In this document: positions 1 through 42,960 of the stretch, piece after piece
How the letters are laid out: each line of letters opens with the position of its first letter
Numbering within the stretch: the first letter of the stretch is position 1
DNA from: an uncultured Bacteroidales bacterium
Lineage (GTDB): Bacteria; Bacteroidota; Bacteroidia; Bacteroidales; Paludibacteraceae
NCBI GenBank assembly: GCA_902774185.1
Contig: CACYHE010000021.1
Location: 1 to 42,960 of the forward strand
Reading direction: 5' to 3'
Length of the DNA: 42,960 nucleotides
Program-made: the position numbers and the translations under genes
Notes under the pieces: generated by a model
What the model saw: only the letters and a program-made list of their open reading frames with translations
Databases searched by the model: none
What the model was told of the DNA's origin: nothing

Positions 1-135
1 CTCGATACAAGTGGAGGTGGGACGCTTACGGCGATGCACTATCGTCGCCCCGATTCGGTTGTTGAGGGCGAGATAGAAATCGTAAAGGATCGGATCGATT
101 TTACAATGGTTGGATTTGCGGCGTTGGTTTTTCAT
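1..135 (-). CDS. Start of an unknown protein, cut by left edge
   Basis: An open frame begins with ATG at 135 and runs off the left edge. It has 45 codons and no stop, and starts MKNQRRKSNHCKIDP. The N-terminus is basic and I recognise no family. A canonical promoter lies upstream on the same strand at 320-289, which leaves an untranslated leader of roughly 145 nt. Too little is visible for a function. It could also be a chance frame; the promoter and sensible start context are the main support. Confidence 0.4.
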   Translation of the reverse strand, partial: MKNQRRKSNHCKIDPILYDFYLALNNRIGATIVHRRKRPTSTCIE

Positions 136-288
136 GTTTTGTATGTTTGGCGTTTTTAAATCACGGGATATATACAAAGTATATATAAGGTGGTGCAGGA
201 TAGGTTTAAAGTCCTACCAAACCAGGTAACTACCCTTGGGCAGTATTTGCGGCGGCTTAGGAGGCGTGCCTATCTCTGAAATCGGGTG

Positions 289-320
289 CAAAGATACAAA
301 AAATTTTTGAACTATGCAAA
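289..320 (-). promoter_or_regulatory. Bacteroidota-type promoter for the left-edge gene
   Basis: On the minus strand TTTGC (320-316) is followed after 19 bp by TATCTTTG (296-289). This is the canonical -33/-7 arrangement of Bacteroidota. It points toward the left-edge gene. Confidence 0.7.
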
Positions 321-394
321 TTTTTGGGCACGGGAAATGAAGAAAAATGGATTTTTCATGCAAAATTGACCCAGAATGAAATTTCCGGAAATGA

Positions 395-563
395 ACGAAG
401 GTGGGATGTCGGAATCGCATTCCGACGAAATGGACATAGAGGGTAGGATATCGAACAATAGACGATAGAGATAAATAGCAAGTCTTTTCTATAAAAACTA
501 TAAATAAATTTTACTTTTTGCATAAAATCCTTGCATATGTCAAAAAAAAGCAGTAATTTTGCA
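395..563 (+). repeat. Direct repeat copy A, carrying a promoter
   Basis: This ~169 bp segment is repeated without indels at 2493-2661, with about 9 differences by eye (near 95% identity). Each copy contains a palindrome, GTCGGAAT-NNN-ATTCCGAC here, and a rightward promoter at its right end. The two copies bracket the structured RNA and the two zinc-ribbon genes. Confidence 0.9.
531..561 (+). promoter_or_regulatory. Promoter of the structured RNA / zinc-ribbon unit
   Basis: TTGC at 531-534, a 19 bp gap, then TAATTTTG at 554-561. The predicted start of transcription is near 568, about 270 nt upstream of the first zinc-ribbon ATG. This leaves room for a long structured leader or a separate small RNA. 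The promoter is the right end of direct repeat copy A. Confidence 0.65.
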
Positions 564-645
564 CCAAAATTAGTGAAAACTAAAATGCCTATGGAAAAAT
601 AACGGTCAACAGACATAAACATTAAGCGTTTGCTTATTAGGATTT

Positions 646-762
646 AACTCTAAAACTTCGACACTTTTGGATTTATACCGACCTAATATGTGATACGCAC
701 ACGCTGCGGCGTGGGCTATCTGTATATATTAGAGGTATAAAGGGAGTCGAAGCCCTAGAGTT
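646..762 (+). ncRNA. Candidate structured RNA (rod-like, cUNCGg-capped)
   Basis: The segment folds by eye into one long rod. AACTCTA (646-652) pairs TAGAGTT (756-762). After a 3x3 internal loop, CTTCGAC (656-662) pairs GTCGAAG (746-752). TTTATACC (672-679) pairs GGTATAAA (734-741). CTAATAT (683-689) pairs ATATTAG (726-732). GATA (692-695) pairs TATC (717-720). GCxCACGC (697-704) pairs GCGTGxGC (709-716), closing a C(TGCG)G tetraloop. A small hairpin TAAGC-GTTT-GCTTA lies upstream (623-636). A weak hairpin plus T-run (775-791) lies downstream and could terminate a ~225-nt RNA. I do not recognise a named family. It is either a cis-acting leader of the zinc-ribbon genes or an independent small RNA. 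Confidence 0.55.
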
Positions 763-840
763 ACTAAACAGCAGAGAAGCCCGCGCTTTTTGTTGTCTAT
801 TGTGATTTGGTACGAATACAAATACTAAAAACATACTACT

Positions 841-1743
841 ATGGTGCAGTTGAAATGTCCAGAATGCGGGAAGAAGTTTAGTACTCCCACAGCAAAGTGC
901 CCACATTGTGGCTCTCAGATTAACAAAGATGGTAAAGTGATGGTCATTAGTTTGGTAAAAAATCTTTTTGACTTTCCCTACCTCTACAGAAACCCTTCTA
1001 TCGAGATTAGACAGAAAGGCTTCAAACATGTAGCCGATGTTAAGTACAATGAGAAATTTGAACTCGCAATCAACAAGGAATGTGAACTCATTTTTAAGTG
1101 TAACTTTGTGGATTTGCCTTTCTCTACATGCGAGGTAAAGCCAGGCGATGTGGTGTATGTTACTTATGACAATGGGTTGAATTGTTTGCGAACAATTAAA
1201 ATTCACAACAAAGAGTACAATATCCCTGTTGTTGATAAAACAAACAAACACAAAGTTAATATCAAACTTTTGTTGGCAATTATTGGTGTGTTCATCTTGT
1301 TGGCTCTATATACAGCTGTCTTGCAAATGTTAGAGTCGTATCAGCTTGAAAAATATAGACAAGCAAAAATGCAAGAGACACCTACATTATATGAAATTCA
1401 AGATGTGCCTACTATAGAGATGACAGATCTACCACAAGCATTCGAGTACGATGACATAAGGCAGCAATTTGAAATATGGAAAAACACCCAAGATAGATTC
1501 TTTTACGAGGTATCTCTAATTCCTGGTAAAGCTTCTCTTCCTGAATATCAAGGAATCATGGGACAAACGATTTTTAGGGATGCAAACAAAGCGTTAGATG
1601 AATTTAACGATGAGGACGAAAAATTAGAACGATTGCTGCGTTATCATGGTTTTACAGATGAAGCAGAGTACCTCAAACATGACAAAGAAGATCTTAACAA
1701 ATGGTATTTTCAGATGAGAAGGAAAGTCAAGTATGGCAAATAA
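841..1743 (+). CDS. Zinc-ribbon membrane protein, 300 aa
   Basis: The N-terminus is a rubredoxin-like zinc ribbon with paired knuckles CPEC (residues 6-9) and CPHC (20-23). A region of about 110 residues rich in beta-strand-like sequence follows, then one transmembrane helix at about 141-163 (runs of Leu, Ile, Val) and a charged, probably helical C-terminal domain of ~135 residues. With no signal peptide, the ribbon should face the cytoplasm. The next gene is a paralogue with the same ribbon and a similar middle section (both share VKPGD). The start is fixed by the ribbon beginning directly after ATG; there is no clear Shine-Dalgarno. Its specific role is unknown. Base composition is more AT-rich than the neighbouring housekeeping genes, and it sits in a direct-repeat-flanked cassette. 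Confidence 0.85.
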   Translation: MVQLKCPECGKKFSTPTAKCPHCGSQINKDGKVMVISLVKNLFDFPYLYRNPSIEIRQKGFKHVADVKYNEKFELAINKECELIFKCNFVDLPFSTCEVKPGDVVYVTYDNGLNCLRTIKIHNKEYNIPVVDKTNKHKVNIKLLLAIIGVFILLALYTAVLQMLESYQLEKYRQAKMQETPTLYEIQDVPTIEMTDLPQAFEYDDIRQQFEIWKNTQDRFFYEVSLIPGKASLPEYQGIMGQTIFRDANKALDEFNDEDEKLERLLRYHGFTDEAEYLKHDKEDLNKWYFQMRRKVKYGK

Positions 1744-1773
1744 AATCAGAAATAATCTCAAATTAATATAACT

Positions 1774-2247
1774 ATGGCACTCATTACATGTCCTGAATGC
1801 GGTAAGGAAATTAGCTCTACCGTATCAAAATGCCCTCATTGCGGGTATGAAGTTAAGAAAGATGAGAAAGTGACCATCTTAGGTTACTCCGAGTCCTTTG
1901 CAATTAACCCAGCTGTTTCTGTCTATCTCAACGATTGGAAAATCGGAGAAGTTTCTCAGAATGGGAAGATTGTGCTAGATGTTGACAAGGGAAGTTTGTT
2001 GAAATTCAAGGGTGGTCTGCGTTCCACTTCATGTGTGGTCAAGCCAGGCGATTGGATTTTACTCTCTTTCAACAGAGCGACAGGCGGATTGGATGCAATC
2101 CTCACAGACAAAGAGAACTATCAGTTAGCCATTAACAAAGCAAAAGGAGCCGACTCAAAACGTTGGATTTGGATAGTAATTATCGGTGTGGCTTTGATAA
2201 CATTAGGATACCTTTGGAAATTTCTAACTGAGTTGCGGTATATGTAA
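1774..2247 (+). CDS. Zinc-ribbon membrane protein, 157 aa (paralogue)
   Basis: This is a shorter paralogue of the preceding gene. It has zinc ribbon CPEC (6-9) and CPHC (20-23), a middle domain with SVYLNDWKIG and VVKPGDWILL-type strands, and a single transmembrane helix near the C-terminus (about 130-148, RWIWIVIIGVALITLGYLW). It lacks the long C-terminal domain of its neighbour. It starts 30 bp after the upstream stop and ends before a strong terminator at 2284-2312, so the two genes form one unit. Function is unknown. Zinc-ribbon plus single-helix proteins in Bacteroidota are often small uncharacterised envelope or signalling proteins; that is inference only. Confidence 0.85.
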   Translation: MALITCPECGKEISSTVSKCPHCGYEVKKDEKVTILGYSESFAINPAVSVYLNDWKIGEVSQNGKIVLDVDKGSLLKFKGGLRSTSCVVKPGDWILLSFNRATGGLDAILTDKENYQLAINKAKGADSKRWIWIVIIGVALITLGYLWKFLTELRYM

Positions 2248-2283
2248 AAGCAATTGCCGCCGTTAGACAAATTGAACACAAAG

Positions 2284-2312
2284 AAAATAGGAGGTTAACA
2301 GCCTCCTATTTT
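2284..2312 (+). terminator. Intrinsic terminator after the zinc-ribbon genes
   Basis: AAAATAGGAGG pairs perfectly with CCTCCTATTTT (11 bp stem) around a 7-nt loop. The T-rich 3' arm serves as the tract. It follows the 157-aa gene's stop by 36 bp. Confidence 0.8.
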
Positions 2313-2319
2313 AGTGTCG

Positions 2320-2400
2320 TCAGAAAGACATAGAAGCATCTACTTCTTTTAAGAACTCCTCCTTGGAATGGACATGAACGATGCGCCCGTCTATGGATAC
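2320..2400 (-). pseudogene. Possible C-terminal gene remnant
   Basis: Read on the minus strand, about 26 codons end at a stop at 2320 with a protein-like, non-repetitive sequence (SIDGRIVHVHSKEEFLKEVD). Immediately upstream the frame dissolves into 32-bp tandem repeats. This looks like the tail of a gene whose body has been lost. I do not recognise a family, and it could be chance. Confidence 0.2.
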
Positions 2401-2405
2401 ACAAC

Positions 2406-2501
2406 CCGCATAAAATTGCGGGAAAAGGACGAAGATACCGCATAAAATTGCGGAAAAAGGACGAAGACACCGCATAAAATTACGGGAAAAGGACGAAGGT
2501 G
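2406..2501. repeat. Three tandem 32-bp hairpin units
   Basis: Units start at 2406, 2438 and 2470. The first two contain the perfect inverted repeat CCGCA-TAAAAT-TGCGG followed by a GGACGAAG stretch. The third has one stem base changed. A diverged version of the last ~23 bp also precedes direct-repeat copy A near 378-400. Confidence 0.85.
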
Positions 2502-2661
2502 GGATGTCGGAATGACATTCCGACGAAATGGACATAGAGGGCAGGATATCGAACAATAGACGATAGAGATAAATAGCAAGTCTTTTCTACAAAAACTATA
2601 AATAAATTTTACTTTTTGCATAAAATCCTTGCATATATCAAAAAATTGTTGTAATTTTGCA
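2493..2661 (+). repeat. Direct repeat copy B, upstream of udk
   Basis: This is the second copy of the 395-563 segment, at a constant offset of 2098 bp. Its palindrome is slightly longer than in copy A (GTCGGAATG-a-CATTCCGAC, 9 bp arms). It ends in the udk promoter. Confidence 0.9.
2629..2659 (+). promoter_or_regulatory. udk promoter
   Basis: TTGC (2629-2632), 19 bp, TAATTTTG (2652-2659). The predicted transcription start is about 45 bp before the udk ATG. The same promoter is duplicated at 531-561. Confidence 0.7.
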
Positions 2662-2710
2662 TCCCGAACCGGTTTAGAGCCGGAGCAAGCAATCAAAGCA
2701 CTGTGAATTT

Positions 2711-3328
2711 ATGTTTATCATCGGCATTGCGGGCGGTACCGGCTCGGGTAAAACAACGGTAGTCAGAAAACTCATTGAGCGCCTTCCGAAAGGCGAGGTA
2801 GTGGTTATTCCTCAGGACTCGTATTACAAGGACAGCAGTAATGTGCCTGTTGAGGAGCGTCAGAACATCAACTTCGACCATCCTGATGCGTTCGATTGGT
2901 CGTTGCTGACCAAGCATATCGCGCTGCTCAAAGAGGGTCAGGCTATCGAGCAACCTATCTATTCGTATATCACCTGCACACGTTCGGAGGAGACTATTCA
3001 TATCGAGCCCAAAGAGGTGATCGTGGTAGAAGGTATCATGGCGCTGCGTGAACCGAAGATGCGTGCGCAGATGGATCTGAAGATCTTTGTTGATGCCGAT
3101 GCTGATGACCGTCTGATCCGTGTGATGAAACGTGACGTGTTAGAGCGTGGTCGTACGGCCGAGCAGGTCATTGAGCGTTACCAACGAGTGCTCAAACCGA
3201 TGCACGAGCAGTTCATTGAGCCTTGTAAGCGTTTTGCGGATGTCATCGTGCCGCAAGGCGGACATAACAATGCAGCTATCAACATGCTGTCTAAATTCAT
3301 CAAACAGCAGCTGAAGGAGAAAGAATAA
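2711..3328 (+). CDS. udk: Uridine kinase
   Basis: Uridine/cytidine kinase phosphorylates uridine or cytidine to UMP/CMP in pyrimidine salvage, in the cytoplasm. The 205-aa length is typical. The Walker A loop GGTGSGKT is at residues 8-15. The family motifs QDSYYKD (35-41), NFDHPDAFD (54-62) and VVEGIMAL near 103-110 are present, and the C-terminus has the ER-x-YQ-x-VLKPM-type segment typical of the family. The start directly precedes the first strand and P-loop. Its promoter lies in direct repeat copy B. The chromate-transporter pair follows after about 60 bp that include a small GGGC-TTC-GCC hairpin and an ACAGAACACAG word repeat. Confidence 0.95.
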   Translation: MFIIGIAGGTGSGKTTVVRKLIERLPKGEVVVIPQDSYYKDSSNVPVEERQNINFDHPDAFDWSLLTKHIALLKEGQAIEQPIYSYITCTRSEETIHIEPKEVIVVEGIMALREPKMRAQMDLKIFVDADADDRLIRVMKRDVLERGRTAEQVIERYQRVLKPMHEQFIEPCKRFADVIVPQGGHNNAAINMLSKFIKQQLKEKE

Positions 3329-3389
3329 AGACGGGCTTCGCCTGACAGAACACAGAACACAGACCGAATTACCATTCAGCAGAGCGGTC

Positions 3390-3965
3390 ATGTTTTTCCA
3401 ACTCTTCTGGACATATCTGAAGATCGGAACTTTCACTTTGGGTGGAGGTTATGCGATGTTGCCCTTGATCCAACGTGAAGTGGTGGACCGCAAGGGTTGG
3501 ATCGACGAGGAGGAATTTCTGAATATGATTGCCTTGGCGCAAGCTGCACCGGGACTGATAGCGGTCAATTCGGCTATCTTCATCGGTTGGCGCATCGGTG
3601 GTTGGCGCGGCGTAGCCGGCGCGGTGTTAGGGGCTGTTCTACCTTCCTTCTTGATTATTCTCGCTATCGCGATGGTCTTCCGGGACTGGAAAGAACTGCC
3701 GGCTGTGGAGGCGGTATTCAAGGGTGTCCGTCCGGCAGTCGTGGCTTTGATCGCAGCGCCTTTATTTAAATTAGCGAAATCCGCTATGAAGAGCAGAGAA
3801 CACAGAGCACAGAACACAGCCCGAAGCGCATTATTTCTTCTGGTTTCTTTAGCTGCGGCTTTGCTTATCTGGTTAGGTCATGTCAACCCTGTTTGGGTGA
3901 TACTCGCAACGGTATTATTGACGTTATGCTTTATCTTTCTCTCTTCCTATCGTTCTTCAAAATAG
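3390..3965 (+). CDS. Chromate transporter family, subunit 1
   Basis: This is one half of a split (short-chain) CHR-family transporter. CHR proteins export chromate, or related oxyanions, across the inner membrane. At 191 aa it has one CHR domain: TLGGGYAMLPLIQREVV near the N-terminus, then AQAAPGLIAVNSAIFIGWRIGG and several hydrophobic helices. It overlaps the next gene by 40 bp; the second half is presumably translated coupled and forms a heterodimer, as is known for short-chain CHR pairs. A cytoplasmic-loop stretch, KSREHRAQNTARS, is encoded by an ACAGAGCACAGAACACAG word repeat (3791-3820) that also lies in the spacer upstream of this gene. The actual substrate is not shown by sequence. Confidence 0.9.
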   Translation: MFFQLFWTYLKIGTFTLGGGYAMLPLIQREVVDRKGWIDEEEFLNMIALAQAAPGLIAVNSAIFIGWRIGGWRGVAGAVLGAVLPSFLIILAIAMVFRDWKELPAVEAVFKGVRPAVVALIAAPLFKLAKSAMKSREHRAQNTARSALFLLVSLAAALLIWLGHVNPVWVILATVLLTLCFIFLSSYRSSK

Positions 3966-4489
3966 GTCTCTTCGGATTCGGAGGGGGCTTGGCGATTCTT
4001 TCATTGATGCAGATGGAAGTGGAGCGTTATGGTTGGATGAGCCAACAGGAGTTCGTCGATATCGTGGCGGTGAGTCAAGTGACGCCGGGACCGATCGGTA
4101 TCAACTGCGCGACGTACGTCGGTTATACGGTAGGTGGTTTCTGGGGTAGTGTGTTGGCTACTTTTGCGATTGTGCTGCCGAGCCTGATCATCATGTTGAC
4201 GATATGTAAGATCTACTTCTGGTTAAGCAAACGCTTTCAAGGCAATCCGTATTTTGAGCAGACACTCCGCATGCTTCGTTTTGCGGTCATCGGTCTGATC
4301 GCATCGGCAGCATTGATGCTTATCAAACCGACCAACTTCATTGATCCGATCAGTTGGGTGATTTTCGGAGTGGTCGCTTTCTTTACCGTATTGCCGAATT
4401 TTATAAAAAACAAGATGACTGAGGTCATCAGTCATCCTATCTTATTGATTCTTCTTGCCGGAGTGGCAGGTTATTTCATCTATTCTTAA
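3926..4489 (+). CDS. Chromate transporter family, subunit 2
   Basis: This is the second half of the CHR pair (187 aa). The motifs FGFGGGLAILSLMQMEVE, SQVTPGPIGINCATYVGY and VIGLIASAALML correspond to one CHR domain. I chose the ATG at 3926 because MLYLSLFLSFFKIGLFGFGGG aligns with subunit 1's start; an upstream in-frame ATG (3893) would add 11 residues lying inside the previous gene. The stop codon TAA (4487-4489) shares three bases with the stop of the converging pcrA gene (4486-4488) in the palindrome TTAA, so there is no room for a terminator between them. Confidence 0.9.
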   Translation: MLYLSLFLSFFKIGLFGFGGGLAILSLMQMEVERYGWMSQQEFVDIVAVSQVTPGPIGINCATYVGYTVGGFWGSVLATFAIVLPSLIIMLTICKIYFWLSKRFQGNPYFEQTLRMLRFAVIGLIASAALMLIKPTNFIDPISWVIFGVVAFFTVLPNFIKNKMTEVISHPILLILLAGVAGYFIYS

Positions 4490-6735
4490 GCCCGTTCCAG
4501 TTTGGCGTGGGTGAGCAGGAGTGTCTTCGTTCCTTGGGTATCGAAGCGGATCTCTATCTTGTCGTTCTCCGTCACTTCGTCCCGATAGACACGCAGGACT
4601 GTACCGACGCCAAAGACGCGATGAGAGACGCGGTCATCGGGTTTCCACGCCGCATTTGTCAACGATGTCGTCGCTCCGCTAACAGGTGTCTTCGGAGAAG
4701 AGGTAGATCGAGATGTCGAGATGTCGAGATCACGAGGTCTCGAAAAAGTCTGTGCACTGTTAGTAAAACGGTCTGTGCTCTGTGGTCTTGTCATCTCGAA
4801 ATATTGGCGGTCGATGTCTTGCAGGAACCGGCTGGGTGAGTTGAAGGTGAAAGAACCGTTACGGAAACGTTGCCGCGCAAAAGAGAGGTAACACTGTTCC
4901 TCGGCACGCGTGATGGCTACGTAGAGCAGGCGTCGTTCTTCTTCTATCTCAGACGGCTTGATGCAGAACTGCGAAGGGAAGAGTTGTTCTTCGAGTCCAA
5001 CGATGAAGACCACCGGGAACTCGAGTCCTTTGGCGGCATGAACGGTCATGAGCGTGACGCGTTCGGTTGTGTCGGTGAGGTTCTCGTCCTGATCAGTCTG
5101 CAGACTGACTTCGGAGAGGAAATCGGTGATGGGCGTGTAGTCGATACCTTCCTTCGCCCGTTGTTCCACGAACTCATGGATGGCGTTGAGTAGCTCCTGC
5201 ACGTTCTGCGCCCGGTCGATACCTTCGGTAGAACGATCCATGGCAAGGGCGGTCATCACGCCGGAGGTACGCAGCACCGTCTCCGTGAATGCGAAGGCAT
5301 CCAGGGTCTCACTTTGTTCATGATAGGTATCGATGAGGGCAGCGAAAGCTTGCAGTTTCTTCTTGGTCGCTGCGCTGACATCGAGTCCCGTATCGTCGGG
5401 TTGACGCATGACGTCCAGATAACACTTATGATGCTCGATCGCATTCGCCGACACTTTTTTCATCGTCGTTTCACCGATACCTCTACCGGGAAAACCGACG
5501 ATACGCAGGAGCGCTTCGTTATCGCGTGCGTTCACCGCCAGACGGAGGTAACCCAAGGCGTCTTTGATCTCTTTGCGTTGGTAGAAAGAGGTACCACCGT
5601 AGATACGGTAAGGGATATTGAGTTTGCGTAACTCTCCTTCGATGACGCGGCTCTGTGCGTTCGTGCGATACAAAACGGCAAAAGCGTCGTACCCTTTATG
5701 CCGCATTCGTTGGATCTTCGTAGCCACGCCGAGTGCTTCGGTGCGGTCGTCCATATAGGGTTGCAGGTTCAAGGGTTGACCTGCCTCTTTCTCCGAATAG
5801 ACCGTCTTCTCTATCTGGTGTTGGTTCTTATGAATGAGCGAGTTAGCCGCATTGACGATGTTTTGCGTAGAGCGGTAGTTGCGTTCCAATTTGAATAACT
5901 TCGCATTGGGGTACACCTGCCGGAAATTGAGGATATTACGAATGTCCGCTCCCCGGAAGGAATATATCGACTGGGCATCGTCTCCTACTACGCAGATGTT
6001 GTTCTGCGGTTCGGTCAGTTTTTTGATCAGCAGAAACTGAATATAGTTCGTGTCCTGGTACTCGTCCACAAGGATATATTGGAACTGTTGCTGGTATCTG
6101 TTTCTTACTTCCGGACTAAGATCCATGAGACGGAGCATGTTAATCAGCAGGTCGTCGAAGTCCATGGCGTTGGCTGCTTTAAGCCGGGCTTCGTACAAAG
6201 CATAGATCGTTGCAAACTCATACATCCGCATCTCCCGGTCTTCGCGCAGCAGGTTCTGGTTCATCTCATATTCACGTGGACTGACACCGTTGTTTTTCAT
6301 CATGGAGATACGTGCCTGAACAGCTCCGGACTTGTAGATCTTCTCATCCAACCCCCGCTCTTTGCAGATGGCTTTGATGACCGATTTGCTATCGGGCGTG
6401 TCGTAGATGGAGAAATCGCGTGTGTAGCCCAACAGGTCGGCGTAGGGACGAATGAGGCGCGTGCAGATCGAGTGGAACGTGCCCATTGCCAGATAACGCG
6501 CATCATTGGCGGACACAAGTCTGGCGATTCGTTCTTTCATCTCGCGTGCCGCTTTATTGGTGAACGTGAGCGCCATGATACGAGAAGCAGGTACGCCTTG
6601 CTGCAAGAGATAAGCGATGCGATAGGTGAGCACACGCGTCTTACCCGAACCCGCACCGGCTACAATGAGAGAAGGACCTTCCGTATAAGTCACTGCCTCC
6701 CGTTGGGAACTATTTAATTGGTCTAAAAAATCCAT
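4486..6735 (-). CDS. pcrA: ATP-dependent DNA helicase PcrA/UvrD
   Basis: Superfamily 1A 3'-5' DNA helicase acting in repair and replication restart. At 749 aa it is the usual length. Visible motifs in order: Q-motif LNSSQREAV (8-15), Walker A AGAGSGKT (26-33), DEYQDTN (Walker B), VVGDDAQSIYSFRGA (III), LERNYRST (IV), VTLMTVHAAKGLEFPVVF (V) and RRLLYVAITRAEEQ (VI). The C-terminus has the tudor-like DDRVSHRVFGVGTVL segment typical of PcrA. The linker before it (roughly residues 645-680) is low complexity and coded by tandem words at 4706-4795. Transcription starts from 6786-6755, divergent from the methyltransferase gene. The stop overlaps that of the convergent chromate transporter. Confidence 0.95.
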   Translation of the reverse strand: MDFLDQLNSSQREAVTYTEGPSLIVAGAGSGKTRVLTYRIAYLLQQGVPASRIMALTFTNKAAREMKERIARLVSANDARYLAMGTFHSICTRLIRPYADLLGYTRDFSIYDTPDSKSVIKAICKERGLDEKIYKSGAVQARISMMKNNGVSPREYEMNQNLLREDREMRMYEFATIYALYEARLKAANAMDFDDLLINMLRLMDLSPEVRNRYQQQFQYILVDEYQDTNYIQFLLIKKLTEPQNNICVVGDDAQSIYSFRGADIRNILNFRQVYPNAKLFKLERNYRSTQNIVNAANSLIHKNQHQIEKTVYSEKEAGQPLNLQPYMDDRTEALGVATKIQRMRHKGYDAFAVLYRTNAQSRVIEGELRKLNIPYRIYGGTSFYQRKEIKDALGYLRLAVNARDNEALLRIVGFPGRGIGETTMKKVSANAIEHHKCYLDVMRQPDDTGLDVSAATKKKLQAFAALIDTYHEQSETLDAFAFTETVLRTSGVMTALAMDRSTEGIDRAQNVQELLNAIHEFVEQRAKEGIDYTPITDFLSEVSLQTDQDENLTDTTERVTLMTVHAAKGLEFPVVFIVGLEEQLFPSQFCIKPSEIEEERRLLYVAITRAEEQCYLSFARQRFRNGSFTFNSPSRFLQDIDRQYFEMTRPQSTDRFTNSAQTFSRPRDLDISTSRSTSSPKTPVSGATTSLTNAAWKPDDRVSHRVFGVGTVLRVYRDEVTENDKIEIRFDTQGTKTLLLTHAKLERA

Positions 6736-6754
6736 GCACGCACAAAAAAGTGTG

Positions 6755-6786
6755 CAAAATTACGAAATATTTTGCATATATGCAAA
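6755..6786 (-). promoter_or_regulatory. pcrA promoter (shares palindromic -33)
   Basis: On the minus strand TTTGC (6786-6782), 19 bp, TAATTTTG (6762-6755). The -33 lies in the palindrome TTTGCATATATGCAAA (6771-6786), which also serves the divergent promoter. Confidence 0.7.
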
Positions 6787-6802
6787 TTTTTTTGTATCTT
6801 TG
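6771..6802 (+). promoter_or_regulatory. RsmF-like gene promoter (shares palindromic -33)
   Basis: TTTGC (6771-6775), 19 bp, TATCTTTG (6795-6802), about 20 bp before the ATG at 6822. The -33 half is the left arm of the 16-bp palindrome shared with the pcrA promoter. Confidence 0.75.
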
Positions 6803-6821
6803 CAGCCGATTTTGAAAAAAT

Positions 6822-8162
6822 ATGCTGCCGGTCGATTTCATAGAGAGTATGCATCAGCAGATGGGCAATGAAGCGGAACTGCTGATTCGGGCGCTGGAGA
6901 CAGAGCCTGTTACCTCTATCCGGCTGAATAGTAAGTTGGATGTGCTGACTTTTGAAGGCGAACCGGAAGAGGTGCCTTGGCATATTGACGGTTATTATTT
7001 GAGCGAACGTCCGCAGTTTACCTTGGATCCCCTTTTCCACGCCGGTTGTTACTATGTGCAGGAGGCGAGTTCGATGTTCATCCAGCAGATATTGGAGCAG
7101 TATGTCGATACCTCGTCTATCGTGCTGGATCTGTGTGCGGCGCCGGGAGGCAAGTCCACACTGATCAGTGAGTTTTTGGGTGGTGACGGCTTGTTGCTGA
7201 GTAATGAAGTTGTGCGGCAACGCGTGTTTATCTTAAGTGAGAACATCCAGAAATGGGGCAACGGCAATACGGTGGTGACGCATAACAGTGCCGAAGAGTA
7301 CGGTGAGCGTTGCAAGCACCTGTTCGATTGTATTCTGATCGATGCGCCTTGTTCGGGGGAAGGAATGTTCCGTAAGGACGAGCAAGCCCGTAACGAATGG
7401 AGTCTGCGTGCAGTCAAACAGTGTGCGGAGCGGCAACGCAGCATCCTGATGGATGTGTGGGACGCACTCAAACCCGGAGGTATCCTGATCTATTCGACCT
7501 GCACGTTCAACGAGGAGGAGAACGAGAAGAATGTCGAGTGGTTGGCAGAGACTTTAGGCGCCGATGTATTGCCGGTGGATTATGATCCCACATGGGGTAT
7601 CACCGAAGGCGTCATGGGGTACCATTTCTATCCGCATAAGACCAAAGGTGAAGGATTCTACGTGTGCGCGTTACGCAAACATGCAGGCTTGGTAGAGACG
7701 GTGAAGATCAAATCTCCGAAGAAAGAAACGGCGATGCCGCATCCGGAATATCTGCCCGTCATGCGCAGTTGGTTGCAACATCCGGATGAGTGGGCAATCC
7801 GTTATTCGGACCGTTTCGCAACAGCTTATCCGATGAAGTTTAAAGAGATCATCGATTGGTTAGGCACGCAGTTAACCTGCATCTCTACCGGCTTTGGTTT
7901 GGGCGAAGAACGCGGTAAAGGTATCGCTCCGCAGCATAGTGTAAGTATGGCGAAAGACCTCCGTAAGGAAGCCTTTCCGAATGTAGCGCTGACGCGTGAA
8001 CAAGCACTCAGTTATTTGCGGACCGAGGCTTTGATGCTCGCCGGTGTCCCCCTTGGTTTGGTCCTTTTGACCTATGAGGGCGTCCCCCTCGGTTTCGCGA
8101 AGAATGTCGGGAACCGCCTGAATAACCTTTACCCGAATGAGTGGCGGATCCGCCATCTTTGA
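6822..8162 (+). CDS. rsmF: RsmF-like rRNA m5C methyltransferase
   Basis: NOL1/NOP2/Sun-family SAM-dependent RNA cytosine-C5 methyltransferase, probably acting on 16S rRNA. Seen: SAM motif LDLCAAPGGKSTLISE (residues ~101-116), DAPCSGEGMFRKDE (motif IV with the release cysteine) and YSTCTFNEEENE (motif VI with the catalytic cysteine). A C-terminal RNA-binding region ends GFAKNVGNRLNNLYPNEWRIRHL, which is the family's usual ending. At 446 aa the length is normal. The C-terminal 155 bp overlap the converging DEAD-box helicase, yet this ending looks conserved here and so is the constrained strand. The exact target base cannot be told from sequence. Confidence 0.9.
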   Translation: MLPVDFIESMHQQMGNEAELLIRALETEPVTSIRLNSKLDVLTFEGEPEEVPWHIDGYYLSERPQFTLDPLFHAGCYYVQEASSMFIQQILEQYVDTSSIVLDLCAAPGGKSTLISEFLGGDGLLLSNEVVRQRVFILSENIQKWGNGNTVVTHNSAEEYGERCKHLFDCILIDAPCSGEGMFRKDEQARNEWSLRAVKQCAERQRSILMDVWDALKPGGILIYSTCTFNEEENEKNVEWLAETLGADVLPVDYDPTWGITEGVMGYHFYPHKTKGEGFYVCALRKHAGLVETVKIKSPKKETAMPHPEYLPVMRSWLQHPDEWAIRYSDRFATAYPMKFKEIIDWLGTQLTCISTGFGLGEERGKGIAPQHSVSMAKDLRKEAFPNVALTREQALSYLRTEALMLAGVPLGLVLLTYEGVPLGFAKNVGNRLNNLYPNEWRIRHL

Positions 8163-9282
8163 TTGGTGATTTGTCATTGGTCATTGGTGATTTCAGAAAC
8201 CTTTCTATCTTTTTCCAATAATGTACGTCGTCCGGTGCGATAAGCGTCATCGCTTCTCCGCTGTTCTCGGCACGTGCTGTTCGACCGATACGATGGACAT
8301 AGTCTTCAGGGTCATGCGGTACGTCGTAGTTGATTACCAGCGGAACGTCCGTTACATCGATACCACGGGATACCACATCGGTAGCCACCAGCACATCTAT
8401 CTTTCCGTTCCGAAAATCCAACATCACCTGGTCCCGTTCGTGTTGCTCCAGGTCCGAATGCATCGCACGCGCGTCTATATGGATTGCGCGTAACGTGCGC
8501 GTGAGCTCTTTGACGCGTTGCTTCTTACCGGCAAAGATGATGACTTTCTTTAAATCCCTACCCTCCAGTAATGCCTGCACTTTAGCCGGTTTCTCCCCCT
8601 CATTGACGAATTCGTGCATCTGTTTGATGCTCTCCGGCGGACGGGAAACAGCGATTTGAACCTCAACGGGTTGGTGCATGATGGTCTTGGCTAACTGCCG
8701 AATCTTAGGCGGCATGGTAGCCGAGAAGAGAATCGTTTGGCGGTCTTTGGGTAGTTTACGTACGATGGTCATGATGTCATCGTAGAATCCCATATCGAGC
8801 ATACGGTCTGCTTCGTCGAGGATGAAGTATTTGACGCCGGAGAAGTCCACATCGTAGATGTTCATCTGACTCAGTAAACGTCCCGGCGTAGCGATGACGA
8901 TGTCGGCACCTTTCTGTAACCCCGTCACTTGTGTCCCCCAGGCGCCGTTATCCTTACCGCCATAGATGGCGACGGAAGAGAAAGGCACATAGAACCCGAA
9001 GCCTTCCATCTGTTGGTCTATCTGTTGCGCCAGTTCGCGTGTAGGCGCCATGATGATGGCGTTCAGTTTATCGGGGTCATGGTCATCGAAGGCGAGGTTC
9101 GTCAATAACGGCAAGATATACGCAGCGGTCTTACCCGTACCCGTTTGGGCACAAGCAATCACGTCGTGACCATCCAAGATCACGGGTATCGCCTTCTCTT
9201 GCACCGGGGTACACTCATCGAAATGCATGTCCCACAATGCATCCAAGACCTCATCCGATAATGCTAACTCGTCAAAATACAT
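8008..9282 (-). CDS. DEAD-box RNA helicase (RhlE-like)
   Basis: ATP-dependent RNA helicase for RNA remodelling or ribosome assembly. Motifs in order: Q motif FDECTPVQEKAIP, AQTGTGKTAAY (I), PTRELAQQ (Ia), DEADRMLDMGF (II), SATMP (III), VATDVVSRGIDV (V) and HRIGRTARA (VI). At 424 aa the core ends about residue 365 (KKIERFLK). The remaining ~57 residues (KSPMTNDKSPIKDGG, then a Gly/Arg/Ser-rich, RGG-like basic tail) are coded by a word repeat (8161-8194) and by the antisense of the rsmF 3' end, giving a 155 bp convergent overlap. It lies downstream of the SDR gene with a 27-bp spacer of ACGATGTACGAT words, and is probably last in the thioredoxin operon. Confidence 0.92.
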   Translation of the reverse strand: MYFDELALSDEVLDALWDMHFDECTPVQEKAIPVILDGHDVIACAQTGTGKTAAYILPLLTNLAFDDHDPDKLNAIIMAPTRELAQQIDQQMEGFGFYVPFSSVAIYGGKDNGAWGTQVTGLQKGADIVIATPGRLLSQMNIYDVDFSGVKYFILDEADRMLDMGFYDDIMTIVRKLPKDRQTILFSATMPPKIRQLAKTIMHQPVEVQIAVSRPPESIKQMHEFVNEGEKPAKVQALLEGRDLKKVIIFAGKKQRVKELTRTLRAIHIDARAMHSDLEQHERDQVMLDFRNGKIDVLVATDVVSRGIDVTDVPLVINYDVPHDPEDYVHRIGRTARAENSGEAMTLIAPDDVHYWKKIERFLKSPMTNDKSPIKDGGSATHSGKGYSGGSRHSSRNRGGRPHRSKGPNQGGHRRASKPRSANN

Positions 9283-9309
9283 GTACGATGTACGATTTAC
9301 GATGTACGA

Positions 9310-10824
9310 TTAATTCTCCCACCCCTGAAAGACCTCTGGACCGTACACATTATCCTCATCCTTTTCATGAAGCGGTGTCCAGAGTTGCGCGAAGAAGGGG
9401 TTTTGTTTGGCTACGCGGTCCCAATGCCAAGGAACTTGTTTCTCTTTCGGTTCAAAGGCATATGGGTACGGCATGTCGTAGGGCGACCAGTGCCCGCCTA
9501 AGAGGATTAGACGACGTCCGGCTTTGAAGGTATTTCCGTTTGCGTCCTGCCAGGTGTCATTACCCAGATATTTACCGCCACGGAAAACAGCCGCTTTGTT
9601 CAACTCCGCATCGGTAAGGCTATCGACATCTTTGGTCTCATCGTATCCGTGATCCAGCAATACCGGTTTCTCACTGTTATGACTCACATCGAAATGCTTC
9701 CAGTCGGGTATCGCTTTGTATGCCTCTACCGAACCGTAATAAGCGTGGATACGTTGTTCCACATTGTTCTTGATCCACCATTGGGTACCGTGTTCCTTGC
9801 TGTTCGCCATCTTACGCATCGCCAGTTTGACACAATGCGGGAACAGTTTGGCGATATGCGTCTTGGCGGCAAACTTGATGCCGGCAGGCAGTGTATGGGA
9901 CTTGGCCATCTGTGCGAAATACTCCTTGACGGGCAGGTTGGCACGGAAATGCAAGAACTCTTCCAGTTTATCGCCGTCAATGTACCACATGCCATGGAAA
10001 TTACGGGTGGTGAACCAGTTGGCATTGAATATCTGTTGGGGTTTGGGACAACCGATGGCATCGAGCAGCAGACATTCGAACTCATAGTTGGAAAGTCGGT
10101 ACTCTTCACCCGAACCGATGTTATAGTAGTTATTCCAGAATGCCTTAGGCACTTCGGGACGGCATACGCGTTCAAGCAGCCGACCGCTGTCTTCGACGGT
10201 AGCCCACTCCAAGACACCACGGATAGGCACATGGAACATGATCGGGTCGTAGTTCTTGAGGATCGCCGGATAGAGGATGCCGGACTGACGCAGACTGACC
10301 CAAGTCTTGATTCCCGAGTCGGTGATGATACGTTCGGCAAGTGCTTTGGTCAGACCGTAATGGTCGTATGCGGACACACAGATCGGATCACCGGCTCTAC
10401 CCCAATGCAGGGGTTCACGACGATCCCCCATCTGCGCTACCGAACCGACATAAACCACTTTGGGTTGCTGATCTTCGGGTTGCGCTAACACCGCTTTGGT
10501 GATATATTCTGCAGCCGTGATATTGGTGCGCAGGGTCGCTTTCGGACGGTAGTCCGCTTGAGGCGAGACCATGCCGCCTACATGCAACACGATATCCGCT
10601 CCGGACACGCCTCTAAGCACATCTTCGTAGTTAGTAAGGTCACCCCAGATGATATGCAAGTTGTCATATTTCGCCAAGATTGGCGAGAGTAACTCCTTGT
10701 TCTTCTTGCTGGGACGGGCTAAGATCCGCAATTCATATTGCTCCGGATAACGAAGTATCTCTGTCATTCCGGCAAAACCCATCGTTCCGGTGGCACCTGT
10801 TAAAAAGACGGTTGTCTTTTGCAT
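9310..10824 (-). CDS. Extended SDR (NAD-dependent epimerase family) with extra C-terminal domain
   Basis: The N-terminal ~330 residues are an extended short-chain dehydrogenase/reductase of the epimerase/dehydratase family. Seen: nucleotide-binding GATGTMG (residues ~10-16), substrate-side GSVAQMG, and catalytic YDHYGLTK (YxxxK). The substrate is not evident. The C-terminal ~170 residues go beyond the normal family length. They contain FRGGKYLGND and LILLGGHWSPYD, which resemble a treble-clef or zinc-ribbon segment that has lost its cysteines (inference). Total length is 504 aa. It lies between the antiporter (23 bp upstream, spacer of GGTTATT words) and the helicase, and is likely cotranscribed with them. 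Confidence 0.8.
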   Translation of the reverse strand: MQKTTVFLTGATGTMGFAGMTEILRYPEQYELRILARPSKKNKELLSPILAKYDNLHIIWGDLTNYEDVLRGVSGADIVLHVGGMVSPQADYRPKATLRTNITAAEYITKAVLAQPEDQQPKVVYVGSVAQMGDRREPLHWGRAGDPICVSAYDHYGLTKALAERIITDSGIKTWVSLRQSGILYPAILKNYDPIMFHVPIRGVLEWATVEDSGRLLERVCRPEVPKAFWNNYYNIGSGEEYRLSNYEFECLLLDAIGCPKPQQIFNANWFTTRNFHGMWYIDGDKLEEFLHFRANLPVKEYFAQMAKSHTLPAGIKFAAKTHIAKLFPHCVKLAMRKMANSKEHGTQWWIKNNVEQRIHAYYGSVEAYKAIPDWKHFDVSHNSEKPVLLDHGYDETKDVDSLTDAELNKAAVFRGGKYLGNDTWQDANGNTFKAGRRLILLGGHWSPYDMPYPYAFEPKEKQVPWHWDRVAKQNPFFAQLWTPLHEKDEDNVYGPEVFQGWEN

Positions 10825-10847
10825 TTGTTATTCTAATTGGTTATTGG

Positions 10848-12467
10848 TTATTGGTTATTTATTTTTTTCTTTCTCATCCGGGCAAAAAGACGGTCGAAAC
10901 GTTCACGTGTTTTGCGGCGCAAGTCTTCCCGCCATTGTGTTTCCTCCTCGGCATCATCGATCATATGTTGGTAAGTGGCTTGGGCATCAATATCACTGAT
11001 AACCAGTAGCTTGTCGCCCGATTGTAGTTCACTGGAACCCGTAGGAACGAAGAAATCTTCTCCTCGGCGTACCATGATGACCAAGGTACGGGGAGGAATA
11101 GAGAGTTCCTTCAGCGTGTTCCCTTTCGCCAATTGTTGATCGGTCACTTCCACTTCGCGTGCCGAAGACTGAATCTCATCCGGCAGGTCCAAGTCAAAAT
11201 GCTCCAGCGACCGTTCTTCTTCCGGCGGCGTGTCAAGACGCAGTTTTTTAGCCACAAGGGTTAAGGTAGTACCTTGCGTGAGTAGCGAAACGAGCGTACA
11301 CAAGAAGACCACATTGAAGATTACATCAGCGTGTGGCACGCCTTCCGCCTTGCACATGATAGCGAAGATGATAGGTACGGCCCCTTTGAGCCCCACCCAA
11401 CTGAGCATCAGTTTATCACGTTGGCGGTAGTTACGGAAGGGGAGCATACAGAGCCAGACAGATAATGGACGGGAGATACAAAGCATCACGATACTGATGA
11501 TCAGGCATGGTAACCACACATGATAGTCCAAAAGGTCAGCCGGCTCAACCATCAGACCTAACATCAAGAACATCACCAGTTGACTCAACCACGTCAAGCC
11601 GTTGAAGAACGAACGGGTCTGGCGTTTACGGGTGAACTTGTTATTTCCGATGATCAAACCGCCTACATACACAGCAAGGTAGGTGTTTCCTTGCAGGTAA
11701 TAGGTGATGGAGAAGATAAAGATACAAGCGGTCAGCACCATGATCGGGTACAGGGCTTCGTTACCCAGTTTCACCCGTCGCATCAGCAGTACCAGTCCTT
11801 GTCCGAAGGCGTAACCGAGCACCGTTCCCATCACCAGTTGGACGACAACGGTCTGGATGATCGGCAGTGCCGACACCGTTCCGTTACCCGAAGCGTCCAA
11901 GCCCAGCACAACGCCGATGAGGGTGGTGGTCAGTACATACGCCATAGGGTCGTTGGCACCGGACTCCAGTTCCAATAAGGGACGTAGGTTATGCTTCAAC
12001 CCGATACCGTTGGTGCGCATGATAGAGAAGACACTGGCACTGTCGGTACTCGACATCGTGGCGGCTATAAGGAGCGCCATCCAGATAGATACCGTTTTCA
12101 CGGCACTGAGCCATCCGAAGATATAATAGACGATGACACCGGTGATAGCACAAGTGAACAGCACACCTAAGGTGGCCAAAGTGATACCGGGTGCCATGAC
12201 CGATTTGATGTCGCTAAGCCGTGTCTCCATACCTCCGGTGAAGAGGATGATACACATCGCCAAGGTACTAATCGCTTGCGCCGGTCCGCTATCGATTGTA
12301 AAACCGGCACTTCCGAATAAAGAGGCTACGCCATGGGAACCGAACAACATACCTACTGCCAAAAAAAGCAGCAGAGCCGGTACGCCGTACTTATAACCTA
12401 TCTTATCCGCAAAAATGCTGACGAAGAATAGCAACGACAAGATTAGTAAAACCAATTCAACCTGCAT
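10848..12467 (-). CDS. Cation/proton antiporter (CPA1, NhaP2-like) with RCK_C domain
   Basis: Inner-membrane monovalent cation (K+ or Na+)/H+ antiporter of the CPA1 family. Residues 1-~390 are a run of hydrophobic helices with family-like segments (LLFLAVGMLFGSHGV, CIILFTGGME, LESGANDPMAYVLT containing the ion-site Asp, GLKGAVPIIFA). Residues ~430-505 form a TrkA-C/RCK_C-like regulatory domain (LSIPPRTLVIMVRRGEDFFVP, SGDKLLVISD). The 539-aa length and this architecture match NhaP2/CvrA-type K+/H+ antiporters. The last residues and stop codon (NNQ-stop) are coded by a TTATTGG word repeat, so the native end may be slightly altered. It starts 5 bp after the thioredoxin gene, indicating an operon. 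Confidence 0.88.
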   Translation of the reverse strand: MQVELVLLILSLLFFVSIFADKIGYKYGVPALLLFLAVGMLFGSHGVASLFGSAGFTIDSGPAQAISTLAMCIILFTGGMETRLSDIKSVMAPGITLATLGVLFTCAITGVIVYYIFGWLSAVKTVSIWMALLIAATMSSTDSASVFSIMRTNGIGLKHNLRPLLELESGANDPMAYVLTTTLIGVVLGLDASGNGTVSALPIIQTVVVQLVMGTVLGYAFGQGLVLLMRRVKLGNEALYPIMVLTACIFIFSITYYLQGNTYLAVYVGGLIIGNNKFTRKRQTRSFFNGLTWLSQLVMFLMLGLMVEPADLLDYHVWLPCLIISIVMLCISRPLSVWLCMLPFRNYRQRDKLMLSWVGLKGAVPIIFAIMCKAEGVPHADVIFNVVFLCTLVSLLTQGTTLTLVAKKLRLDTPPEEERSLEHFDLDLPDEIQSSAREVEVTDQQLAKGNTLKELSIPPRTLVIMVRRGEDFFVPTGSSELQSGDKLLVISDIDAQATYQHMIDDAEEETQWREDLRRKTRERFDRLFARMRKKKINNQ

Positions 12468-12472
12468 CGTTT

Positions 12473-12895
12473 TTACTCTTTATTCAGTAGCAGTTCATCT
12501 ATGATCTTGATGATCTCTTCTTTCGGATACAATCCCTTCAACAACACCGGTTTTCCTTCCATCGGGATATAAAGCACCTGCGGGATGGACTGGATACCAA
12601 ACACATAGGCTAACTCCCGTTCGCGCTCCGTATCCACCTTGTAGAACTTCACCTGATCGCAATAGGTCTGACTCAACTCCTCCATGATCGGTGCCAACCG
12701 TTTACAGGGGCCGCACCACGTGGTATAGAAATCCACGATACAAGGCATGTCACCTTTGAAATTCCAGTCCAACTCTCTCTTGTAATCAAAAATGCGGTCA
12801 CGGAACTGATCCTGCGTGATATACTGTACATCTTCTGCTGCCAACGGAAAGGCCATAAAAGCACAGAGGATGGAGACTAAAATACTTCTTTTCAT
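12473..12895 (-). CDS. Exported thioredoxin-family protein
   Basis: Periplasmic thioredoxin-fold protein. It has a signal peptide MKRSILVSILCAFMAFPLAA (1-20), active site WCGPCK (60-65) and a cis-proline segment SIPQVLYIP. At 140 aa it is one thioredoxin domain. I chose the ATG at 12895: the longer frame (from 12949) translates the promoter, and the signal peptide begins exactly here. It likely works as a thiol-disulfide reductase or isomerase in the envelope; its partner is unknown. It is the first gene of the operon with the antiporter (5-bp spacer). Confidence 0.9.
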   Translation of the reverse strand: MKRSILVSILCAFMAFPLAAEDVQYITQDQFRDRIFDYKRELDWNFKGDMPCIVDFYTTWCGPCKRLAPIMEELSQTYCDQVKFYKVDTERERELAYVFGIQSIPQVLYIPMEGKPVLLKGLYPKEEIIKIIDELLLNKE

Positions 12896-12918
12896 ACCAA
12901 TCAAATTTAAATCGGCTG

Positions 12919-12949
12919 CAAAGTTACACAAAAAGATTGACATACACAA
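12919..12949 (-). promoter_or_regulatory. Promoter of the thioredoxin-antiporter operon
   Basis: On the minus strand TTG (12949-12947), with the gap preserved, then TAACTTTG (12926-12919), 24 bp before the chosen start codon. Its presence supports the shorter start. Confidence 0.65.
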
Positions 12950-13023
12950 GAAAAAACACCTTTTTTGCCAAAATTTAAGCCTTATAGGGCATAATCAATA
13001 AGGAACGCGCACACGCATACGTA

Positions 13024-13051
13024 AAAGAGACACCCTTTCGGATGTCTCTTT
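13024..13051 (-). terminator. Terminator after gap
   Basis: AAAGAGACA pairs with TGTCTCTTT with a CC/GG extension around the loop. On the minus strand it is followed by TTTTAC. It lies 31 bp downstream of the gap stop. Confidence 0.75.
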
Positions 13052-13081
13052 CGCCTTTAGCCGATAGGCCATTCGCCTTTA

Positions 13082-14120
13082 TTAAAGCTCTGCCAAGTAC
13101 TTAATGGTACGAACCATCTGGCTGGTGTAGCTGTTCTCGTTGTCGTACCAGCTAACAACCTGTACTTGATAGGTGTCGTCATCAATCTTAGCAACCATAG
13201 TCTGGGTAGCATCGAAGAGCGAACCGAAACGCATACCGATTACATCGCTCGATACGATCTCATCCTCGGTGTAACCGAAGGACTCGGTCTGAGCAGCCTT
13301 CATAGCTGCGTTGATACCCTCTTTGGTGATGTCTTTACCCAGAACCGGTCGGAGTCGGAACGCGTTGTGCGCTACCGATGAGTTTGCCGTTGAGCTCCGG
13401 AATAACGAGACCGATAGCCTTTGCAGCACCGGTGCTGTTCGGAACGATGTTCTGTGCACCTGCACGGCTACGACGGAGGTCACCCTTACGTTGCGGACCG
13501 TCAAGAATCATCTGGTCGCCCGTGTAAGCGTGGATCGTGCTCATGATACCGCTCTGGATCGGAGCGTATTTGTGCAGAGCTGCTGCCATCGGAGCGAGAC
13601 AGTTGGTGGTGCAAGAAGCTGCGGAGATAACCTTATCTGCCGGAGTCAGGGTCTTGTGGTTAACGTTGTAAACGATGGTCGGAAGGTCGTTACCTGCCGG
13701 AGCGGAGATAACCACTTTCTTTGCACCTGCCTGGATATGAGCCTCAGCTTTAGCTTTGCTGGTATAGAAACCGGTGCACTCGAGAACTACATCAATACCG
13801 AGTTTGCCCCAAGGCAGCTCAGCTGCGTTCGGCATAGCGTAGATAGTAATCTCCTTGCCGTCAACGATGATCGAACCCGGAACGAGAACGGTCTTGCCAT
13901 CCTCTGCGAGTTGTGCGTCTTTGTAAGCTACAGTGTGCTTGCCCTCACCGAACTTGCCTGCGAAACCACCTTGAGCGGTGTCATACTTCAGAAGGTGAGC
14001 CAACATCTTCGGGCTGGTCAAGTCGTTGATTGCAACTACCTCATAACCCTCAGCTTCAAACATCTGACGGAATGCCAGACGACCAATACGGCCAAAGCCG
14101 TTAATTGCTACTTTTGTCAT
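13082..14120 (-). pseudogene. gap: Glyceraldehyde-3-phosphate dehydrogenase, frameshifted
   Basis: Class I phosphorylating GAPDH of glycolysis, split in two frames. The first frame (14120-13335, 261 aa) has NAD-binding [10 protein letters not shown], catalytic [12 protein letters not shown], and [20 protein letters not shown], and stops soon after RVPTPTGS. The second frame carries [16 protein letters not shown] to the C-terminus ([19 protein letters not shown]), ending at 13082. The strand normally between them (TTIL-x-AVV-like, ~8 residues) is missing at 13338-13346. The gene length is 1 mod 3, consistent with loss of about 23 nt, perhaps between two GTTCT copies (inference). As written it cannot give full-length enzyme. 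It is either a real inactivation, with another gap gene elsewhere, or an assembly/consensus deletion. A terminator (13024-13051) and promoter (~14228-14258) are intact. Confidence 0.85.
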
Positions 14121-14227
14121 AGTGTGTAAAAAATTAATTTATTGTACAATAATTATTGTTTGTTTCAATTGCGGCTAAATTATCCATTTTTTCTCGTGCA
14201 ATGCTGCACTCGATTAAAAAGCGGCTA

Positions 14228-14258
14228 CAAAATTACAACTTTTTTTTTATATACGAAA
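14228..14258 (-). promoter_or_regulatory. gap promoter
   Basis: TAATTTTG (14235-14228, minus strand). At the expected -33 position the sequence is TTTC (14258-14255) rather than TTTG. The leader to the gap ATG is about 100 nt. Confidence 0.5.
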
Positions 14259-14288
14259 ATAATTCGTATAAAAAATTAAAAATTTTTA

Positions 14289-14708
14289 TTATTTTCTTCC
14301 AAAATCGGCAGGAATTTCACCCCACGCCTTGGTGTCCCACTTGTAGATGGGGGTGGTCCATGTGTTATCGTGCAACCACATCTCGGCTTTGCGAACCATC
14401 ATAAACAGGTCCTGACTCTCCATGGTCCATTCCATCTTGGTCTTGCAGCGTTTTTGGCGCACCCATGCGAGAGCGGTCACGCTATCTGTATAAATCACCC
14501 ACGGTAAGTTATATTTCTTGATATAGGCAAGTCCCAACACCAGTGCCAAAAACTCACCGATGTTATTTGTGCCTTGTTTGAAAGGTCCACGTCGGAAGAC
14601 CTCCGTACCGGTATCGGCGATCACCCCACGGAATTCCATTACTCCGGGGTTACCACTACATGCCGCATCAACAGCCAGTGCAGGTAATATGGGATGACTA
14701 TTTGTCAA
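14289..14708 (-). CDS. rnhA: Ribonuclease HI-like protein
   Basis: RNase H fold that degrades the RNA of RNA-DNA hybrids. The acidic residues are recognisable: Asp in VDAACSGNPG (~14), Glu in NIGEFLAL (~52), Asp in IYTDSVTAL (~76), and a C-terminal Asp in WDTKAWGEIPADFGRK. At 139 aa it is a single domain. The start is unusual: the frame opens inside a TTAAATC word repeat whose TAA is in frame, so TTG at 14708 is the first usable start and no ATG precedes the fold. The repeat may have replaced the original start region. It lies downstream of the DUF2461 gene, probably cotranscribed. Confidence 0.8.
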   Translation of the reverse strand: MTNSHPILPALAVDAACSGNPGVMEFRGVIADTGTEVFRRGPFKQGTNNIGEFLALVLGLAYIKKYNLPWVIYTDSVTALAWVRQKRCKTKMEWTMESQDLFMMVRKAEMWLHDNTWTTPIYKWDTKAWGEIPADFGRK

Positions 14709-14730
14709 TTTAAGATTTAAGATTTAAGAT

Positions 14731-15441
14731 TTAACATCTGTCCGGAAACTCCCCGTACTCTTCAAACGTGTAGTTCAGAAAATCATTCATCGGCTTGGCA
14801 GCCTTCGCAATTTCCACGATTTCATCGAGAAAATCCGGGGCGCACACCTGCGCATCGGTAAGCGGAGTGGAGAAGGTATAATCCTTGTGTTTCAACCAAT
14901 CGGCATGGATAAACTCAGGATCAAAACCTGCCGGCACTTTCTTCAGTACACCCCAATAGGAATCGAAGTCCTGACCAAAATATCTCTGCCATTCCGGAGT
15001 CGCCATGATGGCTTCCACTTCTTCGTAATTGGCTTCTATCTCTTTGCGTAATGCGCTCAACAGTTCCTTACTCGGTTCCCATATACCGCCGGCAAACATA
15101 CATTGTCCGGGTTGGAAATGCATGTAGTAACCGCCTCGCAACGATTTTTTACCCCATGTTTTGGGTTTGCCGGAAGCACCGATGGCAGGAAAACAACCGA
15201 ACCAGTTCTTATACGGGTCTTTGTTCTTGGAGAACCGCACATCGCGATAGATACGCCAGATACAGTCTTTGGGTTGGAGTACAGCAAGCGCGGGATCTAT
15301 TTCTGAGAGACGACGGATATACTGTTCGCTGAAATCCACGAACTTGGCATAGGCACGTTGGTACCAATCCTTATGCTCGGCGAACCACTCGCGGTTATTA
15401 TTTACCGACAACTCAGCCAAAAAATCCAGTACTTCCTTCAT
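14731..15441 (-). CDS. DUF2461 family protein
   Basis: Matches the DUF2461 (TIGR02453-type) family of ~220-residue cytoplasmic proteins of unknown function. Typical features: LSVNNNREWFAEHKDWY near the N-terminus (residues ~11-27), RIYRDVRFSKNKDPYK, a Gly-rich GGYYMHFQPGQCMFAGGIW core, and LKKVPAGFDPEFIHADWLKHKDY. The 236-aa length fits. It starts just downstream of tRNA-Arg and is followed by the RNase H gene across a 22-bp spacer of TTTAAGA words. No biochemical role can be given. Confidence 0.88.
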   Translation of the reverse strand: MKEVLDFLAELSVNNNREWFAEHKDWYQRAYAKFVDFSEQYIRRLSEIDPALAVLQPKDCIWRIYRDVRFSKNKDPYKNWFGCFPAIGASGKPKTWGKKSLRGGYYMHFQPGQCMFAGGIWEPSKELLSALRKEIEANYEEVEAIMATPEWQRYFGQDFDSYWGVLKKVPAGFDPEFIHADWLKHKDYTFSTPLTDAQVCAPDFLDEIVEIAKAAKPMNDFLNYTFEEYGEFPDRC

Positions 15442-15451
15442 TTTAATCTTG

Positions 15452-15523
15452 TGATCCGTCCGGGAATCGAACCCGGATCTGAGCTTTAGGAGAGCCCCGT
15501 TCTATCCATTGAACTAACAGATC
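15452..15523 (-). tRNA. tRNA-Arg (anticodon CCT)
   Basis: 72 nt on the minus strand. Acceptor GATCTGT pairs ACGGATC (one G-T). The D arm is GTTC/GAAC, the anticodon stem GGGCT/AGCTC with loop CTCCTAA gives anticodon CCT, and the T arm is CCGGG-TTCGATT-CCCGG. CCA is not encoded. It sits between rfbD and the DUF2461 gene on the same strand. Confidence 0.95.
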
Positions 15524-15545
15524 AAATTTTTAACGATTTAACCAT

Positions 15546-16415
15546 TTACGATTTACGATTTAATATTTCCATACAGCGTTTCAGCCCGTTAAGCCAGTAA
15601 GGGATCTCGACGCCGAAGGTCTTTTTGAACTTCGATTTATCGAGTACGCTATAATGGGGACGGGGAGTCTTGTAGGTATATTCTTCCGATAAAATCGGGC
15701 GAACTTGACAATTTTTGATACCGGCTAAGTCATGGATAGCGAGCGTGAAGTCATACCACGAGCACACCCCTTCATTGGTGAAATGATAGATACCCGGATG
15801 CCACATCGGACACTCGATGACCGTGAAGATCGCGGCAGCGAGATCAGCAGCGTAGGTGGGGGTGCCTATTTGGTCAAAGACCACACCCAAGGTCTCTTTC
15901 TCCTTGCCTAAACGGATCATGGTCTTCACGAAATTATTGCCGAACGAGGAGTAGAGCCAAGCAGTACGCAGGATGACGGCGTCCGGACATTCCGCCAAGA
16001 GGCGTTTTTCTCCTTCGTATTTGGTGCGACCATAGGCAGTACGCGGAGCCACAGGATCGGACTCTTTGCAGGGCAGATGTTCATCGCCGGAGAAGACATA
16101 ATCGGTAGAGATATGAATCACTTTGACGCCCTGCCCGCCTAACACACTCAAAGCATCCGCGTTAATCTTCATCGCGGTGGCCTCGTCCTCTTCGGCTTTA
16201 TCGACATTGGTGTAGGCGGCACAATTGACAATCAAGTCTATCGCATGCTCCGTAACAAAAGCGGACACGGCTGCTTTGTCGCAGATATCCAAGGAATAGG
16301 TATTCTCTGCGGGAACGACATCGGTGAAGAAATAGGTATATTTAGGGTGCGCGGCACTCAATACGCGCATCTCATTGCCTAACTGGCCGTTCGCTCCTGT
16401 GATTAAGATATTCAT
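15546..16415 (-). CDS. rfbD: dTDP-4-dehydrorhamnose reductase
   Basis: Last step of dTDP-L-rhamnose synthesis: NAD(P)H reduction of dTDP-4-keto-L-rhamnose. At 289 aa it is normal length. The Rossmann motif ITGANGQLGNEM starts at residue 4. STDYVFSGDEHLPCKESD, YGRTKYEGEK (YxxxK) and a C-terminal CSWYDFTLAI are typical. It is in a minus-strand run with rfbC but separated from it by an unrelated four-helix-bundle gene. rfbA and rfbB are not in the window. The product presumably feeds surface polysaccharide. Word repeats (ATTTACG) flank it on both sides. Confidence 0.95.
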   Translation of the reverse strand: MNILITGANGQLGNEMRVLSAAHPKYTYFFTDVVPAENTYSLDICDKAAVSAFVTEHAIDLIVNCAAYTNVDKAEEDEATAMKINADALSVLGGQGVKVIHISTDYVFSGDEHLPCKESDPVAPRTAYGRTKYEGEKRLLAECPDAVILRTAWLYSSFGNNFVKTMIRLGKEKETLGVVFDQIGTPTYAADLAAAIFTVIECPMWHPGIYHFTNEGVCSWYDFTLAIHDLAGIKNCQVRPILSEEYTYKTPRPHYSVLDKSKFKKTFGVEIPYWLNGLKRCMEILNRKS

Positions 16416-16480
16416 AAAGTTATTTACGATTTGGTCATTTACGATTTGGTCATTTATTTGTTCATTTAGCTATTTAACCA

Positions 16481-16840
16481 TTATAAGTCTACTTTGGTTT
16501 TAGCTGTTGTGATTGATTTACTGGTAATTTTACCTAACTCAATACTTTCATCGTATAAGTCTAGTATGCGTGACTTAGGTAACATTCCACTATCAATTAT
16601 TATACTTAACCAATGACTTGTTTCATCTATTTCTTCTTCTACCATTTTAAGTTTATTGATAAAATCCTTGTCGGATTTCGCCAGGCAGGCTGCGCGATAA
16701 TTAGCAGCAGGAGAAGTGCCGGAACGTATTATTTGTTTGGCAATCGCGTTAGCAGAAATGGTATTCGGCATAGCGTCAACCATCTTAATGATACGCAGTG
16801 AAAATTGCCTATAACGTTCTTTGAGTTCTTCTCGTGTCAT
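16481..16840 (-). CDS. Four-helix bundle protein (S23/IVP family)
   Basis: 119 aa, all helical in appearance. Residues 1-60 carry FSLRIIKMVDAMPNT, AIAKQIIRSGTSPAANYRAACLAKS, and residues 65-95 DFINKLKMVEEEIDETSHWLSII. This is the '23S rRNA intervening sequence'/four-helix bundle family (TIGR02436 type). Members are found as mobile inserts, in 23S rRNA intervening sequences, and as the Avd accessory protein of diversity-generating retroelements. No reverse transcriptase or variable repeat is seen here. The gene is AT-rich relative to rfbC/rfbD, interrupts the rhamnose genes, and is bounded on both sides by ~60-bp word-repeat spacers. These points suggest insertion. Confidence 0.85.
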   Translation of the reverse strand: MTREELKERYRQFSLRIIKMVDAMPNTISANAIAKQIIRSGTSPAANYRAACLAKSDKDFINKLKMVEEEIDETSHWLSIIIDSGMLPKSRILDLYDESIELGKITSKSITTAKTKVDL

Positions 16841-16899
16841 AATGGCTCAATGGTTAAATGTCTCAATAAATGGTACATGGTACATGACCAAATGGTACA

Positions 16900-17448
16900 T
16901 TAAAATGGCGAATCGAATTCTGCCATTTTGGGATGTTTGGTATCTTTATCGCTGATGATACGCAGGTCTTCAGGAATCTGCCAATCGATGGCAAGGTCCG
17001 GATCATTGAGCAGGATACCGCCATCAGCCTCTGGATGATAAAGGTTATCGCATTTATAGGTAAAGATAGCCTGATTGCTTAGAACCGAGAAACCGTGCGC
17101 AAAACCGCGGGGGATGAAAAACTGGCGTTTGTTATCTTCGCTCAGCTCCACGCCGTACCACTGTCCGAAAGTAGGACTATCCTTTCGCAGATCGACCGCT
17201 ACATCCAGCACACGACCGACGGTGCAGCAAACGAGTTTGGCTTGGGAATACGGTGGACGCTGAAAATGCAAACCGCGTACTACGCCGTAGGATGAGCAGG
17301 ATTGATTGTCCTGCACAAAAACAGTGTCAATACCGGCATCGCGGTAACGCTCCTCGTTATACGTCTCCACGAAATATCCGCGTGCGTCTTTGAAGACTTT
17401 CGGCTCAATCACGAGCAATCCCTCAATCGGAGTTTTGATAATATTCAT
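16900..17448 (-). CDS. rfbC: dTDP-4-dehydrorhamnose 3,5-epimerase
   Basis: Cupin-fold RmlC enzyme that converts dTDP-4-keto-6-deoxyglucose to dTDP-4-keto-rhamnose. At 182 aa it is usual length. Seen: FKDARGYFVETYNEERY, QDNQSCSSYGVVRGLHFQRPP (catalytic His), LDVAVDLRKDSPTFGQW and FFIPRGFAHGFSVLSN. I chose the ATG at 17448. The longer open frame to 17538 would run back through the promoter at 17504-17473, and MNIIKTPIEGLLVIEP is a normal RmlC start. It is first in the rfb-containing minus-strand run. Confidence 0.95.
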   Translation of the reverse strand: MNIIKTPIEGLLVIEPKVFKDARGYFVETYNEERYRDAGIDTVFVQDNQSCSSYGVVRGLHFQRPPYSQAKLVCCTVGRVLDVAVDLRKDSPTFGQWYGVELSEDNKRQFFIPRGFAHGFSVLSNQAIFTYKCDNLYHPEADGGILLNDPDLAIDWQIPEDLRIISDKDTKHPKMAEFDSPF

Positions 17449-17472
17449 ATCCTTTATTCTAAAAAAGCGGTG

Positions 17473-17504
17473 CAAAGATACTACTTTTTTTTGAGATATG
17501 CAAA
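17473..17504 (-). promoter_or_regulatory. rfbC promoter
   Basis: TTTGC (17504-17500), 19 bp, TATCTTTG (17480-17473) on the minus strand, 25 bp from the chosen rfbC ATG. Confidence 0.75.
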
Positions 17505-17528
17505 TAATTCTTTCACAAATTTTAAAAT

Positions 17529-17542
17529 ACGCTTGCAAGCGT
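17529..17542. repeat. 14-bp perfect palindrome
   Basis: ACGCTTGCAAGCGT is perfectly self-complementary. On the minus strand it follows the ATPase-like remnant and is followed by ATTTTAAAATTTG, so it could be the old terminator of that gene. Confidence 0.7.
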
Positions 17543-17546
17543 TATG

Positions 17547-17672
17547 CTACGAAGCGTAATTTGTGATATATTGCTTATAGAATGGATTACAGAATGAATA
17601 GGTACTTCCATTTTTATCTATAATACCCTCATCGAGCAGTACTTAAATGGATTCATAATTTGTTACGCTTGT
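17547..17672 (-). pseudogene. Remnant of an ATPase-like C-terminus
   Basis: One minus-strand frame reads TSVTNYESI, stop, VLLDEGIIDKNGSTYSFCN, then PFYKQYITNYAS, stop. The part after the internal stop resembles the C-terminal winged-helix segment of prokaryotic P-loop (AAA-type) ATPases, where a 'gii...Y.f.nPfy..yi' pattern ends the protein. An in-frame TAA breaks it and nothing upstream continues the gene, so I read it as a decayed fragment. The remaining bases of the 17449-17765 interval are two promoters, a palindrome and a terminator. Confidence 0.35.
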
Positions 17673-17685
17673 TCAATTACGCCTG

Positions 17686-17716
17686 CAAAGGTACTACAAA
17701 TTTTGCATATATGCAA
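17686..17716 (-). promoter_or_regulatory. Orphan promoter facing the ATPase remnant
   Basis: TTGC (17716-17713), 19 bp, TACCTTTG (17693-17686) on the minus strand. TTGC lies in a TTGCATATATGCAA palindrome. No intact gene follows before the rfbC promoter. Confidence 0.55.
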
Positions 17717-17737
17717 GCATTCGGGGATTTTTTTCCC

Positions 17738-17759
17738 AAAAAAGCACCCATGAGGGTGC
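17738..17759 (-). terminator. Terminator after the barrel-protein gene
   Basis: On the minus strand GCACCC-TCAT-GGGTGC is followed by TTTTTT, 6 bp downstream of the stop codon at 17766. Confidence 0.85.
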
Positions 17760-17765
17760 GTTTGG

Positions 17766-18674
17766 CTATCTGCTGAAGGGAAGACAGCGGCAAGGAAAGC
17801 TCTTTTGGCGGGTCTCGCGGTCATAGGGAGAGAGGGCATAAGAGATTTTGATACTGACATCAAAAAGCGCACATTGGCTCACTAACTGCCTTCCTTGACG
17901 AGTGGCTTCCATGACCGGTGTGAGAAGCCTTTGCAACGGAAAACCGGCACGTGTGTCACTCAGCATAATCATGCTCTCGGCAGAGCTATGAACCGGCGAG
18001 TAAGGCGTAAAACAGTAGTCGAAATAAGCGCCTACAATGAGGTACGAACGATGATTACGCGACCATGTATGCAAAGGAATCCGATAACTCAGCTCCGTGG
18101 CTAACCACCATTGCACTTTCGGCAGTTGTGTTTTGCCGCTGTTGGTCATCTCAAAATCCCGCGAAGCCGCCAAGGGGTACGATTCATACACTCGGTTGTC
18201 ATAATCCGGATAATAGACGGAGAGCGCGGTATGGGCTGCTTTCTGCTTCCACGATGTGGACATCGGGAAGACCGCTTTGGCGCCTACATAAAACAAGAAA
18301 CGGTCATACGAAAACGCTACCTGCAACGGTACTCCAACCGACCATATCGTATATCGTTCAGTGAGGCGACCGATAGTATAGTCGATCTCCATTCGTTGGT
18401 TATCGACATCGATGGTAGCATAATGATCTTCGTAGTTCGTCTTGGCAAAATCTGCTTGGTGGCAATCCAAGCTCAGACCCGTTCGAAAACCGATCACGTA
18501 CGGCGGTAGATAGGTATAATAGACCTGCGCACCGCCCTGCAAACCAACTTGGTTGTTCACATAGACCATTTTCGAAGACCAGCCTGCAACACCGCCGTGA
18601 ATACCCATTTCAAACAGGTGCTCGGCATGAACCATCATCGGCAAAACCATCAGTATGTAGAGCAGTCTTCTCAT
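17766..18674 (-). CDS. Predicted outer-membrane beta-barrel protein
   Basis: 302 aa with a signal peptide MRRLLYILMVLPMMVHA (1-17), then alternating aromatic/hydrophobic strands with frequent Gly and Tyr (FEMGIHGGVAGWSS, GGAQVYYTYL, YVIGFRTGLSL, FYVGAKAVFPM, YLIVGAYFDYCFTPYS). This pattern is typical of PorT/OmpA-like Bacteroidota barrels. I chose ATG 18674 because its ATGA overlaps the TGA stop of the upstream gene (18673-18671), implying translational coupling with the 1212-aa surface protein. The longer frame adds eight residues before the signal peptide. Role unknown; the coupling suggests it helps export or anchor that protein. Confidence 0.75.
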   Translation of the reverse strand: MRRLLYILMVLPMMVHAEHLFEMGIHGGVAGWSSKMVYVNNQVGLQGGAQVYYTYLPPYVIGFRTGLSLDCHQADFAKTNYEDHYATIDVDNQRMEIDYTIGRLTERYTIWSVGVPLQVAFSYDRFLFYVGAKAVFPMSTSWKQKAAHTALSVYYPDYDNRVYESYPLAASRDFEMTNSGKTQLPKVQWWLATELSYRIPLHTWSRNHRSYLIVGAYFDYCFTPYSPVHSSAESMIMLSDTRAGFPLQRLLTPVMEATRQGRQLVSQCALFDVSIKISYALSPYDRETRQKSFPCRCLPFSR

Positions 18675-21600
18675 GGTATCAGTCTCTTCTCCGTCCATTT
18701 CCTATCTCCCTGCTCATAGCGGTAGAGATACACTCCGTGTGACACTTGGTTTTCCTGCACCGGTACACCATGACTATCGTAGATCCGCACGCGAATCGGC
18801 TCTTCCGCTTGTGTTTCTCCGATCTCCAAGATATTCGACCAGATCATCTGACCATTATCCATCTCTACCCGCAGTTGGAATCGTCCGCAGAGCTCGTTCT
18901 GCTCGCTGTAATCATCGTCATTAGCTCCGGGTATCAAGACTTCGTTCTTGTACCATTGATACGTACGCGCAGCGTTTTTGGGAAAGAAACGAGACAAGGT
19001 CACATTGTCCAACAACAACTGCCAGTTGTATTTATTGACGATGATCTGCCACAATTTCTCGCAATGGAACGTATCCAGACGCAGCACATAGTTCGTATCG
19101 GTACACTCCGTCCATTTCGGGTGTGGCATTTCCCGTTCTTGCGTCTGAGCTTGTTCAAACACAAAAATCTGACCGCCTATCGTCCACGTAAAAGGCATCA
19201 AGGTGTCGCAAACCGTGGTGTCAGCGGTAATAGTCACCACATTGGGGCAGCAGATCTGGGTATTAAGAGTCAAGACACGGAGCAGACTGTCACAGCCCCG
19301 TTGATCCTTATACAGAATCTCATAGGTAGCAGGTTCTGTAAACAGCGTATCCCGCCAGCGATACGGCATCAATGTGTCGCAAACCGTGGTGTCTGTGGTG
19401 ATGGTAACCATATCCGGGCAAGGCGGTTCGCAATGCTTCGTGGCTACGTGTAACTCATAGTAAATACTATCAAACCCGCAGTGACTATATACCGTATCCC
19501 GCAGAGTATCCGCAACGGCATACTCTTTTCCGCGCCATGTGATCTGCTGAAGCGTGTCGCACACCGTCGTGTCCGTCCGAATCGTGTCTGGTGTCATGCA
19601 AAGACGGATCTCTATATCGTCTAACGCAAAATCATTACCTGCGCCGTTATTCATAACGTCGTTGTAAATCGTCAGACGTATCGAATCTACCGCTTCCGGC
19701 ATCGTAAACGTCATTCCGTGCAAGTACCATTTGGAGGAGTACCAGAAGTCGGTATTGACCGTCAAATCCGGATCGTAAGGAATATCGCCCGTACTATGAC
19801 TGCCCAAGACCGTGTGCGTCTTGGCATCTTCTATCTCGAATTTCAGTTTGGGGTAAATACGTGCGTGCACACCGTCGATATAATTGGAGGCCTTGTTTAC
19901 ATTCGCCACGTACGCGCTGAACGTCAGTCTCGTTCCCGGGCAAACACCATGTACGACGGTCGAGTAGAACGGAGCCGTACCGCCCAGACCGTCAATTTCA
20001 AGGAGATAGCCGCGCGTCTTGTCGTTCGGATAGGTATGGTCGTCCTGCAAATACCAGTTGCTGTGATTTTTCATCGGATCCCTGCCTCGCGTCGTGTCGG
20101 CATGGTAGTATCCGGATTTGATAAGCCAGAACAGACCCTCCTGACCGGTCACATGATCCGCATTCAGACGCTGGGTGTAACGCGAATAATCCATTCCAGA
20201 TACGCGATCTGTGCCTACTATCGGATCGTTCGGGTCATTACCGCCGAAATCCTCGCGGAAGAGGAGTATTCCGTCGATGCAGAGATCCTCCGTACATTCG
20301 TTCACTTTCAGTCGGAAAGGCTCACTCATTGCTCGGCAGTTGACGCTCTCGATATTTCCTTCGCCGGAGACGGCAACTTTATACCATCCTGAGTCGGATT
20401 TTTGAACAGCATCGATGAGCAGATTTTCTCCGTTGAAACCGGATATTTCCGACCATGTGACGCTATCCGTAGAGTGCCACCATTTATAGGCTAATGGCTC
20501 AGCAAACGTACCATCGTTGGTAAAGTTGGCGGTGAGGGTTGTTGCTGTGTTTTCACACACTTCCGTCTCTCCTTCTATTGTCACCGGCGGAGCGCAGAGG
20601 TGGATCTCGATATCGTCCAACGCAAAGTCATTACCGCTGCCGTTTCGCTCAACATCATTGTAGATAAACATCTGAATCGACTCGATACCATCCGGCACAA
20701 TAAAGTTCATACCGATCAACTGCCATTCAGCCGATAACTGGTTATCCCGCGCGTATTTCCAAGTCTCCGGCGTGCCGTACCGCCAATCGGGCTGAATGTC
20801 ACCGGTAGATTTCTCGGCTAAGACAGAGCCGGTCATCGGGTCTTTGAGGACGAACTTCATTCGCGGAAAGACATAACTGCTGCCGAAATAATCCAACTGC
20901 CCTGCATAATGCACGTTCACCACATATGCACTGAAGGTCAGTTTGCTTCCGGCACAAAGGCCGTCTATCGTCTTGCTGTAGAACGGCTCCGCGCCGCCTC
21001 GTCCATCGACCTCCAGAAGGTACCCCCTTGTCTTGTCGCCCGGGTAGGTGTGGTCGTCCTGCCGATGCCATTGGATGCCGTTCGACCAGCCTTCTTTGCG
21101 AATCGTATAATGCCCACTGCCCAAGTTGTTGCCGGAGTTATAATACTGTGAACTCATGCCCGGCACACTCGCCATGCTAACATCCGGATCGGACGGGTTG
21201 TTGCCGCCGAAATCCTCGCGGAAGAGGAGTGTTCCGTCGATGCAAAGATTCTCAGCACATTCGTTCACGCGCAGTCGGATGGGTTCACTCATTGCACGGC
21301 AGTTGATATTCTCAATATTCCCGTCGCCAGAAACTGCAACTTTATACCATCCCGAATCGGCTTTCTGTACGGTATTGATAGCAAGGATTTCTCCGTTGAA
21401 ATCGGGCCTTTCTGTCCATGTGATGCTGTCCGTCGAGTGCCACCATTTATAGGCTAATGGTTTGGCAAACGTACCATCGTTCGAAAAATTAGCAGTGAGG
21501 GTTATAGGGCTGTTTGCACACACCTCCGCCTCTCCTTCTATCGTCACCGGCGGTGCGCAGAGACGGATCTCGATGTCGTCCAGCGCGAAGTCATTACCGT

Positions 21601-22309
21601 TAGATTGACTCACATTATTTCGGATACTCAGCTTTACTGCACTCACACCGTCCGGCACTGTGAAATTCATTCCCACCAACTGCCATTCGGCACTTTCCTG
21701 CCATTTCTTATAGGTACCACCGTCTATAGTCGAAGGACCCCAATCGTGTGCAATGGTGTCTGTATTATGGCGTGCTAACTCCACGCCGGAGGTGGGGTCG
21801 GTAATGACAAAAGAAATCTTGGGAAGATAAGACGTGCGGCCTTGTCGTTTCCATGTGGCGTATTGTCCGGCAGTCTCTAAGTTCGCTATATAGGTAGAGA
21901 ACGTCAGTCTCGTTCCGGGGCATAATCCACTCATGGTCGTCTCGTAGAAAGCTTGCGTACCGCCGCTTCCATCTACTTCCATCAGATAACCTCTCGTCTT
22001 GTCTCCCGGGTAGGTGTGGTCGTCCATGATATGCCAAACGGAATAATTGGCGAGAGTCGAATTGCGGTACCCTTCTTTTGTCACAAGATACTTGCCTGCA
22101 CCCATTCCAGTTGGGCCGGGTTCCAGAACAAAGATCTGCTGGTAACTCATGCCTGCCACGGGCATTGTACTTACCGCCGGATCATCCGGGTCGTTGCCGC
22201 CGAAATCCTCACGGAAGAGAAGCGTTCCGTCCGTACACAGCGGCTCATCCTGTGCCACCATCGGCTTCGCAAGCAATATCACAAAAACTATACTCCAGAA
22301 ACGTTTCAT
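18671..22309 (-). CDS. Large modular secreted surface protein, T9SS-like C-terminus
   Basis: 1212 aa with signal peptide MKRFWSIVFVILLAKPMVAQ (1-20). Three long modules begin near residues 23, 353 and 673, each opening with LCxDGxLLFREDFGGNxPxDP. Each has a jelly-roll-like section with DDHTYPGDKTRGYLLEVDG and NDFALDDIEIxLC. The first two also carry an Ig-like segment, APPVTIEGExEVC to the next CIDG. After ~915 come CDTL-type Cys modules (TTVCDTLMPYRW, RGCDSLLRVL). The C-terminus (RVRIYDSHGVPVQENQVSHG, then VYLYRYEQGD) resembles a type IX secretion sorting domain. It is likely a cell-surface adhesin or carbohydrate-binding protein; no enzyme motif is seen. The three modules are similar at DNA level too, indicating recent triplication or homogenisation. 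Confidence 0.82.
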   Translation of the reverse strand: MKRFWSIVFVILLAKPMVAQDEPLCTDGTLLFREDFGGNDPDDPAVSTMPVAGMSYQQIFVLEPGPTGMGAGKYLVTKEGYRNSTLANYSVWHIMDDHTYPGDKTRGYLMEVDGSGGTQAFYETTMSGLCPGTRLTFSTYIANLETAGQYATWKRQGRTSYLPKISFVITDPTSGVELARHNTDTIAHDWGPSTIDGGTYKKWQESAEWQLVGMNFTVPDGVSAVKLSIRNNVSQSNGNDFALDDIEIRLCAPPVTIEGEAEVCANSPITLTANFSNDGTFAKPLAYKWWHSTDSITWTERPDFNGEILAINTVQKADSGWYKVAVSGDGNIENINCRAMSEPIRLRVNECAENLCIDGTLLFREDFGGNNPSDPDVSMASVPGMSSQYYNSGNNLGSGHYTIRKEGWSNGIQWHRQDDHTYPGDKTRGYLLEVDGRGGAEPFYSKTIDGLCAGSKLTFSAYVVNVHYAGQLDYFGSSYVFPRMKFVLKDPMTGSVLAEKSTGDIQPDWRYGTPETWKYARDNQLSAEWQLIGMNFIVPDGIESIQMFIYNDVERNGSGNDFALDDIEIHLCAPPVTIEGETEVCENTATTLTANFTNDGTFAEPLAYKWWHSTDSVTWSEISGFNGENLLIDAVQKSDSGWYKVAVSGEGNIESVNCRAMSEPFRLKVNECTEDLCIDGILLFREDFGGNDPNDPIVGTDRVSGMDYSRYTQRLNADHVTGQEGLFWLIKSGYYHADTTRGRDPMKNHSNWYLQDDHTYPNDKTRGYLLEIDGLGGTAPFYSTVVHGVCPGTRLTFSAYVANVNKASNYIDGVHARIYPKLKFEIEDAKTHTVLGSHSTGDIPYDPDLTVNTDFWYSSKWYLHGMTFTMPEAVDSIRLTIYNDVMNNGAGNDFALDDIEIRLCMTPDTIRTDTTVCDTLQQITWRGKEYAVADTLRDTVYSHCGFDSIYYELHVATKHCEPPCPDMVTITTDTTVCDTLMPYRWRDTLFTEPATYEILYKDQRGCDSLLRVLTLNTQICCPNVVTITADTTVCDTLMPFTWTIGGQIFVFEQAQTQEREMPHPKWTECTDTNYVLRLDTFHCEKLWQIIVNKYNWQLLLDNVTLSRFFPKNAARTYQWYKNEVLIPGANDDDYSEQNELCGRFQLRVEMDNGQMIWSNILEIGETQAEEPIRVRIYDSHGVPVQENQVSHGVYLYRYEQGDRKWTEKRLIP

Positions 22310-22333
22310 TCTAATACCTCACCTTTGCGACTG

Positions 22334-22365
22334 CAAAGGTACTGCTTTTTTTAGACATATGCAAA
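22334..22365 (-). promoter_or_regulatory. Promoter of the large surface protein operon
   Basis: TTTGC (22365-22361), 19 bp, TACCTTTG (22341-22334) on the minus strand, immediately after the recX stop (22367) and 25 bp before the ATG. Confidence 0.75.
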
Positions 22366-22366
22366 T

Positions 22367-22801
22367 TTATTTGCAAAATTTCTTTATTTCGTCATAGGTG
22401 AAGCCGCGTTGGGAGAGAAAACGGAGACGTTTGTCTTCGGAGTCGGCTGAACGGGAGTGGATGAGTTTGCGTAAATTGCCAAAATACACGGTTTCATCGA
22501 TATTTTTCAGCGCTTGCGAGATCTCTGATTCGGGGAGTTGCAGGGCACGAAGAGCGGCTTGGATCTTAAGGCGTCCCCAGGATTGGTATTCCACTTTGTC
22601 ATGCACATAGGCGGCACAGAAACGGGCATCGTCGAGGAAACCATTGGAATACAGATTTTCCTCGATGAAATCGAAAAAATCCGTGGGCGCTCCCCACTCA
22701 TATAGCTTACGCCGTACGTCGGCGGCGCAATGTTCGGACTTGGCGCAATAAGCTTCGGCTTTATCGAGCCATTCGCGCTTCGATAATTCTTGGTTTGCCA
22801 T
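22367..22801 (-). CDS. recX: Regulatory protein RecX
   Basis: RecX modulates RecA filament activity. About 144 aa with the triple three-helix repeat pattern: KAEAYCAKSEHCAADVRRKLYEWG, FIEENLYSNGFLDDARFCAAYVHDKVEYQSWGRLKIQAALRALQLPESEI, and a C-terminal DKRLRFLSQRGFTYDEIKKF. I favour ATG 22801 (MANQELSKREW). An ATG at 22810 adds three residues. The 5' end overlaps the prmC 3' end by 41 bp in another frame, so the two are translationally linked. The gene ends at the promoter of the next operon. Confidence 0.88.
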   Translation of the reverse strand: MANQELSKREWLDKAEAYCAKSEHCAADVRRKLYEWGAPTDFFDFIEENLYSNGFLDDARFCAAYVHDKVEYQSWGRLKIQAALRALQLPESEISQALKNIDETVYFGNLRKLIHSRSADSEDKRLRFLSQRGFTYDEIKKFCK

Positions 22802-23654
22802 AGATGTCATGGGTTAGATGGATATCGGTGTAGCCTAAGCTGTCCAGCATGGCGGATAGTTCGGCGGGGTATGCCTCGTTGATTTCGAAAAATAAGCCCC
22901 TTTCCCGACCTTTCCCCTGAAGGGGCAAGGAGAATAGTTCGGCGATGCGGCGGTAGAAGAGCAAGGGATCGGAGTCGGGAACAAAGAGGGCTGAGGCAGG
23001 TTCATAGTCTAATACATTACGCCGCATGTCCTTTTTCTCGGATTCGCAGATATAGGGAGGATTGGAAACGACGATATTTACCATTTGGTCATTTACCATG
23101 TACCATTTATTGAGATATTTGGTCATTTGGTCAGAGAAAATATCTGCGACCTGAAAGTTGACATCGACCTTATTGCGGCGGGCATTTTCACGGGCTACTT
23201 CGATGGCTTCGGTGGAGATATCGATGCCGGTGACATGCCATTCGGGATGGGCTTTTTTGAGGGCGATAGCTATACAACCGGAACCGGTTCCCACGTCTAA
23301 GACGTGGATTTGAGATTTCAGATTTAAGATTTCAGATTTAAGATTTATTCTCTCGACCAGTTCGGCAGTTTCGGGGCGGGGGATGAGGGTGGCAGGAGTG
23401 ACTTTGAGATCGAGTCCGTTCCACAATGTATGCCCGAAAATGTACTGAATCGGCTCAAAATGCAATAAACGATCCACAATTATTTGCATATGTGGAGAAA
23501 AAGCAGTATCTTTGCAGCCGGTTAGCAGTTGAGCACGCGAAAGACCTGTCTCTTCTTCCACTATCCACCAAGCCAAACTGCGGGCTTCGTCCTTCGGATA
23601 GACGGACTCCAATTGCGATTGGAGATTGAATATTTGAGATTGGAGAGTGGACAT
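22761..23654 (-). CDS. prmC: Peptide chain release factor N5-glutamine methyltransferase PrmC
   Basis: Methylates the GGQ glutamine of release factors RF1/RF2. Seen: EPIQYIFGHTLWNGLDLKVTPATLIPRPETAELV, SAM motif VLDVGTGSGCIAIALKKAHP, and the signature IVVSNPPYICESE. At 297 aa it is slightly long because four stretches look like word-repeat inserts: the N-terminus STLQSQIFNLQSQLE; LKSEILNLKSQIH just before the SAM motif; DQMTKYLNKWYMVNDQMVN just before NPPY; and LPLQGKGRERG before FFEIN. I chose ATG 23654; the upstream 21 residues of the longer frame translate the promoter. The coding region contains a rightward promoter for ribD (23483-23514). Confidence 0.93.
   Translation of the reverse strand: MSTLQSQIFNLQSQLESVYPKDEARSLAWWIVEEETGLSRAQLLTGCKDTAFSPHMQIIVDRLLHFEPIQYIFGHTLWNGLDLKVTPATLIPRPETAELVERINLKSEILNLKSQIHVLDVGTGSGCIAIALKKAHPEWHVTGIDISTEAIEVARENARRNKVDVNFQVADIFSDQMTKYLNKWYMVNDQMVNIVVSNPPYICESEKKDMRRNVLDYEPASALFVPDSDPLLFYRRIAELFSLPLQGKGRERGLFFEINEAYPAELSAMLDSLGYTDIHLTHDIYGKPRIIEARMAR
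23483..23514 (+). promoter_or_regulatory. ribD promoter, inside prmC
   Basis: TTTGC (23483-23487), 19 bp, TATCTTTG (23507-23514), reading rightward antisense to prmC codons. It is a perfect match to the consensus, 177 bp upstream of the ribD start. Confidence 0.6.
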
Positions 23655-23672
23655 TGTTTTTAAAAATCGCTG

Positions 23673-23704
23673 CAAAATTACAAAAAAAAAATGGAATACG
23701 CAAA
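23673..23704 (-). promoter_or_regulatory. prmC-recX promoter, overlapping the ribD start
   Basis: TTTGC (23704-23700), 19 bp, TAATTTTG (23680-23673) on the minus strand. The -33 element lies inside the first ribD codons (ribD ATG at 23691). Confidence 0.7.
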
Positions 23705-24815
23705 TTATATCGCACATTGTATCGAAATTGCTCGTAGAGGGGAGTATTTTGTGGCGCCGAACCCGATGGTGGGAGCGGTGTTAGTGCGTAATTCAGACGG
23801 AGAGATATTGGCGGAAGGATGGCATGAGAAATACGGCGAAGGGCATGCGGAAGTGAATTGTTTTAAGAGCCTACCCCCAACCCCTCCCTGCAAGGAGGGG
23901 AGTTATAAAGACTGCACGCTGTATGTGAGTTTGGAGCCGTGCAGTCATTACGGGAAGACACCGCCTTGTGCGAAGTTGATCATCGAGAAAGGCGTAGGAC
24001 GCGTAGTAGTCGGTATGTTAGACCCGAATCCGTTGGTAGCGGGTAAAGGTGTGCAGATGCTGCGAGAGGCAGGGATAGAAGTGGTGGTAGGTGTGCTGGA
24101 AAAGGAATGTCGGGAGTTGAACAAGCGGTTCCTATGTTTGCATGAGAAGAAAAGGCCGTATGTGATTCTCAAATGGGCACAGACTGCTGACGGTTTCGTA
24201 GATCGAATCCGTCAGATTGAAGATTTAAGATTGAAGATTGAAGATTTGCATCTTAATGGGGCACTGGCGATATCGACACCAGAGACGAAGAAATTAGTGC
24301 ATAAGATGCGGGCGGAGAATATGGCGATCATGGTTGGTACCAACACGGTACTGTTGGACAACCCCCGTTTGCTCAATACGCATTGGGAAGGAAGAAATCC
24401 CATCCGGGTGACGATAGACCGACACGGGAAGATACCAGCTGACGCGAGAATATGGGAGCCTACCCCCGACAATGTTCTACGAGCGTCCACTGGACGTTCG
24501 ATCGAGCAGAGCTCTTCACCCGTAAAAGGAGGGGCTTCAGACTACCCAGGGATAGATCCTGTAATCGTGTATAGAGAGCGTACCGATTGGCCGTTTGTCT
24601 TAGACGATCTGGCGAAGCGGAATATCCATTCGATTTTAGTGGAAGGCGGTCCTACTCTGTTGGTGCATATCTTGGAAACAGGTATCTGGGACGAGATGCA
24701 TATCGAAGTAGCCCCCGAAATCGTCATCGGCGAAGGTGTAGCCGCTCCGAAGATTGACCTTCCGGACTTGTTCGAAACGGTGGACGGACACCGTCTTTAC
24801 ACGATTTTCCGTTGA
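23691..24815 (+). CDS. ribD: Bifunctional riboflavin biosynthesis protein RibD
   Basis: Deaminase plus reductase acting on the pyrimidine intermediate of riboflavin synthesis. Residues 1-~145 are the zinc deaminase: APNPMVGAVLV, GHAEVN (51-56) and PCSHYGKTPPC (83-93). Residues ~150-374 are the RibD-C reductase (ILKWAQTADGFVDRI, KMRAENMAIMVGTNTVLLDNP, ILVEGGPTLLVHIL). At 374 aa it is near normal. Three segments look like repeat-derived insertions: LPPTPPCKEGS between HAEVN and the Cys motif (CCCCTCC/GGAGGGG hairpin in DNA); RQIEDLRLKIEDLHLNG; and a longer PDNVLRASTGRSIEQSSSPV segment. The -33 element of prmC overlaps the start. Confidence 0.93.
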   Translation: MEYANYIAHCIEIARRGEYFVAPNPMVGAVLVRNSDGEILAEGWHEKYGEGHAEVNCFKSLPPTPPCKEGSYKDCTLYVSLEPCSHYGKTPPCAKLIIEKGVGRVVVGMLDPNPLVAGKGVQMLREAGIEVVVGVLEKECRELNKRFLCLHEKKRPYVILKWAQTADGFVDRIRQIEDLRLKIEDLHLNGALAISTPETKKLVHKMRAENMAIMVGTNTVLLDNPRLLNTHWEGRNPIRVTIDRHGKIPADARIWEPTPDNVLRASTGRSIEQSSSPVKGGASDYPGIDPVIVYRERTDWPFVLDDLAKRNIHSILVEGGPTLLVHILETGIWDEMHIEVAPEIVIGEGVAAPKIDLPDLFETVDGHRLYTIFR

Positions 24816-24842
24816 TTTTTCCCGAAAACAGTGTAATTATTG

Positions 24843-24864
24843 GCAAAAAAGTAGAATTTTTTGC
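24843..24864 (+). terminator. Hairpin between ribD and potA
   Basis: GCAAAAAA pairs with TTTTTTGC (8 bp) around GTAGAA, 28 bp after the ribD stop. It is AT-rich and so weaker than a standard GC-stem terminator, but well placed and immediately before the potA promoter. Confidence 0.45.
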
Positions 24865-24871
24865 TAATTTC

Positions 24872-24902
24872 TTGTGTATTCCAAATATTTGTTGTACCTT
24901 TG
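24872..24902 (+). promoter_or_regulatory. potABCD promoter
   Basis: TTGT (24872-24875), 19 bp, TACCTTTG (24895-24902). The leader to the potA ATG is about 110 nt. Confidence 0.65.
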
Positions 24903-24920
24903 TGCCGTATTTTGCGCGAA

Positions 24921-24947
24921 TATGCGCATGTGCGCTGTGTGCGCATA
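24921..24947 (+). promoter_or_regulatory. 5' UTR hairpin of the pot operon
   Basis: TATGCGCA pairs with TGCGCATA (8 bp) around an 11-nt loop that itself contains TGCGC. It lies ~15 nt after the predicted transcript start. It may be an attenuator or stability element; no known riboswitch is recognised. Confidence 0.35.
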
Positions 24948-25019
24948 ATAAATATTGTATAATTAAACGTATTGTTTTATGATTTTCTGGGAGTACAGAA
25001 ACCCGATTTAGTTGAAGAA

Positions 25020-26489
25020 ATGGCAAAGTCCGAGTTTATCATTGAAGTGAACCACGTTTCGAAGCAATTCGAAGATGGTAAGTATGCATTGAATGACGTA
25101 AGCCTGCAGGTGAAAAAAGGCGAGTTCGTCACCATCCTGGGTCCGTCCGGTTGCGGTAAAACGACCTTACTGCGTTGCATCGCCGGTTTTCAGGTAGCCA
25201 GCGCAGGAGAGATCTTGCTCAAAGGCGAAGATGTCACCAAGACCCCGCCGTACAAGCGTCCGGTGAACACGGTGTTTCAGAAATATGCGCTGTTCCCGCA
25301 TCTGAATGTATTCAATAATGTAGCCTTTGGTTTGAAACTAAAGAAAATGGATTCCGCCGTCATCAAGAAGAAAGTGCGTCAAGCGCTTAAGATGGCGAAC
25401 CTGACGGGATACGAAGAGCGTAAGGTAGATACCCTGAGTGGTGGTCAGCAGCAACGTGTAGCCATTGCGCGTGCTATCGTGAACCAACCGGAGGTTCTGC
25501 TGTTGGACGAACCGCTGAGCGCATTGGATCTGAAGATGCGCCATGACATGCAGATTGAGTTGAAAGAGCTTCATGAGAAACTCGGAATCACCTTCATCTA
25601 TGTCACCCATGATCAGGAGGAGGCTTTGACGCTCTCCGACCGGGTGGTGGTGATGAACGAAGGAAAGATTCAACAGATCGGTAGTCCTACCGATATCTAT
25701 AACGAGCCGCAGAACTGCTTTGTTGCCGATTTCATCGGAGAAAGTAACATCTTAAGCGGTAACATGATTCGCGACAAAAGGGTTGAGTTCTGCGGACTGG
25801 AGTTCGATTGTATCGACACCGGTTTCGGAGAGGATAATCCGGTTGATGTGGTCATTCGTCCCGAAGATATCTATGTATGGGATAAGAATGATGAATTAAG
25901 AATTAAGAATTATGAATTAGAAGACGACCCTGAAGACCGTGTGCCGAAAGGGAAGTTCACCAAGTGGTACGGCGAGGTGCAGAGTTGTATCTTCAAAGGC
26001 GTACACTACGAGATGCGTGTGCTGACCCCCAATGACTATGAGTTCCTTATCCAGGATTACCATGAGTACCTGCCCGGTACGGAGATCGGTATGCTCGTCA
26101 AACCCGAAGATATCCAGATCATGAAGAAAGAGCATTATATCTGGAATTATTTCGAAGGCGAAGTGCTCAAGAACGGTAAGGTGCGTTTCCTCGATGCCGA
26201 ATGGGAAGTGGAAGAGAAAGCGCTGGAAGGATTTGAACCCGGCGAAAAAGTACAAGTTCGTGTTCAATTCCGCCATATTGACTTGCAGGACTACGAGGAA
26301 GAAGGTACATTGAGCGGAGAGGTTCATTTCATCCTGTTCAAAGGTAACCACTACCACCTGACCATCCGTACGGATGAGGGGCATGACCTATATGTCAATA
26401 CGAACGATGTATGGGATGACGGTGATAGAGTCGGTATTGTGATCAAGCCGAGGAATATCAAGATTGATAAGTGGAAAGTTGAAAGTTGA
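25020..26489 (+). CDS. potA: Spermidine/putrescine ABC transporter ATP-binding protein
   Basis: ATPase of the polyamine importer, at the cytoplasmic face. Seen: Walker [13 protein letters not shown]-loop [16 protein letters not shown], signature [14 protein letters not shown], Walker [13 protein letters not shown], and switch His [10 protein letters not shown]. At 489 aa it is longer than the usual ~370. After the first TOBE-like domain there are further TOBE-like strands ([14 protein letters not shown] and [14 protein letters not shown] repeat the [10 protein letters not shown] pattern). [13 protein letters not shown] (25891-25920) is coded by an AATTAAG word repeat. I chose the ATG at 25020; an upstream TTG (24972) only reads the leader. 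The GTTGAAA word repeat at its end gives the KWKVES terminus. Confidence 0.95.
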
Positions 26490-26496
26490 AAGTTGA

Positions 26497-27297
26497 ATGA
26501 ATAAGCTTATTCATATATTTTCTTCGCGGAGGACGTGGGCATGGCCTTACGTACTATTTTTGGCGCTGTTTGTGGTTCTGCCCTTGATACTGGTAGGTAT
26601 CTACGCTTTCACCGATATCGAAGGTAATTTCACGATGCGTAACTTTGCGAAGTTCTTCAGTCACAGCGAAGCGATTCAGACCTTCCTATACTCCCTGATG
26701 ATAGCTGTTTTCAATACGGTTATCTGTCTGCTGATCGGTTATCCGGCGGCTTATATCATGGCGCAGGAAGATTTTCGGACCCCCAAAGTGATGGCGATGC
26801 TGTTCATTCTGCCGATGTGGATCAATTTCCTGCTGCGTACGGTAGCAACGGTAGAGTTGTTCAATATGTGCGGTTTGCCGTTAGGTGAAGGCGCCTTGCT
26901 GTTCGGTTTGTGTTACGACTACCTGCCGTTCATGATCTACCCGATCTATAACACGCTGCAGAAGATGGATAACAGTCTGGTGGAAGCGGCGCAGGACTTG
27001 GGTGCCAGCCGTTGGCAGAGTTTCTGGAAAGTGATCGTGCCGCTCAGTATGCCGGGTGTGTATAGCGGTATCGTGATGGTGTTCATGCCGACGGTATCGA
27101 CCTTCGCTATAGCGGAGTTGCTCACGCATAATAACATCAAGTTATTCGGTAGTCTGATTCAGGACTATATCACTACCACGGATTTGTTAAACTACGGTGC
27201 AGTACTGTCGTTGGTACTGCTGATCATCATCGGTCTGACGTCTTTCTTCGGCGACCATGACAGTAACGGAGACGAGAAAGGAGGGGGATTGGTATGA
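26497..27297 (+). CDS. potB: Spermidine/putrescine ABC transporter permease PotB
   Basis: Inner-membrane permease of the polyamine importer, 266 aa, about six hydrophobic helices. The binding-protein-dependent permease (EAA) loop is present as EAAQDLGASRWQSFWKVIVPLSMPG and engages the PotA ATPase. It begins 7 bp after potA and its TGA overlaps the potC ATG as ATGA (27294-27297), so B and C are translationally coupled. Confidence 0.95.
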   Translation: MNKLIHIFSSRRTWAWPYVLFLALFVVLPLILVGIYAFTDIEGNFTMRNFAKFFSHSEAIQTFLYSLMIAVFNTVICLLIGYPAAYIMAQEDFRTPKVMAMLFILPMWINFLLRTVATVELFNMCGLPLGEGALLFGLCYDYLPFMIYPIYNTLQKMDNSLVEAAQDLGASRWQSFWKVIVPLSMPGVYSGIVMVFMPTVSTFAIAELLTHNNIKLFGSLIQDYITTTDLLNYGAVLSLVLLIIIGLTSFFGDHDSNGDEKGGGLV

Positions 27298-28673
27298 GAA
27301 AGAAGGTTAAAGGTGAAAGGTTAAAGGTGAAAGGATTGCTCATTCTCTGCTTCCTTTCAATTCTCAATTTTCAATTTTCAATTTGCCAAGCGCAATCGAA
27401 GTTGACGTACGAAGTAAAAATCGGTACAACGGCGGAGAATACGGTGTTGGCAACTTTCCCGGAGAGTTACGAGGGGGAGAAAGTGACTATTAATGTACGA
27501 TGTACGATGTACGATGTACAAAGGACCGATTCGCTGGATTTTATCTTTGCTAATGAGGAGTTGGCGTTGGAGGATCGTTTTGTGAACGTATATAGTTACA
27601 AGGATGAGTCGGAGACGACTTGGACCGTTTGGCGCACGAAGAAAGAGTCAAAGAACAAACAGCAACGTGTGATGGCGAAGAACGGTCGTAACACGTTCGA
27701 GCGATACCTGCATGATACGCTGGAGAGTCCGCTGCAGAGAGGCTGGATCTGGTGGGTGTTTGCCGGTTTGGCATTGGCGTTGACCTTGGCATTGATATGC
27801 AGACAAGTCCTCCAACGGCGCAAAGAGAAACTGCTGAGCCCCGTTGAGCAGGAGACGCTTCGCCGTCAACGGATGGGCAACCGTCGTCATTACGGTTCGC
27901 AACTCTATCTATGGATCTTGTTATTGATTCTATACGCACCGATCGCCTTGATTGCGGTCTATTCGTTCACGGACAGCAAGGTGTTGGGTAACTGGACGAA
28001 TTTCTCGTTCGATCTGTATGCCAACCTCTTCACCGGAAAGGCCGACGCAGGTTTGAACAGTGCTATCTGGTACACGGTGATCATCGCTTTGATAGCCGCC
28101 GTTTGTTCGACCATCTTGGGTACCTTAGCTGCTATCGGTATCTATAACATGCGGGCAAGACATCGGAAGGCGATCAGTTTCCTGAACTCCGTGCCGATGA
28201 TCAACCCCGATATCATCACGGGTATCTCGCTTTTCCTGTTGTTCGTTGCCTTGCATATCAGTCAAGGTCTGGCGACCGTCTGTATCGCCCATGTGGTGTT
28301 CTGTACGCCGTACGTGGTACTGAGCGTGTTACCCCGACTGAGTCGCATGAACCCCAATACGTACGAAGCCGCCTTGGACTTGGGTGCCACGCCTGCGCAG
28401 GCCCTGCGAATGGTGATGTTGCCGGAGTTATGGCCGGGCATGCTGAGCGGTTTCATCTTGGCGCTCACGCTGAGTGTGGACGATTTCGGTGTGACGTTCT
28501 TCACCAAAGGAAGCGGCGGTTTGGAGACCCTGAGTACCTTCATCTACTCGGATGCCCGTAAGGGTGGTCTGACCCCTGAGTTACGTCCGCTCTTCACCAT
28601 CATCTTACTGGTGATGCTGACAGCTTTGATCATAATTAACATTCGTAATAATAAAAAACAAACAGAAAAATGA
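27294..28673 (+). CDS. potC: PotC permease fused to an N-terminal exported domain
   Basis: Residues ~200-459 are a normal PotC permease: LLILYAPIALIAVYSFTDSKVLGNW, then EAALDLGATPAQALRMVMLPELWPG as the EAA loop. Unusually, about 195 residues precede it: a signal-like start (1-34), a beta-rich soluble section (LTYEVKIGTTAENTVLATFPESYEGEKVTI), and a transmembrane helix (~153-175). The frame is continuous, so this is a fusion unless an internal ATG at 27873 is used. The n-region (KVKGERLKVKG) and h-region (SILNFQFSI) of the signal are coded by two word-repeat families. TGTACGATGTACGATG words lie at 27493-27520. ATGA overlaps join it to potB and potD. Confidence 0.88.
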   Translation: MRKKVKGERLKVKGLLILCFLSILNFQFSICQAQSKLTYEVKIGTTAENTVLATFPESYEGEKVTINVRCTMYDVQRTDSLDFIFANEELALEDRFVNVYSYKDESETTWTVWRTKKESKNKQQRVMAKNGRNTFERYLHDTLESPLQRGWIWWVFAGLALALTLALICRQVLQRRKEKLLSPVEQETLRRQRMGNRRHYGSQLYLWILLLILYAPIALIAVYSFTDSKVLGNWTNFSFDLYANLFTGKADAGLNSAIWYTVIIALIAAVCSTILGTLAAIGIYNMRARHRKAISFLNSVPMINPDIITGISLFLLFVALHISQGLATVCIAHVVFCTPYVVLSVLPRLSRMNPNTYEAALDLGATPAQALRMVMLPELWPGMLSGFILALTLSVDDFGVTFFTKGSGGLETLSTFIYSDARKGGLTPELRPLFTIILLVMLTALIIINIRNNKKQTEK

Positions 28674-29914
28674 GAAAGATCTTTTTTGCTATCATGGCTA
28701 TCGCAGCCATCGTGTTCACTTCTTGTGGCGGTGCTGACCGCGCACATCAATTGAAAGTGCTCAACTGGGCAGACTACATGGATGAAGGAGTGAAGGAAGG
28801 TTTTGAACAATGGTACTTCGAGCAAACGGGCGAGAAAGTGCAAGTGGTATATGAGACATTCGACATCAACGAGACCGCACTTACCAAGATTGAAGTGGGA
28901 CGTGAGGACTACGACGTGTTCTGTCCGTCCGAGTATATCATCGAGCGTATGCTGAAGAAAGGTCTTATTCTGCCGATTCAGAAAGACTTGATCCCCGATT
29001 CGATCTACTATTTCGACAACATCTCGCCGTTCGTTACCGCTAAGTTCCAACAGATGGCCCCGACGCCTGACGTACAGGTGAGCGATTACACGGTAGGTTA
29101 CATGTGGGGTACCACCGGTTTTATCTACAATCCGCAGCATGTGAATGCAGAGGACTTACAGAGTTGGTCGGCGATTTTGGATCCTAAGTTCGAGAACCGC
29201 ATCCTGATGAAAGATGCTTTCCGTGATGTCTATTCGGTATTGGTGCTTTACGCATACGCCGATCAGATCGAGCAAGGTCTGGAGAACCGTGACGAGTTGG
29301 TTCGTAACATCACCCCGGAGCGTGTAGCAGCCGTCAAAGAGATCTTGCTGCAAGCCAAGAAGCAGATCTGCGGATGGGAAGTGGACTTCGGTAAGGAAGA
29401 GATGACCAAAGGTAAGGCATGGTTGAACCTCAGTTGGTCCGGTGACGCACAGTTCGCTATCGACGAGGCGGCAGAGATGAACGTCGTACTTGATTATATC
29501 GTTCCGCAAGAGGGTTCGAACGTATGGTTCGACGGTTGGGTAATCCCGAAATATGCCAAGAACGTGAAGGCTGCAACCTATTTCATCGACTATCTGTGCC
29601 GTGCGGATAACGCGTTGGCGAACATGGATGAGATCGGTTATGTATCCTGTGTAGGCGGTGAGAATGCAGCTGAAGAGATGCTGGCAGGTCAGAACAACGC
29701 CGAAGAGTGGCCGGAGACGGTTGATGCTTCTTATTTCTTCGGAGAAGACCCGATTGAGGTAGATGGCCAATGGTTGGATCCGCATGCGCTGCACCTCAAC
29801 CCTGTTTATTACGCAGACAAGAGCACGATCGACCGCTGCGCACTGATGCACGATGCCGGTGACGCACAAGAGATGTTGCTGGAGATGTGGAATGAGATTA
29901 AGTTGGCAAGATAA
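28670..29914 (+). CDS. potD: Spermidine/putrescine-binding lipoprotein
   Basis: Substrate-binding component of the polyamine importer. It has a signal with lipobox IVFTSCGG (Cys about residue 19), then LKVLNWADYMDEGVKEGFEQWYFEQTGEKVQVVYETFD, typical of the PotD/PotF family. YTVGYMWGTTGFIYN and VWFDGWVIPKYAKN are conserved ligand-pocket regions. At 414 aa it is longer than E. coli PotD (about 350), with extra sequence near the C-terminus. It overlaps potC by ATGA. Which polyamine it binds cannot be decided from sequence. Confidence 0.93.
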   Translation: MRKIFFAIMAIAAIVFTSCGGADRAHQLKVLNWADYMDEGVKEGFEQWYFEQTGEKVQVVYETFDINETALTKIEVGREDYDVFCPSEYIIERMLKKGLILPIQKDLIPDSIYYFDNISPFVTAKFQQMAPTPDVQVSDYTVGYMWGTTGFIYNPQHVNAEDLQSWSAILDPKFENRILMKDAFRDVYSVLVLYAYADQIEQGLENRDELVRNITPERVAAVKEILLQAKKQICGWEVDFGKEEMTKGKAWLNLSWSGDAQFAIDEAAEMNVVLDYIVPQEGSNVWFDGWVIPKYAKNVKAATYFIDYLCRADNALANMDEIGYVSCVGGENAAEEMLAGQNNAEEWPETVDASYFFGEDPIEVDGQWLDPHALHLNPVYYADKSTIDRCALMHDAGDAQEMLLEMWNEIKLAR

Positions 29915-29980
29915 CTAATTGACGATTGGACGATTTACGATTGAACGATTTATTGACAATTGAATAAATTGTACCATTTA

Positions 29981-32911
29981 ATGCGAAAAATATTATTTGT
30001 TTTATTCTGTCTTGTGACGCTTGGCGTGAGTGCTCAGACAACGGAGATGGAGACGCGTTACAACGCGCTCTCCGCTCGGTTTGAGGTAAGGGACAAATCG
30101 CTGCAACGTGATTTGAAGACCTACCTGCAGGAGTTTCCTTACACCACGTTTGCGGACGAGGTGAAGTTCATGCAGGCCGTATTGCAGATTGAGAAAGGGC
30201 AATACAAACAAGGTATCAAAGTGCTGGAGCAGATCGATTACAAAGCCCTCAGCCGCGAACACCAGACCGACTACTCGTTCTATCGGGGGTACGGTTACCT
30301 GTTGGCGCAGGACTATCGTCGTGCGACGGTCTATTTCGGTCAGTTGAGCAAGTCGGATAACCGCTACCAGATGCGTAGTAAGTATTACTATGCCTATTGC
30401 TTGTACAAAGAGCAGAAATACGAAACGGCCTTGCCGATCCTGACAGAACTGGAGAAAGAACCGGCTTTTGCCAAGACGATACCGTATTACCTGACCCAGA
30501 TCGCTTATGCGCAAGGGGACTATGAGGGTGTCACGTCGCGTGCAGAAGAATTGCTGAAGAGTCATCCCGACGCATCGAACAACAACGAGTTACATCGTAT
30601 GTTAGGCGAGATGTACTATATGCAGCAGGACTATCCGCAAGCTGTGTCGCATCTGAAACAGTACCACAAGACCACGACCGAACTCAAGGAAGAGTTGGAG
30701 CGCAATGACCTATTCATGTTAGGTACGGCAGAGTATAAGTTAGGTGCCTATTCCGAGGCGGTGCAATACCTCAAGCAGGTGAAGCAGGAGAAAGACACCA
30801 TCTCGGAAGCCACTTGTCTGGCGATGGGTAACGCCTATGTGCAGTTGGGTCAGTTGGAGCAGGCTAAGTTATCGTACCAGGCTGCTGTCAACTACGGTCT
30901 GACGCCAACGGTCAAAGAGGAAGCGGCGTATAACTACGCGTTGTGTACTTACCGTTCTTCCAGTGCCTTAGGTGAATCGGCTCGGGCTTTCCACGATTTC
31001 CTGCGCCAGTTTCCGAACTCGAAATACGAGAACAGCGTCTATCAGTTACTGAGCGATGCCTTGATGCAGAGTAAGAACTACGCATCTGCTATCGCTGTGC
31101 TGGATTCGATGCCGAACCCGTCTCCGAAGATGAAACAGACCAAGCAGTATCTTCGTTACCAGTTAGGAGCGGACCTTTTCCTGCAAGGAAAGATGCAACC
31201 GTCCATTGATTGGATGAGCGAGGTGATCAAGCATAAGGCGGAGAACTCGGATTATACAGCGGAGGCCTATTACCTACGTGCCGAAGCCTATTACCGCTTG
31301 CGTAACTATACGGCTTGTGAAACGGACTTGCAGGCTTTCTTCGCCTGCCCGAATGCGCGTTCATCGAAGAACTATCCCTTGGCGCGTTACCTGCAGGGGT
31401 ATTGCTGTTTCTCACAAAAAGAGTATGAGAAAGCCCGTATGGCTTTTGCCGAGTATGTTGATGTGGCTTTGGCTACAGAGCCTACGTATGCCGATGCCTT
31501 GAACCGTATCGGTGACAGTTATTTTAATGCCCGCGCTTTTGATCAGGCGATCAGTTATTACGGTCAGGTAAGTAAGTTGAATGCTACGGGAGCCGATTAT
31601 GCCTTGTTCCAACGCGGTTATGCTTTCGGTCTGCAACATAAGTACGCCAATAAGATCGAGGCGATGCAGGAACTGGTGAAACGTTATCCGAAGTCGGACT
31701 ATGCCGATGACGGATTGTACGAGATAGCCCGTGCCCAGTTACAACAGAAAGACGAACGGGGAGCGATTACGACCTATGAGCAGTTACTGGCATCTTATCC
31801 GCATTCGACCTTGGGCCGTAAGGCTTCATTGGAACGCGCCATGCTTTATCGTAACCTACATCAGAACGATCAGGCTATCACCGCTTACCGTGCTACGATT
31901 GAGAAATATCCGGCTACGGAAGAAGCCTACACGGCGCTGAATGCCCTACAGGCCTTGTATGTAGAGAACGGTAATGTGAGCGAGTATGTCGAATATACAA
32001 AGGGTCTGAGTAAGATGCATATGAATGTATCGACGCAAGAAGACTCCTTGCTGTACGCATCGGCTGAGATGCAATATATGCAGGCAGCATATCAGAAAGC
32101 AACCGTCTCGTTGACGAACTATATCACGCAGTACTGCGACGGAGGACGTTACTGCACCTCTGCCCGTTATTACTTGGCGGACGCTTATTACCGTTTGGGT
32201 AAGAAAAGCGAGGCTTTGGCGCAATACACCGTGCTGGCGGAACAGAATGCCAACCCGTATCAGGAGGAAGCGGCTATCCGCGTAGCGGAAATCTGTTTCG
32301 ATCAAGGCGATTATGCTTGTGCGTTAGACGGTTTCTACCGCATGCTGAGTCTGGCTTCGAGTAGGGAGAACACGACCGTTGCCCGTCTGGGAATTCTGCG
32401 ATGCAGCCAAGCCCTGGAGCGTCATCAGACCACGATCAACATCGCTGAGCAGATTCTTGGAGACCAACCGGTAAGCGATGAGACCCGTAATGAGGCGATC
32501 TACGGTCGGGCGAAAGCATACGTGGCGATGCAACAATGGGATAAGGCGCAAGCTGACTTGAAGGAACTGAGTACCGAAGTGCGTACGGCACAAGGCGCTG
32601 AGTCCAAGTACCTGTTGGCACAGAGTTATTTCGAAGCCAAGAACCTGGATGCATCCGAAGCCGAGGTGATGAGCTTCACCAAGATGGATACGCAGCAACA
32701 GTACTGGTTGGCTCGTGCGCTGATCCTGCTGAGCGATATCAACCGTGAACGCAAGGAGTATTTCCAGGCACGGCAGTACCTGCTGGTGTTGCAGCAGAAC
32801 TACGGCATCAGCGGAGATGATATACCGGTGCTGGTACAGGCACGCATCGCACAACTGGACGAATTGGAGAAACCGGTAGAAAAGGAGGAGAGTTATGAAG
32901 AGAACGATTAA
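29981..32911 (+). CDS. Exported TPR-repeat protein, 976 aa
   Basis: Signal peptide MRKILFVLFCLVTLGVSAQ, then tetratricopeptide repeats throughout. Examples: YFGQLSKSDNRYQMRSKYYYAYCLYKEQKYETALPILTEL, LHRMLGEMYYMQQDYPQAVSHLKQY, and YADALNRIGDSYFNARAFDQAISYYGQVSKL. This is a YbgF/BamD-like scaffold of the Bacteroidota periplasm. I chose ATG 29981; an upstream TTG (29960) only reads a word-repeat spacer. It overlaps the outer-membrane barrel gene by 17 bp, so the two proteins probably act together in envelope assembly. No enzymatic motif is present. Confidence 0.88.
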   Translation: MRKILFVLFCLVTLGVSAQTTEMETRYNALSARFEVRDKSLQRDLKTYLQEFPYTTFADEVKFMQAVLQIEKGQYKQGIKVLEQIDYKALSREHQTDYSFYRGYGYLLAQDYRRATVYFGQLSKSDNRYQMRSKYYYAYCLYKEQKYETALPILTELEKEPAFAKTIPYYLTQIAYAQGDYEGVTSRAEELLKSHPDASNNNELHRMLGEMYYMQQDYPQAVSHLKQYHKTTTELKEELERNDLFMLGTAEYKLGAYSEAVQYLKQVKQEKDTISEATCLAMGNAYVQLGQLEQAKLSYQAAVNYGLTPTVKEEAAYNYALCTYRSSSALGESARAFHDFLRQFPNSKYENSVYQLLSDALMQSKNYASAIAVLDSMPNPSPKMKQTKQYLRYQLGADLFLQGKMQPSIDWMSEVIKHKAENSDYTAEAYYLRAEAYYRLRNYTACETDLQAFFACPNARSSKNYPLARYLQGYCCFSQKEYEKARMAFAEYVDVALATEPTYADALNRIGDSYFNARAFDQAISYYGQVSKLNATGADYALFQRGYAFGLQHKYANKIEAMQELVKRYPKSDYADDGLYEIARAQLQQKDERGAITTYEQLLASYPHSTLGRKASLERAMLYRNLHQNDQAITAYRATIEKYPATEEAYTALNALQALYVENGNVSEYVEYTKGLSKMHMNVSTQEDSLLYASAEMQYMQAAYQKATVSLTNYITQYCDGGRYCTSARYYLADAYYRLGKKSEALAQYTVLAEQNANPYQEEAAIRVAEICFDQGDYACALDGFYRMLSLASSRENTTVARLGILRCSQALERHQTTINIAEQILGDQPVSDETRNEAIYGRAKAYVAMQQWDKAQADLKELSTEVRTAQGAESKYLLAQSYFEAKNLDASEAEVMSFTKMDTQQQYWLARALILLSDINRERKEYFQARQYLLVLQQNYGISGDDIPVLVQARIAQLDELEKPVEKEESYEEND

Positions 32912-34715
32912 GGATTATCGATTAGCGATTAGCTGTTGGCTGTTGGCTGTTGGCTTGACGGCATATGCGCAGAACGACTCGACGTTCAACCGCAGTGTGA
33001 CGGTAGAGCGGGATTTTCAACCGGTTATTCAGGCAGCAGGTAAGATCAGCGTCAAGCCGACGATCGAGCAGACGACGATGGAACCGGTATCGGTGGAGTA
33101 CTCGGACTATACGGCCGATGTGACACCGGGTTCCACTTTCCATCCCTTGCTTTCGCAGCCTACCCGTTTTGAACCGGGCAAGGTCTATCACGGTTATATC
33201 CGAGGCGGTTTGGGTCATCCGAACACCTTGTTTGATTTCGGTTATCATCTGGATGACGGTAAGAACTCGATCTTAGATGTTTATGCGCATCATCATGCCG
33301 AATGGGGGTTGGCTGCGCTCAGTAAGAGTAAGTTAGGACTGGATTTTACCCATACCTTCCGAACCTGTAACCTGTATTTCGGTTTGAACGGCGGGAATAT
33401 CTTCTACCATAAATACGGTCATTTCTACGACTATAGTTCGTCGCACGGGATGTGGGAGAAGAACGATGTCGCTTATCCGAAGCCCTATACCATCGGGGAC
33501 AAAGACAAGACCTCGCTATGGACCGTTGAGGCTTTCTTAGGACTGCAGTCGAATGCGAAACAGGATTTTCAGTACAAAGTGCAGACGGGCTATAGGCTCT
33601 TCTCCAAACCGGGTGCGGTAAGTGAACACCAGGTGCGTACGCTCTTTGACTTCGATTGGCACACGGGTGACCATCATGCCGGAGCGAATGTCTATGTGCA
33701 GAATAATATCCTACAACTGCAGGGTAAGTTGGATGCCGCAATACCTGATTCGCTTTATGCCAACCGTCATAATATCCGTTTTGAACCCTATTATGCGTAT
33801 GAAGGGAACCGCATCAACCTGCATGTGGGTGTGAATTTCGATATCAATATCGGTAAGGGTCATCACCATCTGTCGGGTATCGAAAATCTCTCTTTTGCTC
33901 CTTCACCACATATCAACATGGAGGCGCAGATTGCCAAGAAATGGTTGACGGTTTATGCGGACGTGACGGGAGACTTAGGGCTGGGTTCGTTGCAGAGCTA
34001 CATGGAAGAGAACCGCTACAGTTTCATCCATGCCGGTATCATCCATCCCTGTTCGCCTTATACCCCGGTGGACGTAGAGGCCGGTTTGCATATCCGTCCG
34101 TACCGTGACTTGCTTTTTGAAGTTCACGGCGGTTATGCCTATATGATGGATGAAGACTTCATGATCGCGACTGCAGATACCGCTTCGCCTTTGGCGCCGT
34201 TGAGTATCAATATTCCGGTGGGCGAGTTCATTCACCGGCACACGGATTACCAACGCGGTAAGATAGGCGGACAGATGCACTATCACTATCGGGACTATGT
34301 GAATATTCATCTGAACGGCGATTATTATATCTGGAAGGGTACTTCTACGGTCTATGACCGTCCGAACTGGACCATCGACCTGCGTGTGGACGGTAAGATC
34401 GACGAACACTGGTCGTTGTACTCGGATAACCATCTGACGGGAAGCCGTCTGGCTTTGGCTACCGACGGGACCCATGAACTGAAACCGGTGATTGATCTGA
34501 ACTTGGGTCTGCAATACAACATGTGGGTCGGTCAGGCGAAAGGGGAAAAGCTGAAGGTGAAAGGGAACGGAGAGCAAGTGTTACATCCTGCGCCGCAACC
34601 CAACCTGACGTTTTTCTTCCAACTCAATAACTGGTTACATCGCAAGAACGAATACGTGTACGGTTATCGTTCGCAGGGCATTAACTTCCTGCTTGGCGCC
34701 ACGTACCGGTTCTAA
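32895..34715 (+). CDS. Outer-membrane beta-barrel protein, 606 aa
   Basis: It has a signal peptide (about 1-25, ending LAVGLTAYAQ), then a plug-like N-terminal stretch NRSVTVERDFQPVIQAAGKI, and many amphipathic strands rich in Tyr, His and Gly, ending in an aromatic residue (LLGATYRF). This is a TonB-dependent-receptor-like or FadL-like barrel of unknown cargo. The signal peptide is coded by repeats of GATTA and CTGTTGG words (32903-32955), and KGEKLKVKGNGEQ near residue 550 by the GGTGAAAGG family. Overlap with the TPR gene (17 bp) implies coupled expression. Function is unknown. Confidence 0.82.
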   Translation: MKRTIKDYRLAISCWLLAVGLTAYAQNDSTFNRSVTVERDFQPVIQAAGKISVKPTIEQTTMEPVSVEYSDYTADVTPGSTFHPLLSQPTRFEPGKVYHGYIRGGLGHPNTLFDFGYHLDDGKNSILDVYAHHHAEWGLAALSKSKLGLDFTHTFRTCNLYFGLNGGNIFYHKYGHFYDYSSSHGMWEKNDVAYPKPYTIGDKDKTSLWTVEAFLGLQSNAKQDFQYKVQTGYRLFSKPGAVSEHQVRTLFDFDWHTGDHHAGANVYVQNNILQLQGKLDAAIPDSLYANRHNIRFEPYYAYEGNRINLHVGVNFDINIGKGHHHLSGIENLSFAPSPHINMEAQIAKKWLTVYADVTGDLGLGSLQSYMEENRYSFIHAGIIHPCSPYTPVDVEAGLHIRPYRDLLFEVHGGYAYMMDEDFMIATADTASPLAPLSINIPVGEFIHRHTDYQRGKIGGQMHYHYRDYVNIHLNGDYYIWKGTSTVYDRPNWTIDLRVDGKIDEHWSLYSDNHLTGSRLALATDGTHELKPVIDLNLGLQYNMWVGQAKGEKLKVKGNGEQVLHPAPQPNLTFFFQLNNWLHRKNEYVYGYRSQGINFLLGATYRF

Positions 34716-34741
34716 TTGATAATTGATAATTGACAATTGAT

Positions 34742-35635
34742 ATGGCACTTATTTCAGTTATCGGAGGCGCGAATGTCGATCTGTCAGCTATGCTGAACGA
34801 TGCGTTCATCGCTGCGGACTCTAATCCCGGGCATGTGGAGGTAGGATACGGCGGTGTGGCGCGTAATATCGCGCATAACTTATCCTTACTCGGTGCGCGT
34901 ACGCAGTTACTGACTATCTTCGGCGGTGACCTGTTCGGCGGTTTGCTGCATGACTACTGCAAGCAACAGGGTATTGACGTTCACCTGTCCGAACGGGAGT
35001 CATCTGCCCGTTCCGGTATGTATCTGTGCATCCATAATCACGGTGGTGAGATGATCGCCGCAGTGGCGGATACCGATATCATCAAAGGCATCACGCCGGA
35101 GTGGTTGGAGAAACGAAGCGGTGAGTTGAACCTGTCTGATTTTATCGTGGCGGATACCAATATCGGCGAAGACGCGATACGGTGGTTGATGGATCATGTG
35201 ACCGTGCCGCTTTTTATCGACGGTGTCAGTTCGACCAAAGCTCATCGGGTCATCAATGCCTTGCAAAAAGCGAAGTTACCTTACCTGCATACACTTAAGT
35301 TGAATCTCAAAGAAGCTTTGGCGGTGACGAATACTTTGACCTACGCGGATGCTGCACAAGCTTTGTTGAACCTCGGTGTAGCGCATGTGTATATCACCTT
35401 GGGTGCAGACGGCGTTTATTGTCGTAATGCCGCAGAAGAGTGGTTGTTTCCGGCTCTGCCGGGTGAGGTAGTTAACACGACCGGAGCGGGTGACGCCTTC
35501 CTGGCAGGAGTCGTGTATGCGTATGCGAAGGAAATCGATTTTCCGCAAACAGCCCATTATGGTCTGATGGCGGCACGTGCCACCCTCATGAGTCCCAAAG
35601 CCGTTAACCCTGATATTGCAAATATATTATTGTAG
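34742..35635 (+). CDS. psuK: PfkB-family kinase, probably pseudouridine kinase
   Basis: Ribokinase-fold sugar kinase of 297 aa. Seen: VIGGANVDLSAML at the N-terminus, GGVARNIAHNLSLLGA, and the PfkB signature NTTGAGDAFLAG with catalytic Asp. PsuK assignment comes from the next gene, psuG: together they convert pseudouridine to pseudouridine-5'-phosphate, then to uracil and ribose-5-phosphate. I chose ATG 34742; the frame upstream reads into AATTGATAATTG words. Other PfkB substrates (adenosine, ribose) cannot be excluded on sequence alone. Confidence 0.85.
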   Translation: MALISVIGGANVDLSAMLNDAFIAADSNPGHVEVGYGGVARNIAHNLSLLGARTQLLTIFGGDLFGGLLHDYCKQQGIDVHLSERESSARSGMYLCIHNHGGEMIAAVADTDIIKGITPEWLEKRSGELNLSDFIVADTNIGEDAIRWLMDHVTVPLFIDGVSSTKAHRVINALQKAKLPYLHTLKLNLKEALAVTNTLTYADAAQALLNLGVAHVYITLGADGVYCRNAAEEWLFPALPGEVVNTTGAGDAFLAGVVYAYAKEIDFPQTAHYGLMAARATLMSPKAVNPDIANILL

Positions 35636-35725
35636 TTTGAAATAGTTTGAAGGTTTGAGATGGTTTGAAGGTTTGAAGTAGTTTGAGATGGTTTGAAGTA
35701 GTTTGAGATGGTTTGAAGTAGTTAA
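35636..35725. repeat. GTTTGA-word repeat, left half of psuK-psuG spacer
   Basis: Alternating ~10-bp words GTTTGAGATG, GTTTGAAGTA and GTTTGAAG. They are complementary in sense to the TCAAAC words of the neighbouring array, so the whole spacer can form a long imperfect hairpin. The same family is upstream of the lipoprotein gene at 42598-42642. Confidence 0.85.
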
Positions 35726-35845
35726 CAACCTCAAACGCGAAGCATCAAACAACTTCAAACGCGAAGCATCAAACAACCTCAAACGCGAAGCATCAAACAA
35801 CCTCAAACGCGAAGCATCAAACAACCTCAAACGCGAAGCATCAAA
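35726..35845. repeat. Five tandem 24-bp units, right half of psuK-psuG spacer
   Basis: Exactly five contiguous 24-bp units (starts 35726, 35750, 35774, 35798, 35822). Each reads CAAC(C/T)TCAAACGCG followed by AAGCATCAAA and they are almost identical. There are no unique spacers, so it is not CRISPR. It ends 9 bp before the psuG ATG. Confidence 0.95.
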
Positions 35846-35854
35846 CATTTATTT

Positions 35855-36760
35855 ATGAATAAATATCTTAGTATCTCGCCGGAAGTGGCGAACGCATTAA
35901 AAGAGGGCAAGCCTGTTGTGGCTTTAGAGTCCACCATTATCAGTCACGGTATGCCTTATCCGCAGAACGTGGAGACCGCTTTGCGTGTGGAGCAGACGAT
36001 CCGTGACAACGGTGCCATACCGGCTACGATCGCTATCATCGGCGGTAAGTTGAAGGCCGGTTGTACCAAAGAAGAGATCGAGTATCTTGGTAAGAAAGGG
36101 CAAGCCGTCATCAAGGCTTCCCGTCGTGACCTGCCGGTTCTGCTGGCACGTAAGGAGGATGGTGCAACTACCGTCACCACGACGATGATGATCGCAGCGA
36201 TGGCGGGTATCAAAGTGTTTGCTACCGGAGGTATCGGAGGTGTTCATCGTGGGGCACAACAAACTTTCGATATCTCGGCGGACCTGGAAGAGTTGGCGCA
36301 GACACCGGTGATGGTTATCTGTGCCGGTGCCAAGTCGATCTTGGACTTAGGTCTGACGCTCGAATACTTGGAGACCAAAGGCGTGCCGGTTATCGGGTAT
36401 CAGACGGACGAACTGCCGGCGTTCTATACGCGGCATAGCGGTTTTGGAGTGGATTACCGTATCGATACACCGGAAGAATTAGCGGCTGTTTTCAAGGCGA
36501 AGTTAGACTGCGGTCTGAAGGGTGGTATGTTGGTTACGAACCCGATACCCGAGCAGTTCTCCATGCCGAAGGATGTCATCGATGGAGCCATCGATCAAGC
36601 GATCCGGGAGATGGACGCAGCCGGTATTCATGGTAAGCAATGCACACCGTTCCTGTTGGCGAAGGTCAAAGACCTTACCGGTGGGGACAGTCTGGAAGCC
36701 AATATTCAATTAGTTCTTAATAACGCCCGTTTAGCGGCATTAACTGCAGCATCCTTATGA
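35855..36760 (+). CDS. psuG: Pseudouridine-5'-phosphate glycosidase
   Basis: Cleaves pseudouridine-5'-phosphate to uracil and ribose-5-phosphate. At 301 aa it is normal length. Seen: ALESTIISHGMPYPQNVETA, TTVTTTMMIAAMAGIKVFATGGIGGVHRGA and VICAGAKSILDLGLTLEYLETKGVPVIGYQTDELPAFY, all typical of the PsuG family. Its stop overlaps the next gene's ATG (ATGA at 36757-36760). It acts with the upstream kinase in pseudouridine salvage. Confidence 0.95.
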   Translation: MNKYLSISPEVANALKEGKPVVALESTIISHGMPYPQNVETALRVEQTIRDNGAIPATIAIIGGKLKAGCTKEEIEYLGKKGQAVIKASRRDLPVLLARKEDGATTVTTTMMIAAMAGIKVFATGGIGGVHRGAQQTFDISADLEELAQTPVMVICAGAKSILDLGLTLEYLETKGVPVIGYQTDELPAFYTRHSGFGVDYRIDTPEELAAVFKAKLDCGLKGGMLVTNPIPEQFSMPKDVIDGAIDQAIREMDAAGIHGKQCTPFLLAKVKDLTGGDSLEANIQLVLNNARLAALTAASL

Positions 36761-37509
36761 AAAAGATTCTCTATTGTTTGTTGCTCCTTGCGATAGGAGG
36801 CGTGGTGTACCTGTTCGTTCGTCCTTCCCAACCGATGCAGGTGGTGTCGGTGACGACTGAAGCGATCCCGGTGGATAGCACTGCGGATGCGATTCAGGAT
36901 GCAGATTATATCGCATATCTGGCTCCGACGAAAGCGGACTTGGAGCGTGAGATGGGTGTCAAATTAGGTTACGCACCCGAAGCCTTGTGGGTTGGAGCAC
37001 CGGAGTGTCCGTTGGTGAATTGGGCAAGTGATGCTTTGTTAGACGCGGCACGGGAAGTCTATCCGGGTAAAGTGGATATCGCCATCGTTAATGTAGGCGG
37101 CATCCGGAACGTGTGGCCGGCAGGGGACATCACTGTGGGTTCGGTGTTTGAGATCATGCCGTTCGATAACCGTCTGGTCGTTCTGACATTGACCGGCGAA
37201 GATATCTTAGCACTCTGTGAGTCTTTTGTCAAGTACGGCGGACAAGGCGTGGCAGGTATGCGGGTGACCATCATCGACAACCGTCTGGCGAATGTGACGG
37301 TTGGCGGTAAGGCGGTTAATCCGAAGGCAACGTATAAGGTAGCCACCAGCGATTATCTATCCGGCGGAGCTGACCATATGGAAGCTTTGACGAACCATAC
37401 GGACAAATGGGAGAGTGGTCTGATTATTCGGGATTTATATATCCAAGCCGTTCAGAAGCAAGGTACCGTTCGGGCTGCTGTCGATGGACGTATGACGATT
37501 AAGCCATAA
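36757..37509 (+). CDS. Stand-alone 5'-nucleotidase C-terminal domain protein
   Basis: 250 aa. An N-terminal hydrophobic helix (ILYCLLLLAIGGVVYLFV) acts as signal or anchor, then the 5'-nucleotidase C-terminal (substrate-binding) domain: CPLVNWASDALLDAAREV, VDIAIVNVGGIRNVWPAGDITVGSVFEIMPFDN, and KYKVATSDYLSGGADH-type motifs. The metallophosphatase domain that carries the catalytic metals is absent and no partner follows; Bacteroidota often encode it as the adjacent gene. It is coupled to psuG by ATGA. It overlaps the convergent LD-carboxypeptidase gene by 75 bp. It could handle pseudouridine monophosphate or other nucleotides with a separate catalytic partner; that is inference. Confidence 0.85.
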   Translation: MKKILYCLLLLAIGGVVYLFVRPSQPMQVVSVTTEAIPVDSTADAIQDADYIAYLAPTKADLEREMGVKLGYAPEALWVGAPECPLVNWASDALLDAAREVYPGKVDIAIVNVGGIRNVWPAGDITVGSVFEIMPFDNRLVVLTLTGEDILALCESFVKYGGQGVAGMRVTIIDNRLANVTVGGKAVNPKATYKVATSDYLSGGADHMEALTNHTDKWESGLIIRDLYIQAVQKQGTVRAAVDGRMTIKP

Positions 37510-38331
37510 GGGTAGGTTACGCTCCACGTGACCGACCGGAGCATTAAAGAGAACGGGGTAGTCGTAGTCTGCGACTACCTCTTTTATTGTCTCATAGACC
37601 GTCTGATTCATCTGCGGATCTGCCTCGCAGTCACTAAACTGCCCGACCACCAGACCGCCTATGTTCGCCAGTACTCCGCTCATACGCAGGTTCCGCATCA
37701 TCCGGTCGATATGATAATGCCGCTCGGCGATATCCTCGATCAACAAAATCGGTCTAAAATTTGAAATCTTAAATCTTAAATCATAAATCGACCGAAGGTC
37801 GTACGCCGTGCCTTGTAAGCCGTAGAGGACGGAGAGGTTGCCACCTACGAGGGGTCCTTCGGCATGTCCGAAACGGTTAAGCGGGTGGGAAGGCCAAGCA
37901 TATTCAACGGCTTCGCCGTTCAGTATCTTACGAAGTGCCACGATGGGTTCGCTATCTTCCGGTAAGGTAGCGATATGCTTACACATGATACCGTGGACTG
38001 AACACTGATTACTGATCGCTGATAATTGATGCAAGGCGGTGATGTCGCTGAACCCGATGATCGGTTTGGTGATAGCCGGTACACGGTCGATGATGCGTTG
38101 CAGTCCGTATCCGCCACGCGAACAGAGGATGGCATCGACGGAAGGGTCGTTCAGCGCTTCGATGAGATCTGCCAGACGGTCTTCATCTGTTCCTGCAAAA
38201 CGTCCCCATACGTCGCGTGCATGACGTCCTTCGGAGACAATAAAACCCCACGACTCCAGACGACTTCTCGCCCCGTCTATATAGGCGGGGTCTATAGCTC
38301 CTGATGGCGATATGATACGAATCTCTTTCAA
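37435..38331 (-). CDS. LD-carboxypeptidase (S66 family)
   Basis: Cleaves the terminal D-alanine from the tetrapeptide of murein turnover (L,D-peptidase). Family motifs: IISPSGAID at the start, nucleophile Ser in ILCSRGGYGLQRI, Glu in PILLIEDIAE, and His in FNAPVGHVERNLPL. At 298 aa the length is typical. Two internal stretches, SAISNQCSVHG and YDLRSIYDLRFKISN, are coded by word repeats (37997-38030 and 37754-37790). The C-terminal 75 bp overlap the convergent nucleotidase gene. It begins 10 bp downstream of the SDR gene. Confidence 0.9.
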   Translation of the reverse strand: MKEIRIISPSGAIDPAYIDGARSRLESWGFIVSEGRHARDVWGRFAGTDEDRLADLIEALNDPSVDAILCSRGGYGLQRIIDRVPAITKPIIGFSDITALHQLSAISNQCSVHGIMCKHIATLPEDSEPIVALRKILNGEAVEYAWPSHPLNRFGHAEGPLVGGNLSVLYGLQGTAYDLRSIYDLRFKISNFRPILLIEDIAERHYHIDRMMRNLRMSGVLANIGGLVVGQFSDCEADPQMNQTVYETIKEVVADYDYPVLFNAPVGHVERNLPLWLNRHTSIDSSPNGTLLLNGLDI

Positions 38332-38340
38332 CTTTCAACT

Positions 38341-39123
38341 TTAAGAATACACTTTGTGTTCGATCCAATTGACGAAGCGTTTGGGCAGGATCCGGTCGAG
38401 GAAACAGAACACGCGGTACTGAAAACCGCCTACGTACTGCGGACGGGGACTATGACAGGTGGCGATATGGTAGAATAGTTTGGCCATTTGGATGGGTTTC
38501 ATGCCGCCTCGCTCGTCGCGTTCCATGGTTGAGATGGCTTTGTTAGCATGTCGATAAACCTCTTCCCCTGCCGTTGATTTGTCCCGAGCATCGGTGAAAC
38601 CGGTACTGACGTCCCCCGGCATCATCACCGAGACGGAGATACCGAACTCCCGCACTTCGTTGGCGAGTGCCAAGGCATAAGCGTTGATTGCTGCTTTGGA
38701 GGCGGAGTAGAACGACTGATAGGGAACCGCCAGGATAGCTGCTACTGAAGAGGTATAGATGATCCGTCCGCTTTTCTGTTGCCGCAGAACGGGTAACACC
38801 GCTTGGGTAAAACGTACGGCGCCCATGAAGTTGACATCCATCTGATGTTGCGCAGCGGTGATATCCGTGAACTCGATCGAACCGGAGATACCGTATCCGG
38901 CATTGGAGATAACCACATCGATACGGTCCGTTTGGGTCATTACTTCTTGGATGGCGTTCTGGGCACTGGTACTGTCGCACACGTCACAGGTCACATGGGT
39001 GATACCGTCGTGGGACTGTCCGTGGCGACTGAGTTCAAAAACACGCCAGCCACGCTCCGCAAAGAGCATGGCTGTCGCTTTTCCTATACCTGAACTACCG
39101 CCCGATATGACAAGAGTCTTCAT
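38341..39123 (-). CDS. Short-chain dehydrogenase/reductase
   Basis: Classical SDR of 260 aa. Seen: TGxxxGxG-type nucleotide motif as SGGSSGIGKATA, NAG in VVISNAGYGI, and catalytic YSASK with upstream Ser in IIYTSSVAA. It lies directly downstream of the serine-palmitoyltransferase-like gene across a 120-bp spacer of AAATGGTA words. A role as 3-ketosphinganine reductase in Bacteroidales sphingolipid synthesis is plausible from position, but SDR sequence alone does not fix the substrate. Confidence 0.85.
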   Translation of the reverse strand: MKTLVISGGSSGIGKATAMLFAERGWRVFELSRHGQSHDGITHVTCDVCDSTSAQNAIQEVMTQTDRIDVVISNAGYGISGSIEFTDITAAQHQMDVNFMGAVRFTQAVLPVLRQQKSGRIIYTSSVAAILAVPYQSFYSASKAAINAYALALANEVREFGISVSVMMPGDVSTGFTDARDKSTAGEEVYRHANKAISTMERDERGGMKPIQMAKLFYHIATCHSPRPQYVGGFQYRVFCFLDRILPKRFVNWIEHKVYS

Positions 39124-39242
39124 AATTTACGATTTGTTCATGTACTATGTACCATTTATTTTGCCATTTGGTTATTTAGTTATTGAATGGTAAAATGGAC
39201 CAATAAATGACCAAATGGTAAATGATAAAATGGTAAATGGTT

Positions 39243-40427
39243 TTACATCTCCGGTGCACCTTCATGCAGCACACGTGCGATGATATCTACCGCTTCGTCG
39301 ATCACCGGTTCCGTATGGGTAGCCATGAGGGTGGTACGCAGCAAGCATTCGCCTTCTACACAAGCCGGAGCGATAACGGGGTTGACATAAACGCCTTCCT
39401 CGAACATCTTCTTACCGAAATAGAGGGTGTCGAGCGTCTTGTAGGTGAAGATCGGCACGATAGGAGTCGGTGCCTCGATGATCTTCACGCCGTTCGCCAA
39501 CAGTTGTTTCTGGAAGTACTTGGCGATATTCATCAGACGTGCCGGACGCTCCGGATCCGCTATCAGTTGATGCAGCGCTTCGAGTGCTGTGGCTGCCGAA
39601 CACGGTGTGATAGAAGCCGAGAAGATGAACGGACGGGATACGTGACGTAACCAATCGGCTACACGATGACTTGTCAGCATACAACCACCGATGGAAGCCA
39701 GGGACTTCGAGAAGGTGAGCATGGTGATATCGACCTTGTCGGTCAAACCGAAATGAGCCGCTGTACCACGACCGCCGGGACCCAGTACACCGAAACCGTG
39801 CGCATCATCTACCATCACACGTGCGCCGTATTTCTCTGCCAGTTCGCAGATCTTCGGTAACTTACAGATGTCACCTCGCATGGAGAAGACACCGTCGGTG
39901 ATGATCAGTTTGCCTGCATTCTCCGGAATGGATTTGAGTTGGCGCTCCAGGTCCTCCATGTCGGAGTGACGGTAACGAAGCACTTTGGCATAACTCAGAC
40001 GGCAAGCATCATAGATGGAAGCGTGGTTCTCACGGTCGTTGAGGATATAATCATCTTTACCGCAGATAGCGGAGATGATAGCGAGGTTGGTTTGGAAGCC
40101 TGTCGAGCAGGTCATACACTCCTCGTATCCGGTGAAGGCAGCTATCTCGCGTTCCAGTTGAAGGTGCAGGTCGAGCGTTCCGTTGAGGAAACGGCTTCCG
40201 CTCACACCTGTTCCGTATTTGTCCAGTGCCTCATGTCCGGCTTGGATAACTGCCGGGTGCTCCGTGAAGCCGAGGTAGTTATTCGAGCCAAGCATGATCA
40301 CACGGTGGTTCTCCATCTGCACGACAGGTGCTTGACGGCTCTCCAACTCGTGGAAATACGGATAGATACCTAATTTGCGAACCTGTTTGAGGGTCTCAAA
40401 ATGGTCGCATTTTTCAAATAGATCCAT
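39243..40427 (-). CDS. spt: Serine palmitoyltransferase-like alpha-oxoamine synthase
   Basis: PLP enzyme of the alpha-oxoamine synthase family (394 aa). Seen: GSNNYLGFTEHPAVI, GTGVSGSRFLNGTLDLHLQLE, DDAHGFGVLGPGGRG and the PLP lysine in TFSKSLASIGG. Relatives are serine palmitoyltransferase, 8-amino-7-oxononanoate synthase (BioF) and 2-amino-3-ketobutyrate ligase (Kbl). The sequence and Bacteroidales background favour Spt, which condenses serine with an acyl-CoA to start sphingolipid synthesis; BioF or Kbl is the alternative. It follows mdh across a 125-bp word-repeat spacer. Confidence 0.85.
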   Translation of the reverse strand: MDLFEKCDHFETLKQVRKLGIYPYFHELESRQAPVVQMENHRVIMLGSNNYLGFTEHPAVIQAGHEALDKYGTGVSGSRFLNGTLDLHLQLEREIAAFTGYEECMTCSTGFQTNLAIISAICGKDDYILNDRENHASIYDACRLSYAKVLRYRHSDMEDLERQLKSIPENAGKLIITDGVFSMRGDICKLPKICELAEKYGARVMVDDAHGFGVLGPGGRGTAAHFGLTDKVDITMLTFSKSLASIGGCMLTSHRVADWLRHVSRPFIFSASITPCSAATALEALHQLIADPERPARLMNIAKYFQKQLLANGVKIIEAPTPIVPIFTYKTLDTLYFGKKMFEEGVYVNPVIAPACVEGECLLRTTLMATHTEPVIDEAVDIIARVLHEGAPEM

Positions 40428-40552
40428 TGATTGATAGTTTAGAGTTTAGAGTTTAGAGTTTAGAGAAGTTTGCAAGTTTTAAGTTATAAGTTTCTCTTTC
40501 AACTTTCCACTAGACGGCTTCTCTCAACTCTCAACTTTCAACATTCAACTTA
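40428..40552. repeat. Word-repeat spacer between mdh and spt
   Basis: Contains TTTAGAG repeated four times, then TTTTAAGTTATAAG and AACTTTCAAC-type words, with an AGACGGCTTCTC segment between. No promoter matching the consensus and no terminator were seen here, so mdh and spt may be cotranscribed. Confidence 0.8.
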
Positions 40553-41494
40553 TTAAAGAACATTGAGTTCTTTCAAAATCGATGTAGTTTTGCGAACGGC
40601 AGCTTCGCTCTCACGCAGCTTCGCCATCTCTGCTTCGCTGATGTTGAGCTCCAGGATCTTCTCGATACCGTTCTTACCGATGATACAAGGCACACCGATG
40701 GTGATGTCTTTGAATCCGTATTCGCCTTCGAGGGCTGCGGAGCAAGGGATCATCTTCTTCTGGTCCTTGATGATAGCCTCTGCTACCGATGCAGCGGCAG
40801 CACCCGGAGCCATCCAAGCGGAAGTACCGAGCAGACCGGTCAGCGTAGCACCGCCTACCATGGTAGCCTTAACGACCTCTTCGATTTGCTCGTCGCTCAG
40901 GAACTCACGAACGTTGATACCTTTGTAAGTAGCATAGCTGGTCAACGGGATCATCGTGGTGTCGCCGTGTCCGCCGATCACGAAACCTTCTACATCGTTG
41001 GCGTTGCAGTTGAGCGCCTTGCTCAGGTTGTATTTGAAACGTGCGCTGTCGAGTGCGCCACCCATACCGATCACGCGGTTACGCGGCAGACCGAGGGCAT
41101 GCAGCGTCAGATAAGCCATGGTATCCATCGGGTTGGAGACAACGATGAGGATAGCGTTCGGGCTGTAGGTAAGTACCTGGTCGCAAACACTCTTCACGAT
41201 ACCTGCGTTCACGCCGATCAGCTCCTCACGTGTCATACCCGGTTTACGGGGCAGACCGGAAGTGATGATCACAACGTCCGAACCGGCAGTCTTGCTGTAG
41301 TCGTTGGTAACACCTTCCACAACGGTGTCAAAACCCATCAACTGAGCCGTTTGCATGATATCCATCGCCTTGCCTTCTGCAAAACCCTCTTTGATATCAA
41401 TCAGACATACTTCGTTAGCGACCTCATTAACGGCCAATACATTTGCGCATGTAGCACCTACGTTACCTGCGCCAACAACAGTTACTTTGCTCAT
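40553..41494 (-). CDS. mdh: Malate dehydrogenase
   Basis: NAD-dependent malate dehydrogenase of the LDH-like (MDH type 3) class, converting malate and oxaloacetate. At 313 aa the length is typical. Seen: Rossmann VTVVGAGNVGATCANVLA at residue 4, acidic LIDIKEGFAEGKAMDI (NAD preference), SGLPRKPGMTREELIGVNAGI, and active-site His in VIGGHGDTTMIPL. It is transcribed from a promoter in direct repeat copy 1 (41566-41535), the twin of the lipoprotein promoter. Confidence 0.95.
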   Translation of the reverse strand: MSKVTVVGAGNVGATCANVLAVNEVANEVCLIDIKEGFAEGKAMDIMQTAQLMGFDTVVEGVTNDYSKTAGSDVVIITSGLPRKPGMTREELIGVNAGIVKSVCDQVLTYSPNAILIVVSNPMDTMAYLTLHALGLPRNRVIGMGGALDSARFKYNLSKALNCNANDVEGFVIGGHGDTTMIPLTSYATYKGINVREFLSDEQIEEVVKATMVGGATLTGLLGTSAWMAPGAAAASVAEAIIKDQKKMIPCSAALEGEYGFKDITIGVPCIIGKNGIEKILELNISEAEMAKLRESEAAVRKTTSILKELNVL

Positions 41495-41534
41495 AATTCT
41501 TATCTATTTTATAGTATTATTATCAAAAAGCGGA

Positions 41535-41566
41535 CAAAGTTACAACTTTTTTTGTATATATACAAA
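41535..41566 (-). promoter_or_regulatory. mdh promoter
   Basis: TTTG (41566-41563) plus T, 19 bp, TAACTTTG (41542-41535) on the minus strand, 41 bp before the mdh ATG. Confidence 0.7.
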
Positions 41567-41616
41567 TTTTATCGAATAAAAGTGCAAAATTTATGATTTT
41601 TGCCAAGAAAACACAG

Positions 41617-41643
41617 AAAAATCGCCCGAATTGGACGATTTTT
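41617..41643 (-). terminator. Terminator after the lipoprotein gene (repeat copy 1)
   Basis: AAAAATCG pairs with CGATTTTT with a CC/GG extension and one mismatch. On the minus strand it follows the lipoprotein stop by ~20 bp and has a T-rich 3' side. Confidence 0.7.
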
Positions 41644-41664
41644 CCTTTTTTGAACACGGACCTT

Positions 41665-42591
41665 CTATTTTTGATTTACCAGATGAACACCTAAAGAATT
41701 GCACTTCGGTAGTAAACCGATGGATGCAACAACATTATCGGAGGACTGTTGTAAAACGAACGCCACATAGGCGTCATTGGTATCTTTCGAAGTAGATGTC
41801 CAGTAGAATGTTTCCGTTTCACTATCATTCTTAACACCCTCGCAGTCCACGCTACCTTGGCAGGCGATGAATATCCACTTACCGTTCGGGCCTTGGATCG
41901 AATAACCGTTCATTGGCGATTTTCCCCAATATCCCTCAGCTACAGAAGAACCGTTTACCCAAATACATTCGTTCATCAGTTCATTCCATTGCTCTTGCGT
42001 AGGAACGGCACCGCCAAAATCATGGATGGCGCGATCGTAGGTCCACAGACCCGGTTCGCTGATAGAAGCCCATAAGGTACCGGAGGTCAGCCCCAGATCG
42101 ACGTATTCTCTGGGCATAGTGAAGATCTGATAAGCGATATCGCCTAACACATTGAGGTTGGTATCCACCGGGAAGGCAAAGAGAATATATTCCATATTGG
42201 GCAAATAGTCCGTTCTGCTGTATGACCATTCTCCTTTGTGTACGGCAGGGGGCGCGAATAAGTATAGCAGGGCTTTAAAATTGAAACCGGCACCTGTGAG
42301 TTGTGCGAGCAAGGGTTCGGGAGATTCTTCGATGGATGGCGCCCCTACGCCTTCAAATGAGGCCAAGGTTGTACAAGCTGAAAAGTACCATACGGAGGTA
42401 TCAGAAGGCGTCACTGTCCAGGAAACTTCGTTCGAAGAGACCATGTTGATATCCATCTGGAACGTCAACGAATTCTTGGTTTTAGGGGAATCGTCGTCAT
42501 CGTCTTTCGGTTGAGACGGTTTGTTTTGTTCGCAAGAAGCGAAACTGACAGCTACTAAAATAGCAGCGATGAAGTAGAAGAATTTGTTCAT
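41665..42591 (-). CDS. Lipoprotein with FISUMP-like domain
   Basis: 308 aa. The lipoprotein signal MNKFFYFIAAILVAVSFASC has its lipobox Cys at 20. A short Asp/Ser linker and a beta domain (~35-155) follow. The C-terminal region matches the Fibrobacter succinogenes major paralogous-like pattern: YVDLGLTSGTLWASI, PTQEQWNELMNECIWV, GPNGKWIFIACQG and FYWTSTSKDT. It is probably a surface-exposed binding or structural protein; substrate unknown. I chose ATG 42591 because the longer frame translates the promoter. It lies between two near-identical terminator-promoter repeats, with a GTTTGA-word leader. Confidence 0.85.
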   Translation of the reverse strand: MNKFFYFIAAILVAVSFASCEQNKPSQPKDDDDDSPKTKNSLTFQMDINMVSSNEVSWTVTPSDTSVWYFSACTTLASFEGVGAPSIEESPEPLLAQLTGAGFNFKALLYLFAPPAVHKGEWSYSRTDYLPNMEYILFAFPVDTNLNVLGDIAYQIFTMPREYVDLGLTSGTLWASISEPGLWTYDRAIHDFGGAVPTQEQWNELMNECIWVNGSSVAEGYWGKSPMNGYSIQGPNGKWIFIACQGSVDCEGVKNDSETETFYWTSTSKDTNDAYVAFVLQQSSDNVVASIGLLPKCNSLGVHLVNQK

Positions 42592-42597
42592 AATGGT

Positions 42598-42642
42598 ATG
42601 TTGTTTGAGTTTGTTTGAGATGGTTTGATGTTGTTTGTTTTT
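42598..42642. repeat. GTTTGA-word repeat in lipoprotein leader
   Basis: Repeated TTGTTTGAG, ATGGTTTGATG words, the same family as the psuK-psuG spacer at 35636-35725. Confidence 0.8.
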
Positions 42643-42653
42643 ACAACCGGCTG

Positions 42654-42685
42654 CAAAGGTACAACTTTTTTTGTATACAGACAAA
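42654..42685 (-). promoter_or_regulatory. Lipoprotein gene promoter
   Basis: TTTG (42685-42682) plus T, 19 bp, TACCTTTG (42661-42654) on the minus strand, about 62 bp before the chosen ATG. Confidence 0.7.
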
Positions 42686-42735
42686 TTTTATCGAATAAAA
42701 GTGCAAAATTTATGATTTTTGCCAAGAAAACACAG

Positions 42736-42762
42736 AAAAATCGCCCGAATTGGACGATTTTT
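42736..42762 (-). terminator. Terminator of the right-edge gene (repeat copy 2)
   Basis: Same AAAAATCG/CGATTTTT hairpin as at 41617-41643. It lies about 64 bp after the stop of the right-edge gene. Confidence 0.65.
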
Positions 42763-42794
42763 CCTTTTTTAAACATTCACCATTCCACCATTTC

Positions 42795-42828
42795 ATCATT
42801 AGCATCATTTGCATCATTTGCATCATTA
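42795..42828. repeat. Tandem 9-bp CATCATTTG-type repeat
   Basis: Four near-identical 9-bp units (GCATCATTT and close variants) directly after the stop of the right-edge gene. Confidence 0.75.
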
Positions 42829-42960
42829 GCCATTCAGCGCTTCGTCGTACGCGTCGCCGCAGACTTTCCAGAGCCAGGACTTGAAGGTCTTGCAACCTCC
42901 GGCTTGGTCTTTCTGCGCGAGGAACGCAGCTTGGTCTTGCGCCAAGGTAGCGAGGTTCTT
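42826..42960 (-). CDS. C-terminus of an unknown protein, cut by right edge
   Basis: 44 codons in phase to a TAA at 42828-42826, with a natural-looking C-terminus (FLAQKDQAGGCKTFKSWLWK, then VCGDAYDEALNG). The end is Trp/Cys-bearing and mildly charged. I do not recognise the family from this fragment. It is followed by 9-bp tandem repeats and then by the terminator in direct repeat copy 2. Confidence 0.6.
   Translation of the reverse strand, partial: KNLATLAQDQAAFLAQKDQAGGCKTFKSWLWKVCGDAYDEALNG

Follow-up and report, generated by a model that had tools for sequence, protein, structure and literature searches.

Heptamer arrays and dispersed composite cassettes in spacers, linkers and signal peptides of a Paludibacteraceae-like bacterium

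Results

Heptamer arrays in spacers and at gene ends

The window analysed here (the whole 42,960-nt stretch) belongs to a 2.19-Mb genome of a rumen/gut Paludibacteraceae-like genus and includes genes for a chromate transporter, PcrA, a DEAD helicase, RmlD, PrmC, RibD, PotA to PotD, an OMP and LdcA; the only known structured RNA found in the window at gathering thresholds was tRNA-Arg. Word repeats had been described from this DNA both in spacers and in frame within genes, and TRF and a period scan bore this out, with tracts close to the positions first given. Mixed units of 6–15 bp, proposed as the main pattern, gave way to one dominant period, 7. Periods of 7, 14 or 21 account for 32 of the 57 TRF rows in the window, and the remaining rows have other or overlapping periods [e.g. 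4708-4743 (8/16), 35633-35723 (10/20), 35724-35847 (24, 5.2 copies)].

Several spacer arrays were recovered by both TRF and the period scan. An ACAGAAC array 5′ of the chromate transporter gene (3345..3363, + strand) is followed by ACCG to give the composite GAACACAGACCG, which three other sampled loci also contain. On the − strand, an ATGTACG/ATTTACG array (9281..9310) fills a two-gene spacer and overlaps the helicase start codon, an ATTTAAG array (14708..14734) overlaps the ends of both an rnh-like ORF and a DUF2461 gene, and ATTTACG is repeated between tRNA-Arg and rmlD (15529..15563). Further spacers hold ATTGGTT (10836..10859, −), TAATTGA (34713..34740, +), TTTAGAG (40436..40465, −) and CTCTCAA/CTTTCAA (40521..40549, −). 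A GTTGAAA array detected by the period scan spans the potA stop and the potB start (26469..26497, +), a junction at which many relatives carry other words, and TRF identified an ATTTACG/ATTGAACG composite between potD and a TPR gene (29918..29952, +), where the string AATCGTCCAATCGT recurs at 11 other places in a 443-kb sample (the window plus L009-L028, about 20% of the genome).

In-frame arrays compared with relatives

As had been supposed, the in-frame sites are linkers, termini and signal peptides. Alignment with relatives indicates that most of those tested are insertions or replacements: at the PotA loop, two PotC sites, prmC, chrA, the DEAD C-terminus, ldcA site 2 and the OMP, sister species have other words or lack them. 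At the chromate transporter array (MKSREHRAQNTA; 3790..3819, +, period scan), among 11 relatives, five lack an insert, five have other inserts and one was unalignable. In PcrA, an octamer/hexadecamer tract (4708..4743, −, TRF) lies in the linker 5′ of the tudor domain, and this linker (4706-4795) varies in all 29 aligned relatives. An ATTGGTC/ATTGGTG array (8160..8192, −, period scan) lies in frame in the C-terminus of the DEAD helicase (PMTNDKSPIKD) and overlaps the convergent rsmF end; of four aligned relatives, L341 lacks it, two are shorter and L338 has other residues.

The prmC linker directly before the VLDVGTGSG motif contains a GATTTMA array (23307..23347, −, period scan); in relatives the residues differ or the linker is shorter. 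A GATTGGA-type array occupies the N-terminus (23617..23656, −, TRF). Three of the four word sites first assigned to prmC stand; that at about 22893-22930 is GC-rich and belongs to a different insert family. Such GC-rich, palindrome-like inserts are distinct from the heptamer arrays, and a crude pattern found four of them in the 443-kb sample, one inside a called gene (the ribD insert counts as spacer because ribD is absent from the gene calls). The period scan also placed an AGATTGA array in frame in ribD (24214..24246, +) and an ATGTACG array in a PotC loop (27493..27519, +), where 11 of 41 loci have period-7 arrays of nine different words. The GAATTAA array in the PotA loop (25886..25919, +) emerged from alignment with relatives: nine of 67 loci have a period-7 array there, in several different words, and three of 67 a GC-rich insert.

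Arrays (KDYRLAISCWLLAVGL) encode the OMP signal peptide (32906..32955, +, period scan), as period-7 arrays do at eight of 25 loci. AAAGGTG-type words in an OMP loop (KGEKLKVKGNGEQ; 34538..34575, +), seen as words without period scoring, are matched by other residues in most of nine relatives, L085 being nearly identical. Finally, an AAATCTT array in ldcA (DLRSIYDLRFKISN; 37757..37789, −, period scan) is longer than in most relatives. The word insertion also claimed at 37997-38030 falls, since 28 of 29 relatives match this stretch in length, exactly or nearly, and have similar residues (the 29th was unaligned), an outcome that had been named beforehand as refuting it.

Abundance and placement of period-7 arrays

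The window has 13 and the 443-kb sample 82 exact self-overlap runs of at least 12 nt at period 7, against 1.0–1.3 per period in three dinucleotide shuffles (one of the null runs being a 55-N run in L023, no repeat), so the words are far in excess of shuffled sequence. A relaxed scan of the sample returned 123 arrays at period 7 and 0–16 at each of periods 4, 5, 6, 8, 9, 10, 11 and 13. Placement rests on crude gene calls that miss some window genes: 37 of the 123 arrays overlap a gene end (3.7 expected), 42 are intergenic (31.2 expected), 36 are gene-internal with an open frame (76.5 expected) and eight lie within 30 codons of a gene end (11.4 expected). No preference for a spacer type was seen (60 co-directional, 61.4 expected). 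Among 83 arrays not deep in genes, 40 have an ATG opening at least 80 codons at −7..30 nt, either array end being accepted, compared with 23% of random spacer positions under the same criterion. Sense-strand stops are in excess in 31 of the 37 gene-end arrays and antisense stops in three, a count partly so by construction, as a gene's own stop may fall inside the array. Arrays occur at nine of 104 signal-peptide N-termini, at five of the 131 remaining N-termini and in 18 of 795 windows inside genes, signal peptides being judged by a crude rule, the A|Q site and family context rather than a trained predictor; A|Q cleavage corresponds to the Bacteroidetes Q-rule (as outlined in excerpts of PMC5837995).

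A 20-nt GTTGAAA tract occurs in 57 of 121 genus genomes (its own included) and in seven of the other 394 genomes of a phylum sample; the reversed pattern is a rotation of the same repeat and thus no control for these counts. An assembly artefact was judged unlikely, the same kinds of cassette recurring at orthologous genes and in assemblies that were deposited separately. Loss of mismatch repair was rejected as a cause, given the presence of MutS and of another MutS-family protein; PF00488 was found in 40 of 41 genomes, G000 among them (open frames of 881 and 777 aa), and was missing only in G018, a genome 54% complete.

A shared and drifting pool of words

We distinguished 49 word classes in the 443-kb sample, and 135 when every array-bearing sequence examined was included. 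Promoter-like sequences that appeared in a 14-mer list were not taken for words. The words are low in G+C (2.1 of 7), and they have more single-substitution neighbours among themselves (5.76) than in composition-matched random sets (4.40 ± 0.37). No genome-specific repertoire was evident near the pot operon (18 of 716 pairs, a figure equalled or exceeded in 441 of 2000 permutations): the words are drawn from a pool common to the genus, which counts against the explanation that we prefer below. Choice of words for one-strand stops was considered and rejected, the excess being modest here (0.66, G+C-matched 0.53) and small in relatives (0.58).

Alignment shows that arrays of close relatives differ by 7-nt units. 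L113 and L115, with flanks 94–100% alike, differ by 7 nt, as do L113/L116 and L111/L116, while L086/L088 differ by 14 nt. Examples are few: among 132 pairs of non-identical cores, four differ by exactly 7. Matched cores gave 98 length differences other than zero, of which 65 are divisible by 3 and 15 by 7, seven of the latter being 21; this scarcity of clean 7-nt steps again speaks against our preferred explanation. Elsewhere, cores have been exchanged for other words between conserved flanks (L112/L113, L096/L099, L071/L086), or an array faces none (L081/L080). In a PotC signal-peptide lineage (L059, L065, L068, L099, L104) the phase is kept and the word changed in most copies (ATTGGTT, ATTGGTC, ATTGGCT, ATTTGTC), and L070 and L073 have a potA-potB junction in common and different signal peptides.

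Composite strings and a leader family

Composite strings of 25–33 nt, not simply periodic, are common to unlinked loci, one 33-mer being found in both a spacer and prmC. Matches elsewhere extend at least 12 nt past the periodic tract for 69 of the 123 arrays; control windows gave 96 of 300 (spacer) and 12 of 300 (coding), a loose comparison, as the controls count any match rather than extension and are less repetitive. A leader family of about 55 nt has one copy at 16844..16905 (+; AATAAATGGTACATGGTACATGACCAAATGGTACAT), a partial match (query 30-66) at 16416..16480 (−, also by TRF) ending 6 nt before the rmlD start codon, and two copies in opposite orientations between sdr and aspC (39118..39239, −), all from alignment of matches. 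Another copy lies in frame inside prmC (23074..23133, −; DQMTKYLNKWYMVNDQMVN), where most of 29 relatives are shorter; with this insert as a member, the family has 46 other matches. Of 25 readable leader copies, 17 have a sense ATG at −8..30 nt, nine of them exactly at +6; this count has no matched null and the open frames are unvetted, at least one (39208) being antisense to aspC.

A signal-peptide cassette at ten genes

The signal peptide of PotC lies within a copy of a cassette of about 120 nt (27294..27397, +), delimited by alignment of copies. An AAAGGTG/AAAGGTT array (27303-27334, +) forms its n-region and a CAATTTT array (27357-27384, +) its h-region, and it ends near the A|Q cleavage site. 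Ten copies of this leader-plus-signal-peptide unit were aligned from one genome, mostly at unrelated genes for exported proteins: PotC, a Wzi-like protein (below cut-off), CarboxypepD/DUF5686, a TonB plug, two TPR proteins, CarboxypepD/TonB plug, PorQ, an S41 peptidase and one gene without family assignment. Identity is 0.68–0.97 along most of the cassette and 0.25–0.40 outside it; L271 aligned over the signal-peptide half only. The alignments show that composite cassettes of about 55 and about 120 nt recur in dispersed form at unlinked genes of one genome, most of them non-homologous.

Period-7 arrays occur in the PotC signal peptide at 35 of 49 loci, in 26 words (null 0/490), and in that of PorQ at seven of 30 (null 0/300). 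Residues 1–38 of PorQ match other genes of the same genome; most PorQ orthologues align from residue 14–38 onward and two from residue 7. Three observations weigh against the explanation favoured below. Expansion of the cassette is limited to 10 of 81 genomes (E ≤ 1e-12, with at most 10 candidates scored per genome). Much of the spread predates some speciation, since cassettes are more alike between homologous genes of different genomes (0.86, eight pairs) than between non-homologous genes of the same genome (0.81, 61 pairs). Signal peptides of PotC and the OMP are only weakly more alike within one genome than between genomes (one-sided permutation p 0.031 at 26 loci).

The cassette halves form imperfect inverted heptamer arms, and the RNA fold was stronger than in shuffles for four of six copies (z −2.0 to −4.2), no better for the window copy (−0.34) and slightly so for L264 (−1.28). 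Two leader-family copies were no better than shuffles (−0.50, −1.13), and PotC signal-peptide DNA averaged −0.94 (9/49 below −2). General hairpin structure is unsupported, arrays overall being near background (mean z −0.49, 15/123 below −2; random windows −0.23, 6/120).

Discussion

We favour, with a probability of about 0.6, an explanation in which slippage in 7-nt steps and the ectopic copying of short cassettes, with selection as the filter, maintain throughout the genus a stock of short A+T-rich sequences made up of heptamers in tandem. Slippage would generate the arrays; new copies would arise by template switching or gene conversion, a step we infer, mediated by short homologies common to arrays and needing no dedicated transposase. 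No event linking a donor copy to a recipient site was seen. Selection would retain copies that work, whether as leaders ending directly ahead of a start codon, as hydrophobic signal peptides ending near A|Q or as open linkers in loops; turnover would be so fast that a given site holds different words in sister species, or no words at all. It is conceivable, at somewhat under even odds, that the cassettes are genome-wide interchangeable leaders, signal peptides and linkers, made by slippage, copied ectopically and swapped wholesale between sister species.

Ordinary heptameric simple sequence repeats (SSRs), with in-place slippage favouring 7 nt, drift and purging from catalytic regions, would account for the 7-nt steps in a few pairs, the single-substitution links between words, the constant phase of the drifting PotC lineage and the absence of genome-specific repertoires. 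Such a process has no copying between loci, and the composite strings at unlinked loci, the replacement of cores between conserved flanks and the 120-nt cassette, untranslated leader included, at ten mostly unrelated genes make it unlikely as a full account. We also doubt a palindromic family resembling MITEs or Rickettsia palindromic elements (RPEs), mobilized by a transposase in trans and only secondarily heptameric: dispersed copies, in-frame insertion and the inverted arms of the well-folding cassettes fit it, but the window copy, L264 and both leader copies fold weakly, edges track the start codon and the signal peptidase site, and neither fixed terminal repeats nor target duplications were noticed on reading the cassette and leader alignments.

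Convergent selection for A+T-rich, purine-rich or hydrophobic leaders and signal peptides agrees with the low G+C of the words, the sense-strand stops at gene ends and the bias towards signal-peptide N-termini; it is very improbable given cassette DNA identity reaching 97% in a 20-column bin, the shared untranslated leader, the different words of sister species at one site and the implausibility of converging on one composite 33-mer in a spacer and in prmC. Least credible is that homologous recombination among gut sister species, moving whole gene starts, produced the mosaic by horizontal exchange. The common junction of L070 and L073 and the conserved flanks around swapped cores suggest it, and it may add to turnover, yet it explains neither copies on non-homologous genes of one genome nor the origin of the different cores.

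Relation to known repeats

Short tandemly repeated repetitive (STRR) heptamers are found in cyanobacteria. Compared by description only, these resemble the present arrays as heptanucleotide tandem repeats (excerpts of PMC4692102). Heptameric SSRs more generally, classed as long SSRs (Mrazek et al. 2007 as cited in PMC4679880) and including the GGGAATC repeats of Xanthomonas and Nostoc (PMC4692102), have in the excerpted accounts a 7-nt unit in several copies, mostly in spacers near gene ends, variable between close relatives and attributed to slippage. We found the same excess of 7 nt over shuffles and other periods and the same whole-unit changes in copy number; here, unlike in those accounts, there are many word classes, in-frame inserts in housekeeping proteins and cassettes at non-homologous genes. 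The initial annotation, partly supported overall, had suggested a new repeat-generating process. The dominant period of 7 has precedents in these SSRs. A local process alone is insufficient because many tracts are parts of composite cassettes at unlinked, non-homologous genes; nor does local one-unit expansion fully explain the arrays, in view of the composite strings, the exchanged cores and the occurrence of cassettes at unlinked loci.

The TAACTGA direct repeats of Beggiatoaceae, Cyanobacteria and five Bacteroidetes (MacGregor 2015, PMC4679880) are likewise heptamers directly upstream of start codons, with sense stops in three frames and in-ORF cases mainly at protein ends, and our arrays share the location and sense orientation. 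That system has one word, whereas many drifting words occur here, and the excerpts of PMC4679880 do not mention signal-peptide cassettes. Canonical AACTGAT is absent from the 49 word classes of the 443-kb sample, and L137 has a short doublet of the TAACTGA reverse complement. RPEs (Ogata et al. 2000, 2002; described in excerpts of PMC10969869) are also dispersed short repeats in frame in unrelated genes, as found here; they are palindromes of ~150 bp with a conserved peptide, whereas our repeats are about 20–120 nt, heptamer-periodic, mostly without significant fold and placed at leaders and signal peptides. Searching the PMC literature by title and abstract opening, with subscription journals and preprints outside its scope, we found no heptamer-made signal-peptide cassettes. 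Heptamer repeats are known and in-frame repeats are known; their combination is new.

The origin of signal peptides and linkers, and the speed of their replacement, are usually inferred from deep divergence. Here PotB is about 90–95% identical between relatives, yet the signal peptides of the next gene are unrelated and recognizably repeat-built, and ten genes of one genome have a signal-peptide cassette in common at the DNA level. The birth and exchange of targeting signals thereby become testable, in a setting for asking why bacteria favour a 7-nt repeat unit. If cassettes are indeed interchanged genome-wide, proteins would gain and exchange export signals by the pasting of repeats.

Heptameric repeats in the genome

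The initial annotation described the repeats as mixed words of 6–15 bp; they proved real and far above the level of dinucleotide shuffles, but the unit is mostly of one length, since TRF and a direct scan both gave a tandem period of 7 for most of the words. In 443 kb of the organism's own genome (the window and 20 further stretches) we found 82 exact period-7 runs of at least 12 nt; shuffles gave 1.0–1.3 exact runs at every period, one of these being an N-run in stretch L023. A relaxed scan of the same sample returned 123 period-7 arrays in 49 word classes and 0–16 arrays at each of periods 4–6, 8–11 and 13.

The genome is a draft (2.19 Mb, 35 contigs, 87% complete) of which the window is contig C21; window proteins were named with Pfam, and the named relatives nearest by PotB comparison are MAGs from rumen and gut that carry the label Paludibacteraceae or uncultured Bacteroidales. 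Array density per 100 kb is 27.8 here and 2.5–16.7 in nine same-genus relatives (sampled at 40–100 kb); two genomes from other families have 1.2 and 0. A 20-nt GTTGAAA tract occurs in 57 of 121 genus genomes and, outside the own genome, in seven of 394 genomes of a phylum sample. The phenomenon is real, strong and unusual; an excess of heptamers and a slippage model for it are already on record (Mrazek 2007, as cited in PMC4679880 and PMC4692102).

Crude gene calls place 37 of the 123 arrays across a gene end (3.7 expected), 42 between genes (31.2 expected) and 36 within open genes (76.5 expected). The sense strand is richer in stops in 31 of the 37 gene-end arrays and the antisense strand in three, an excess that is partly built in, since an array here may include the stop codon of the gene. 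Intergenic arrays show the same tendency (sense 16, antisense six of 29), and coding-region arrays are reversed (13 and 22 of 44). Leaving aside the arrays deep in genes, 40 of the remaining 83 lie within −7 to 30 nt of an ATG that opens a frame of 80 codons or more; for random spacer positions the share is 23%. The arrays show no preference among co-directional, divergent and convergent spacers. A precedent is the description of heptamers that precede start codons and carry stops in every frame (PMC4679880).

Dispersed cassettes

Many arrays are pieces of dispersed cassettes. Within the 443-kb sample 119 of the 123 have an ectopic match, which in 69 extends at least 12 nt past the periodic tract. 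Among the control windows, any match, irrespective of extension, was found for 96 of the 300 from spacers and 12 of the 300 from coding sequence, a loose comparison because these windows are less repetitive.

One such family, of leaders, includes the prmC insert (23068–23140); the genome contains 46 further matches to it (20 to 63 nt, 74–100% identical), some adjoining one another. Among 25 readable copies, 17 have a sense start codon −8 to 30 nt from their end that opens a frame of at least 60 codons (unvetted frames, counted without a matched null), and in nine of the 17 it falls exactly 6 nt past the copy end. The prmC copy and that at L027:7826, elsewhere in the genome, share an identical 33-mer that is not simply periodic.

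The PotC signal-peptide array (27294–27397) has eight near-full copies elsewhere, at 81–89% identity. Ten copies, one of which (L271) contributes its signal-peptide half only, align over about 120 nt from the untranslated leader to an A|Q cleavage site. In 20-column bins the copies average 0.68–0.97 pairwise identity within the cassette, falling to 0.58 in the bin with the 3′ edge and to 0.25–0.40 outside. That edge fits the Bacteroidetes cut before glutamine (PMC5837995). The hosts are PotC, a Wzi-like protein (below the Pfam cut-off), a CarboxypepD/DUF5686 protein, a TonB-plug receptor, two TPR proteins, a CarboxypepD/TonB-plug protein, the T9SS protein PorQ, an S41 processing peptidase and one protein without assignment; they are mostly, not all, unrelated. 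With PorQ as the protein query, the alignment to most orthologues began only at residue 14–38, and to two at residue 7, one of these two, in the relative G440, itself bearing the cassette; residues 1–38 match seven other genes of the own genome and genes of the relatives G015, G440, G445 and G006.

At E ≤ 1e-12 the cassette occurs in at least 10 of 81 genus genomes, with at least 10 copies in the own genome, nine in G015, five in G440, four in G445, three in G485 and one in each of five more; up to ten candidates were scored in any one genome. Adjacent genes each carry their own copy in G015 (contigs C1 and C23; L273, L283, L287, L292), G440 (C36; L284, L289) and G445 (C20), as if copying had run locally along the gene cluster. 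Some signal-peptide cassettes have strong predicted secondary structure (z to −4.2), which is absent from the window copy and from arrays generally.

In-frame sites among relatives

Most in-frame sites compared with relatives are insertions or replacements whose words differ between species. The proposal that words were inserted in frame into conserved proteins held for PotA, PotC, OMP, prmC, ldcA site 2, chrA and the DEAD C-terminus, and failed at ldcA 37997–38030, where 28 of 29 relatives align without an insertion, the remaining one being unaligned. Palindromic elements that sit in frame are a precedent (PMC10969869).

Among 67 PotA loci (of 81, after a motif filter), the loop is plain, containing RKEDEKRG, in 20, and carries a period-7 array in nine and a GC-rich insert in three; the rest have other loops, some with longer-period words. 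Of 1320 control segments, 1.4% attain the array score as well. The PotC signal peptide, in 49 of up to 81 loci passing the filter and nearly all from the closer clade, contains an array in 35, with 26 different words (periods 5, 6, 8, 9 and 10: 0–4; control segments 0/490). Arrays also occupy the PotC loop (11 of 41 loci, nine words) and the signal peptides of PorQ (seven of 30, including the own genome; controls 0/300) and OMP (eight of 25); the OMP loop, displayable in nine relatives, has mostly different residues there. The prmC linkers (29 relatives), ldcA site 2 and the DEAD C-terminus (four relatives) behave likewise. At chrA, five of 11 relatives are empty, five have other inserts and one is unalignable. 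The linker in PcrA varies across all 29 relatives and is not counted with the insertions.

Other features were seen alongside. The ldcA match has one in-frame stop in several relatives (G447, G465, G446, G455). At the PotC start of locus L103, a unit of eight codons (24 nt), NNRAERLR, occurs five times in tandem within the signal-peptide region, next to heptamer words. A second in-frame family, GC-rich and palindrome-like (CCTACCCCCAACCCCTCCCTGCAAGGAGGGGAG; peptides such as PTPDPSLKGGE), lies at 23870–23905 and 22893–22930 and, in relatives, at PotA (L068, L089, L094) and chrA (L356), occupying some of the same loops as heptamer arrays. In the spacer following pfkB, a 20-nt repeat is succeeded by a 24-nt unit, AACAACCTCAAACGCGAAGCATCA, in about five tandem copies (35724–35847, 98% matches). 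A 32-nt unit is repeated 2.9 times at 2406–2498, and two 46–47-nt blocks near the contig start are duplicated 2.1 kb apart (445–540 and 2543–2640).

Turnover and spread

Close relatives show a few clean 7-nt and 14-nt array differences. Mismatch repair is present. In three pairs of loci (L112/L113, L096/L099, L071/L086) the core is swapped for other words between 36-nt flanks that are 89–100% alike. Non-zero core length differences are multiples of 3 in 65 of 98 cases, as expected of coding sites, and of 7 in 15. One PotC signal-peptide lineage keeps the phase with the word altered in most copies, and the word substitution network has 5.76 neighbours against 4.40 in composition-matched random sets. 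We infer copying between loci, which may proceed by template switching or conversion through short repeats in common. Three results limit this reading. Word sharing near the pot operon gave no genome-specific repertoire, and PotC and OMP signal peptides of the same genome are only weakly similar (p = 0.031). Cassettes of homologous genes, at 0.86 identity, are the most alike, against 0.81 inside one genome and 0.78 between genomes, so that a large part of the spread came before some of the speciation.

In the literature covered in part, mostly as titles and the starts of abstracts, we found no case of unrelated bacterial genes with a signal-peptide cassette in common, nor of word replacement at orthologous sites. 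The period-7 unit is like that of known heptameric repeats; the surprising part is that cassettes are common to mostly unrelated genes.
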